DNA from: Plumapathes pennacea
Lineage: Eukaryota; Cnidaria; Anthozoa; Antipatharia; Myriopathidae
Direction of reading: 5' to 3'
NCBI GenBank assembly: GCA_964036295.1
Contig: OZ038467.1
Location: 3,911,501 to 3,975,500, forward strand
Length of the DNA: 64,000 nucleotides
The first letter of the stretch is position 1. Every line of letters begins with the position of its first letter. The position numbers were made by a program, and so were the translations under genes. Below the pieces are notes generated by a model, which worked only from the letters and a program-made list of their open reading frames with translations, was not told the origin of the DNA and ran no database searches. Shown one piece after another: positions 1 through 64,000 of this stretch.

Positions 1-228
1 ATGCAAAATTGCATCTTCTGAACAAAGAGGTACAGCAATGTATGGAACTTAATTAGGCCAACCTTCTCCAAACAATATGTACTAGTTGTCTTAGGAGAGT
101 TGCTAGTCTGACCAACTTCACTTGCTAAGTACTGTATTTGTTTCCACACTCAACCATACACTGTTGACTGTGTATTGAAAAGAGAAGTTTGCCTCAGATC
201 GTCAGACATCTCTTGTTGGCCTTTTCAG

Positions 229-3200
229 CTGTTGAACTACCTCAAAGAGGGTGTCCTTGTGGAGGAGTATGTACTGGATCACATCCCTAAACTAATGAAC
301 TGTTTGAGGGATTGTAATGTGACTCTGAGATGGCTCATGCTGCATACTTGTGATGGTAAGTGCATGTAGGTACACTTACACAGGGGGGGTGGTACTCAAT
401 AGGAATTTGGGTAGGGGAGTTCCGCCGACTCTATAAAACCCTGACCCTATTCAAGACACAAAAATGGAAATTTTGCTACCCTGTCTAAGACAAAGTGCTC
501 TAATTTGATACCCTGTTCAAGACTGGACCAAAAAAATTACCCTATTCAAGAGGATCTTGAGAAAATAACCCTGTTTAAGACACAAAAATGTAAAATTTGA
601 TACCCTGTTTAAGACAGAAGACCCTGAAAATGATACCCTATCGGGCGGAACGTCCCTATATAGGAAATATATGGGAGTACCCCCCCCCCCCCCCCGGGTA
701 TAGACACCATTGTACTTGTTCTAACCAACCTACTGTAGGTTGCTTGTATATCAGTGTTCTATCCTCTGTCCTTCATGCATTGACTCCGAGAATCATGATG
801 TTTCTGTTGTTGAACTTTAAATGGCACAAATTCAGTACCGTACGATGTACAGTACATGTATGTACACGATAGTAACGCTTTTATCCTTTTAGCAAAGTCA
901 GCTGCGTTAAATGCATTCGGTCTGTCTGTCTGTCTTTTGATATCTATCTCCCTTTAATATCAGTGTCTGAGAGCAACAAAAGATGCCGTACCATCAGAGA
1001 AGTGGTGCTTGCTACAGGATATGCACCTAGAGCAATGTTTGAGCTGCTACTGAACACTGCACAGTTTGAGCTGGAGCTGAAAGACGTAAGTGAAAAGTGA
1101 AGCACTCACAGTCACTACTGTACATCCAGGTCAGACCGTGACTTCTCCCCTCCCCCCCCCCCCCCCCCCCCTCCCCCTCCCACTACTGTACATCCAGGTC
1201 AGACCGTGACTTCTCCCCTCCCCCCCAATGCTTTAGTTGGATGCGAACTGGATTTAGGGGGTGAGCAAGATTCGACTGTCAACGTGATTAAGGAGATATG
1301 TTGCGTTGATATGTATCCTGAGATTGGACTTTATAGTCGTTCCAATTTTATACCTTATGATTTTGGGTGCTTTTTATTTTTGACTCATGGATTAGGAAGT
1401 CATTGCTGTCTACAGTTTGTTGATCACAAATTAGGACCTAAAAGTTTGCAGTTTAAAGTTGTGTATCGAAAGACCATCCGCGAGTCAACCATTGGCCCTG
1501 TAGTATGTTTCACGGTTTAGTCACGTGACAGTAGGTCCGTTTTGTCAGTGAACAGTTATTGTATTATAAATTTAGGTCCGTACAACATACGAAGAAGAGG
1601 CTTCCATGTAGATAGTTTACGTGCAGAGCGCTAAACAAGGTTGCAAAAGGTCTAATACCCTGCTCAGACCAACTAAACCTGTTTAACTAAACCTGTTTAA
1701 CTAATCCTGTTTAACTAAACCTGTTTAACTAATCCTGTTTAACTAAACCAAGTTTACTAGACTGTGTTCTCTAAAACCTGTTTTGATTTTGTGTTAATTA
1801 CACAATATTTTACACCACCTTGCACAGGCTGTTTAGTTGGACGGATTTTAAACCAGTTTAGTTTTGCCGTGCGCGCATTGTGAACGGCCGACCGAACTAA
1901 ACAAGTTTTATTAAACACCTTTTAAACAGGTTTAAGCATTGGTGTGAACGAGGTATTAGACTGACCTTACAAGTCGCTGTCAATATCGATTTATCTTCAG
2001 ATGTTTAAGCACATGCTGGCTCAAAAGGAGTCAGAATGGGAGAAGCACAAGAGGGAAGGTATTGATCGAATGGACGAACTCTCCGAGGTGTTCTCTGGCA
2101 CTAAACCGCTTACACGAATCCAGAAAAATGGTAAGACACTGGAGACTTCAGTGATACGAGTCGGTGATTGCATGTCAGTTTTTCCAGAAGGAGGGTAGGG
2201 GGTTATTCCTTACATTTAAGTCATATAGGTACTGTATGTGCCGCCCCAAGGGATTTTGTTTTGAAGAATTTTAATCTGAAATAGGGTATCGATTTTGTCT
2301 CTTTGGTGTGGAATAGGGTAGTAGATCTGGCTTATTTTGGTATATTGGTGTGAGCTACAGGTCTGCAATAGGGTGAAAAAGTTTGGTATTCAGGTCTGAA
2401 AACTAAGGGAAAACATTTTGGATTACAGTTCTGAAATAGGGTCGAAAATTCGTATATTTTGGTCTGAAATAGGGTAAGGGTTTCGAGAACCGGGCGCGGG
2501 GTTCTTCTTAACGTATGGTGTATTCACAAGGTACGAGAAATACCGAGCAGTTGCTAGAGCACATCCCCAGCTTTGCGTAAGATCCTGCTACACGAGGCAT
2601 TTTTACTTGCAAATTGCTACGCAATGCCAGTGCGAGACATGTATCGCCCCTCTTTGCAAGCTTGTATCACAACGAAAAATTGCTCGTCAGAAAAACCGTT
2701 ACCTCTGCTTATGTGTCGAGACTGGACCGCAAGTGTCCGATGTGTTAGTAATTTACTTTTTTTTATCTCGGGGTTATGACAACCATCTAACTTGTCAAAT
2801 TAAATTTCGAACAGAAAATTTGCAGGCTTGGTTCAAGGAGATGTCCAATCAAATTTCTTCACTGAGCTACGATGACTCGACATCCGCGGGACGTAAGATG
2901 GTGCAACTGATTCAGGCCTTAGAGGAGGTAAATCCATAAAATGTGTTCATTTTTTCCACTCATATTTCTTTTTTTTTTTCTTTTTTTGTGACGAAGTCTT
3001 TTTCGTTTGTTTATATTTGTTTGTTTGTTTGTTTGTTTAGGTGCAAGAATTTCATCAGCTGGAGAGTAGTCTCCAAGTTCGTCAGTTCTTGCTCGAGACT
3101 CGGCAGTTCCTCCACCAGATGATCAGGACAATAAACATCAAAGAAGAGGTCAGTTGAAAGAGTTTTCTTTCACGGCCTCTTTTGATTGACGCTAAAATGA

Positions 3201-6200
3201 CTTGGATTAAATCAAGCACCACCGGACAATAAGGAGTGAAACATAACCGCTTTGTACAGAAATCTGGAAATTTTCGGATTATCCACCAGACGTTGCTAAA
3301 GTAACAAGACAATTTTCCACCAGACTGTCCCATCTGGCTAGTAGATTTTTCCAGCAACTTTTAAAGTACTCCGTTTGAACTAGGTGAAGCTAAAACCTAC
3401 ATTTGAACTAGCTGGCAAATTAATTATTGACGCTTCTTGCTCACTTTCCTTGCCTTGAAAAACGTTTGTTTTGTCCTTGCCAGGTTTTGATCACAATCCA
3501 GCTCGTTGCTGATCTGTCTTACGCTTGGATCATCATCGACAGGTCAGTTAAATTGATTGGAAATTTAATTAAATAAGTATTTGTTTATTAATCCGTTTGT
3601 TTGTTTGTTTGTTAACTGTTCCACATTACAGCTATTCGGGTTTCATGCAACAAGGGATCAAGAGTAACCCTGCTCTCGTCCAGAAACTGAGGGCCACTTT
3701 CCTCAAGGTACGGGTTACCGTTTTATTTGTGACAGCAATTTTGGCTCCGTACGATCGTGTACGTCTGTCTGTGGTATGCACTTACAAACGTGAAAAGAAA
3801 AAATGAAGACTGGAAACTATGACTTAAAGAGGCAATGTCTTGAGATGCGCATGCGTGCGCGTTTAGTCGAATCTTGAAAACATTCGCCCAATATTTTCAA
3901 GTTTGAAATCCAAGATGGCGTCCATAACGACGGTGGATGTGCCGCTCGATCGCTCGCCGCCGTTGTGGACGCCATCTCGTATTTCAAACTTGAAAACATT
4001 GGGCGAATGTTTTCAAGATTCGACCAAACGCGCACGCATGCGCATCTCTTTCTTTTTTTAAAACTATATTTAAAACTTTACATTTATTCCAAGAGCTGCA
4101 AAATGCAGCTCATCTAGGGAGTTTACGTGAATGCATGCGCATCTCATGACACTGTCCCTTTAAAACGTTGGTTTCAAATGTGTGTGCCTGAACTGAGCCA
4201 AAAAATGAAGCTTTCAAATGAAAAGAGGTATTTGGCGCACCTTTCAAAATTCAATCAAGATTTTTCGGGCGTTTAGAAGCAAGTAAGTTATCAGAGATGG
4301 TGAACAATAAAATCTCGCTTTTGTGACAGATGGCGTCGGCTATGGATCTTCCCCTCGTTCGTATCAGTCAAGCCAACAGCCGTGACCTGGTCAGCGTGTC
4401 CCAGTACTACTCCGGAGAACTCGTGTCTTACGTCAGAAAGGTAATAGCTTGTTATGGTTTATTCATATTGGCTCCTTTCCTTAAGGTTTACACAGTTTTT
4501 CTATTTGTTGTTGTTGTTGTTTTGCTTTGTTGTTATTAAAGGTTCTTCAAATCATCCCAGAAACCATGTTTGCTCTATTAGCTGAGATTGTTCAGTTACA
4601 AACAAGCAGCATCAAAGAGGTCAGTACGAGTTACTAGGGAGTTTAAGAAACCTAGGACGGCGACGGCAACGCGAGGAACCAAAAAATAGTGTCTCTGTCT
4701 TCCCTATGTCTTTGTAACTTTGCCTATTCTTAGGTTGCTCAATTTGTTCCGTTGTTGCCGAGATTCTATTGATTTCATCGTTTCTACTAAGAACAACGAC
4801 TGTCATTATTTTATCGAACTGTCGTCCACGTCCTGACAACGACGTAAAAAAGAAGCATTTGAAGTCGCACGCGAGAGCATAGTGACCCCGAGAACATGTC
4901 AATTTTAGATGTTCACGTGCTTCTTTTGTCTTCTGTGATCAGTTTTATTGTTTCACCGACGTTGCCGTCGTCCTCTCGCGTCCTGTGTCTTAAAGTCCCT
5001 ACTTGTTTTATGGTCAGTTTGACCACCGCCTAGTTCCCATTTGTTTTTTGTTTTTGTTTGTGGGTGCATTTGTTTGTTTGTTTGTTGTATGTTCAACTAC
5101 AGGTCCCAACCAGACTGGAGAAAGATAAACTGAAGGATTTTGCTCAGTTTGACGAGAGATACAGGGTAAGTTGTCGGCCGACGCTTATTTGTGTCGAGAA
5201 CTGCCACGCAATGTACTGAAACATTTGCCATTCATTGAACTTGCACACCAATGATCGATCAATAGAAGGGGCTCCTGCCAAGAGTAATCCTTGAGTCACT
5301 TTGACCGGGTTGAGTTTCACAAATGCCTTTGTTTTTTTTTCAGATTGCAAAATTGACCCACGCCATCTCCGTTTTCACGGAAGGCATTCTGATGATGAAG
5401 ACCACTCTGGTGGGAATAATCAAGGTACGTTTTTGTGGTCGCAACACCTTGTGCCCCTCCCCCCAAACACGGCTGCGAGCAGACTAACGCAACTCTAGCT
5501 CCCATAAAACTCTGTGATCGAAGATACAGCCTATTGTTACAGCTGACTCGTTACCAGTCGCTCCTAGCGGGGCGCGCAAGGGAAGATGGGAAGGGGAGAC
5601 GCGCGATCTCTTTCCCATCAACCATCGCTCGCGCTTCGTACCCATGCGCAGCTTCCTCGCGCTCCGCTCCGATCGAAGAAGAAGCTGTGGATAAGGCAAG
5701 TGTTGTAGCACTTTTTAGTTGACTAATTTGCTTTACCCGGTCTGGACAGGTCGACCCAAAGCAGCTGTTGGAGGACGGCATCAGAAAGGAGCTTGTGCGC
5801 CAGGTGGCTGCGACCCTGCACGCCGGTCTCACGTTTAACCCCAGAGCTAAGGTAAGTTAACACCCAGGACCCGGTTGTTTGAAGTGATCAAGCTAAACTA
5901 AGATTAATCAAACTCTTTCCTTTGACCTCTTGGTCAATGAGACGAACTATCAAGTCCAGTTGTCAAAACTCTTTTTCTCTTATCCACCAACAGCAGAGTG
6001 AACTGAGTGCAAAGCTGAGTTTTTTGGGCGGGAGAATGGATGGATACAAACGTTCGTTTGAGTACATTCAAGACTACATCAACATCTACGGTCTGAAGAT
6101 CTGGCAGGAAGAAGTGTCACGAATTATCAACTACAACGTGGAGCAGGAATGCAACAGCTTCCTCAGAGAAAAGGTTTTTTATATAAATTGTCATAACTGC

Positions 6201-9200
6201 TACTGCTATTCACTTCCGTGATCACTATCCTTTCCGTTTGCTTCTGTTACGTTATTGTGAGGTTAGGTTTGGTGCTCTCGTTTTGTTTTCTTTTTCCGTC
6301 TTTTCTCTTTTCTTCTCTTCTCTCGCCTCCCCTCTTCCCCACTCCACTCCAGTTGTCTTTCTCCCCTCCTCTCCTCTCCACGCTTTTTCTCTTCTTTCCT
6401 CTCCACTCTCCCTCCCTACCCTCCCCTCCTTTCGTTCCCTTTTCCTTTTTACTCTCCTTTCCTCTCTCACGTTCTTTCCTGTCCCCTATGAAGGTCGAGG
6501 ACTGGCAGTCTGTGTACCAGTCCACCACTATCCCCATTCCTAAGTTCCCACGTGTGGACGAGTCCGTGAATTTCATTGGCCGGCTCGCTAGGGAGATCCT
6601 GCGCATAACTGACACCAAGTGAGATTTCTTTGTTTTAAATGCGGCACTTCAGGGGGTTGAAACCTAACAACTATGTCGTGTCCTTATCTTCCTGCACTTG
6701 CTTTCAACTTGGATTAGAAACAAAAACAAAAAACAAAAAACAAAAACAAAAGGAAACGTTAATTAATTAAATACCCGTGAATGTCAATGTCAATCGATAA
6801 TATTGTTCGCAGTGATGACAACGCAGTCACGTGACTAACATTTCTCTCCAGGTTCACGTGCTACATTGATCAGATGGGGGCCTGGTACGACAGTCGCACC
6901 AAACAGGAAATAATGAACATGTTGATCCTGAAGCAGCTGCAGCAGAGCGTGGGCACGTTTGGCCTGACGGGATTGGACAAGCTGTTGTCATTCATGACTG
7001 TCAAAGAGCTGCAGGTCAGGTCTTCCCTCGACTTGCTGCCGTTACGTGTCGACAACTTTCTGTCAAAACAATTTTTGACGCATACTGTAGGATAGACACC
7101 ATTGGGTTCATTTGACAGTTCAGGAGTTGGAAGTGAACACTGTGTTACTGTCGTTCACCGCTTGTTAGATGGAGATTCGGAGCCCACTATGCCCCGGCTC
7201 ACTGTATAAGCTACCCGATTAACGTGGAACGCAAAGTTAAAACGGTGTTACTTTTCTTTGCTGATTTAATGTTTATGTTTCTCTTCTTTCCTCTCCACTC
7301 TCACTCCCTACCCTCTCCTCCCTTCGCTCTGTCTTCTCTTGATTTCTTCAGAAGTTCCTTGGTTTCGTTTACGGAGCGCTGAGAGACAAACTTGTGATGG
7401 ACACTCTTTCAGGGCTGTCCAGGACACTGACTCCAGTCAAGAGTTTAATAAGTAAGCTGTCCTGTTTGTAATTTATCATAGCAAATGCTTTGAACCCAGC
7501 AGTGTCAGTTCTTCGTCTAGTGTGATCGCCCAAGTGAGAATAGTCTTCAGAAAGACTGTTTTTAGTGAGTGATGTTTCGTCCACTTGAGTGGTAGTCCCT
7601 TTATTGGAACTTTACTGTTTCAAGACGTAGTAAGCTAATGATCAGATTTTGTTCTTGGCAGGCAGTCCATATCGAGTTTATCCGCCAGTGTGTCAGAAGA
7701 TGGTGCGTATATGGCCGCAGTATACAGAGGCCGTAATGAAGGTGAAGCACAGTTTCCTGTTATAGAGCGTAATGCTATCAAGTTTATGCGAGCAGGGCTG
7801 GCCTGGTTTGTCGAGATTCCGTAATGGCTGTGAAACACAACACAAATCAGCTGCACGGTTGCACAAGAACCGGGCCAGCCCGGGAAGCTGGCTGATCGAG
7901 ATGCTGCATAATTTGCTCTGACGACGCCTAAAACGGCGTTCAGCGTATTCACGTGAACGTTACGCTGATAACGCTCCCTATTCAGTTTCTGCAGCTTTTG
8001 GGCATCACGAATCGTAATTAACCTTGAGTATCATACTTTTGTTATCATAGATTGGACAAATGCAGCTGATTCGAAGACAGATTGCTAACGAATTGAAGTG
8101 CTCATGCAAGTTTGACTCCAAACTGCTGTGCAGTGCACTGGAGTCGTTCAACCAGTAAGTGTATTTTTTTCTCCTGTTTTTCCAAGAAATTTTCAACATC
8201 GCATGTCTTTGTTGTTTTGGTGTTAGTAGTAGCATTTTGAAACTGAATTTTACACTTGGTAGTTCATTTTAGGCCCTTACATTGGTACAAATTATACTTC
8301 AACTCGTGGTCCTTTTAGGCCCCCAAATTACACTTTAACTTGTGGTCACTTTAGGGCCCTATAAATTGCACTTCAACTGGTAACCATTTTAGTTCCTCTA
8401 CTTACACTTGAACTCGTGGTCATTTTAGGGCCCTTTTGAGGGATGTCGAGGCTCATTACCAGGACCCCAGTTTACCGTATCCAAACGAGGACAACCCACT
8501 GATGTTCGAGCTGACGTCATACCTGGAGTGGGCCGGACTGCACAATCCGCTGAGCAAGGTTACCGCTATTGTGTGTTACTTCTTGTTTTTGTTTCGAATA
8601 ATGATATCAACAGGCATCGCGTTGCTTATTTAGATTTGCGTGGGCCCTGGGCCGGCCACGAGGATCATGTCTGGCGTATGCTATGGACAGTTGTTCGCCA
8701 GTAATTCTGGGTAATACAGTCAACTGTCTCTAAGCGGACATCTCTCCAAGGCGGACAGTATGCAGATTTGTTCCTTGCCGATTTTCACTTATTTCTCTGT
8801 AACTGAACTCTCTCTAAGGCGGACACTAAATCTAGTCTCGGAGGTGTCCGCCTCAAAATTCATCAGTGTCTGTTAAGTTCTGTAAGTCGCGCATGTACAC
8901 GGGTGTTGGACGCTTGAAAATGTGTGCGCTTGCCCAGATATTCGGATAAAATGGGTAGGCAGCTGTAAAATGCGATGTTTTTGGCGCAAAATGCAAGGTC
9001 TAAATTGTATGTATGTTCATATACTTTCTTCCACAGATCTACATAACCACAAAGAAGTACCCGTTCTTCTCGCTACTCAACTTCCTGTGCGTGATTTCTC
9101 AGATTCCCAAGCTGGTGTACGTGAAAAGTGTTGGTACGTGCACACCTGTATCTCCTCTCGCTCTCTCCCTCTCTTTTCATGGCAAAGAACTATGGTTCTG

Positions 9201-10717
9201 ACGACAAACCGACAACGTTTCATAAAATCCTCTCCCCACTGATTTTTCTTCAAAACCATGGTTGCTCAAAACATCAGAACAAATCAATAATGTATCTTAC
9301 GCCTCTTTTCTCACTTTTTGTCTTCAGAAACTATAGTTTCCCGTAAGCCAACATGAAAGCGATAACTTTTCGTATTCTTTCCTTGCTTTTCTCTTCAGAA
9401 ACATGGTTTCCCGTAAGCTAACAACAAATCGATAACTCTTCGTATGTTCTCTCTCCTCACTGTTCTCTTAACCTGTGAGCCAACAAATCGATAAATCTTC
9501 GCCTCACTTCATCTTCAGGAACGATGGTTGCCCGAAAGCCAACAGACCAGATTGATAGCGCTCCGTTCGTCGTGGGCATGATCACTGTGTTGAAGCAGTT
9601 CAACTCGGAGTACCAGGAGCAGTTCTTCTCATGCTGTGGACAGTATGTGCGTTCACTAGTTGAGGCCACTGCCACAAAGTACGTTTTACTGTCATGGAGC
9701 TGATGCAGTTTTAAAAACCAATACATTTTTTCATTGTCTGCAGGGCTTGATAAATTTTCTTCTGACTCACTAGCCTTGGGCTACAGCAGATAACAGAAGG
9801 ATTCAGGGACCTCTCACTTGAACATAACACTCTTTTCAGTGTAGTAATCAACTGTAGATGTCGTTCTTTATACGCGTATCAGTCTGTTAGGTTGTCGGCA
9901 GCTAGCCAGCGCAGCGTACAGAAACTGAACTACAGTGGTTTGTTTTAGATATTTATTTGTGCATATAGAAAGGCGGGAATTCTGGAAGGAAAACATTGCC
10001 CTCTATTGAAGATTTTGTCAGCCCCGGGTGTCGGACCTGCATATTTTCGGGCCTTGTTGGGTCATTACTATTATACTTGGTTACCTGGTAACGGCCTGTG
10101 GTTACAGTTCTATTCACAGTGGTATTTTTGTCTTGTTTTCAGCGTCAGATCAACTGAACTTCCGGCGGATGTAGTCAACCTTCTTGTTTTCTTGGAGGAC
10201 TATATTTCCTACAGTGAACTGCCGAGAAAGGCAAGTGTTTTAAGTGTGTTGTCGTCGTTGTTGCTGTAATTGTTTGAGTGATATTTCCCTGCTGCATTCC
10301 CTTTTCTTCGGCGTCTCAGCTTTGATGTCTGTATCGCCTCACAGGAATTTTGATTCTCTTAACCCGAGACGAAGCAAATGTATAATAGTTTGTTGGGAGA
10401 ATTGCGCGCGAAAGGGAAGCACTAATTTGCTGACTTTGAGGCTTTTTAATTATGTTTAATTCAATTTCAATAACCATGAAAGTGTCTTTTAAAAGTGAAT
10501 GAATTGTTCATAGTATTTCTACATGGAGAAAGCGTGACCATTTAATGAAAGCTGATGATAATACATTTTCGTGGCACCGTTTGTTTGACAATTCCTTAGA
10601 TTTCACATTTTGCAGACAATTTCTAAAAAGTCTAAACTAATTGTTGTTGTCTTTCAGGCGATAGAGGCCCATATTCCGAGCTATGTCTTCGATCAATTCC
10701 GGACGCACACCGCATAA
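229..10717 (+). CDS. WASHC5: WASH complex subunit 5 (strumpellin), 5'-partial, 23 coding exons
   Basis: Strumpellin is a core subunit of the WASH complex, which activates Arp2/3 on endosomes and supports cargo sorting with retromer (family knowledge). Coding exons: 229-355, 964-1085, 2001-2130, 2815-2927, 3041-3148, 3484-3542, 3632-3707, 4330-4440, 4542-4619, 5103-5165, 5344-5424, 5750-5851, 5994-6173, 6494-6618, 6852-7014, 7352-7451, 7662-7741, 8051-8154, 8429-8558, 9037-9133, 9519-9678, 10143-10230, 10658-10717. Together they give about 818 residues in one frame. The first visible residues (LLNYLKEG) lie near residue 341 of the 1159-residue human protein, so the N-terminal third is outside the window. 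Stretches such as [36 protein letters not shown] and [12 protein letters not shown] are near-invariant in animals. Oddities: a GC donor after 10230, a weak GTTTTT donor after 6173, a NAGNAG acceptor at 5991-5996, and tandem decoy acceptors before the exons at 8429 and 9519. No frameshift or internal stop was seen. Identity is very secure; individual exon ends are good to within a few bases. Confidence 0.95.
382..706. repeat. Degenerate interspersed repeat ('ccctattcaagac' family) in a WASHC5 intron
   Basis: Several degenerate copies of a short unit around 'accctgttcaagacaca' are spaced about 40-50 bp apart, ending in a poly-C run and 'gggtatagac'. Related blocks, in the same or opposite orientation, lie at 2205-2500, 49430-49480 and 53995-54215, so this is a dispersed family. 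No coding potential is seen. Confidence 0.6.
1113..1230. repeat. Two-copy 68-bp direct repeat with poly-C core
   Basis: The segment beginning 'cactactgtacatccagg' at 1113 recurs at 1181, each copy followed by 'tcagaccgtgacttctcccc' and a C run (about 20 C in the first). It lies in the WASHC5 intron between 1085 and 2001. The C run is likely length-variable. Confidence 0.75.
1653..1960. mobile_element. MITE with 'ctaatacc...ggtattag' termini (copy 1)
   Basis: The element starts near 'tctaataccctg' and ends near 'cgaggtattagac', giving short terminal inverted repeats. Inside are repeated 'ctgtttaactaaac' motifs. A second copy in opposite orientation is at 13289-13536; the two share 'cggccgttcacaatgcgcgc' (as its complement here) and 'gtgtaattaacacaa'-type blocks. 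No ORF, so non-autonomous. It lies in a WASHC5 intron. Confidence 0.8.
2205..2500. repeat. Degenerate 'gtctgaaatagggt' repeat block in a WASHC5 intron
   Basis: Six or so copies of 'tctgaaatagggt' with spacers of about 35-45 bp. This is the reverse-complement flavour of the repeat at 382-706. No coding potential is seen. Confidence 0.6.
3821..4165. mobile_element. Fold-back MITE in a WASHC5 intron
   Basis: The left end 'cttaaagaggcaatgtc' and the right end 'gacactgtccctttaaa' are inverted. An inner palindrome pairs 'cgaatcttgaaaacattcgccc' (3870s-3890s) with its complement near 3998-4022, around a loop containing 'aagatggcgtcc'. About 345 bp, no ORF of note. It fills much of the intron between 3707 and 4330. 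Confidence 0.8.
4634..5001. mobile_element. MITE with 'agggagtttaag' termini in a WASHC5 intron
   Basis: The left end 'agggagtttaagaaacctag' followed by 'gacggcgacggcaacgcg' is matched, inverted, by 'gacgttgccgtcgtcctc' and 'cttaaagtccctac' at the right end. It begins 15 bp after the exon donor at 4619 and makes up about three quarters of the 483-bp intron, so the intron length is mostly due to this insertion. Confidence 0.8.
6285..6490. repeat. 200-bp pyrimidine tract before the WASHC5 exon at 6494
   Basis: Nearly every base from 6285 to 6485 on the + strand is C or T. The tract directly precedes the 3' splice site at 6493 and could act as an extended polypyrimidine tract. A segment of about 50 bp (6386-6436) is repeated with few changes in the next-but-one intron at 7277-7331. 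Confidence 0.85.
8255..8432 (+). repeat. Tandem array of the 3' splice site preceding the WASHC5 exon at 8429
   Basis: A unit of about 37 bp, roughly 'acttgaactcgtggtcattttaggccc', is repeated. Acceptor-like AGs after a 'cattttag'-type stretch put the next base at 8273, 8319, 8355, 8393 and finally at the real exon start 8429 (spacings 46, 36, 38, 36). Reading-frame continuity and the conserved [13 protein letters not shown] region identify only the last as the true acceptor. Confidence 0.85.
8716..8880. mobile_element. Probable MITE fragment with 'ctctaaggcggacact' motifs
   Basis: The block holds three copies of 'tctctaaggcggaca'-like sequence, with an inverted partner 'aggtgtccgcc' near 8845. 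This suggests a short inverted-repeat transposon remnant in the WASHC5 intron between 8558 and 9037. Ends are not sharp. Confidence 0.5.
9175..9540 (+). repeat. Degenerate tandem copies of the WASHC5 exon 9519 acceptor and exon start
   Basis: The true junction at 9518/9519 reads 'atcttcag' then 'gaacgatggttgcccgaaag'. Degenerate copies occur upstream: 'tcttcag' then 'aaactatagtttcccgtaag' at 9328 and 'tcttcag' then 'aaacatggtttcccgtaag' at 9399, a copy lacking the acceptor near 9460-9500, and more decayed ones near 9180 and 9250. They copy both the splice site and the first 45 or so coding bases. Confidence 0.8.
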
Positions 10718-11270
10718 ATCAGTCCATGTAGAAAATTGTAAAAAGGATACCAAAGTGCACATCAAAGGAAAGTTAATTTACAGTCTATCAAACTATTAAG
10801 GTCATGCAGTACTGCGATGTCTCTTTTCAGCAGAAGATGGAACGTTGCTTCAAAGTCGTTGTGAGGTTTACAGTGTGTAGTTACAACTATTAGTAACCAT
10901 GGAAACCAAAGCTGATTAAATAGAGGATATTGCATATGGTCGCACGAAGACACGAATTTTATCTTCGAATGTTGATGACATCTTTCACGAGTGAACGGAT
11001 CAAACGAGCGAGATTTTTTGATTAACACGAAAAGATGAAGTCGTTTCTCCATGACAATTTATTCGGAGCTCTCGACATCTCTACATGTCATTTCTTACTG
11101 TGGGGATACCGCGTCTTAGAAGTTGGAGACCCCCATTCCATCGATATATGTATACTAAATAGATTTCTTAATGTAAACATTAGGTACTAAAAATGCAAAC
11201 TGAAATGAATCACATATGCTTTTAAAAACAAATTGAAATACTAATAAAGAACACAAAGAGAATATGGCTT
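10718..11270 (+). other. WASHC5: WASHC5 3' UTR with poly(A) signal
   Basis: AT-rich non-coding sequence follows the TAA at 10715-10717. A canonical AATAAA lies at 11243-11248, followed by 'tatggctttatggtctcg', giving a 3' UTR of about 550 bp. The cleavage point is inferred. Confidence 0.6.
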
Positions 11271-11337
11271 TATGGTCTCGTTTCGTTTTCAGCCGTTTGA
11301 CATGGTCGTTTTTACAAGCTTTGTATCTAACTAAAGT

Positions 11338-11510
11338 GCAGGGACCGGTTTTTCAAAGCACGATTAAAATAAGCAAATCCTGGGTCAGTTGTGTCTAAAC
11401 TTTGTTGTCATTTTTCAGCCTGAAAATGAGAAGTTTTAGCTCACAAAACAACACGTCTTTGTCATTTTGAGCTAGAACTAACTTTTTTGGTTAGTCTTTG
11501 ATCTAGACTG
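11338..11510. mobile_element. Fragment of a 'gggcccggtttttcgaaag' MITE family
   Basis: Begins 'gggaccggtttttcaaagc', like the full element at 48757-49009, and contains 'tcatttttcagcctgaaaatg' and 'gagctagaacta', which recur near 31110-31200 in a UTP20 intron. Only one end is clear here. Confidence 0.5.
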
Positions 11511-11528
11511 TAGTTTGTTGGCTTTCTT

Positions 11529-11582
11529 CCGCAGAGGCTCCCTAGGGGAGAGCGAGCGTACACTGAGAAGCCTCTGCGGAGG
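11529..11582. other. Short hairpin-forming inverted repeat
   Basis: 'ttccgcagaggct' near 11529 is complementary to 'agcctctgcggagg' near 11569, with a loop of about 27 bases containing 'agcgagcgt'. It could be part of a small transposon remnant. Function unknown. Confidence 0.6.
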
Positions 11583-12059
11583 AGAGAAAGGTTTGTTGGC
11601 CAAAAGCACGAGGGAAAGAAAATAGGCCCCTCAATACAAATTTACAAATTGTATTTTACAAGTTGGACTATTATTCAACCCATTATTTACCACTAAACGG
11701 ACTGTGACCTGACAAAAGTCTGTATAACGTAAAAAAAATCAGGTCTCTAATGCAACAGAATTTGGCCGTAGTAGATTAAAGCGTGTTTAAAGTGTGGAAA
11801 ATTTTCAGTTTTTCTAACCCATTGTCCCGACAGACGTAGTGAAGTTGGTTGGTTGCCTATGACAACAACCCGCAATTTCCACAATCTTGTGGCAAAAAAT
11901 AAATATGAAGGGCCATTTTAACACTTCCAAACAACATAATTTGTGTTATAATGCTTCTCGTGGTACTTTAATAGTACGTGATCAAATCTAGCAAAAGTTC
12001 GCTTTGATTTCAAGCTTCAGATGTTATGTTGACAGAGGGGAAAAGTTGGTCTTTTGCAG

Positions 12060-12597
12060 GATTGACAGTGCAACTCAAAACAGCTCAAACATTCACCCAA
12101 AGCGAAATCCAAGACTTGTTGAAAACCGAGAATTGCAAAACGTCGACGGAATAGTGAGTAATTCATGCAGTGATTCTTCATAAATAATTTGACAAATTTA
12201 GATTCTTAATTCGCAAATACTGTCAGGGACGGTTTGTCAAATAAATAGATTTATGCTAAATACTCGATTCTCTGCATGCTTCCGTAAGTTGAAGAAACCA
12301 TGCCCAACTTTGAGAAGAAGTAGTAAAATCCACAAGAACATCTGCCCCAAAACTTCTTAAAATCTAGCGACACGACTCTAGTACCAGGCGGCTAAAATCG
12401 TGCCGTCATCAACACTTATTTACAAGATTGATTTTAATTGATGTTAGAATATCTGAACCGCCGCTGTGTTTTTTCAGCTTTGTCTTTGAGAAGTAACAGG
12501 TGCGTCCCTGACCCGAACTTGACATTTGCTGAGCAGCGTCCGTTTACAACACACTACAAAGATTGTCCCCAAGACGGTGAACAGCTGAAAATCCAGG
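12060..12597 (+). other. Two exon-like islands in intergenic DNA (unassigned)
   Basis: Island A (12060-12153) has a good acceptor ('cttttgcag') and donor ('gtgagt') and can read LTVQLKTAQTFTQSE. Island B (12478-12597) has an acceptor ('ttttttcag') and a donor ('gtatgt') and reads RCVPDPNLTFAEQRPF then TTHYKDCPQDGEQLKIQ, cysteine-containing and protein-like. Their phases do not join directly, so a further exon or decay would be needed. I recognise no family. They may be exons of a small unannotated gene, a decayed gene, or chance. Confidence 0.3.
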
Positions 12598-13288
12598 TAT
12601 GTTTGGGCTGTAGGCGTCCATGAGCTCTATCAGTATTCCCTCGCGTTTATGTCAGTACTGTTGTCTTGGAACAATCTACAACATTTTATATACATTTGCA
12701 ACGTTTTTTCTGCACGAATCTCGCGATGCAGTCTATCTATTGGCCGTAGCTGAAGAAGATGTATAGGAACCTAACGATTTTTCTTCACGTAAACGGTTAC
12801 CCTTCCACTAATATCCGATGGGAATCTTTCGAGGTTTTTTGAAGCTCTCAAAGTGCTTTCTAGGCCATTACATAAAGTAACAAAACATTACGAATGGACT
12901 CAGTATAAACGTTCTATTTCGAAATATAATCTTTGAGATGTTGAACCATGCATGTATGATAAAAATTAAGAAGACTCGTATATAGTCTCTCCTGGCGATG
13001 GTGTTGACAAATAGCATGTTAGTCTAACACTGTAGGTAATTCAACTTCTTTTTTTCTGATGATCTTTCTCTAAGCGATGCTTGGCTAAAGAAATACAACA
13101 AATTCACAGATTCCTTCTACAGAAACCGCCATTAGTTTTTTTCCAGCATTCATTCATTGCTCTGGGCGATAAGATCTATACCTTTAGAAGACCCGAGATT
13201 GCTTTAAGTAAAACGAATACAAAATGTCGAGCGGCATCTTATACTGCGTCGTGTTTGATTCAATTGTCTTGACTGCATGGACAGAGCC

Positions 13289-13536
13289 TAATACCTCGTT
13301 CACACCAATGCTTAAACCTGTTTAAAAGGTGTTTAATAAAACTTGTTTAGTTCGGTCGGCCGTTCACAATGCGCGCACGGCAAAACTAAACTGGTTTAAA
13401 ACCCGTCCAACTAAACAATATGTGCGAGGTGGTGTAAAATGTTGTGTAATTAACACAAAATAAAAACAGGTTCAGAAAACGTAGTCTAGTAAACTTGGTT
13501 TAATTAAACCGGTTTAGTTGGTGTGAATAGGGTATA
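13289..13536. mobile_element. MITE with 'ctaatacc...' termini (copy 2, inverted relative to copy 1)
   Basis: Begins 'cctaatacctcgttcacacc' and ends 'gttggtgtgaatagggtata', and is the reverse-complement relative of 1653-1960. It lacks the extra 'ctgtttaactaaac' copies of the first element, so it is shorter. Intergenic, no ORF. Confidence 0.8.
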
Positions 13537-13801
13537 ACCCACACTATCGACTTCGGTGTCCTATTCGTTAGTATTGTTTTTCCGTTCATTAGCAAACACG
13601 GCGTTACACTCCATCTTTAAAGTAACCACGAAAGCAACACTGAAATCGTAGATTGTGTATGTGTGTCTTTCACATCTATCGAGTGGAGAAAACGAAGTCT
13701 AGTTTGCTGCAGATTTTAAGGGCCCATCTAAGATCCGCGCTAAACTAGGATCGGCATTGGCGCGTATTCGCACTTGAAAAGTCAGTCGATTTGACGACGA
13801 T

Positions 13802-14001
13802 TTAACTCACAAGCTCAAAATACAGATTCTCGTAACCTTTTAAGAAAGAACTGCGAGGACTATGTAGTGAGAGTTGATAGTTTGATCAGTTTTTATCTCG
13901 GCAAGATGTCAAAAGCCAAACTCTCCTTACTGCATGATATGTCGCTGGTGAGAAACTGAAGGAGAAAATTGAGGTTGATCACTCTTGGGAGTGAAAGGGT
14001 T
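13802..14001. mobile_element. 'ttaaccctttcactccca' family MITE (copy)
   Basis: Contains 'caagctcaaaatacagattc' at the left and 'cactcttgggagtgaaaggg' at the right. Matches the complete element at 26587-26793 over its whole length; a decayed inverted copy lies at 14676-14862 and a half copy near 41821-41870. Confidence 0.75.
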
Positions 14002-14475
14002 ACGAAAAGTCATTTTTTACACTTGGCTTGCATCTTTAGGCAGTGTCAACTAAGAACTTTCGAAATTCTTGAAATTGACAAAGAATTTAATTCGGTATGG
14101 TTTGAGCATAATTGTTTTTTCGAGATCAGAACTGGGTTTGTTCAGGCCAAACAGCTGAAACAACTTTGTCATTATCAATTTGGTAACTTTTCACAGCTTT
14201 TAAATTTGATGAGATTCTGTGCATAATGATACAGTGTAAAATCACTGTTCACACTCGGCTTGAAGAACTTTCGAAATTCTCGAAATTGATATACAGCACA
14301 AAGTGGACCAAGAATTTAATTCGATATCGTTTGGGCAACATTTGTTTTTCGAGGTCAGAACTGGGTTTGTTCAGGTCAAACAGCTGAAACAACTTTGTCG
14401 TTATCAATTTGGTAACTTTTTTTACAATTGTTAAATTTGATGAGATAGTTATGTGCATAATAATACAGTGTAAAG
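14002..14475. repeat. Two-copy tandem duplication, about 240 bp per unit
   Basis: Copy 1 (about 14003-14240) and copy 2 (about 14241-14475) share 'gaactttcgaaattct', 'cagaactgggtttgttcagg', 'caaacagctgaaacaacttt' and 'aatacagtgtaaa'/'gatacagtgtaaa', with several small indels. Both are non-coding; the divergence suggests an old duplication. Confidence 0.85.
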
Positions 14476-14675
14476 AAGATATAGCCGCCTGGTTTTTTAT
14501 TTGTCTATACAGATCCTCTTAGCGCTTCAGAAGTTCTCACTGATTTCACAAACAGGCGCAGTTTAAATACTCAGCAAATTTTGGCCTCTCTTTGGTGCAC
14601 CGGCTGAGCGATCCTGACGGCTGCGTGGCAGGAGGCAACCATGTCAGTAAATTTATAAGAGTGCCGGTCAACTTC

Positions 14676-14862
14676 GATTTTCTCCTTCAATTTCTCACCA
14701 GAAATATATCATACATTAAGAAGAGCTTAGCTTTTGATAACTTTCTAAGATGAAAGCTGATTGAACTATCAATTCTCACTATCTTTTGCTCACATTTTCT
14801 CTTAAAAGGTAGAGAGAATGCATTTTGAGCTTGTGATTAAAAGGGTTAGAAATAATTAAAGG
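14676..14862. mobile_element. Decayed inverted copy of the 'ttaaccctttcactccca' MITE
   Basis: 'ttttctccttcaatttctca' at the left is the complement of 'tgagaaactgaaggagaaaa' in the copies at 13802 and 26587; the right end has 'tttgagcttgtgattaaaag'. Between them is the usual body, partly decayed. Confidence 0.65.
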
Positions 14863-14954
14863 TGAAATGCAAAACTAATGATTTTTCTTTGTCCTGTAGC
14901 AACGCTCATAACCCGTTTCTCCTTTCTACCTCAGAGCAGAAACACCTCTGATCG

Positions 14955-15252
14955 CGTACAAATAATAAAATAAAATAAATAAATCACTTTATTTAAGTCT
15001 CAATGTATTTAGCACTTGCCGTGCTAATTGGGGAGACTTGAAATGCAGAAGCCAAATATCATAAACTGAACGCAAATGTGTTAAGAATCCCAGCTGGTCG
15101 GAGGCTAACCAGTTGGCTATTTACATAGTGTGGCCGAGGATTTGAACTCAGGGCTACCGTGTTGCAAATTCAGCTAGTGGTCAGAGCGGGACTTGAACCT
15201 GGGACCTCCGGATTTCAAGTCCGGCGCCCTAACCACTCGGCCACACTGCCTC
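14955..15252 (-). mobile_element. tRNA-derived SINE, apparently dimeric, with intact pol III boxes
   Basis: On the minus strand the 5' head (15250-15177) is tRNA-Ser-like: 'tggccgagtgg' fits the A box and 'ggttcaagtcc' the B box, with an anticodon-like stem around 'cttgaaa'. It is not a working tRNA gene: the acceptor stem does not pair well and there is no long variable arm. Further along (about 15165-15120) a second T-arm-like piece, 'gttcaaatcctcggccaca', suggests a dimeric head. The 3' end is an A-rich tail containing 'aataaagtgatttattta', ending near 14955. Confidence 0.75.
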
Positions 15253-15355
15253 CCTCAACACAGTACACTGTAGGCAAGGACTATGAACCATGAATTCTCG
15301 TTGTATCACCCATTATACTGTCTCGTAATAAGTGGTAGAGAAAAGTTGACTCTCC

Positions 15356-15800
15356 TTGAGCCCTGGCCAAACGAGGTGCAAGTCGACACAAGTCGATGTA
15401 AGTTTTCAAACTTGCGCTGACTTACGTTTCCTTTGGTCACCAACTTGCATGGACTTGCACCGACTTGCATTGAATTGCATCGAATTTGAACATGTTCAAA
15501 TTTTCATGCAAGTCGAAGCAAATGTCACCTAAAACAGCAAAGAGCGCGTTAGCAAAGGCAAGTCTAAACCAAGGAAATCAAAGTAAAAAGCCTACTCATT
15601 AAGTTCTAGCTCAAGCGAGACGCTGACTCGCATTCTGAATCATAACCGTAAAAAATGAAAATGTTTTCACAAAACTTGCCTGAGCTTGCATCGACTTGAG
15701 TCTCGTTTGGCCACCCTTTTGCAAGCCGATGCAAGTTTACTTTCATGTAGAACTTGCATCGACTTGCGTCCACTTGCATCGCGTTTGGCCAGGGCTTTAC
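15356..15800. mobile_element. MITE with 'gccctggccaaacg' termini and 'acttgca' sub-repeats (copy 1)
   Basis: The left end 'gccctggccaaacgagg' is inverted at the right end 'cgtttggccagggc'. The interior carries many 'acttgcatcgacttgc' sub-repeats in both orientations. A diverged copy with similar ends is at 45270-45560. It lies just upstream of the secreted-protein gene. Confidence 0.8.
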
Positions 15801-15990
15801 TATATTTTCTCCAAGCTTTTTCCAAAACCATATAGTGACTCTTGTTTGTGTATTTGTTTTTTGAGGTATTTTTTGTTCACGTATATTATTTTCAAAGGAT
15901 TCTGCGTTTTCCTGGCTGATCTATTAATTGCCCTGCTTGCCTATAATGTGTATTTTTGTTTGTTTGCTTCTCCAGCAATCTCTTACCAAA

Positions 15991-18900
15991 ATGTTCAAGC
16001 TGTGTTTGGCTTTACTTGCTGTATGTGTGGGCACTTCAGCTAACCCCGTTGTTCAGCCACTAGTTGTCTCTTGTGAGGAAAGGTTGACGTCCATTGTAGA
16101 CGATCCCAACCAGTTCTGCGCTCAGCTGCGTGAAGCTTACTCGATTGTGAACGGTGCCATCAAAGATGTGGAGAAGACGGTAGGAGCTTGTGACTGTTTT
16201 AGTACACTGCAGTCTATTAATTTCCCCTCAGCCTTCAACTATAAGACGAGTATTGCTAAGCATGTAAGGGGCTGGGGGGTATAGTTATAGTGGAAACAAC
16301 ACGCAACAGCAAAAGGAGGGGAAGTTGTATTGCTTCTGTACCTGCAGTGCATGTTGCTTTTTCGTAACGGAAATTTGATTTTTACCACAGCAAACTAGTT
16401 TCTCGCTCTCTGATTGGTGGATTTACCGTGGTAAATAAGAGTCCAGACAACGATGCTGACGCCAGCATGTCACGTTTTGCAGCGAAATACAACGAAAGTT
16501 TCCTGTATATTTCTAAATGTTGTGGTAAAAAACAAATTTCCACTGGTTTGCCGTGGTGTGGACTCTTATTTACCACGATTTACGTCATCACATGGTCAAA
16601 ATTAGTTGCGGACTCACTCGGCGAAGCGCCTCGTGAGTCCACAACATTTTGACCATGTGATGACGTAAATCGTGGTAAATAAGAGTCCACACCACGGCAA
16701 ACCAGTGGAAATTTATTAATTAGAGTTGCTGATTGCTAATCAAATGTATTAATCGTGTATCATCAGATTAGTGAGAGCTCCGTGGAAGCTGTGGAGGATT
16801 TCTCGGGGATTTTAGAATCCACCGTCCGATATCTCAAGCAGAGGCTGCCGTCTTTCCTTCCCGTGCGAATCACCCGTGACAGTGAGAACCGCGAAGCTCA
16901 AGGTAAGCACCGCTGGTGTTCTGAGCCTACGGTCATCTTGGATGCGTCTGGTGATCTGGTGACTGATGATTGTACAGTGCGTTGTGGTCAAATACTGACA
17001 ACGAACTGAGAACAGCTCAAAGAATAGGAACTTGAAATTAAATATATAGAGGATATTACACGGCGGCGCGAAGATATGAATTTTATTTTTGAGTGGTAAA
17101 AACAATATTTTACGAACGAGCGCTACGCGAGTGAGTAAAATATTGTTTTTACCACGAGAAAATAAAATCCATATCTTCAAGCCGCCGTGTAATTTTCTTT
17201 TTATTATATTAGACACGAGTGTTTTACGAGAAATTGCACAAACAACCGGGCAAAAGCGGGAAATGATGCCAACGATATCCTCACTAGTGAGGATATGGAA
17301 AATACGCCACTCGGGTCCCGGATGTAGTTTCGTATGGATTTTACGCACGGTATATTTTCCAGTAAAACACTCGTGTCTATATAATAAGAGTCTTTATTAT
17401 ATACATACTGAGACATACTCACGAAAAAGCCATATCGTAAAATTTCGTACGCAAATGAGTTCTAGCCAATGAGAGGCCGCGAACGACGCTTTTCACACGT
17501 GAAAAAAATCGTTCGTCCAATCACAAGCTGCGAACGACGATTTTTCACTACTTTTAAAGGGTTTCCCGGTCCCATCATAAATGTCTCAGTATGTATATAA
17601 TAAACAGAAAACATCATGGAAAGTGCTTTGTACAGTTTTTATTCACTCGTTGTTTCGTATCATAAAACTCACTCGCTCGCAAAGCCTCGCTCGTTCGTTT
17701 TATGATACTTCACAACTCGTGAATAAAAACCGTACGCGCGCACTTTCCATGAAGTAATCTCTATATACTATCCTGTTAGTATTCGTATTGTTGCCACTGA
17801 GCTGACGTCATACTTCAGTGACGTCATCTATTCACTCAATGTGCCTAGTCGAACGAACTGTGCACATGCACGAGTAATCAAGTTACGATGTACACAGAAA
17901 GTTTTGGGATTTTAATACCTGATTGTATTTTTTGAACGCTGATTGGCTGAGAAAACGATATCTGATCACAATTTCATCTTTTGGTCATAGATTACTACCG
18001 CGAATTCCAGGACCTCATAACCGATGCCGCCGATGCTGCCGTCGCAGCAGACTTGGCAGCAAGTGAACAGATACGCCAGGCAATTCTGGAGGCCGTGGCC
18101 GAGCTTCACCAGAAGGAAGACTTGATTAGCCAAGGAGCGCAGAGGCTCCTCAAGAATATGATGCAGAAGCGCTCCGCTCAAGGTGAGAGGAATGCGCTTT
18201 CCGACCTACAATAGGCTGCAAAACAGTCCCTTCTTTGTGCTAGAATTTTCTACAGTTTAGTTTGCCACGAGGTTCAATATGTATTACAATCGTCTGAACT
18301 ATGATGAAAAGAAGCGATGTTATTTCACGTAACTCGATAGGGCTTGTTCATTTCATCGTTCGATGAAATACACAGAAGACAACCATCTTGGATTTACCGA
18401 CATCGTCCGATTCTCGGTCGTGAGGCAATCGGATCTAAACTCGTTTTCAGTCTTGCGCGGCTGTCCTTCCCGTTGGTACGATTTAGGTACAACCGTCACA
18501 CAACCGTAAACCAATCGGACCCATTCCCCTCGCGTGATGTTTGCTTAGTTCCCAGACCGTGCACGTTCCCTTTAACGTTACCTACCAAGCTGTTATTGCC
18601 GGTAGTAAAATAAAAAATAAACAGACGTATATTGTTTGTTTCTTTCCTTGTTTGCTATTGCTCCTTGTGTTTATTCTTGTTTTTGTCCTTGTCCTTGTTA
18701 TTGTTATTGGTTTTGTCCTTGTCCTTGTTCTTTTTGTGTCCTTAGCTTTATCTTAGTCGTTGTTATTGTCTTTGTCCTTGTTCTAGCTTATCTTTGTCTG
18801 TGTCCTTGTCCTTAGCTTTATATTAGTCGTTGTTATTGTCTTTGTCCTTGTTCTAGCTTATCTTTGTCTGTGTCCTTGTCCTTAGCTTTATATTAGTCGT

Positions 18901-20488
18901 TGTTATTTTCTTTGTCCTTGTTCTAGCTTATCTTTGTCTGTGTCCTTGTCCTTAGCTTTATATTAGTCGTTGTTATTGTCTTTGTCCTTGTTCTAGCTTA
19001 TCTTTGTCTGTGTCCTTGTCCTTAGCTTTATATTAGTCGTTGTTATTTTCTTTGTCCTTGTCCTTGTCTTTACCTTTGTCGTTGTTATTGTCTTTGTCCT
19101 TGTTCTAGCTTATCTTTGTCTGTGTCCTTGTCCTTAGCTTTATCTTTGTCGTTGTTATTGTCTTTGTCCTTGTCTTTATTATTGTCCGTCTGGTGTCCTT
19201 GTCCTGTGCTTTTCTTTTGTTTGTTTACTGCACCCTTTCAGATGTTTCATCCTTTAATCACAGGAGCAGAGCTCCAGCAAGCCCTGGATAAGGTTGACAG
19301 GCAACTGAAGATAGAAATATCCAAGGCCCTGCAAGTATGTTTGAAGGAATTCCAGAGCATCATGAGCTACATGGAGCAAAAACTCAAACTCTTACTGGCC
19401 GGGAAAGTGCAAGTCGGTGAGTAGACTCGCGATCATTGGTGTGAAACCTTTTGTGATAACCCTCACATTTCCATGCACATTTCACTATAAAAGCTGTTGT
19501 ATAAACAAAGGCCTAGTTGTAATCAGTAATAGAAGCGGGCTGTGGTCACTAAGGGAAGCAGTGTCTTTACTACCAAGTCCACCACAAATGACGACACATG
19601 ACTGTTTGTAAAAAATCACATTTTTATGCTTTAAAAAGCATATTCACTGCTAACTACCAATTATACTAAATACTTGTACTATTATTTGTTAATACTACTG
19701 ATGTTGTTGTTGCTGCTACTACTACCACCTACTGCTACTGTTACTACAGTTTTCTAAGCGAAAATATCATTGAAATTACAGATTTTGATACCAATGTACA
19801 AGCAGTTGCCAAGTTGTCACAGGAAGCCTTGGATCAGATAGTTGAGCGGTATGACAGCTCAGCCAAAACATCAATTAACGACGCCATCATAAAGATTCAC
19901 GACCTCTTAATGGCAGTGGAGAAAATCGGCCAGAACAAGCCAGAAGGTAAATTGTTATTGAGTTATCGTTGAATTGCCATTCAATAGGCCCTTTGCTTTA
20001 GACTGGTCACATGACCAAAATTCACCACGTGACTGAACATTCATCATCTAAGGCTTTTTGATTGCCAGAAATGGAAAGAACGTAAATAAATATGTAGGAT
20101 TGCGAAATTTCAGGTTCATAGCATTTATAGATCAAATTTAACAGCATTTTGAAGTTCAGAAATATTGTGAGGATTTTTATAGTAAAAGTTGCTGGGACGC
20201 AAGGCCTTGGTTAGTCGCTGAATTCAGGTTACATTCTATTTCAGTTTTTATTTTTATTTTTTTAGATTTTAGGTACTCACTGTGTTTATCGGTTTGCTCG
20301 TTTTATCTCTATTTAACATCACAGCAATCAAAGTCTTGGGTCAGGTCATGCTGGCTATGAGCGGAAAGTCCTCTGGCTCAGGAGAGGGAAAACCAAAGTT
20401 CGCCGATGTCCGAGCAGCGTTTAGCAAAGCCGCTCAGGCAATGGAAGATGACTACAAAGAAATCGCCGCCCTCGTCGGCAAACAGTGA
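15991..20488 (+). CDS. Secreted alpha-helical protein of unknown function, six coding exons, about 360 aa
   Basis: Coding exons: 15991-16263, 16767-16902, 17991-18182, 19264-19416, 19782-19946, 20325-20488 (TGA), joining in one frame. The start at 15991 gives a clear signal peptide (MFKLCLALLAVCVGTSA, likely cut after A17); a splice acceptor at 15974-15975, 16 bp upstream, implies a 5' UTR exon further left. An in-frame ATG at 15928 would lie in the intron. The mature N-terminal part has Cys at 28, 43, 67 and 69; residues 92-360 are rich in Ala, Glu, Gln, Lys and Leu with heptad-like spacing and one Cys (about 226), so mainly helical or coiled coil. There is no membrane segment after the signal peptide. 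All introns after the first are phase 1, so exons 3-5 are symmetrical modules of 51-64 codons. I recognise no domain; a lineage-restricted extracellular or matrix protein is possible but unproven. Confidence 0.75.
16538..16712. repeat. Near-perfect palindrome, arms of about 80 bp, in intron 1 of the secreted-protein gene
   Basis: The left arm (from 'tttccactggtttgccgtgg' at 16538) is the reverse complement of the right arm (ending 'ccacggcaaaccagtggaaa' at 16712), with a loop of only about a dozen bases around 'cggcgaagcgcc'. A partial third copy ('accgtggtaaataagagtcc') lies at 16424-16443. It ends 55 bp before the next exon. Likely a MITE or fold-back transposon. Confidence 0.85.
17040..17200. 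mobile_element. Fold-back element
   Basis: 'attacacggcggcgcgaaga' near 17053 pairs with 'tcttcaagccgccgtgtaat' near 17175, and 'ggtaaaaacaatattttac' with 'gtaaaatattgtttttacc', around a loop with 'gaacgagcgctacgcgag'. About 150 bp, non-coding, in intron 2 of the secreted-protein gene. Confidence 0.8.
17205..17395. mobile_element. Inverted-repeat element with 'tagacacgagtgttttac' ends
   Basis: Left end 'tagacacgagtgttttacga' (17209) is inverted at the right end 'agtaaaacactcgtgtcta' (about 17361-17379). An inner inverted pair around 'ccatatcctcac'/'gtgaggatatgg' is also present (17274-17300). It directly abuts the fold-back at 17040-17200. Confidence 0.75.
17605..17762. mobile_element. Fold-back element
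   Basis: 'catggaaagtgc' at 17616 pairs with 'gcactttccatg' at 17740, and 'tttttattcactcgttg'/'cgtatcataaaac' with 'gttttatgatac'/'cgtgaataaaaa', around a loop of 'tcactcgctcgcaaagcc'. Third fold-back within 700 bp of the same intron. Confidence 0.8.
18640..19200 (+). repeat. Minisatellite, about 70-bp pyrimidine-rich unit, in intron 3 of the secreted-protein gene
   Basis: Five near-identical units built from 'ttagtcgttgttattgtctt', 'tgtccttgttctagcttatc' and 'tttgtctgtgtccttgtcct', plus diverged units at each edge. Most units contain two acceptor-like sites ('ttgttctag' and 'cttgtccttag') behind pyrimidine runs. The array ends about 60 bp before the true acceptor at 19263. Confidence 0.9.
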
Positions 20489-21862
20489 TTTTTTTTTGTC
20501 GTATGGTTCTACCTGGAATAGGTGAACGCGAATAGTTTGTATCTCCGTGGGTAAAGAGTAAAACGAGCTTAGCTCTGGTATTAGTCAGAAAAGGGTATAC
20601 GTGTACAAGGAAAGATTAAACTAGTTAAACGCTTGAACGTTTACTCTTCATTGTTGACGGCTGCAGGAGCGCGAGCGGGTCCTAGCGATCTAAAAAGTAA
20701 ATTGCTCTAAACATAACCCGAAACCCAACTCTAACCCTAACTCTAACCCTAGGCCTAAAGAATAATAACATAATAAAATAATAATAAAAAATAAAATAAA
20801 TAAGCGCGCACAAAAACTCCAATATAGAAAATACTCTCATATCATTCCGTGGTTGGGAGCGGGAGCCTTTACATAAACTACTGAATATAATTTGACAAAA
20901 TGTAAGTCTTAAGTTTTGTTATTCTACTGGGTAGCTTTTCTTAAATTTCAAGCAATTCTAATTTTGGTCAAAAAAGTTGTTGATTGCATATGGCACATGC
21001 TTTTCTTCCGAAAAATGACATGGAACGGGGTAATTGGTACAGCAAACATAAAAACTCAACAGGAAAAGAGAAGGAGAAAACAGGGAAAAATTGCCAGGAT
21101 TTCCTTGCCGGGGGATGATGAATTTGTAGCGTTCTAAAAATCCCTGGGCCCAATCCAGATACACTGTAGTGTTGTAAGATAAGACCAAATGCTGCATGGG
21201 TGGTGCAACGTAACACTGGACGTAACACTGAAGTGGCTTGTGATATTTGGGGAATTTTAAAATATTTCTCGCGGTATTTATGCGAAATACCCCTTGAAAC
21301 CATGCTACTACATATACAAATAATTAGCGGTTTGACCTGAAAATCCCTGTGCAGAGTTAACATGCATAGCTAGTTCTGTGCAATGAGTTATAGATTTTCC
21401 AGTCATTGAACTGTGAGTTATAAAATATAGCAGGAAAACCATGGGTTAGTTTGAATTGCCTTTGTATGAAAAACGTGAATTGTTGGTTGAAGATTTGCTC
21501 TTATTTCTCGCGCCCGGCAGTATCAAATATCAAAAACTACACACAGAAAAGTTTTCTGAAAGGTTAATGCGATTCTGAAATTAGACCAAAAATGAGTATT
21601 TTCTGAAATGTGACTATAGCCCATGGATCATTTTTCCCATCAAAAATAGTAGTTTATTATAGCCCTGAAGTGTCTAGCGTGTTACTTAGCCTCCATTTTT
21701 TATTACAACTGAACATCGATCGAAAGTGGCCAAATGTATGTCTGAGTACAAATGTTAAATTTTAAAGCATACAGACAAATTTTGGCGCTCAACTTTTCGA
21801 AAATTCTGACAACCTGGTGTTCGTTAATTTTCTTGTGTCATAGTTGTGCTCAGCGCCACAGT
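20489..21862. other. Intergenic DNA after the secreted-protein gene
   Basis: Contains a likely 3' UTR with AATAAA near 20772-20777 in an AT-rich stretch, a degenerate telomere-like run (20712-20753, 'ctaaccctaactctaaccct') and a dispersed block at 21142-21222 ('aatccagatacactgtagtg' to 'cgtaacactgg') that recurs at 23520-23583. No convincing gene is seen. Confidence 0.5.
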
Positions 21863-22147
21863 TAAGGTAAAGTAATACGGGCAACATTTTCTTGCAACTT
21901 GTCGCGCAACAAAGTTGCGTAGCAAGTTGCGGCCTATTGTTGCACGTATTACTACCTTCGCACGCAACTTGTTCTGCAACAAAATTTCGTGTTGCGAGTT
22001 GCGGCAACATGTTGCAAAAAGTAGAAGCCGAGTCTACGAAATTTTGTTGGGTACGTAGGTACGTGCAACACAGGCCGCAACTTGCTACGCAACTTTGTTG
22101 CACGACGAGTTGCAAGAAAATGTTGCTCGTATTACTTCACCTTTAAG
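21863..22147. mobile_element. Fold-back MITE, left copy ('aagtaatacgggcaac' ends)
   Basis: Starts 'aaggtaaagtaatacgggca' and ends 'tgctcgtattacttcacctt'; the first and last 85 or so bases are inverted copies rich in 'gcaacttgttgc'-like motifs. No transposase. A copy in opposite orientation ends the right arm at 24622-24907. Confidence 0.85.
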
Positions 22148-22866
22148 GCGCCTCCGGAGTTTCATTGGGTGCAATCGTCTATGACAAACTTTACGCGGAT
22201 CATAACTTTTTTGGCTTTTATGCGATTCCTATAAAACTTTAAGAAACGTTGCATCTATCATTCAGCAATAATATGACAGAAAGCAATAAAGAAATAATCA
22301 ACCAGTTTGCAAAAAAATAAAAAAATAAATAAATAATCGCGCCGTGGGGAGAGCTGTCCGGATCCCAAGCCAGTTCGAGGGGCAACCCTTGCCTAACACC
22401 CGTCCACACTCAACGAACGGGGAGAGGTAATTCGGCCCCCAAGCCATGGTGAATTATCCCTAAATCCGAAGAGCGCTTAAATGCTAAGCCGACTTATTAA
22501 TTATATGCACCGAATCAGCTATATATAGTTTCAGGCAAGAGGTCATTCATCCATATGGGATGCACCTTTTTATCGTCGTTCCTTGCTTTATGAATAATAA
22601 TTGCACCGTCCTATTGTTATAACCGGTTCAGCTACTTCTATATCCCCGAACCACTTATCCGACTTTGAACTTGAGGTTCAATGTCAGAAAGGCCTGTTAT
22701 AGCAACCTTGGGGCTCGGCGCATGCGCAACAGTACCTTTGATTTTTCTTAGTGAGACTGTGGCTAATCTTGTATCCAGACTCTTCCAGATTGGACATTGG
22801 ACATTTTTTTTTTTTTTTTTTTTTTTTTTTTGAGACGTTCACTAACAACTTTTCAGCTTCGGCTTC

Positions 22867-23877
22867 GGCTTCAGCAAAAGCATTGACTTCATTATCACTT
22901 GTTGTATATTCAACTGTTGCTTTGGAAATATCGATGGCTCTGCAAGTCTGTCGGCTGTTTATATTAGCCTCCAGTTTTTTTTTTTTTTTTTTTTTTTTTT
23001 TGCAACATTTTTGTGTGCATGTTCTCAGTATATGGTGTATTCGACGGCGATGTGTTTCCTCCGTATGTCCCCAACTTTGGCAACGAGATAGTGAGATATA
23101 TTAACCTGAGGTATACTGAAGAGAATAACGTTGTAATGGATGTACCTGCCACTAGAAAGCCCTCCTCGCACGTGTGAATTTATGGAAAATTATGTTGACA
23201 TTTACAACTTTTCATCAGATGAATGTGCTAACAATATTCGCCTACAATGGAACCCCGGTATAACGAAAGAAGTTTTTTTCTTTTTTTTTTTTTTTTTTTT
23301 TCTTTTGCAGCTCGACCGGCCAAAGTTACAGGAAATAAAATGTATAGAACAGAATATAACAAACGCAATCAAGAATCCTAAAGTTACAATCTATTCCGAT
23401 GAAACAAATAAATGTCAAACTTACAATTTACCCCGATAAAACGTCACGCGACGGTGATTGGCATCTCGAATCAGATCAACACAGAAATGCTTTAACGCAT
23501 TAATCACCCAAAGCCATGGACCCAATCCAGATACTGTAGTATTGTAAAATAAGACCAAATGCTGGATGGTAACGTAACACTGGTTAATTTTAAAGCATAA
23601 ATTAACCAAACCCCGATAGAACGAATGCTTTGGTCGTTTGGCACAAATTCGTTATAACGGAGTTTCCGATATAATAACCCCCCGACATAACGAACACAAT
23701 TTTCCAGTCCCGGGACACTTTGTTAGTCCCACAATCAGAGTATTCTTTGAAGACGTACCGGGGTTTCCAGGGGGAAAACTGTTTCCTCGTGGATTCAAAC
23801 GAATGGGCGTGATCAAGAGAAATTGATAGATTTTGATAGCTCTCGATAAAAACTCGATACTGTCGGTGAAACTCATG
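22867..23877. mobile_element. Loop of the composite inverted repeat, with Tigger/pogo-like terminal fragments
   Basis: Contains 'ggaaccccggtataacgaaa' at 23249 and 'aaaccccgatagaacgaatg' at 23609, which resemble the ends of pogo/Tigger-type DNA transposons (family knowledge), poly-T runs near 22977 and 23274-23301, and a copy of the 21142 dispersed block at 23520-23583. No transposase ORF is recognisable. Probably nested, decayed insertions. Confidence 0.5.
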
Positions 23878-24621
23878 AAGCCGAAGCTGAAAAGTTGTTA
23901 GTGAACGTCTCAAAAAAAAAAAAAAAAAAAAAGAAAGAAAAAAAAAAGAAAGAAAAAAAAAAAGTCCAATGTCCAATCTGGAAGAGTCTGGATACAAGAT
24001 TAGCCACAGTCTCACTAAGAAAAATCAAAGGTACTGTTGCGCATGCGCCGAGCCCCAAGGTTGCTATAACAGGCCTTTCTGACATTGAACCTCAAGTTCA
24101 AAGTCGGATAAGTGGTTCGGGGATATAGAAGTAGCTGAACCGGTTATAACAATAGGACGGTGCAATTATTATTCATAAAGCAAGGAACGACGATAAAAAG
24201 GTGCATCCCATATGGATGAATGACCTCTTGCTTGAAACTATATATAGCTGATTCGGTGCATATAATTAATAAGTCGGCTTAGCATTTAAGCGCTCTTCGG
24301 ATTTAGGGATAATTCACCATGGCTTGGGGGCCGAATTACCTCTCCCCGTTCGTTGAGTGTGGACGGGTGTTAGGCAAGGGTTGCCCCTCGAACTGGCTTG
24401 GGATCCGGACAGCTCTCCCCACGGCGCGATTATTTATTTATTTATTTATTTTTTTGCAAACTGGTTGATTATTTCTTTATTGCTTTCTGTCATATTATTG
24501 CTGAATGATAGATGCAACGTTTCTTAAAGTTTTATAGGAATCGCATAAAAGCCAAAAAAGTTATGATCCGCGTAAAGTTTGTCATAGACGATTGCGCCCA
24601 ATGAAACTCCGGAGGCGCCTT

Positions 24622-24907
24622 AAAGGTGAAGTAATACGAGCAACATTTTCTTGCAACTCGTCGTGCAACAAAGTTGCGTAGCAAGTTGCGGCCTGTGTTG
24701 CACGCCGTACCTACGTACCCAACAAAATTTCGTAGACTCGGCTTCTACTTTTTGCAACATGTTGCCGCAACTCGCAACACAAAATTTTGTTGCAGAACAA
24801 GTTGCGTGCGAAGGTAGTAATACGTGCAACAACAGGCCGCAACTTGCTACGCAACTTTGTTGCGCGACAAGTTGCAAGAAAATGTTGCCCGTATTACTTC
24901 ACCTTTA
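24622..24907. mobile_element. Fold-back MITE, right copy
   Basis: Reverse-complement copy of 21863-22147, differing at a few positions (for example a two-base insertion near 24704). Its outer end at 24907 is the boundary between the inverted repeat and UTP20 upstream DNA. Confidence 0.85.
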
Positions 24908-25095
24908 TTTGCTCGAATTGTTCGTCTCCAGGGCCATTCACGTGAGAAACCCACTGGGCCTGGGGACGAGGTTGCCCAGGCCCTCTCTTTTCGGGTATCA
25001 ACATGGCCGCAACGTATGTTTACCACATGGCGCACTGTTAAAGACACATTTCAGCGATCTGGATACTGGATTCTGGATACTGGAAGCTCAGAGAA
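24908..25095 (+). promoter_or_regulatory. UTP20: Putative UTP20 promoter and 5' UTR
   Basis: Only 188 bp separate the inverted repeat from the start codon. It holds an E-box CACGTG at 24939-24944 and a YY1-like 'caacatggccgc' at 24999-25010, plus a short 'ggatactgga' direct repeat just before the ATG. E-boxes are common in ribosome-biogenesis promoters; their use here is inference. No TATA box is evident. Confidence 0.4.
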
Positions 25096-28000
25096 ATGGG
25101 AAAGCGAAAGGAGTCAAACACGTATAAATTCCAGGGATTTTCGGAGCGGATTTCTAGCATTAATATCAATGTTGTTCACAGAATTGAAACACGTTCCGAA
25201 ATTCCAGAAGACGCGGATACATTTATCGGTGAAGCTGTAACGAAGTGGGATGAACTTAACTGTACTTTACACTACCAGGACTTCTCTTGTAAAGCGAGAC
25301 CGCTAGTCCAGAGCCTTGCGCAGTTAGTTCACCATCAAACTTCGGTCATAAACTTGTTGAAGGAGCATCTTCAAGTCAAAGACAGCCTTGCGTTGAAGCC
25401 ACTTCTGGATTGCGTTGTTCAAGTCGCAAGGGACTTGCAAGGCGACTTCTATCCGCATTTTGGCGACGTATTCAAAGTTCTCGTGTCCTTGCTCAGCTCA
25501 AATTCTCAAGATACAGAAATTTTGGAGCAGACTTTTTCGGCTTTGAGCTACCTGTTCAAGTTTTTGTGGCGATACATGGTGAAGGATATCGATGAAGTGT
25601 TCAGGTAATTTAAGCGCTAATTATGTGCTAATTTCAGTTTGATAGCAACCATGGAATACTGTACAATGGAAAACTAGCACCAAAGGGAACTAGATTTTAG
25701 CTGCATCAGCATTGAGAAAGATGTATATATTAAAATGAATCAATTAAGGGTTGATGTATAAAACCCTACAGCAGATGCTATAAAAGAATTGGAAGGGGAC
25801 GTTTTGAGCACTAGCCCACTTGTACGGATGAAGTGCTAGCGCTCGAAATGTCAGCTTCCAAATAACATTCTTTTGCAGCATCTAGGTTTCACACATCGGC
25901 CCTTAGTTGATTCATTATGTAAATACTGTACGTGTAGTAGGAGATGTATAAACTTCTGTAACCACCCCTGTAATGTAGTCGACAGTCCTGATATTGGTGA
26001 ATCCCTAATTAATAGACCATGTGTAATTTTGGCTACTGTTCATTAGTGGACAATTAAAAGTACATCATTTACTTATTTATTTCTAGCTTTTTTGCTTTAG
26101 GAAGTCCACACAAACCAGCAAAGCAAACTTTTCTTGGCAACTGTAGTCTAGTTTATAATATGTTTTTTTTTTGTTTTGTTTTGTTTTTTCTGTTAAGGCT
26201 CTATTGTCCCCTACTTGCTGGTCACCAGAAGCCATACATCCAGCAATTTGCAGCAGAGAGTTTTGCTTTCCTTATGCGTAAAGTGAGGGACCACAATCAC
26301 TTGTTTGATTTGCTTTTTGGGAGCTTGGAGTCTACACCAAATCTGTGTGAGGGAGTAGGCTCCCTGTGCTTAGAAATGTTGAAGGGAGTTAGGAAACAGT
26401 TTCACTCTCTAACAGAGACATTACTGCCAGTTATATTCTCCAAACTGGGATGTTGCCAAGTTGACACTGGCAAATCGAAGAAATTTTCATCAGAAATGGT
26501 AAGTGTATGTACTGTAAATCCTGGCATTTTGTAAAGGAAAAAGTTGGTGAAGAGCAAGCCTTGTTGTCCAGCTATTCAAAATATATCTTAAACCTTTCAC
26601 TCCCAAGCTCAAAATACAGATTCTGCTAACCTTTGAAAGAACTGTATGAGTGATATAGTGAAAATTGGTAATTTAATCAGTTTTCATCTGAGAAAGGTAT
26701 CAAAAGCCAAATTCTCCTTTCTTTATAATATATTTTTGGTGAGAAACTGAAGGAGAAAATTGAAGTTAGTCACTCTTGGGAGTGAAAGGGTTAAAAATTT
26801 CATTGCAAATTATTTTATGTGTGCAAGTTGAGCTAAGAGTTGAACTTGGAGTTGGAAGTGACACCTTTAGGTTTCATTTGACCTGTACCCTCAACATACT
26901 CTCCATGCTGATCTACTGTACCAAACTTTGGGGGCTGAGGAGGAGCCAATGGAGTACTGTATAAGCTGGTCACCCCTGGATAAACTGAGCACAAAATTAT
27001 TGATAATTGTGAACCTTCAAAGGGGAAAGTTGGACTCTTAAAACAATATTTCACATTGTTTTGTAGGTATTTCAATCATTATCTCATATGCTTGAAAGAA
27101 TGGCACAGTACACTACCAAAGAACATGGCATTGTTGTGGAGAAATCCCTTGTTCAAGAGCTCATCAAACTACAAAGTTGTCTGGAAAGAAGTGACCTCAA
27201 TCCTGCTCAGAAAGAGGCCCTCTTTGTTCAGCTGACATTCCTGTTGCACTTAATGGATTTTTGGGTGGCTTGGAAAAATGGCTCGCTCCTTTCTCAGCCT
27301 CTCGAGCTGTGCAATGTAAGTCTATGTGTATTGTAGTGCTGTTCTGCCATGCCATGTTTTACTGTATTACCAATTTTGATGCTACAAACAGATCGTGTTA
27401 AAAATCTGTCAGCAAGACCCTTGTCTTCTCTATTTTCACCACCTGGAGTCAATTTAAATACAAAGTGTAGTTTACACTGTTTGACCAAGCCAGGGAAATT
27501 CTTAAATTTTTGCCTAAGTCACATACTTTGTTTTGAGATTGCTCCAGGTTTTAGATATTTTTTCTTTGAAATGACAATGTTTTCTCCCAAAATAAAAAAT
27601 TTCAATAGTTTGATGTTTGTGCCATGTTCAAGAAAAATTTGAACAGTGCTACTACGGTGAAAGCAAATCAGTATTCTTTAGTGTAGGGTACTGAGACAAC
27701 CACAATCACAGTCAGTAAGAGTATTGTTTTATATTCAGGGTAAGTCATGTGGTTTTTTCTATGAATTAGGGAGAACCCTAATGATGTACTCACAAGGAAC
27801 GTTGTCTTGTTCTTGTTCTCCAAACAGGTTGTTTCTAAGATGACTTCAACACCAAGTCCATCTTCGCCAATGACAGAAGCCTTGTTAAAACTGTGCTCCA
27901 CTATCCTGTTAGCAGGCTTTTCCGAACTGTCAAGAGAAAAGCACAGAAAACCCCTTGTCCAAAGCGTCTTTGACAGTGGTTACGTACCAAAGCAGATATT

Positions 28001-31000
28001 CCACTTCTGCAGGCTTCTCTTGGGCTGGCCAAATTTCACCCGAGAAATCCTTCCCTTACTTTTGAACTGCTGCCAGACTGAACTTTGCAAAAAAGATCTG
28101 GAGTCTATTGAGATGGAAGAAATTGTGTCTATCCTTATCAGTGCGATTCTTGCTGATGTGACTGATGATGGTACTGGTCTAAAGCTTTCAGCAAAGCAAG
28201 GTTTTGTGTTTTTCCCAAAGTGTGGCACAAAAGCAGGCAGCAACATCCTGAGGAGGTTCCTTGATGTTTTGAAGATCGAGAAGCAGATGGTCTCAGCCCC
28301 AGATAAAGTGGATTTGATTTGGGGGGTACTCGTTTGCATTCCATGCATAAGGTAACTTTAGTAAACTCTTTATCTCTTTGTTTTTTGCTTTTTTTTTTTA
28401 ACTCGATCTCCATTGAAAGAGTCACGCAGTACAACACCGTGCAGAACATCGCAACACAACATAGTCCAACAGCACACACAACAGCGCAACACAGCACAAT
28501 TACAACACTGCACTGTACAGAACATTGCAACACAACACATTATCACACCACACTTGACGGCCACAACACAGTACAGCACAAACATACACCGTACAGCACC
28601 CAAGTATGGGACAGCATAGCACAGATGTGAACTAGTAATTTCTTGTAACTAGTCGTCGAACAGTGAACAGGTTATAACCGCAACGCACAGCACAGCTCAT
28701 TACGCACAGCACAATACAATGCGTACAGTATTTCCACAGTTCAACACAGTTCAGAACCGTACCGTAGAGTACAGCATACTGTAGTAGACTAGAGACTATT
28801 TTTGCTTAACAAACGCTTCGTATGCAGACCACTGGATGCGCCCGCCTGTGCAGAAGTCCTGCTTCCCTTCATTCAACAACTGTGCGGTTTCTTGGAAGCA
28901 GAAGAAGGCGGTGCAAAGGAGAGGTGGCTGTTCGTCCTCGGTCAAGCTATCAAGTCTTTCCTGTTCGTCAAGTCAGTGTCCAAAAAAGACGATGGAACTT
29001 TGGACTTTGGGTTTGTCCTGAAATTGCTCAGGTAATGTCAAAGGTTATCAAACGTTTTTTTTAACACTGGATATTTGGTCGTATTTACAATAGGGTTACA
29101 TTATGTCTGCTACTGGTGGGATTTATTTACAGAGTTGTACTTAGTGTCCTGGTCAAACGGGCTCGTAAGTTGAGCCAAATCATTACAAAACCAGACCTTG
29201 AGTACGGACTTGCGATGGTTGGCTAAATGGATTCGAAAGGTCACAAGGCTTGAGCATTTTCTTCTGTTTCATTAGCTATGAGCTAGCAGGTTGATGTCGT
29301 TCTTGTGTTGCTCATCGCACAACTTGTCTGGAAAAGAGAAAGACTCCTCGCGCGTTAGTCTGAAATTGTCAGCCGTCTCCTCCCCATGCCCCCGTGGGAG
29401 CGATCAGAGGAGACGGCTGATATTTCAGACTTCTAGCCCATTGGCCACAGAGCGAACATCTCTTGTTATCCTCAGGTGCCGCGCTAACGGGTTTTTCGAG
29501 CCCTCAAATCGGCTCAGAAGGGATCAATTTGCGTTGACCTGTTGTGGGTGACCGAACGGTGACAAACATGCGTCGATTTGCTTGCAAATTTGAACTCGAG
29601 CAAACTTACTGTACTGACCCAAGTGGGGGGCCAAAAAATACACAAAGTCGAAAGTTTGGCCAGGCTTTAACAGACGCAGAAGTTAGATTGTCGAGTGTCT
29701 TGTTTACCCCGTTGTTGTTCGAGAGAAACTAGTCATCTGGTTTGTCTTTACTTTAACTTTAATTAATCCTGACTTCTGGTGTATAAAAGATGACCATGCC
29801 ACTGATTATAGTTTGTTTTACACACAGCAACTGGCCGAGTAATGTACACGTGCTCCAGGCTTGCGCCAGTATTGTGTTACAAGCCAAGAGACTAGGTCAG
29901 AAGACTGTTGTTTCGACAGAGAAACTCCAAGAAGTGTTTCCACTTATTCAATCAAATTTATCTTCGTCTGTTCACACAATACGACTGTTATCATTGATGC
30001 TTCTGGTGACTTTTGATCAGATGGATTTGCAACCTACAGAAGAGGTAAGCGCATTATTTCTCAAGTCATGCATGAAAGCTTGAATACTGTAAGCTCACGC
30101 TTGGACTCTCATTTCATCCCTCCCCATTGGTTGAAATTGTTTCTTACAGCTTCTACGATTGATGGTGTACTTAATTTAATTGGTTTCGACAGTCATCTGA
30201 AAACCGCTCTAATCTATACTGTAGGTTCTGGAGTAAGCAACGCATTAAATTACACTTTCATTGCACGATTCATTCATTGTACGATTAGCCTTTCGTGTAT
30301 TTTGAAATCTTATTTTCCTTTGAACAGAATCCGTCAGAGAGCAAGTGCAATTTGAGTTTACTTTCATCGTACGATTAAGCTTTGTATAATTTGAAACTTT
30401 TTTTCCTTCGAACAGAATCCGTTAGGGAGCAAGTGCGAATTGAGTTTACTTTTCATCGTACGATTAAGCTTTCGTATATTTTAAAACTTTTTTTTCCCTT
30501 CGAACAGAATCCGTTAGGGAGCAAGTGCGAATTGAGTTTACTTTCCATCGTACGATTAAGCTTTCGTATATTTTAAAACTTTTTTTTCCTTCGAACAGAA
30601 TCCGTTAGGGAGCAAGTGCGAATTGAGTTTACTTTTCATCGTACGTTTAAGCTTTCGTATATTTTAAAACTTTGTTTTCCTTCGAACAGAATCCGTCAGG
30701 GGGCAAGTGCAATTTGTTTAAGATCTGTTTGGACGCGGAAAGGATCCCTGCTACTCTAGACAGATACAGAGATAAACTGGTGTGTCTGCAGAGGCTTGCA
30801 TTTTCACCGTCGTACGACCAAACGTTGCCAGACCTCTACAAAAATGTCGCCCCACAGTATTTGATTGGCTCGCTATTCATCAACTTTAGTCCCTTGTGGA
30901 GTCCTGTTCTTGAAATTCTCAAGAGTTTTACACACAGCTCAAATGCCAAGAACTTCTGGACAGTGTTCAATCAGCACTTACAAACTGCTGCAGACAGTGC

Positions 31001-31346
31001 AGGTAAGCCTTTTTTGAATACCCTTCCACAATATTACAGAGGTTATTCATAGGTTGTTCGAAGTACGAATACAATGTGGGCTAATTCTGGGTTAGGTATA
31101 AACTTTGTTGACATTTTTCAGCCTGAAAACGAAGAGTTTCACTCACAAGACGACTTCCTTACTGTGCTTTGAGCTAGAACGAACTTCTTATAGTTTGTCT
31201 TTGATTAAAACTTAAATGGGTCCAATGTCGAACTTCACATGAACTTAATAATGAATTGAGTTCAGGATATTTGAAGTACGGCGTTTGACCTGGGCCTAAG
31301 GGATACGTTAAAGATCATCAAAACTATCAGGCGCATCTCTTGTTTT

Positions 31347-31378
<32 letters not shown>

Positions 31379-34300
31379 TTTTGCAGAGGCCTGCTTGAAC
31401 GCCGTGGTGGATTCGAGCAATAGCCATGTTGCCCACACCGCACCAACAGACGAACTTGGCAGCGTTTTTATCCATCAGTTCTCTGCCATTCAAAATCAGC
31501 CCGAGAATAACCGGGCCGATCATGCCAACTTCCGGTATCTTCTCTGGAAAGCGATGGCTGGCTTCCCCGAAATCGTCGAGCAACGATCGCGGGACATCGT
31601 TCCTTTGTTTTTCCGATTTTTGAGGTACTGTACGATATTTACTTTTGTGGGCATTTTCCTTTCAACTCTACTGTATATAGATAGGTTTTACCGTTATCCT
31701 TCCATTCGTTCACTTCTCTTCCTCTCTCACTGGAAACATCTAGCTATTAGTCAGCTGTTTATACATATTCCACCGAAGTTTTTTTTAAAGTTGAGTCATA
31801 CTTTATTCTTTCGTTTGCACGCACGCTTGCTCGCTAGGTCGTTCGTTCGTTCGTTCGTTCGTGCATTCGTTCAGTTTTATCCCATGCTACTTTAGTCGGT
31901 TCATTTACTGAGCAACAGTCAAGGTAGCCAGTCAGTCAGTCAGTCAGTCAGTCAGTTTTATCAGTCAGAGAAACACCTTATCCATTCAGTAAATTAGCCA
32001 ATAAGTTCTACTTTCTTTCATTTTGTTTTTTCTTCAGTTCTTTTATTCATACATCCATTTATATCCTTTTTCACGCGTTGAAGCAAATAACAACCATTTT
32101 TATTCAATCGTGCGTTTTCTTCTATTCTTTAACTCCAGCAATGAATATTTCCTAACCGACGAAAAGAACGCGCCTTCCCAGAACATAACTCAACCAGCAG
32201 AAAACCACGCAACCGAAGAGGACCAATCAGAAACCAAGGAATTTGAAGGTAGCGAACCAATCACGGAGGAGCAAGACAACTCACACAAGAAAAGACACAA
32301 GGCAGTCAACAAGTCTCTCTGCGTACATCTGCACTTGTTCGCGGTCTTTAGAAATCCGAAGGCTTTGTATAAAGAACCCCAACTTCGAGAGCTCTATCTA
32401 AACCTCTTAACTCACAAAGAGTTAGAAGTTCAGAAATTGGCCATTAAATGCCTTATGACGTACAAGCTCGCTTACTTGGTGCCGTACAAGGAGAACTTTG
32501 AACGTCTGTTGGACGACGAGAAGTTTCGCGATGAACTGACGCACTTTTCCGTGGACGAGGAAAGCAGTGTTATTGAGGAAAGCCACCGGGAAGGCCTGGT
32601 TCCTGTTCTCATAAGGTATGCTCTAACCCCGCTGGGGAGTAAGGGGCTCTCCATACGAGAAGATTTCACCTTCAAGCCGTGTTCTCTTTTGTTTGGTCGG
32701 CTTTTTACACAGCTGTTTTTTGTTGAAAGGAAGTTTCACTGAAAAGTATTCTGTGCTCCATATTCTTGCTTAAAATGTTGCTGTTGTGTCTTTAGTTGTG
32801 AACGGTTCAAATTCAAAAAGGTAACACGAAAATTCTGGGGCTTAGTCGACTTATCAGTAACTATTTACAAGAGGTTATAAAACTACAACTGAACGCCAAG
32901 GGATCCTCCATCTGAAAATAACGTAAGCTCAAATATTCTCCTTTTTTTTGCAGGTTGTTGTATGGACGCATGCGACGGTGGGCTGGTACGGGTACCGGCG
33001 GCAAAGGAGGGGCGGGCGCTCGGCGCTCTGTAGTACTTAGGTTCCTCGCCAATTGTCCTACTTCGGAGATGAAACTCTTCATGGACCTCATACTGGCGCC
33101 ATTCAAGCATTTGTGTATTGGTAAGCAAGAGAATAGAACCGTTTTCGGACGACTGTCGATAATCAAAACCAACGTAATTACATCGTCAATCACAGAGGCT
33201 GTAAGAAACACTTTCAACCAATTACAGAGGCTGTAAGAAACACTTTCAACCAATTACAGAGGCTGTAAGAAATACTTTCAGTCAGAAGCCAAAGTACTTT
33301 GCGTTTTTGGTGTTACTTTGAAGAAGAAACCAATCAGCCGAATGCGAGGAAACTCCATCGCCACTTGCTTGCGTGAGAAGATCGTGATCATAGTATTTTG
33401 TCTTGTTCCTGATTGGCCAAGAATGCTAGCCTTTCTGTAGTGTCGCGAGAACGTACCGGATAGACCTTTTCAGAGCTATCCTTGGAACGGAGCGCTGCTG
33501 CTCTGCACTCTTCCTGAAAGTGGTGCGTCCCGTATCGGACATATTTTCAGGACGCTTTGATCGTGATCGTGATTGTGACAAAGCCGTTCCGGACTGGCCC
33601 CGTGCGGTTTGCACTGTACCGGATAGGTTTTTCGGCTGAGGCCGTTCCGGACTGGTCTATTGGTGTTCACACTATAGACTGTCACGTGACGGCCTAAAAT
33701 TCTATCCGGTATAGTGTAAACATTGCTTAAACCGAAAGATTTTTCTTTGTCATGCCCGCTATTCCCGCCCTATAATAGGCCCAAAGCAACACGCAGCCTC
33801 TGAGTTTTTAATAATCTGTTTTTAAGGCCCGGCAGATGTGATTGTTACGTTGGACGACCTCACCAATGTAGTACCGCTCAAGAAACAACAGGGTTTCCTC
33901 TACATGGTGGCTCAGATTTTGGACAAATTGGGTTCGCTGATCACAGAGTTCCTGCCATCAATTCTGAAGGTCATCTTGTCTCTTTTGTCAACCTGTGTGT
34001 TGGCCTTGCAGCATAGAGAAAAGGTAGGTGCACTTAAAAGTTGTTTACCGTTCAGGAATAAACAAACAAACAAACAAACAGTTGGAAAACTCGGTACGGG
34101 AAGAATTTGTTCCATTTCTTCGCACAAGACGCCTTGCTCAGAACAAAACGTGAACAACTTTGATTATCTTTTTCAGTTTCTCATCAAAATTTTGGAGATT
34201 TTGGTTGCTGATAGCTTGCACAAATGAATGCTGATTGGACTGTTAATTCTCGTTACATCACTCATACATTTTCTCTTGATTGGTTGGGAGAATCTGTATT

Positions 34301-37300
34301 ATGAACTGTTAAAAGAGGGATACCTTTTCATTTCCCAAACTAGTAGTGTGAGTGGAATCCTTTTTAGTTAAGTAACGCATGTCTTAATCTCTAGGTTCGC
34401 CCTGGCTGCATTTCGCAACTGAAGACGATTCGTCAGTTGGCCATCACCCGGCTGTCAGACATTTTTGAAGCAATGCCTGAGTACAACTTCAAACCCGTGT
34501 GTGATGCCATCTTCACCGCTGCCGTTTGGCCCCAGGTAAAATAAATGTTAAGCAATAATTCCATGACCTCGAATTGACGGAAGTAACGCCACGATGCCAG
34601 CTGATTTAGTGTGGTGAATGTCTTCTTAGGTTGACAAGCTGAGTCAGGAGAGCATACAGCATCCCACTGCCCTCCTAAAGCTGCTGTTCACGTGGACAAA
34701 GAACTCCCGCTACTTTGCTCTTGTATCGAGGACTTCGCCAGAACATCCGGGACACTCCATCTTGTCACATGTCTGCGCTTGCCTGCAAGTGCCAAGTGTA
34801 TCAGCAGCTGTGGTTTCTATGGTGATGGAAATGATCGAGAATCTACTCAGTTTAGGTGATTTTGAACCCGATGAACGTGTCGAAGATTTGTTGGAGTCTA
34901 AGTAAGTAGACCGGTTTTATTGTTGTTGTTGTTGTTACTTAGGGAGGTTAAATATGATTGGGTCACTGAATGGAATGGTTGACTGAAATTTTGACAGCTA
35001 ATGCCAGCCATCTATCCAACTTAAACCAACAACCAATCAACGAACCAACAGTCTAAACATCCATCAGACTAATAAACTGAGTGATACAAACCAACTAAAT
35101 GACCCATGAACCGACTCACCGTCCTCTGACTGTATAACCAGTAGCTTACACGCCTACTGACGACCGACCATTATAATGAACACTCCACAATTACTCAAAA
35201 CTGACTTATGCCCATTTAGTTAGCAGGGTTTACCTGGATGTACAATCCCAAGTTGGTGTTTGAGATGACACTCCTATCTTTTCAACTGCTTATATTTCCT
35301 TCATATCTGCAAATATCGCCATCCATTTATTATATATGAATATGTATATGCAGTACTTTGTCAGATATGAATTATGACATTGTATACAAATCACGACATA
35401 ATTTATGAAACTTGTGTTACCATAAACAGCCAGCAAGTCGTCTCTCAAGATAACAACGACTTGTCGTTCGGTGCGCGGCTGGTTCTCCCACACATTGCGC
35501 CAATTCTTGAACACCTCAACAACACAATGAAGTGTCTCAGAGATTCCTCCAGTGGGAAAAAGAAAGGCAAAGCAGTGTTGCCTTCCTTGGAAATGTCCGT
35601 TCTGTCCAAGATTAGTCCCTTTGTGAAACATCCCGAACACTCTGCCACGCTGATTAAAGTCCTTCTGCCTTGCCTATACATCTCTCAGAAGGAAGACGCC
35701 GAGAACAACACCCTGAGAACTATCAAACATCTTCTGTCAAACCTAAGTACTCCAAGAACATTTCTGAAGCCTTTGTCAAAGCTCTTTTCCCAGCTGCGTT
35801 CTCGAACCTCGAGGCAGTGCCTCTGCGATGTTTTTACAAGGCTCGCGGAACTCGACTTAACTTTGTCGCAGCTTGCAACGATCGTGAGTCAAGTAAACGC
35901 ATGGGACTCGAAGCGTTTGGATGAGCCGAATTACACGCTTCGTTTGTCTGGATTTTCAGAAGCCAGCCGCTTGGTGAAGGAAGGAGAAATGGCTGGAGAG
36001 CAGGTCCTTCCAGTGTTACATAACTGCATTCATTTTGTCCTTCACACCGAGGACTTATCCATCCGAGACAGCGCTGGAAGTTGCCTGACCAACATTGTGC
36101 AGGAGATTGCATCTCGTCAGAGGGAGGGAGAGTTTAACGAGCTGGTCGTCAACTGTATTGTTCCTGCTTGTAAGCGAGCGCTCAAGTCAAAAAACGAGGT
36201 ACGAGACGATAACAGTAATATTGCTCTTTATTACACGACTTCTGATTGGTTAATTGAAATTATTACACGACTTCACATTTTCGAGTGCAAATACGGGCCA
36301 AAACGAGTGCAAAGATGGGAGAGTATTGCACTCGTCAGGAACCAGATCAACTGGTTTATTAGCTTACATGATTAATTTTCGCAAGCAAAGTTTACAAACG
36401 CGTCATTTTTTTGTTCCATTTTGCGCGCGGCGAGAACGTTTGTCCTGCTTCGTTCGTCGTATAATGAACAATTTATTACACGAAAAGTCGTGCAATACGG
36501 CTGTATTTTTACTCGTCAGTTTTATTTTTTCTCGCCTGAAGCAGGCTCGAAAAAATAAAACCGACTCGTAAAAATACTCCGCCGTATTGCTCTCCTTCCC
36601 GTGTAATAACCTCTTTGTATTACAGCTCTTTCAGTATTTTGTTCTTCTGTTCTTTTCAGTCCATTTTCCTTACCCAATCTTTCCATTCACCTATGAAATG
36701 TTTGTTACGTGTTACTTTAATCATTTGAGTCTGGTGTTTTCTCAATTAACCTTGTTGTACTTATTTGTTTTTAGTCTGCCAGAAATGAGTTTCTTGGTGT
36801 ACTCGCCATGATGGTTCGTCAGTTTGAACACGCGACCTTCTCTGACATGAAAGTTCTGATGGATAACGATCCGGAGGTTGACTTCTTTGAGAACATCAAA
36901 CACATTCAGGTAAACAGCGTTAGAACGGTCTGAGTTGGAATGGTTACGGTGGTGATGGTGATGGTGATGGTGATGGTGATGGTGATGGTGATGGTGATGG
37001 TGATGGTGATGGTGATGGTGATGGTGATGGTGGTGATAGTGATGATGATAGTAATGGTGATGGTGATTGGTAATGATAGTGATGGTGATGGTAATGGTGA
37101 TGGTGATGGTGGTGATTGGTAATGATAGTGATGATAGTGATAATGATGATGGTAATGTTAATGGTAGTAGTGAGGATGATGGTGATGTTAATTGTGATGG
37201 TAGATGTACTGTGATACTGATCGTTTATCGTGATCACTTTTCACCGTTGCATCATTTTCTGATGGACGGCTTTTACCAACTTTTTTCATCAGATGCATCG

Positions 37301-40300
37301 CCGAATCCATGCCTTGCGGCGTCTGGAGGCAAAATGCGAACAGAAGAATCTCACCCCCTCCACCCTCGTCAATTTTTTGTTGCCCCTAGCAACAAACTGC
37401 CTGCTGGATCATACTTCGAACAAGGACCACAATCTAGTCACTCAAGCCATCTCAAGTATTGGTGTCATTTCAGCGAGTTTGCCTTGGTCAAAGTACAGCT
37501 TTCTTCTGAAGCATTATCTCAAGAATTTGGTGACAGAACGAGACACTAACAAAACTTGTGTGAGGTGAGCACAGGGTACAGAAGGCCAAACGAACAGGAC
37601 GTGAAAAGAGGGACTTTTGGTTATTTCTATAATCCAATTCACTTTCGGCGCAGCGCCAAATCAGAGCGACGCCGTAAAATATACAACCCGGACTAATTTG
37701 GCGCTTTACTGCATCACATTGCCTTGTTTTATCGCTATTTTGTGTGTGTATCTCTTATCGCTCTCACTATTAATTCTTATGGGCATTTAAATTCACCTTT
37801 AGGCAGTTGGGAAAAAATGGAAAATTCCAAAAGAGACATACAACAGAAAACTGAAGCTCGCGTGTGCACTGCGTGTAGTTGTCGCGTGCGTGCAGTGTAC
37901 TGTGAATCAACTAAACGTGTGCGAGCGCACAATGTTAACCAACAAGAGCGTGTAGTTTCGTGGTGTCGCGTGCGTGACTTGTAAATCAACAAAACGCGTG
38001 TTCCATTCTTCTGTACCAAGTGTTGTGTTTCATTTTCGTTTTCAGAGTGGTGGTGGCGATATTGAACGGGTTTCACTTTGATCTGAGCTCGGTTTCTGAA
38101 CAGCTGAAGGCCGTGGGTATGTTGTGTTTCCATTTTATGTTATATTATTGCGCTACTGTTGCTATAATTGTTGCTTCTGTTTTTGTGGGTGTTCTTTGTT
38201 TTAGCTTTTGTTGACGTTTCGGTTGAATTGCTGAACCTTTTTGCTGCTGCTGCTGCTGTCGTTGCCGTTGCTTTAGTAACAAAAACGTCAACGGCAACGT
38301 TGGAAAACAGTAAAAATACGTCTTGTAATGCATGTGTTTCAGTAATAATACGTATTCTTTTGTTACCCTATCTGTTTCCTAGTTCGGTAAACTTAAAACA
38401 CCACGAATGTCCTTTTTGGGCAGAAGATATTGACGCTGTTTCCTGAAATGTTTGCCACGTTCTGAAAAAAAAAAAAAAAAATACAGAGAAGCATATAGAA
38501 AGTATCAGAAGAGAGCATGACGACACAAGCACAAGTTTCATTTCACGTATTCACATGCGCTCCTTGTCTCCTTAAATTAAACTCATTGTTTGTTTTGTCA
38601 GTGCTGTTGCCGTTCTCGACTGTTTTGCTGAATAAGGTATAGCAATCACAATTATCTGCCATTTAAATCTCAGACAATGGCGCCGAAAACAAAACGAAAG
38701 ACGAGGTTGCAGAAGACGAAGGAGAAGATGAAGAAGGAAAGGAGGAGGAGCAAAGTAAAGGCGACGTGGACGACAAGCAGCTGGTCCTCAGGATCTACAC
38801 CACTATCACTAACCACATCCTTCCACAGCTACACAAGTGTTTAACAAGAAAGGTAGGAAAAGCGGGATTGTCATTTCTGTGTAGAATTATCATTCATCAT
38901 CACTTCATAATCGTCGTCATTGTCATCACTAAAATCGTTTATCATCATCATCGTCAACATCATTATCATCATCATCACTATAACCGTTGTTATCGTCATC
39001 GTTATCGCTATCATCACCATCATCAGCATAACCAATTTCATTATTATGTCTCCATTTCTACGTGTTCGTCCGTGCCGTGTCTGTGTATGTGGGTGATGTC
39101 GGCTTACACTACGGCACATGACCATAAACCACAGAGTTCTGAGTACATTTCTTTTCGTTTCCTTTCTCTCCTTATTTATGTTAGTCGCTTCTGTTAGCTG
39201 TACTTTAGGGTCGTGCTAATTAGAGTTTACATCAACTCCATTTGTCTGTGCAGGTAAAGGGTGATGACGTTCATCGTTTAAGTCGGGTCAAAGCAGACGA
39301 TGAAGAACAGGTCCTTCGTGTGCCCATTGCACTGGCCGTGGTTAAGCTCTTACAGAAGCTTCCAGAACGCTCACTTCACCAGCATCTTCCAGGGTAACAG
39401 CTGTGATCTTCTAATGAATAGTGGGGTTAGCAAATGGGCAAAGTCTGTGTCGATAGCTTTCGTGGCCCGTCGCTTGTTAATTGTTTTGACTTTTTTGCTC
39501 CCGGCGAGGCAGTTTGTTATCTTTTCGTCATGTTTATTTGCAATATATGCAAGCATTAGAACATTAGAACATGTTGTTTCTCACTATCATACTAGCGAAC
39601 GTTGGTCATAAAGTTATTTACCGGCGAAACGTGATGCAACCAAGTCTTACACTGTGAATCGTGCTGTTTGAGATATCATGCTGTTATGTGTTATGTTATA
39701 TATATTTTGGTTATACTATGTTTAGTGTTATTTTGATTATGTTATCATGTTTTGTTGCGTTGTTTTGGATCGTTTATATTAATATTCTTTACGAACGTTT
39801 TTCGAACCATCATTTCCTGAACTTTTTAGAAAACAACACGATATTATCTTTTCCCAGCCTCCTTCTGCGTGTCTGTAATACCCTGAAAAGCAGAGCCCGC
39901 GATGTGCGTGACGTTGCGCGAGACACCCTCGCGAAGATCTCACTGTCCCTGGGCTCGAAGTATTTCTCTTTTGTGTTGAAGGAACTGAGAACATCACTCA
40001 CCAGAGGCTACCAGGTCAGGAAAGACAGGTCGTTGATTAACTGAGTCCGCCGTTTTACCGACCACACGATTGACTTTACCGACGTTACGACAACATACCG
40101 ACCACGTACCGACAACATACCGACCACGTACCGACGACATACCGATCAGTGCAATTTGCTCACAACTATCAACTGATTATTTAGTAATACCTCGATCCCT
40201 CGGACCAAAGTTGCAAGTGAGCGCGAGCACCCTAAACGGTTAGGGATCTTCCTTCTTCGTCTCTTAGTGTTCTATTCAGCCATCGTGTCTTGCCGATGAA

Positions 40301-40973
40301 CTTCACCACGAATCTCACCACGTTTAGTGGGGGAGAGGGGGTATGTTTGTTTAGTATTTATTACTGGTTCACTGTTGTTGTTGTTGTTATTGTTGTTGTT
40401 GTTTTTGTTGTTTTTGCAGTTGCACGTGCTCGGTTTCACTATTCATACTCTGTTGGATCAGTTAAACGACACGTTGTCCGCAGGAGATCTGGATCACTGC
40501 CTGGGAAGCATCGTAGAAGTAAGCTGAACCGTGAAATATTTTTGCGGTTTGTTTGTTTTGTGTCTGCATCTCTGCCTCTGTCTTGTGCTGATTACGGACA
40601 CGATCCAATACTTTTTATATAAATCTTTCCTCAACATTGATACATTCCACGTTTGACTACGACTTGTCTCCGACGCAGACAAAACCCAGGCCTCTCACTG
40701 CATTACAGTTTGACTTTACTGATCTCTTTCTGTTTCTTTAGGTTCTTGTGGATAATTTGTTTGGAGAAGTAGCAAATGAAAGAGAAGTGGAAAAAATTGC
40801 GAACAAACTCCCGGAAGCGAAGTCCAGTAGAAGTTACGACTGCTTTGAGATGCTGTCAAAATTTGTCGGCCACTCCTCTCTTGCAGATTTAGTGACGCCA
40901 CTAAAAGACGTACGTACAGCGAGTGTCACTTTGCGAGCCAGTCAGTCAGTCAATACTATACTTGTCATACTGG

Positions 40974-41007
<34 letters not shown>

Positions 41008-41889
41008 CAGGTTCTGGACTCATCCCACAGCCACAAAGTTTCCAGAAAAGTTGAGGAGGTTTTCCGTCGTATTGGAGTTGGCCTGCAGGCGAACACAAGT
41101 GTCACACCGCAAATCCTGTTGGTTTTCATACACGGGTTGGCTAACGAGAGCTTACCACTACTGAAGGAGAAGAAATCACGGCAAGTATGAAAGCGTAGAG
41201 AAGTGTGAATCCTCAAGAATAAGACAAGATGTTCCGTCAAATCCCGGGAAACAGTGCATGTTTGAAGGCTCTTTGATTGTCTTAGTAAGAGTTTGACACC
41301 TTACGAGCTTTAGTCTTTTGTATGACCTTCAACCTCTCACCTTTGACCTTTACCTTTGTACAATTCAGAGATGAGACTGCTCCACCCCCTGACCCCAGGA
41401 TCAAGTCTTCAGACTCGTTCCTCCTGCCGAGCAACCCAACAAGAGGAGGAAAAGCACCAGAGACCAGCACCAGGACGAATCGCCACATCATAGTCGAGTT
41501 TGGCTTGCAGGTGCGTCTACTCTTCGGAAACGTCTAGCCTCCTCCTTTTCTTCCTCCTCCTCCTCCTCCTCCCTCTTTAAAGTTTTCATGGAGTACATCT
41601 TAATAGCACTTGTCCTTCTTTGATTTGTAATTTTTGTTTTTCACGTTGTGACTATGCCTTCATTGCAGCTTCTTTACTTGACTCTCAAGCGAGGGAAAGT
41701 TACAACTTCAGAGAAAGAGCACCTGCAAATGTTGGACCCCTTTGCTAAGTTGCTTACCGAGTGTCTCAAGTCTAAGTATACCAAGGTTAGATTCGTTTTG
41801 TGAAGTATGATATAAAGTATTAACCCTTTCACTCCCAAGCTTATAATATAATTCTCGCAATTTTCGTTTACTTTCTTTCTTTCTTTCTT

Positions 41890-41922
<33 letters not shown>

Positions 41923-44900
41923 CCGCAGGTGTTGACTGTGGCTCTTCGCTGCCTAAGCTGGATCATAAAACTGCCCCTCCCCTCCCTGGCGCATACTGTA
42001 CCTGTCATGGCCAAACAGTTGTTTCAACTGCTTAAGAAATTCGCCCGCGCTGGTGCCAAAGTTGGTGACAATTACGAAATGATTCTGTCCGGCTTCAAGG
42101 TACTTCAATTTTTGATTACAGTAGAACTTCCCGTAAGCGTCCACTCGTCCAATCACATATGTTACTATAATTAGGTAAACTTTCCTAGAATAACAAAAAA
42201 GCTAATCGGGCTGGGCCGCTTAAAGAGGTAGTTAATAATTTAAAAAAATCCATGTTTCTGAACCTTGGTTCTATTAACAGGCAATGACAGTCATCATCCG
42301 GGACTTCAAGCAATACACCATCGCCGAAAAGCATCTCCAGGTATGAACAAGACAACGCGGAAATACATCCGTGACGTCACTACTATACCATCGTATGATA
42401 TGACGTATTGTGTGATCTATTTGATTGTCGGCTCCACCAAGTTCAGGACGTTCTTGGTTTATTTTGAGGCTCCAGAGTTTAGAAAATCGTCGTCTCACTT
42501 GGCTCGTCTTTGTTTCCTTGTCGTCAGGTGTTACTCAGTTTCGTAGAGGAAGATATACACGACCACACGAGACAGGGCACAGCATTCCCCCTGTTAAAGG
42601 TTTGTTACCCGAGCATTCTCTCACTTGCCTTTATTTATCTTTTTCTCTCTGTTTATTTGCTTAACCTGAGTGTCTTTGCTTCAGGCTATACTTCAAAGGA
42701 ATCTGGTTGTTCCTGAGATCCACGATGTTATGTGGAAAGTTGCCCAGCTTGCTATTACCGCGAGCTCGCCATCAGTTCAACTACAAAGTCGACAGGTATG
42801 AAATATGAGCCCTCCCAATGTTTCAATACCAAAGGTAAAGAGGCATTGTCAAAGCTTTTAAAATAATCCTCCTTCAGTGTGCTCGGATTTTAAGTTTTTA
42901 CGTTTGAAAATGTGGCACATGCGCAGTTCCTTCACACTGACGTTTGTCCTCTATCTGTTGTTGTTGTTGTTGTTGTTGCTGTTCTATTTTGTAACTTCCC
43001 CAACGTCAGTTATTCCCTAATATTTAAACACTCTTTGTTTTTGACAGTGTCTGTTGCAATTCATGATGGACTACTCACTTGGAAAGAAACTATACAAATA
43101 CCTTGAATTTGTTGTTTCACAGCTAGAGTAAGTATGTTTACAAGGAGGAGTGACATACAAATTTACCGTTGTCAGAACCACATATCATGACAGTCACTTA
43201 CATTACTAAATCTACTATGACACAATCACGGCATAAATCTGCTGAAGTCTGCCGGATCCAAGATGTTACGGATTTAGGCTGAATATTATATACACACCTC
43301 ATTTTATGGTTAAGCGCAGAATACTGAATGATGTTTTTTACAAAGTTATTTATGTAAACAAAAACGTTGAATTTTCTGACAGGGCCTCTTTATCTTCCTC
43401 ATTTTTTTTTTCAGGTATGAGCATGAAACGGGACGAGAATCTGCACTAGAGTTGCTTGCTTCGATGTTCACTTCATTTCCCGAGGTGAGAGAGGTTGACG
43501 AAACAGAAAAATGTTCCACCAGAATGAAAAGTACAAACAAACAACGTACAAATGAATCTGTTGACCTCTCGAAATTTAATTAATTGGTATTTTGAGACGT
43601 TCGTAATGTGCGAAACATGTGTAAATTACTAGAAATAGACAACTTTTCGTTAACTTCATCCTATTTTATTTGTCTCCCAGTCACTTCTTTTCGACAACGC
43701 GGGCTTTTTCTTTGTTCCGCTGACTTCGAGACTAGTCAACGACGACTCAGCAAACTGTAGAAAACTGACGTCACTCGCTCTCAAGACGTTACTGGAAAAG
43801 GTAAACACAAGTCACACTAGCAGTTTATCGAGTGACACAGCAGAAAGACGTTCTTGACGTCACTTCCGTTGGTCAGCGTTCATTACTATTACTATGTAAC
43901 TCGGTTTAACTAATGGTAACATTTTACTTCGTGTGCAAGCTCCGTTTTTCTTGTGCACAATTTGTGTTATAGAAAATATACTGATGTAATTTAAAGTTGA
44001 GTATCGAGTCCTTACCAAGCACCATCGATCAGAAATGTACTGTCCAGCCAGGTCCCCTTAAGAATTGACGCGTAGTCTTGTGACGTTTTATTCTCTGTTT
44101 TTCTTTTTCTTTCTTTCTTTTTTTCCCTTTTTTTTTTTTTTTTTTTTTACTTCAGCTTGACGTAGAAAGAAGGGACAATTTATTTTCAATTGCGATGCTG
44201 TGGTACAAAGATGAGAAGGTGAGGTGTAGAGTTCACTGTATATTATGGCTGTGATTTTTAGTCTTGTTAGTAGTAAGACAGGTGGTTTTATGTCACAGTC
44301 CTTGTTGCTGGTGGTATTTTGTTGTCAACTCTTTAGTTGGTTTAGTTGTTGTCATTCTCTGTGCAATAAGAAGTCTCTCTACAAATTAAACAAATAACAA
44401 AACATCATCTTTCGTGCGAGTTTGAGATATTCGTGTTTGTTATGTCACAAACTCACGAGTGTTACTCTTAGCTCCTAAAAGATTAGAAGGACTTCCTTTT
44501 TTGTATTATTGCATACGTCCGAATTATCAATGCAGTAGAAGATGAACATTCATTGAAATATTGTTGTATGTTTTAGAGGCTTTTAGTGCGGCTTCTTTAT
44601 GGCTGTAACCTTGCTGTGCTATTGTTGTCGTTGTTGTTGTTGTTGTTGTTGTGGAGCAACCATACCTTGTTTGTACTGTTCGCACTTGCTGCTGCTGCTA
44701 CCAAGTGTACGTAAAAGTCTGAAATGCTTTCCTGCCACAGGTCGCACTCAAAAGGCTTGCCGCCCAGGTTTGCGGTTTGTTCGTAGAGGTAGAGCAGAAG
44801 AGTTTTGAGCGTCGGTTGTCAACAATACTGCCAATCATCGCCAGTACCATAGCAACCGACAAATATAACACGGTAAGAGTCAGCGAAACCAAACGAAAAT

Positions 44901-47900
44901 TACTGTGGCTTTTGATTGGTAGTTGAAAGTGTGTCTAGCAGCCTCTGTGATTGACGGTGTAATACACTCTAATTTGGTTCTTTTCTTTTTCACTGAAAGT
45001 AAATCGAAAATAGCAGCACATTGCTGTTGCCAGGGATTGATTGTGTTGTGTGTGTTCACAGGAGGCACCTATTACTGAAGGAACAGACAACAGTGGAAGC
45101 CAACAGAGAGTGCTCGACCACTTGTTGTTTAACACGCTCACTACCTTGGCCAAGTTGCTGAAGGAATGTTGGGTAATCCGCGCAGCTGCTAGGAGAGAGC
45201 AAATGTCTACAATATGGGGTAAAAATGTTTTCACAAATACGTACATGCATTCATATTTTTAGTAGTTTGTAGGGACTTGCCCCCCCCCCCCCCCCCTTTT
45301 TTTTTTTTTTTTTTGAAAACTCTTTGCTAAACGGACTCGCAAGTCGATGCAAATGTGCAAAACCACGGCCCGGCGGCATAAAAGCTAATGCCCTGGACTA
45401 GACTCCAATGAGAGTGAAAATTTTGTTTGGGTGGATAGTTTACTTGCGAACAAATTTGACCTGCACCAAGCTCAAAACAAGTTGACTCAAATCGACGTCA
45501 ATAAGTAGCCAAACGAAACGCAAGTTGAGTGCGAGTCCGTTTTGCCAGGGCGTTGGTAGCAGATGCAAAGGATCTAGGCATTGTCTGTTGTCTTTTGTGG
45601 TGTATTTTCACAGAGGCTGTGGAAGTCCATCTCCTTCACCCCCACGCGTGGGTCAGGCTTGTCTCCTGTCGACTCTTTGGCTTGCTGTTTGCTGCTTGGA
45701 AAGCTGAAGACCTGGGGCCTAGTGGCCAGGACCACTCGGATGAAGATTACATGACACGTAATGTCTCACAGAAGGTGCGTTTAGTCTGGGCACGTCACGT
45801 CAGTACACACTAAAGAGAGCTTGTCCCCTAGCCCTGCGAGGTTACTAATTCAGACCTGTTTCACTTACAATATAGCTTGTATTGTCTGTCGTGTAGATAG
45901 ACAAGGAAGTGAAGAAAACTAACACAAGAGAGACAGTGAACATTCCCCCGATTCATTGCTCTATTTGCAACCTTGCTTTCGTAGGTGACTGCACTCTGCG
46001 ATGTCCTCTGTCTGCAACTTGAATCCTCACACTTGGAACAAGAACTTGGAGATCAGGTAAACAATACGAGCCTCTCAATTAACCGGAGGCTTTTATTCAA
46101 AGGTCTGACGCTCGAAAAGCCAGCTTGCACCACATTTAAGGCTCAGGTTCACATGGTAAATAAAGCTAGTGCAAGGGCAAGGGGATTGGAAAATTTTTCG
46201 CTCTCCTGCACTTCCACTTACGCCTTGTATTTTATCGTGTGAACCGACGCAGATCAAAACAAATATTTATATGAACTAGCACTCCAACTTTTTGTTTGCT
46301 TGTCTGCCTTTTCTGGATTGTTTTGGTTTTCATGACGAGAAAACAGATAAATAACACTTTTAGCTCAATGAAACTCTGCTTCACGAAAAGCCGTTCTGGA
46401 TAGTGGTTTGGGAAAAACATCAGAAACTTGTACCCAAAGCTTGTTTATTCTTTTTAAGGTTGTGAAAAATTTAGTGTTCTTAGCCAAAGTCCTGCGCCTT
46501 CTTCATGGTGAGCCGCCTCAGTCCACAAACGGATGCGAATCACAGACAGAACTGGATGCGCAGAAGCATGGTAACGATTCCGAGAACGACCACGAACTCA
46601 CACTAAAGGGACTGGTGGAGAGATTGTCGCGCTTAGCGACGCATGAGGCATCGCAGACTCCTAAACAGACGCTCAAGGTAAGCATTAGGTTGTTTCCGGC
46701 AGACCTTTTGACGTCACTTTCTTTGCTCAGTGTTCGTTACCACGACTTCTTCACCAAAAGTAGGATCCCACATTCTATTCTTGCAACGCATTTCACATGA
46801 CAAGGGAGTATGATGAGACGGTTTATTCCACGTTCATTTTGATGGAAATTAAACTTATTTTTCTACAAGGTGTCGCACTGAATCCCATTTTTAAACAGGC
46901 AAAAGACAAGCCGCGCCTATTCAAATTCAAATATCAGATTTTAAATTTACGTGCTTCTATTTTGACACAAGTACTTTGGGGTGTACTGCAAGTACTTTGT
47001 TAATATAATTTGGTGTTCTCTTTGCTTCATAGCGGTCCTGTGTTTTACGCTGGTCAGCCGCTGTAGCACTTGATCTTGGCAAGGAGAGAATTGGTCCATA
47101 TCTGACGGATTTACTCACGCCAGTTCACAGAGAGCTCGATATTGCGGCGACATACAAAGGTACGGCGAGGTTTACTTCAGCAGACACCTTCAAGATGGCG
47201 GCACGAAGGAAAGTCAGTTAAGCTTTGAAATGGCCCACCAAGATTCAGACAACAATGTGAAGCATTTCAGGGCACACATAGGGCTCGAGAATTTCCCTCT
47301 CCCTCACTAGCCACGGGCTAAAATGTAACACAAAAACTTTACTTTGTGTCATCTGCAGATGCTGTTTTTTCTACGCGTATTGCGTGACTTGACTGGAAAA
47401 TAGAACATCTACTAGCCCCTCGGACACACACAATGTTAAATTATGCTCCCCCTTCGGGCGTCGGGCTATTGCGTATATCGAGTCCTGACGCATTATTTTT
47501 CAGTGGTTTGGCGGATCCCTTTAGTGTGTCGAAACAGCAACACAGCATTCTGGTCAAAGAGTATTGAAAACAGTTTTGTCTGTCTTTTCCCCAGATCCCG
47601 AGTTGCAGAAACTAGCTCAGGAAGTACTGGGTCTAATCCGAGAACTGGTTGGTCGTGAATTGTTTTCACGTGCGTACGCTGACCTCCAGCACAGTGCACT
47701 TGAAAACCGGGAAATCAGAAAGCGAAAGAAGGCTTTAGAGGTATGCGAGAAATCTATAGAGAGTTTTGTCTCACCGATACGTATCTTATTAACCTAGTGC
47801 GCGGTCTGCACGGTAAGTTATGGACCGAGTTCTTTCTCTCGCCTTAGCTGAGCTTAGGCCTTATGAACGAGGGAAAGAAACGAAGTTCCATAACTTGCAG

Positions 47901-48215
47901 TAAGACCAAGGAGGGAGGCTGATGAGATATTTATTATTGAAGCATATTTTTTTGGTAAGATCGTGCCGGTCTGTATCGTAAGTTATGGACAGGTAAATTG
48001 CCCAATCACAGCGTCCGTATACCACCTGTGCCATTTTATATAGCTGTATAACTTGCCTTTTCATCTGTTGTTGTGTGCAGGCTGTAGCTGACCCGGCCAA
48101 AAGCGCGCGCAAGAAAATGAAACGGAACCTTACCAAGAAGGAAACCAGGAAACGAAAGATTGATGCGCTCAAGCCGGCTAGAAGAGTGAAAGTACACCGA
48201 GCGGAGGATAGTTAA
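25096..48215 (+). CDS. UTP20: Small-subunit processome component UTP20 (DRIM), complete, 41 coding exons
   Basis: UTP20 is a very large HEAT-repeat protein of the U3 snoRNP/SSU processome, needed in the nucleolus for 18S rRNA processing (family knowledge). The exons join in one frame to about 2707 residues; human UTP20 has 2785. The start at 25096 gives MGKRKESNTYKFQGFSERIS, which aligns with the known N-terminus. Conserved stretches include RDLQGDFYPHFGDVF (exon 1), FAAESFAFLMRKV (exon 2), FRYLLWKAM (exon 8), EVDFFENIKHIQ (exon 15) and YEHETGRES (exon 31). An acidic linker (EDEGEDEEGKEEE) is in exon 18, and the last exon encodes a Lys/Arg-rich tail (KKMKRNLTKKETRKRK), a likely nuclear or nucleolar signal. 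Oddities: a GC donor after exon 23 and decoy acceptors before exon 7. No stop or frameshift seen. The gene ends 299 bp before the NAGA start codon. Confidence 0.96.
26587..26793. mobile_element. Complete 'ttaaccctttcactccca' MITE in UTP20 intron 2
   Basis: The left end 'aaacctttcactcccaagct' is inverted at the right end 'cttgggagtgaaagggttaa', spaced about 207 bp apart. This is the best copy of the family also found at 13802-14001, 14676-14862 and, as a half copy, 41821-41870. Confidence 0.85.
28420..28790. repeat. Cryptically simple 'acaacacagcac' region in UTP20 intron 4
   Basis: Low-complexity DNA made of irregular 'gcaacacaacac', 'cagcacaac' and 'gtacagcac' words without a strict period, occupying most of the intron between 28351 and 28828. 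Both strands give long open frames because of composition, not because of a gene. Confidence 0.8.
29357..29431. other. Hairpin-forming inverted repeat in UTP20 intron 5
   Basis: 'gtctgaaattgtcagccgtc' near 29358 is complementary, with one or two mismatches, to 'gacggctgatatttcagac' ending at 29431. The loop of about 30 bp contains 'cccatgcccccgtggg'. Probably the core of a MITE. Confidence 0.75.
30228..30689 (+). repeat. Tandem array of the 3' splice site and exon start preceding UTP20 exon 7
   Basis: The true junction (30689/30690) reads 'ccttcgaacag' then 'aatccgtcagggggcaagtg'. Four upstream copies have the same acceptor, with pseudo-exon starts at 30328, 30416, 30508 and 30599 (spacings 88, 92, 91, 91), followed by 'aatccgt(c/t)ag(a/g)gagcaagtgc'. 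A decayed partial copy begins near 30228. Read in the exon 7 frame the full copies reach an in-frame stop after about 22 codons (NPLGSKCELS...), so use of a decoy would truncate the protein unless spliced again. Confidence 0.9.
33122..33290. repeat. Dispersed repeat with three tandem 'acagaggctgtaagaaacac' units, UTP20 intron 10
   Basis: The block after exon 10 carries 'caattacagaggctgtaag' three times at about 32-bp spacing (33190-33290). Relatives lie at 30127-30215 (opposite orientation) and 44915-45060. Each unit contains an acceptor-like 'ttacag' and a donor-like 'gtaaga' five bases apart. Confidence 0.75.
33442..33725. mobile_element. Probable MITE with 'taccggatag' ends, UTP20 intron 10
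   Basis: Starts near 'gagaacgtaccggatag' and ends near 'ctatccggtatagtgtaaac', inverted. Inner copies 'gtaccggatagg' and 'gccgttccggactgg' (twice) are present. Non-coding. Confidence 0.65.
36222..36625. mobile_element. Inverted-repeat element filling most of UTP20 intron 14
   Basis: Ends resemble each other inverted ('gctctttattacacg' at 36224; 'cgtgtaataacctcttt' near 36600). Inner inverted pairs include 'gtattgcactcg'/'cgagtgcaaa', 'caatacggctgtatttttac'/'gtaaaaatactccgccgtat' and 'gttttattttttctcg'/'cgaaaaaataaaac'. A long open frame across exon 14 runs into it only by chance. Confidence 0.7.
36938..37150. repeat. (GATGGT)n microsatellite in UTP20 intron 15
   Basis: About 14 near-perfect 'gatggt' hexamers (36950-37033), followed by an irregular GAT/GGT-rich tail to about 37200. 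One strand is purine-rich with G runs. Likely length-polymorphic; frames across it give meaningless MVMVM-type ORFs. Confidence 0.95.
38880..39050. repeat. Degenerate (CAT)n/(CATCGT)n tract in UTP20 intron 18
   Basis: Irregular 'catcatcatcgtcaac'-type repeats over about 170 bp. Simple-sequence expansion without coding potential. Confidence 0.85.
40374..41008. repeat. (TTG)n microsatellites serving as pyrimidine tracts of UTP20 exons 21 and 23
   Basis: (TTG)n runs lie at 40374-40411 and 40974-41007, each ending directly at a used acceptor (40419 and 41010). Shorter (TTG)n runs occur at 42956-42978 and 44624-44650 in later introns. They are U/G-rich in the transcript and may help or hinder acceptor recognition. 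The annotated span covers the two main tracts with exon 22 between them. Confidence 0.85.
42685..48215 (+). other. UTP20: UTP20 exon map, exons 29-41
   Basis: Coding exons: 42685-42795, 43048-43127, 43415-43484, 43681-43800, 44156-44218, 44741-44872, 45062-45218, 45614-45774, 45985-46056, 46459-46677, 47033-47159, 47595-47740, 48081-48215 (TAA at 48213-48215). Most introns in this part are phase 0. Confidence 0.88.
45270..45560. mobile_element. MITE with 'ccagggc' end and 'acttgca'-like interior (copy 2), UTP20 intron 35
   Basis: Related to 15356-15800: it has 'aaacggactcgcaagtcgat' on the left and 'ttgagtgcgagtccgttttg' then 'ccagggcg' on the right. It carries a C run and T run (45282-45316) near its left end. 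It ends about 55 bp before exon 36. Confidence 0.65.
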
Positions 48216-48514
48216 CCGGAAGACGAATTAATGTTTTCATGTCGCATTCACTCTGTATAATCTGGGATCGGAATAAATATTTACACGTATATTTTACAAG
48301 TTGAACTATTGTTCTTACACTACTTTGGGGTGGCACATACCGTCGAGGGCCCCAAAAGGAACTTTCTCCTCCTTCCTCCTTCCCCCTTGGTGGCTTCAGA
48401 CTAGATGCGCATTGGCTAAGATTGTTCAAAATGAGCTTCCTCATTGGTTAATTCCAAGCCTTTTCACGTTGGCTTACACGAAGTATTCAACGCACATTTA
48501 GTTGGATTTTCAAG
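48216..48514 (+). promoter_or_regulatory. UTP20 3' UTR and NAGA promoter region (299 bp)
   Basis: AATAAA at 48272-48277 probably ends UTP20 transcripts about 80 bp after its stop. The remaining 220 or so bases must hold the NAGA promoter and 5' UTR if the annotated start is right and there is no upstream non-coding exon. A piece at 48330-48370 ('cacataccgtcgagggcccc') resembles the repeat at 53995-54215. No TATA box is clear. Confidence 0.5.
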
Positions 48515-51500
48515 ATGTCTGCTGTATGTTTTCCGGCGGGATGCAGATTTAGCCTTCTCTGGTGTTGTTTCTTGGTTCTTGTAGCAAAAGTGAGACCGCT
48601 AGACAATGGCCTAGCATTGACGCCTCCAAGTAAGTCATTTTTTGCTTGAAAAATGTCTCAACAATTGTTGTGCTTTGTTGTAAAAGGCTCGCAGCGCATG
48701 TGCATTAAGTGAAATACCTGAACCACATGTTAATAAGATGTTAAACTAAATCCCCTGGGCCCGGTTTTTCGAAAGCCGATTAAGGTAATCCAGGATTAAC
48801 GAAGTTCTTTCTCTCGACCTCTCTACCAATAAATTGCAGGGTTTTGTGCGAAGATGGATTAAAAAGCTTGTTCCAGCTTAAGACGTATAAAGGAAGTCGT
48901 TGTAGGACAAAACCTTCACATTTTGAAGCTTGTAAATGACAACAAAGTTTAGATCTAATCCAGGATTAGCCTAATCGTGCTTTGAGAAACCGGGCCCTGA
49001 CATAAAAACATACAAGAATCATGACATGTAAAAGTTCCAAGCCCCGTGGGTTATCTGATCAACACACCGGAAATACTAAACATAATAACAGAGAAGATTT
49101 GCCAGCTGTCCACAACATCAACATCATTGCTTTCCTTTAATACGGTATCTCGTGGCAGAAAAAGGGGCAACAGTTACCCAAAATGTTTTCTTCGTATCCT
49201 TCAACACCTTCACCTGATTTATTTGAAGCTCGCTTTTCCTTCCGATCTACAAATTCGCCTTCGTATCGAATTACATCGAGAAACTGTTTGCGTGAATTTA
49301 TCACTTTTTGGAGATGACATCCACTGGAACATATGCATATGCTGAATAAAACAACACATCCTGAAAACTATGCTCTCTCTACACGGAGACGCAGACCGAG
49401 CAGACAGCAATTCCATATGTCAATGTCAATATGGAGTATCGATTTTGGTATTTGGTCTGAAACAGGGTGCAGACTTTGGTACACAGACTTGAAAATGTAC
49501 TGTAGATGTAGACTGTAGATTGCTGCAATCCGTCCCCACATGAATATAAGTCCTTCAAAGGCAGATTCTCATGGCCATTCAGGAGAAAAATGTATGAGTG
49601 AACCGATACATATATTGATATATTATACATTGGTCCATCTTTATTTGAACAGCATGCAGATGTTACAGTAAATAAAATTTAAGATATAAATTCTCAGATC
49701 CATTCCTTCTCTAGCTCGCCTGTAGGCTAGTGAGTTATATGAGGTAATACAAATATGACACAATTTTTTCTTGAATGGTTGGGAAAATCTGCATTATGAT
49801 TAAATTACCTTCTTGCTTTGCAGTGGGTTGGATGGCATGGGAGAGATTCCGTTGTAATATCGACTGCAATGATTACCCAGATGAGTGTGTGAGGTCTGTA
49901 CAGGTTTAGTTTCTTTGTCTTGTTCATGCTTGACAGCTATTTCTTGTGTATTGATTTTCACACACTTGGCATCAACAGATGCTAACAACATTTTACTTCC
50001 TGCATTATAATCAATAACATTATTTACTAATAATAGTATTTGTTGTTGGTGGAAATTACAGTGAATTGCTAATAACCTGTTTTGCAGTGAAAAGTTGTTC
50101 CGGCAGATGGCAGAGCACATTGTTAATGATGGGTTCCTTGCAGCAGGCTATGAATACATCTGTATTGATGTGAGTATACATGTTGATGCTAATAGTACCT
50201 AATGTACATTATTTGCATTACTTGAAGTCCCCAAAAAAGTTAGATCACCTATGTATCTGGGCTGTGATCAAGCTATATGTAGCTACGGCTAGAGCAAGCT
50301 ACCAAGAATGTTTTGATATCTGGCAGTCCATTTATAGAACATCATTAAGTTTGTTTTGATATTATTAGATAGTAGCCAACGCCTCACATTCACTTCCAGG
50401 ATTGTTGGATGGCCAGAAGTCGCTCAAAAACTGGAGATCTTCAAGCTGATCCAGTTAGGTTTCCTAGTGGAATCAAAGCACTTGCAGATTATGTACGTCC
50501 AAACTTTGTGTTGTTGTAACACTATAATTTCCTTCCTACTGAACTTACACGTATCCTATTAAAAGATGTTCAACTTGTTCCCTGGCCAATACTCATTGAT
50601 CTCGGAGCAGTAATGAGAGCCTCCTTGTATGGAAGGCTGTTGAGTCCTGCTGACAGCTTACATTTCAGACAATTTCTTTTATTTTGACCTGTAGATCCAT
50701 TCAAAGGGTCTGAAGTTTGGATTGTATGCAGGTAAATTCAGTTCCACTGTACATCAAAGTAATGTATGTCAGTACATACAGTGCCCATGGGACTCTTGAA
50801 TAATTTTTACACGGGGAGGCTCCACCCAGGCTTTCAACCCCTAAACTTTAAAATACCTTATGGAATCGAAATAGTAACTCTTTTATATACCTGTAAGTAA
50901 AACATTGCCTCCTTATCATGCCTTTGATTGGGAAGATGTCTAGAAAAATCCATGTGCACCTCAACTCCACAACACAACTTTTGCGAACGTCTCAAGAAAA
51001 GGACAAGTTTTAGATTACCCCTATAAAATGGCATTGTGATTTTTCTCTGACCAGCCATACTTACTGACCCTTGTTAAAAAAAAAAAAAAAAAGCTTCATT
51101 TTTCTTGTGTGTACATTTTACTTTGAGTGTGTGGGAGACAAGGTGCTATGATGCAGGACAATCCTGTATTTTATGAGAGTTGGATTGTCTGTATAGTGTC
51201 CAGAGTATAACTACCTTAGCATGCTTTCTGCAGATTATGGCAGTAGGACATGCGCGGGTTATCCTGGTAGTATTAACCACATCGAACAGGACATGAAGGT
51301 GTGTTGTTTGACACTGTTTTACATGCGTCATGTAACAATTAAACAAACAATTTGACTATATGACCAACAAATTACACTTAGATGCAGGTCTTTTTAAAAG
51401 AATGAGCGATTGGATTTTAGTAAAGACTTTGTTGCTGGTAAAATTTCAGTGCTTTCAGAGCACACTGTAGGTTTTACAGACTTATTGCAAAAGCCAAGGA

Positions 51501-54500
51501 ACCATTTGTACATTCTACAAAAGCTAAGCAAGTAGTCTGAATAATTCTAAAGGTTTAACCATTTTGCTGTCTTAGTGAGATAGTGAGCACCATTAAAACA
51601 ATTATCATGTTTGTACATTTTTAGGTCTTTTTTTCTTCTACAGACTTTTGCAAAGTGGGGTGTTGATTACCTAAAGTTGGATGGGTGTTATACAAACCCT
51701 AAACTGATGGACACAGGCTACCCTAGGGTCAGCAAGGTGTTGAATGCCACAGGACGCAAGATTATGTACTCCTGTAGCTGGCCTGCGTACCAAGTATGGG
51801 GCAGAACGAAGGTGAACAAATGCTTTATAAAAAAAGTTATATATTTAATGTCAACTTGAAGCCATTTGCTGCAGTAATTAGAGTGCACATGCTTCCTGGG
51901 ATCTAGACAGTAGCACACGTCGACACAGCGGTGGGCGTAGTAAAGATTCTGTCAGAGTTACAATACATTCTCTTTTCATTTAGCCAAACTACAAATGGAT
52001 TGCCAAAAACTGCAACCTGTGGAGAAATTTCAATGATGTTGAGGTAAAGTCTGAATACTATTGATCTGAATAAGTTTGAGGAATTGACTGAACAATCTTA
52101 TGAGGAGTACGTTCTTCCCACTGCCCTCTCTTGGGTGGGCATTGAGTCAGTTAATGTTCAGCAGTGTGGTTTTGATAATTTCAGGATGACTGGCACAGCG
52201 TTGTGCGGATCATTGATTATTATGGTGATCATCAGGAAGAGTTGGTTCCTGTTGCTGGTCCAGGCCACTGGAATGATCCAGACCAGGTGGGACTGTGTTA
52301 TAAATCTCACCGTACTACTTCTTATTTTTTCAAACTGTCCAAATTAAGGATTAAGTCTCAACTCACCTATTGCCTCCTCGTATTCCTCCAAAATTTTCAT
52401 GACCCTCGAGTGGTGAAACTGGCCCAATGACTGTGGGGTGGTGAAAATTTTAGAAAAATTTTGATTATTGGGGGGTGGTGAAATTGGAAAATTTTGATTA
52501 TTGGGGAATGGTGAAATTGGAAAATTTTGATTATTGGGGGTGGTGAAATTTTTTGAAAAATTTTGATTATCAGGGGATGGTGAAAACTTTTGGAAAATTT
52601 TGATTATTGGAGGGTGGTGAAAATCTTTGGAAAATTTTGATTATGGGGGGTGGTGAAATTTTGTCATGTCCACAATGATGGTGAAAATTTTGATGACCAT
52701 GGGTGGTGAAATTTGTTGGAAATTTTTGACCATCCCTCCCTCCCCTCTCCTCTCCTCTTCTTGTGTACCCTCCCATTTATGCAGATAGCTAGTTTGTCCA
52801 TTGTACAACTGCAGTCCCTCGCACTAGTGTGTGTGTTTATTTTTCAGTTAATGGTTGGTAACTTTGGCCTCAGCTATGAACAAGCAAGATCCCAGTTTGC
52901 TCTCTGGGCAGTGATGGCTTCGGTGAGTTTATGTTCCGTTTTGTAGTCAGAGCAAGTTAACCTCATGCTAAAATAAGCAGTCAAGTCATTAGGGTAAATT
53001 TTATTTTGCTATCTGCCAGGCTGTGATGGCTTTGGATAAATTGTGTTTCTGCAGTCGTAGCAAGTGAGCCCTACACTACTAAGAAGGCAAGTTCTTAGGC
53101 CATAGCTAACATTCCATTTGTCAAATTGTCCACCATGGCCTAGACTTGTGGTCATTTAAATGCCCTGTTTCAGGGCTGTAATTCAGTGGTCAAATCCCTG
53201 GGCAAGGAGAGTGTCAGATGCCCCCTGCAGGTTTCCAGTTTCTTTTTGACCAATATGTCATTCCTCCTTGTTCTATCCTTCAATATAATTTTCTTTTTTG
53301 TTTTTATAATACTACAACAGCCTTTGATGATGTCCAACGACCTTCGCAACATTGCCTCATGGGCCAAGGAAATCTTACTTAACTCGTAAGTTTGTGATAA
53401 AATGTAGCATTCAGTGCTGTTGGCTTGCTCTGGTTCTTTATTAATTTTGTGTCTCATCCAAGTATCACCTGCTTAACTTGGATTTATTACAGCAGCTTAG
53501 TCATTCTGAAATAGACTGTAGTGTACTACTACTTATAATTCTGTTGCAAGATGCCCAGCTGTTGATCTGTATACAAATTGGCAAGTGCCCAGTTGTAGTC
53601 CTAAACAATGAGCAATGAGAAAGGGCAACCACTCCCTAATGCTTCGACTTTAAATAAACGATATTTATTTTTATTTATTTAAATTTTCCCTTATTTTGGC
53701 GGGTGCCGCTTATACATTAGAATCGTAATATGGTAGAGTGTACATATAAATTTGGGTTCTCACATATTCCCCCCCCTTTTCACACCAGACAAATGGCATG
53801 TTGGTTGATGATGTTTCTATCACATTTCAGTGAAATTATCAGTGTCAGCCAGGATAGGCTGGGAAAGCAGGGCAGAAGATACAAGGTAGAAACCCTCTCT
53901 CTCGGCTATCTTGTTAATACAGCTCCTCTATTACAACAAACTCACAGTTGTATTGTATGGCTATACAGTATTGACAGGGCTCTACTCAAAACTGGAGGAG
54001 GGGGGGGGGGGGGGGTACTCCTCAAAATTTTGGTGGGAGTGTGCCGCCCTGGACTGAAAAACCCTCACCTCGACAGTTTTTGACCCTATTCCAGACCAAA
54101 GGCTCAAAATTAGCACCAGATATGTCAGACTAAAATGCTGAAAATGATACCCTGGGGCGGCACATACCTGCAGTGTATATGGCTTGCATATGGGAATCCG
54201 ACCTCCTCCCCCCTGGACACGAATACATGTAAACAGATGTACTCTCACATTTGTACACACAAACGCGCATCGTTTCTGCCTGTTAAACTTGTTAAACTTG
54301 AACCTGTTAAACTTCAGAACGTCAGTCCAAAGCACACGGAGACTTGGGTACGCCCTCTGTCTGACGGTTCAGCGGCTGTGGTCTTGTTCAGTCAAAGAGC
54401 AGATCGGCCAGTGTGGGTCGAGGTGAAGTTTAAAGCTGTAAGTGTTGAAAAATAATAAAGTATTTACGCTACTTGTTTTTATTGAGTATTGACCATATTT

Positions 54501-54718
54501 CACCTAATTTCCCTCTTCAGTGAATTATTGTTCGATTTCAGGTTGGACTACCTTTCTCTTTCGTCAAAGTGCGAGATCTTTTTGAGCACCAAGACCTTGG
54601 GGTCTTCAATGAAAGCTTCCGCGCCAAAGTAAACCCCACCGGGGTGGTGCTGGTAAGGTTGGTGCCCGTCCAAGATAAGAAGTGGGAATTCAAGCAGCGC
54701 GATCTGGACATCATATAA
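48515..54718 (+). CDS. NAGA: Lysosomal alpha-N-acetylgalactosaminidase (GH27), 14 coding exons, 427 aa
   Basis: Removes terminal alpha-GalNAc (and weakly alpha-Gal) from glycans in the lysosome (family knowledge). Coding exons: 48515-48629, 49824-49893, 50088-50169, 50400-50492, 50695-50731, 51234-51298, 51644-51811, 51984-52043, 52185-52286, 52848-52922, 53321-53385, 53831-53885, 54318-54437, 54542-54718 (TAA). A signal peptide covers about residues 1-29, then [19 protein letters not shown] as in GH27. The nucleophile is D167 (YLKLDGC) and the acid/base D231 (NDVEDDW). The substrate loop reads SCSWPAY with S199 and A202, the pair that distinguishes GalNAc enzymes from alpha-galactosidase A (Glu and Leu there). 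GHWNDPD and [16 protein letters not shown] are classic GH27 blocks. The C-terminal beta domain is shorter and more diverged, and its last codons lie in a minisatellite (54706-54840). Human NAGA has 411 residues. Confidence 0.94.
48757..49009. mobile_element. Complete 'gggcccggtttttcgaaag' MITE in NAGA intron 1
   Basis: Left end 'gggcccggtttttcgaaagc' and right end 'gctttgagaaaccgggccct' are inverted, 253 bp apart; sub-terminal 'gattaaggtaatccaggatt' and 'aatccaggattagcctaatc' also pair. Fragments of the family are at 11338-11510 and about 31060-31250, with a decayed start near 5865. Confidence 0.85.
52425..52735. repeat. Minisatellite, about 35-40-bp 'ggggtggtgaaaatttt' unit, NAGA intron 9
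   Basis: About eight units of the type 'ggaaaattttgattattggg' plus 'gggtggtgaaa'. The unit length varies by a few bases. The tract is non-coding and strand-asymmetric (G on the + strand). Confidence 0.9.
53995..54215. repeat. Dispersed repeat ('accctattccagaccaaa') with G run, NAGA intron 12
   Basis: Begins 'gaggagggggggggggg' then 'tactcctcaaaattttggtg', and includes 'gccgccctggactgaaaaac', 'gaccctattccagaccaaag' and 'gataccctggggcggcacat'. Related to the blocks at 382-706 and 2205-2500. No coding potential. Confidence 0.65.
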
Positions 54719-54840
54719 AGTGGACCTGAACATGGACACTGGACATCAATATATAGTGGACCTGGACCTGGACATCATTTAAAGTGGACATGAACATGGA
54801 CACTGGAGATCATATAAAGTGGACCCGGACATGGACACGA
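54706..54840 (+). repeat. 35-bp minisatellite containing the NAGA stop codon
   Basis: Four units based on 'ggacatcatataaagtggac' followed by 'ctgaacatggacact' (the second is shorter). The first unit starts inside the last coding codons (DII, stop at 54716-54718); the other three lie in the 3' UTR. Confidence 0.85.
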
Positions 54841-55274
54841 GTGTAGTACAGTATAGTATAACATATTTTGGTGACCCCTTAATAGGGATTTTAAAACAAC
54901 GGAGAACCCGCTTTATAGAGGTGGCCGTTTTATAGGGGTTTTATTTACAGTCTTATACTGACAATAGTTTCAGGACTTTGAAATCTGGGCCTTTAATAGG
55001 GGATAGCGGCTTATATATTATTAAACACTAAAGCATGTAGTGTAACTGTTTATGAAATAACTATGTACTAAATATATACAATGCGCGTCCTCACTGGCTA
55101 AATACCCGTGTAAGATCAGAGTATATTACACGCTGCCCTAATACGTAATGTATATTATTGAATAATTATTTCATTTAAGAAATATATAACGCGTCACTGT
55201 GTAATATAGCCTCATCTAAATACGTGGGAAGTTGGGAGAACACGAGAGTAGCGTAAGGAAACCATGAGGCCCCC
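54841..55274. other. NAGA 3' flank
   Basis: AT-rich DNA with repeated 'ttaatagggg'/'tttataggggttttat' words (54880-55015), then 'gtatattacacgctgccc' and 'tgtaatatagcctc' around 55120-55215, possibly a small inverted-repeat element. No canonical AATAAA is obvious before the satellite, so the NAGA poly(A) site is not placed. No gene is seen. Confidence 0.4.
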
Positions 55275-58200
55275 TTAGTACTTTGTCAAAATCCGGTCAT
55301 TTTTCGACCATCTCAGAATCGCATGAAACTTTTACCCCGTGCGTCGTGAGAAATTAGAGCAAATCATCGACTAATTAAAACATCACACCTTTCAAAGTTT
55401 TCCGCGGTTTTGCTGCTATATCTCGCCAACGGATGAAAATACATAAACCACATGTATTGCAGAAAGTCTTCTTATAGTCCCAGGAAGGTTTCCTAAAAGT
55501 TTCAAGAGTTTACAATTTTTGGCCAAAATCGGCAAAAAAAACCCCTGTGCTATAGCCTTAGTATTTTGTCAAAATCCGGTCATTTTTCGACCATCTCAGA
55601 ATCGCATGAAACCTTCAGCAAATGTTCCTGGGACTATTCCGACGGTTTTTGCATAGTTTTTGTAAACTTTTAGCCCGCGCGTCGTGAGAAATTTGAGCAA
55701 ATCATCGACTAATTAAAACCAGTCACACCTTTCAAAGTTTTAAGCGGTTTTGCTGCTATATCTCTCCAACGGATGAAGATACATAAAGCAAATGTATTGC
55801 AGAAAGTCTTCTTATAGTCCCAGGAAGGTTTCCTAAAAGTTTCAAGAGTTTTCAATTTTTGGCCAAAATCAGCAAAAAGCCTATGCTATAGCCTTAGTAT
55901 TTTGTCAAAATCCGGTCATTTTTCGACCATCTCAGAATCGCACGAAACTTTCAGCAAATGTTCCTGGGACTATTCCGACGGTTTTTGCATAATTTTTCTA
56001 AATTTTAAGCCCGCGCGTCGTGAGAAATTTGAGCAAATCATCGACTAATTAAAACCAGTCACACATTTCAAAGTTTTAAGCGGTTTTGCTGCTATATCTC
56101 GCCAACGGATGAAGATAGATAAGGCAAATGTATTGCAAAAGTCTTCTTATAGTCCCAGGAAGGTTTCCTGAAAGTTTCAAGAGTTTTCAGTTTTTGGCCA
56201 AAATCGGCAAAAAACCCTGTGCTATAGCCTTAGTATTTTTTCAAAATTCCAACATTTTTCGACCATCTCAGAATCGCATGAAACTTTCAGGAGAAATTCC
56301 TGGGACTATGCCGACAAAGTTTGCATAGTTTTTGTAAACTTTTAGCCCGCGCGTCGTGAGAAATTAGAGCAATTTCAAGCGAATCACGCACTAATTAATT
56401 CATCACACCTTTCGAGGGAAGGAGCCAAGTTTAAGCTGCTATATCTCGCCAACGGATGAAGATAGATAAGGCAAATGTATTGCAAAAAGTTTTCTTATAG
56501 TCCCAGGAAGATTTCCTGAAAGTTTCAATAGTTTTCAGTTTTTGGCCAAAATCGGCAAAAAACCCTGTGCTATAGCCTTAGTATTTTTTCAAAATTCCAA
56601 CATTTTTCGACCATCTCAGAATCGCATGAAACTTTCAGGAGAAATTCCTGGGACTATGCCGACAAAGTTTGCATAGTTTTTGTAAACTTTTAGCCCGCGC
56701 GTCGTGAGAAATTAGAGCAATTTCAAGCAAATCACGCACTAATTAATTCATCACACCTTTCGAGGGAAGGAGCCAAGTTTAAACTGCTATATCTCGCCAA
56801 CGGATGAAGATAGATAAGGCAAATGTATTGCAAAAAGTCTTCTTATAGTCCCAGGAAGGTTTCCTGAAAGTTTCAAGAGTTTTCAGTTTTTGGCCAAAAT
56901 CGGCAAAAAACCCTGTGCTATAACCTTAGTATTTTTTCAAAATTCCAACATTTTTCGACCATCTCAGAATCGCATGAAACTTTCAGGAAATGTTCCTTGG
57001 ACTATGCCGACAAACTTTGCATAGTTTTTGTAAACTTTTAGACCGCGCGTCGTGAGAAATTAAAGCAATTTCAAGCAAATCACGCACTAATTAATTCATC
57101 ACACCTTTCGAGGAAAGGAGCCAAGTTTAAGCTGCTATATCTCGCCAACGGATGAAGATAGATAAGGCAAATGTATTGCAAAAAGTCTTCTTATAGTCCC
57201 AGGAAGGTTTCCTAAAAGTTTCAAGAGTTTTCAGTTTTTGGCCAAAATCGGCAAAAAACCCTGTGCTATAGCCTTAGTATTTTTTCAAAATTCCAACATT
57301 TTTCGACCATCTCAGAATCGCATGAAACTTTCAGGAAATGTTCCTTGGACTATGCCGACAAAATTTGCATAATTTTGTAAAGTTTTAGCCCGCGAGTCGT
57401 GAGAAATTAAAGCAATTTCAAGCAAATCACGCACTAATTAATTCTTCACACCTTTCGAGGAAAGGAGCCAAGTTTAAGCTGCTATATCTCGCCAACGGAT
57501 GAAGATAAATAAGGCAAATGTATTGCAAAAAGTCTTCTTATAGTCCCAGGAAGGTTTCCTGAAAGTTTCAAGAGTTTTCAATTTTTGGCCAAAATCGGCA
57601 AAAAACCCTGTGCTATAGCCTTAGTATTTTTTCAAAATTCCAACATTTTTCGACCATCTCAGAATCGCATGAAACTTTCAGGAAATGTTCCTTGGACTAT
57701 GCCGACAAACTTTGCATAGTTTTTGTAAACTTTTAGACCGCGCGTCGTGAGAAATTAGAGCAATTTCAAGCAAATCACGCACTAATTAATTCATCACACC
57801 TTTCGAGGGAAGGAGCCAAGTTTAAACTGCTATATCTCGCCAACGGATGAAGATAGATAAGGCAAATGTATTGCAAAAAGTCTTCTTATAGTCCCAGGAA
57901 GGTTTCCTGAAAGTTTCAAGAGTTTTCAGTTTTTGGCCAAAATCGGCAAAAAACCCTGTGCTATAGCCTTAGTATTTTTTCAAAATTCCAACATTTTTCG
58001 ACCATCTCAGAATCGCATGAAACTTTCAGGAAATGTTCCTTGGACTATGCCGACAAAATTTGCATAATTTTGTAAAGTTTTAGCCCGCGAGTCGTGAGAA
58101 ATTAAAGCAATTTCAAGCAAATCACGCACTAATTAATTCTTCACACCTTTCGAGGAAAGGAGCCAAGTTTAAGCTGCTATATCTCGCCAACGGATGAAGA

Positions 58201-61200
58201 TAGATAAGGCAAATGTATTGCAAAAAGTCTTCTTATAGTCCCAGGAAGGTTTCCTGAAAGTTTCAAGAGTTTTCAGTTTTTGGCCAAAATCGGCAAAAAA
58301 CCCTGTGCTATAGCCTTAGTATTTTTTCAAAATTCCAACATTTTTCGACCATCTCAGAATCGCATGAAACTTTCAGGAAATGTTCTTTGGACTATGCCGA
58401 CAAAGTTTGCATAGTTTTTGTAAACTTTTAGACCGCGCGTCGTGAGAAATTAGAGAAATTTCAAGCAAATCACGCACTAATTAATTCATCACACCTTTCG
58501 AGGAAAGGAGCCAAGTTTAAGCTGCTATATCTCGCCAACGGATAAAGATAGACAAGGCAAATGTATTGCAGAAAGTCTTCTTATAGTCCCAGGAAGGCTT
58601 CCTAGAAGTTTCAAGAGTTTTCAATTTTTGGCCAAAATCGGCAAAAAGCCCTGTGCTATAACCTTAGTATTTTTTCAAAATTCCAACATTTTTCGACCAT
58701 CTCAGAATCGCATGAAACTTTCAGGAAATGTTCCTTGGACTATGCCGACAAAGTTTGCATAATTTTTGTAAACTTTTAGCCCGCGCGTCGTGAGAAATTA
58801 AAGCAATTTCAAGCAAATCACGCACTAATTAATTCATCACACCTTTCGAGGAAAGGAGCCAAGTTTAAGCTGCTATATCTCGCCAACGGATGAAGATAGA
58901 TAAGGCAAATGTATTGCAAAAAGTCTTCTTATAGTCCCAGGAAGGTTTCCTGAGAGTTTCAAGAGTTTTCAGTTTTTGGCCAAAATCGGCAAAAAACCCT
59001 GTGCTATAGCCTTAGTATTTTTTCAAAATTCCAACATTTTTCGACCATCTCAGAATCGCATGAAACTTTCAGGAAATGTTCTTTTGACTATGCCGACAAA
59101 GTTTGCATAGTTTTTGTAAACTTTTAGACCGCGCGTCGTGAGAAATTAGAGAAATTTCAAGCAAATCAGGCACTAATTAATTCATCACACCTTTCGAGGA
59201 AAGGAGCCAAGTTTAAGCTGCTATATCTCGCCAACGGATGAAGATAGACAAGGCAAATGTATTTCAGAAAGTCTTCTTATAGTCCCAGGAAGGCTTCCTA
59301 GAAGTTTCAAGAGTTTTCAATTTTTGGCCAAAATCGGCAAAAAGCCCTGTGCTATAACCTTAGTATTGTTTCAAAATTCCAACATTTTTCGACCATCTCA
59401 GAATCGCATGAAACTTTCAGGAAATGTTCCTTGGACTATGCCGACAAACTTTGCATAGTTTTTGTAAACCTTTAGCCCGCGCGTCGTTACAAATTAGAGA
59501 AATTTCAAGCAAATCACGCACTAATTAATTCATCACACCTTTCGAGGAAAGAAGCCAAGTTTAAGCTGCTATATCTCGCCAACGGATGAAGATAGATAAG
59601 GCAAATGTATTGCAAAAAGTCTTCTTATAGTCCCAGGAAGATTTCCTGAAAGTTTCAAGAGTTTTCAGTTTTTGGCCAAAATCGGCAAAAAACCCTGTGC
59701 TATAGCCTTAGTATTTTTTCAAAATTCCAACATTTTTCGACCATCTCAAAATCGCATGAAACTTTCAGGAAATGTTCCTTGGACTATGCCGACAAACTTT
59801 GCATAGTTTTTGTAAACTTTTAGCCCGCGCGTCGTGAGAAATTAAAGCAATTTCAAGCAAATCACGCACTAATTAATTCATCACACCTTTCGAGGAAAGG
59901 AGCCAAGTTTAAGCTGCTATATCTCGCCAACGGATGAAGATAGATAAGGCAAATGTATTGCAAAAAGTCTTCTTATAGTCCCAGGAAGATTTCCTGAAAG
60001 TTTCAAGAGTTTTCAGTTTTTGGCCAAAATCGGCAAAAAACCTTGTGCTATAGCCTTAGTATTTTTTCAAAATTCCAACAATTTTCGACCATCTCAGAAT
60101 CGCATGAAACTTTCAGGAGAAATTCCTGGGACTATGCCGACAAAGTTTGCATAATTTTTGTAAACTTTTAGCCCGCGCGTCGTGAGAAATTAGAGCAATT
60201 TCAAGCAAATCACGCACTAATTAATTCATCACACCTTTCGAGGGAAGGAGCCAAGTTTAAGCTGCTATATCTCGCCAACGGATGAAGATAGATAAGGCAA
60301 ATGTATTGCAAAAAGTCTTCTTATAGTCCCAGGAAGATTTCCTGAAAGTTTCAAGAGTTTTCAGTTTTTGGCCAAAATCGGCAAAAAACCTTGTGCTATA
60401 GCCTTAGTATTTTTTCAAAATTCCAACAATTTTCGACCATCTCAGAATCGCATGAAACTTTCAGGAGAAATTCCTGGGACTATGCCGACAAAGTTTGCAT
60501 AATTTTTGTAAACTTTTAGCCCGCGCGTCGTGAGAAATTAGAGCAATTTCAAGCAAATCACGCACTAATTAATTCATCACACCTTTCGAGGGAAGGAGCC
60601 AAGTTTAAGCTGCTATATCTCGCCAACGGATGAAGATAGATAAGGCAAATGTATTGCAAAAAGTCTTCTTATAGTCCCAGGAAGGTTTCCTGAAAGTTTC
60701 AAGAGTTTTCAATTTTTGGCCAAAATCGGCAAAAAACCCTGTGCTATAGCCTTAGTATTTTTTCAAAATTCCAACATTTTTCGACCATCTCAGAATCGCA
60801 TGAAACTTTCAGGAAATGTTCCTTGGACTATGCCGACAAACTTTGCATAGTTTTTGTAAACTTTTAGACCGCGCGTCGTGAGAAATTAGAGCAATTTCAA
60901 GCAAATCACGCACTAATTAATTCATCACACCTTTCGAGGAAAGGAGCCAAGTTTAAGCTGCTATATCTCGCCAACGGATGAAGATAGATAAGGCAAATGT
61001 ATTGCAAAAAGTCTTCTTATAGTCCCAGGAAGGTTTCCTGAAAGTTTCAAGAGTTTTCAGTTTTTGGCCAAAATCGGCAAAAAACCCTGTGCTATAGCCT
61101 TAGTATTTTTTCAAAATTCCAACATTTTTCGACCATCTCAGAATCGCATAAAACTTTCAGGAAATGTTCCTTGGACTATGCCGACAAACTTTGCATAGTT

Positions 61201-64000
61201 TTTGTAAACTTTTAGACCGCGCGTCGTGAGAAATTAAAGCAATTTCAAGCAAATCACGCACTAATTAATTCATCACACCTTTCGAGGAAAGGAGCCAAGT
61301 TTAAGCTGCTATATCTCGCCAACGGATGAAGATAGATAAGGCAAATGTATTGCAAAAAGTCTTCTTATAGTCCCAGGAAAGTTTCCTAAAAGTTTCAAGA
61401 GTTTTCAGTTTTTTGGTCAAAATCGGCAAAAAACCCTGTGCTATAGCCTTAGTATTTTTTCAAAATTCCAACATTTTTCGACCATCTCAGAATCGCATGA
61501 AACTTTCAGGAAATGTTCCTTGGACTATGCCGACAAAATTTGCATAGTTTTTGTAAACTTTTAGCCCGCGAGTCGTGAGAAATTAAAGCAATTTCAAGCA
61601 AATCACGCACTAATTAATTCATCACACCTTTCGAGGAAAGGAGCCAAGTTTAAGCTGCTATATCTCGCCAACGGATGAAGATAGATAAAGCAAATGTATT
61701 GCAAAAAGTCTTTATATAGTCCCAGGAAGGTTTCCTGAAAGTTTCAAGAGTTTTCAATTTTTGGCCAAAATCGGCAAAAAACCCTGTGCTATAGCCTTAG
61801 TATTTTTTCAAAATTCCAACATTTTTCGACCATCTCAGAATCGCATGAAACTTTCAGAAAATGTTCTTTGGACTATGCCGACAAAGTTTGCATAGTTTTT
61901 GTAAACTTTTAGACCGCGCGTCGTGAGAAATTAGAGCAATTTCAAGCAAATCACGCACTAATTAATTCATCACACCTTTCGAGGAAAGGAGCCAAGTTTA
62001 AGCTGCTATATCTCGCCAACGGATAAAGATAGACAAGGCAAATGTATTGCAGAAAGTCTTCTTATAGTCCCAGGAAGGCTTCCTAGAAGTTTCAAGAGTT
62101 TTCAATTTTTGGCCAAAATCGGCAAAAAGCCCTGTGCTATAACCTTAGTATTTTTTCAAAATTCCAACATTTTTCGACCATCTCAGAATCGCATGAAACT
62201 TTCAGGAAATGTTCCTTGGACTATGCCGACAAAGTTTGCATAATTTTTGTAAAGTTTTAGCCCGCGCGTCGTGAAAAATTAGAGCAATTTCAAGCAAATC
62301 ACGCACTAATTAATTCATCACACCTTTCGAGGAAAGGAGCCAAGTTTAAGCTGCTATATCTCGCCAACGGATGAAGATAGATAAGGCAAATGTATTGCAA
62401 AAAGTCTTCTTATAGTCCTAGGAAGGTTTCCTGAAAGTTTCAATAGTTTTCAATTTTTGGCCAAAATCGGCAAAAAACCCTGTGCTATAGCCTTAGTATT
62501 TTTTCAAAATTCCAACATTTTTCGACCATCTCAGAATCGCATGAAACTTTCAGGAAATGTTCCTTGGACTATGCCGACAAAGTTTGCATAGTTTTTGTAA
62601 ACTTTTAGACCGCGCGTCGTGAGAAATTAGAGAAATTTCAAGCAAATCACGCACTAATTAATTCATCACACCTTTCGAGGAAAGGAGCCAAGTTTAAGCT
62701 GCTATATCTCGCCAACGGATGAAGATAGACAAGGCAAATGTATTTCAGAAAGTCTTTTTATAGTCCCAGGAAGGCTTCCTAGAAGTTTCAAGAGTTTTCA
62801 GTTTTTGGCCAAAATCGGCAAAAAGCCCTGTGCTATAACCTTAGTATTGTTTCAAAATTCCAACATTTTTCGACCATCTCAGAATCGCATGAAACTTTCA
62901 GGAAATGTTCCTTGGACTATGCCGACAAAGTTTGCATAGTTTTTGTAAACTTTTAGCCCGCGCGTCGTTACAAATTAGAGAAATTTCAAGCAAATCACGC
63001 ACTAATTGATTCATCACACCTTTCGAGGAAAGGAGCCAAGTTTAAGCTGCTATATCTCGCCAACGGATGAAGATAGATAAGGCAAATGTATTGCAAAAGG
63101 TTTTCTTATAGTCCCAGGAAGGTTTCCTGAAAGTTTCAAGAGTTTTCAGTTTTTGGCCAAAATCGGCAAAAAACCCTGTGCTATAGCCTTAGTATTTTTT
63201 CAAAATTCCAACATTTTTCGACCATCTCAGAATCGCATGAAACTTTCAGGAAATGTTCTTTTGACTATGCCGACAAAGTTTGCATAGTTTTTGTAAACTT
63301 TTAGACCGCGCGTCGTGAGAAATTAGAGAAATTTCAAGCAAATCACGCACTAATTAATTCATCACACCTTTCGAGGAAAGGAGCCAAGTTTAAGCTGCTA
63401 TATCTCGCCAACGGATGAAGATAGACAAGGCAAATGTATTGCAGAAAGTCTTCTTATAGTCCCAGGAAGGCTTCCTAGAAGTTTCAAGAGTTTTCAATTT
63501 TTGGCCAAAATCGGCAAAAAGCCCTGTGCTATAACCTTAGTATTTTTTCAAAATTCCAACATTTTTCGACCATCTCAGAATCGCATGAAACTTTCAGGAA
63601 ATGTTCCTTGGACTATGCCGACAAAGTTTGCATAATTTTTGTAAACTTTTAGCCCGCGCGTCGTGAGAAATTAGAGCAATTTCAAGCAAATCACGTACTA
63701 ATTAATTCATCACACCTTTCGAGGAAAGGAGCCAAGTTTAAGCTGCTATATCTCGCCAACGGATGAAGATAGATAAGGCAAATGTATTGCAAAAAGTCTT
63801 CTTATAGTCCCAGGAAGGTTTCCTGAAAGTTTCAAGAGTTTTCAGTTTTTGGCCAAAATCGGCAAAAAACCCTGTGCTATAGCCTTAGTATTTTTTCAAA
63901 ATTCCAACATTTTTCGACCATCTCAGAATCGCATGAAACTTTCAGGAAATGTTCCTTGGACTATGCCGACAAAGGTTGCATAGTTTTTGTAAAGTTTTAG
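55275..64000. repeat. Satellite array, about 348-bp monomer, about 25 units, continuing past the window
   Basis: The motif 'atatctcgccaacggatgaa' (or a one-base variant) marks each unit: the first cores are at 55420, 55760, 56096, 56443, 56791, 57139, 57486 and 57834, the last near 63751. Spacing is 336-340 bp for the first units, then 347-349 bp. Units also share 'tttttcgaccatctcagaat', 'tatagtcccaggaaggtttc', 'tttttggccaaaatcggcaa' and 'cgcgcgtcgtgagaaatt'. Inner units are about 95% or more identical by eye; the first three are clearly diverged. No gene is encoded: the only long frame is not kept between units. Confidence 0.97.

Follow-up and report, generated by a model that had tools for sequence, protein, structure and literature searches.

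Tandem copies of 3' splice sites in three introns of WASHC5 and UTP20 resemble the mirage minisatellites of amphioxus

Results

The genes WASHC5 and UTP20, both ordinary animal genes, lie on the forward strand of the window, by which we mean the whole stretch of 64,000 nucleotides analyzed. The gene models used were mostly predictions of this analysis and came from a self-trained gene finder. It passed over the WASHC5 exon at 8429, its WASHC5 model contained two stops, and it seems to have merged WASHC5 with the gene that follows. In the counts below, predicted introns overlapping 7702–9037 and within 9133–9519 were therefore replaced by introns 8155–8428 and 9134–9518, added by hand, and the WASHC5 introns flanking these exons (approximately 7703–8048 and 8559–9036) stayed outside the counts. 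The genome contains 17 zf-C4 matches, each within a single open frame; such a number of nuclear receptors may suit some cnidarians better than amphioxus, though no weight is placed on this.

The WASHC5 intron at 8155–8428 has the donor CA/gtaagt and the acceptor tttag/GG, and the joined reading NQALLRD fits the Pfam Strumpellin family unbroken. Array 1 (8250–8434) has a unit of about 37 bp consisting of the 3' splice site and about six exon bases. Upstream of the real AG before 8429, decoy AGs precede 8273, 8319, 8355, and 8393, so that AG is retained in all four upstream copies, and three of these outscore the real acceptor. AGs outside the arrays, such as that at 8227 (8.3 bits), likewise outscore the real site, and score alone therefore does not choose the acceptor. 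TRF lists the array as 8289–8434 with 3.9 copies and 72% matches. A probe spanning the junction from -40 to +40 scored 30 against a maximum of 15 in 300 dinucleotide shuffles of the intron (z 13.6), while the exon side alone was not significant in such shuffles (z 0.8 for 30 bases and 1.2 for 60 bases). Since only about six exon bases (GGCCCT) are common to the copies, array 1 is essentially an intron-end array. The exon that follows (8429–8558) matches positions 966–1008 of Strumpellin (PF10266) with residues 1–43 of its 43.

Array 2 (9213–9566) makes up most of the WASHC5 intron at 9134–9518, as found by sequence reading, alignment and shuffle test. Its unit of about 71 bp joins roughly the final 20 bases of the intron to as many as 48 from the beginning of the exon. 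The real AG precedes 9519 and two upstream copies have an AG, before 9399 and 9328, whereas the AG is lost from the copy near 9255 and the AG region deleted from that near 9470. The copies are diverged and the array is absent from the TRF list. The same junction probe scored 30 against a maximum of 17 in 300 shuffles (z 11.6), and the first 30 exon bases were significant by themselves (z 10.0). The copy at 9328 still encodes TIVSRKPT, where the exon has TMVARKPT. By splice scores, 9328–9342, with AG before and GTAAGC after, is a putative in-frame microexon of 15 nt, and 9399–9412 a putative frame-shifting one of 14 nt; their acceptors score 11.4 and 13.8 bits, respectively, and their donors 4.7 bits each. 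The exon from which the coding bases were copied (9519–9678) covers Strumpellin positions 1043–1084 with residues 2–43 of its 52.

Residues 1–151 of the joined WASHC5 exons match positions 934–1084 of the Strumpellin profile, 151 for 151, and hence there is no net insertion at either junction. This collinearity rules out that the arrays created the starts of the two exons. Judged from the alignment, the exon-side copy in WASHC5 is the native one. A comparison of the WASHC5 fragment with solved structures gave no match.

In the UTP20 intron at 30045–30689, taken from the gene model and from the joined protein, array 3 (30273–30720) has a 91-bp unit of about 64 intron and 27 exon bases, with 4.9 copies and 92% matches, and a further, more decayed copy may lie near 30225. 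Decoy AGs precede 30328, 30416, 30508, and 30599 and the real AG precedes 30690; AG is retained in all four upstream copies, and all four outscore the real acceptor. The junction probe scored 59 against a shuffle maximum of 19 (300 shuffles, z 27.4), and the first 30 exon bases gave z 13.7. The inner copies are 94–99% alike, while the outer copy at 30328 is only 83–84% like any other. This outer copy and the real exon both have CAATTTG where the inner copies have CGAATTG. An array homogenized inside and diverged at its edge has what looks from the sequence like the pattern of minisatellite turnover. The exon (30690–31002) was placed by the gene model and by alignment to human UTP20 (7mq8 chain SP), in which the joined protein shows no gap at the junction. 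In UTP20 the copied exon stretch falls where conservation is poor, and so it is only length that indicates the direction of copying in array 3 and argues against an exon start made by the array.

The three arrays reported by the sequence-only reading in WASHC5 and UTP20 were thus present, with z of 12 to 27 over dinucleotide shuffles, and the real acceptors were copied together with coding bases, which for array 1 holds only just. That reading had also taken the arrays to be independent. Both the length and the sequence of the unit vary between them, and each whole array matched only its own locus when the 290-Mb genome was searched with a DNA search that skips very common words; they are therefore separate events. 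Its suggestion that such arrays recur in the genome was borne out by one more case with good support: within a 200-kb block on another contig, a SHANK-type gene has about 15 exon bases copied. Nine of the ten decoy acceptors outscore the real one of their own array, and translation onward from every one of the ten runs no further than 22 codons before a stop.

We compared acceptors with intron-interior positions and with donors in about 295 of 304 kb from two places, the satellite at 55.4–64 kb having been excised. The main count dropped 30 of 207 introns as shorter than 150 bp, an earlier count eight of 207 as shorter than 80 bp. Low-complexity probes were dropped for four acceptors, no donors and 224 interior positions. 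A junction-spanning upstream copy was found for five of 173 acceptors, compared to a per-intron mean of 4.4% for interior positions (bootstrap 2.8–6.3%; binomial p 0.46). Three of these five are the discovery cases; without their introns the count was 2/170 against 3.8% (p 0.07). An acceptor case at position 50140 of the C1 block was counted in spite of its doubtful gene model. The earlier count, with random interior positions, agreed (5/199 acceptors at a score of at least 17; 48/795 random positions). No significant excess of acceptor copies over interior positions was found in any of six intron selections at three thresholds. Local duplications were found inside 44 of 169 introns, and duplicated probes were 77/1095 at 80–200 bases upstream of acceptors compared to 5/176 at the junction. 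The duplication profile across acceptors declines in the direction of the exon without peaking at the junction. The sequence-only reading had proposed a duplication process anchored at intron-exon junctions and had named as counting against it that junction copies be no more frequent than copies elsewhere in introns. This is what was obtained, in the roughly 295 kb from two places and not in the whole genome.

A weak excess of acceptors over donors exists. At score 17 the counts were 5/173 and 1/177 (p 0.12), at score 20 4/173 and 0/177 (p 0.06), and at score 15, a looser threshold more open to pyrimidine-tract matches, 8/173 and 1/177 (p 0.02); a reversed control at the looser threshold gave 2/173 acceptors and 0/177 donors. 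Four selected genes at score 15 gave 6/87 and 0/88 (p 0.01). The 18 comparisons made ranged from p 0.01 to 0.62. The only donor case, at 159256 of the C1 block, lies in a model apparently joining neighboring receptor genes. The selection termed homology-backed consists of four gene ranges, three of which have family matches (WASHC5, UTP20, and the SHANK-type gene); no family match was found for the range at 2761–18085 of the C1 block.

Discussion

Mirages were reportedly described in amphioxus Adh by Canestro and coworkers in 2002. The same anatomy as here is found in the amphioxus globins BflGb6 and BflGb9, with quoted unit lengths of 10–160 bp (Ebner et al. 2010; PMC3087553), and amphioxus PGBD5 also has mirages (PMC3902484). 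On these accounts, amphioxus mirages and the present arrays are alike in being minisatellite-like tandem duplications of varied unit length across an intron-exon boundary, with decoy splice signals, homogenized inner copies and diverged edges, in several unrelated genes. Among our arrays the unit crosses the boundary clearly in arrays 2 and 3 and only just in array 1; the units are locus-specific and unlike between genes, as far as a genome search skipping very common words detects; and homogenized inner with diverged edge copies are seen in array 3, arrays 1 and 2 being too diverged to judge. The accounts differ from our case in that mirages were described in cephalochordates, with splicing and length polymorphism tested in amphioxus, whereas the arrays here are known from the sequence of one assembly. 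Mirages are also described at both boundaries (PMC3087553), whereas acceptors predominate in our sample. On this comparison of sequences we file the arrays as the same kind as amphioxus mirages.

Tandem alternative splice sites are separated by a few bases and are not known to require duplicated sequence, whereas the arrays here duplicate whole units of 37–91 bp. The two are alike in having several splice sites of the same kind in close tandem at one exon, as in the human catalog (PMC8055015). Intron gain by tandem genomic duplication (PMC4974935; also Rogers 1989, Zhuo 2007, and Gao and Lynch 2009, which are cited in PMC3087553) likewise involves local duplication including splice signals and exon bases. 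There the new intron arises inside a former exon, whereas in our case the WASHC5 protein aligns collinearly with its family over the junctions. Relevant to intron gain is that the intron at 9134–9518 is, in this one genome, mostly array 2.

It is quite probable that the arrays are mirage-type minisatellites, a by-product of frequent intron duplication that is not directed at splice sites. Short tandem duplications would appear frequently, at roughly random positions within the introns of this genome, perhaps by replication slippage or unequal exchange, and would then expand and contract as any minisatellite. Some would span an acceptor by chance. Such a duplication would leave the protein unchanged if the spliceosome uses the last copy, the one attached to the body of the exon. 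The copies upstream of it would turn into intron and drift, leaving a ladder of decoy acceptors. Because nine of the ten decoys outscore the real acceptor, faithful use of the last one needs explanation. It may be chosen via exon definition, and mRNA from any decoy may be removed by nonsense-mediated decay.

A process anchored at the junction, such as slippage at the pyrimidine tract or R-loop or repair-driven duplication, would instead favor acceptor copies. Three cases within 22 kb, the excess of acceptors over donors, with its dependence on threshold and subset, and the stretch rich in T or pyrimidines within the array 2 and array 3 units speak for it. But acceptor copies do not significantly exceed those at interior positions, duplication density declines towards the junction, the copied exon length is inconstant (about 6, 48, 27, and 15 bases), and most of the acceptor cases are the discovery cases, so that we consider such a process unlikely. 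Somewhat less likely still is that the arrays are functional, with decoys or the pseudo-microexons of array 2 yielding transcripts, alternative or destined for decay, through which WASHC5 and UTP20 are regulated. Retention of every upstream AG in arrays 1 and 3 alike, the high decoy scores there and the array 2 copies in which 14–15 nt separate AG from GTAAGC, with one copy in frame, would fit this. However, all decoys lead to an early stop, the AG is gone from two array 2 copies, and AG persists in young copies without selection; RT-PCR results in Ebner et al. (PMC3087553) suggest that amphioxus mirages leave splicing undisturbed.

Insertion of a dispersed repeat or mobile element beside the exons, with a likeness to splice sites by chance, is very improbable. 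It could draw on array 1, with its few common exon bases and non-significant exon side, but the array 1 unit, allowing up to three mismatches, has three matches in the genome, all inside the array. Within the 290 Mb searched, no array had a match other than itself, and the array 2 unit contains conserved coding sequence. We take the genome searches to refute a dispersed origin of arrays 2 and 3. In array 1 that origin would become tenable again if a dispersed family had escaped a search in which very common words are passed over. Least credible is that a repeat was collapsed or multiplied in the course of assembly. The copy number of near-identical arrays such as array 3 is open to mis-assembly, and Ebner et al. 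(PMC3087553) mention a mirage assembled aberrantly in the draft from amphioxus, but the strongly diverged copies of arrays 1 and 2 are not made by mis-assembly, and the outer copies of array 3 differ too.

A further reading is unlikely: in this lineage, 3' splice sites would be the preferred places of duplication or retention, ladders of full-strength acceptors would build up at acceptors and hardly at donors, and some copies would be turning into microexons, as the 15-nt in-frame piece of array 2 between AG and GT might. Mirages would then serve as nurseries for new exon pieces, perhaps beyond the cephalochordates.

In the approximately 295 kb sampled, the frequency of boundary duplications is about what local duplication within introns would produce, and this suggests that they arise without any special mechanism. 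If the genome is not that of a cephalochordate, the mirage phenomenon is wider than described. Because near-identical acceptors about 91 bases apart are present in a housekeeping gene, UTP20, such arrays offer a natural test of how the spliceosome chooses among several equal acceptors.

Three local arrays of duplicated acceptors

Reading of the sequence together with a tandem-repeat scan confirmed all three arrays described by the sequence-only reading, located before the WASHC5 exons at 8429 (array 1) and 9519 (array 2) and before the UTP20 exon at 30690 (array 3). When alignment scores were compared with 300 dinucleotide shuffles per intron, the junction probes of arrays 1, 2, and 3 scored 30, 30, and 59, with shuffle maxima of 15, 17, and 19, respectively. 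The exon part was significant even by itself for arrays 2 and 3; for array 1, where about six exon bases are in common, the exon part by itself was not significant relative to the shuffles. Judging by its genes, the genome (290 Mb, 24 contigs) is that of an animal. Searching it with each whole array returned that array only, very common words being skipped by the search, and the array 1 unit with at most three mismatches occurred three times genome-wide, every time within array 1. The units are therefore local, and the proposal that the arrays represent separate events was borne out.

Other repeats in the window were a degenerate TTGTCC-type array at 18662-19217 (70-bp higher-order unit, 4.6 copies, 98%) just upstream of a predicted exon at 19264, and a satellite at 55412-64000 (348-bp unit, 24.7 copies, 95% matches) reaching the window end. 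A near-perfect inverted repeat lies upstream of the UTP20 exons at 21864-24905, with longer arms at 22062-22831 and 23935-24704 (770 nt, 99%) and shorter arms at 21864-22063 and 24706-24905 (200 nt, 99%).

Direction of copying

The joined WASHC5 exons matched the Pfam Strumpellin profile with 151 residues on 151 profile positions, and for each of the two exons singly the match began at the first or second whole codon. This collinearity shows the exon copy to be the native one, from which the upstream copies descend. The copy at 9328 still encodes ETIVSRKPT followed by a stop, the exon counterpart being GTMVARKPT. The UTP20 protein aligned without gaps to the human chain 7mq8_SP at the array 3 junction. 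The direction of copying is less certain here, since the nine copied codons fall in a weakly conserved stretch of UTP20. The inner copies of array 3 were 94-99% identical among themselves, while the outermost copy was 83-84% identical to any other; one variant was common to the outermost copy and the exon and missing from the inner copies.

Duplication at junctions and elsewhere

The recurrence of the arrays had been taken to suggest a duplication process targeted at intron-exon junctions. We counted junction copies in a sample of approximately 295 kb, consisting of the window, 200 kb of another contig (C1), and 40 kb adjoining the window, minus the terminal satellite. Once corrected by hand, the gene-finder output comprised 207 introns; introns of at least 150 bases were used, low-complexity probes were removed, and a score of at least 17 was taken as a copy. 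Upstream junction copies were found for 5 of 173 acceptors and downstream copies for 1 of 177 donors. Among interior intron positions 179 of 4315 had an upstream copy, a per-intron mean of 4.4% (bootstrap 2.8-6.3%). At least one such position was present in 44 of 169 introns. The rate at acceptors did not differ from that of intron interiors in this sample (binomial p 0.46), which does not support a junction-anchored origin. In sequence-reversed controls the acceptor, donor, and interior counts dropped to 1, 0, and 8. Six intron selections at three thresholds gave no significant difference between acceptors and interior positions (p 0.07 to 1.0); the lowest value, obtained with the three discovery introns removed, reflected fewer duplicated acceptors (2/170 vs 3.8% interior).

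Duplicated probes numbered 77 of 1095 at 80-200 bases upstream of acceptors (single offsets 7/164 to 13/148), 6/164, 3/166, and 5/163 at 60, 40, and 20 bases, 5/176 at the acceptor junction, and 4/176, 2/173, and 3/171 past it within the exon. The donor junction had 1/176, intergenic positions 142/1168, and exon interiors 21/700. Such a profile would be expected if local duplication strikes at random and its products are purged in exons and their vicinity.

An excess of duplicated acceptors over donors goes against such random duplication, with p 0.12, 0.06, and 0.02 at scores 17, 20, and 15. For a selection of four genes, of which three had family matches, p was 0.01 at score 15. These values belong to 18 comparisons (p 0.01 to 0.62). 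With the looser threshold, pyrimidine tracts give acceptors a higher background (2/173 acceptors in the reversed control), and three of the five acceptor cases are those that prompted the analysis; the excess is therefore a lead only.

The acceptor at position 127793 of the 200-kb C1 stretch (C1:3120001-3130000) had copies 90 and 153 bases upstream. The predicted gene carries ankyrin, SH3, PDZ, and SAM domains, the arrangement of SHANK. The gene models are doubtful for the acceptor case at position 50140 of this stretch and likewise for the sole donor case at its position 159256. A separate observation was 17 zf-C4 (nuclear receptor) matches genome-wide, each almost complete in one open frame; three on C4 had near-equal scores and lay less than 100 kb apart.

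Predicted outcome of decoy acceptors

AG sites were scored with a matrix built on 208 predicted introns, and sites of at least 3 bits were listed; the median acceptor score of the sampled introns was 9.3 bits. In array 1 the real acceptor scored 4.4 bits and the copies at 8273, 8319, and 8355 scored 4.8, 4.9, and 5.9, with the fourth upstream AG (before 8393) below 3 bits. The real acceptor of array 2 scored 8.8 bits and its copies at 9328 and 9399 scored 11.4 and 13.8, while that of array 3 scored 7.1 and its copies at 30328, 30416, 30508, and 30599 scored 8.8, 7.3, 8.0, and 8.2. Nine of the ten decoys thus exceeded their real acceptor, but the same was true of AGs lying elsewhere in these introns, beyond the arrays (8.3 bits for 8227, 7.8 for 30150), and the site in use therefore cannot be told from score alone. 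Reading on from the decoys (four, two, and four in arrays 1, 2, and 3) meets a stop within at most 22 codons in all ten cases. Both array 2 copies have GTAAGC 14-15 bases 3' of the AG, with donor scores of 4.7 bits compared to 4.9 for the intron's own donor. With this spacing 9328-9342 (15 nt) is a conceivable in-frame microexon; the putative counterpart at 9399-9412 (14 nt) would shift the frame.

Relation to amphioxus mirages

Ebner et al. (2010; PMC3087553) describe amphioxus mirages, tandem duplications across an intron-exon boundary, with units quoted as 10-160 bp long, decoy signals of the AG/GT type, and homogenized inner and diverged edge copies. They report RT-PCR results suggesting that splicing is undisturbed and propose that mirages are seeds of new introns. 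A further paper adds PGBD5 as a mirage case and cites troponin C (PMC3902484). The anatomy of the present arrays is the same. Titles and abstract beginnings of the open-licence literature, among the matches listed, contained no such repeats in another animal group. The arrays, which had been correctly and sharply observed, are a known kind of repeat.
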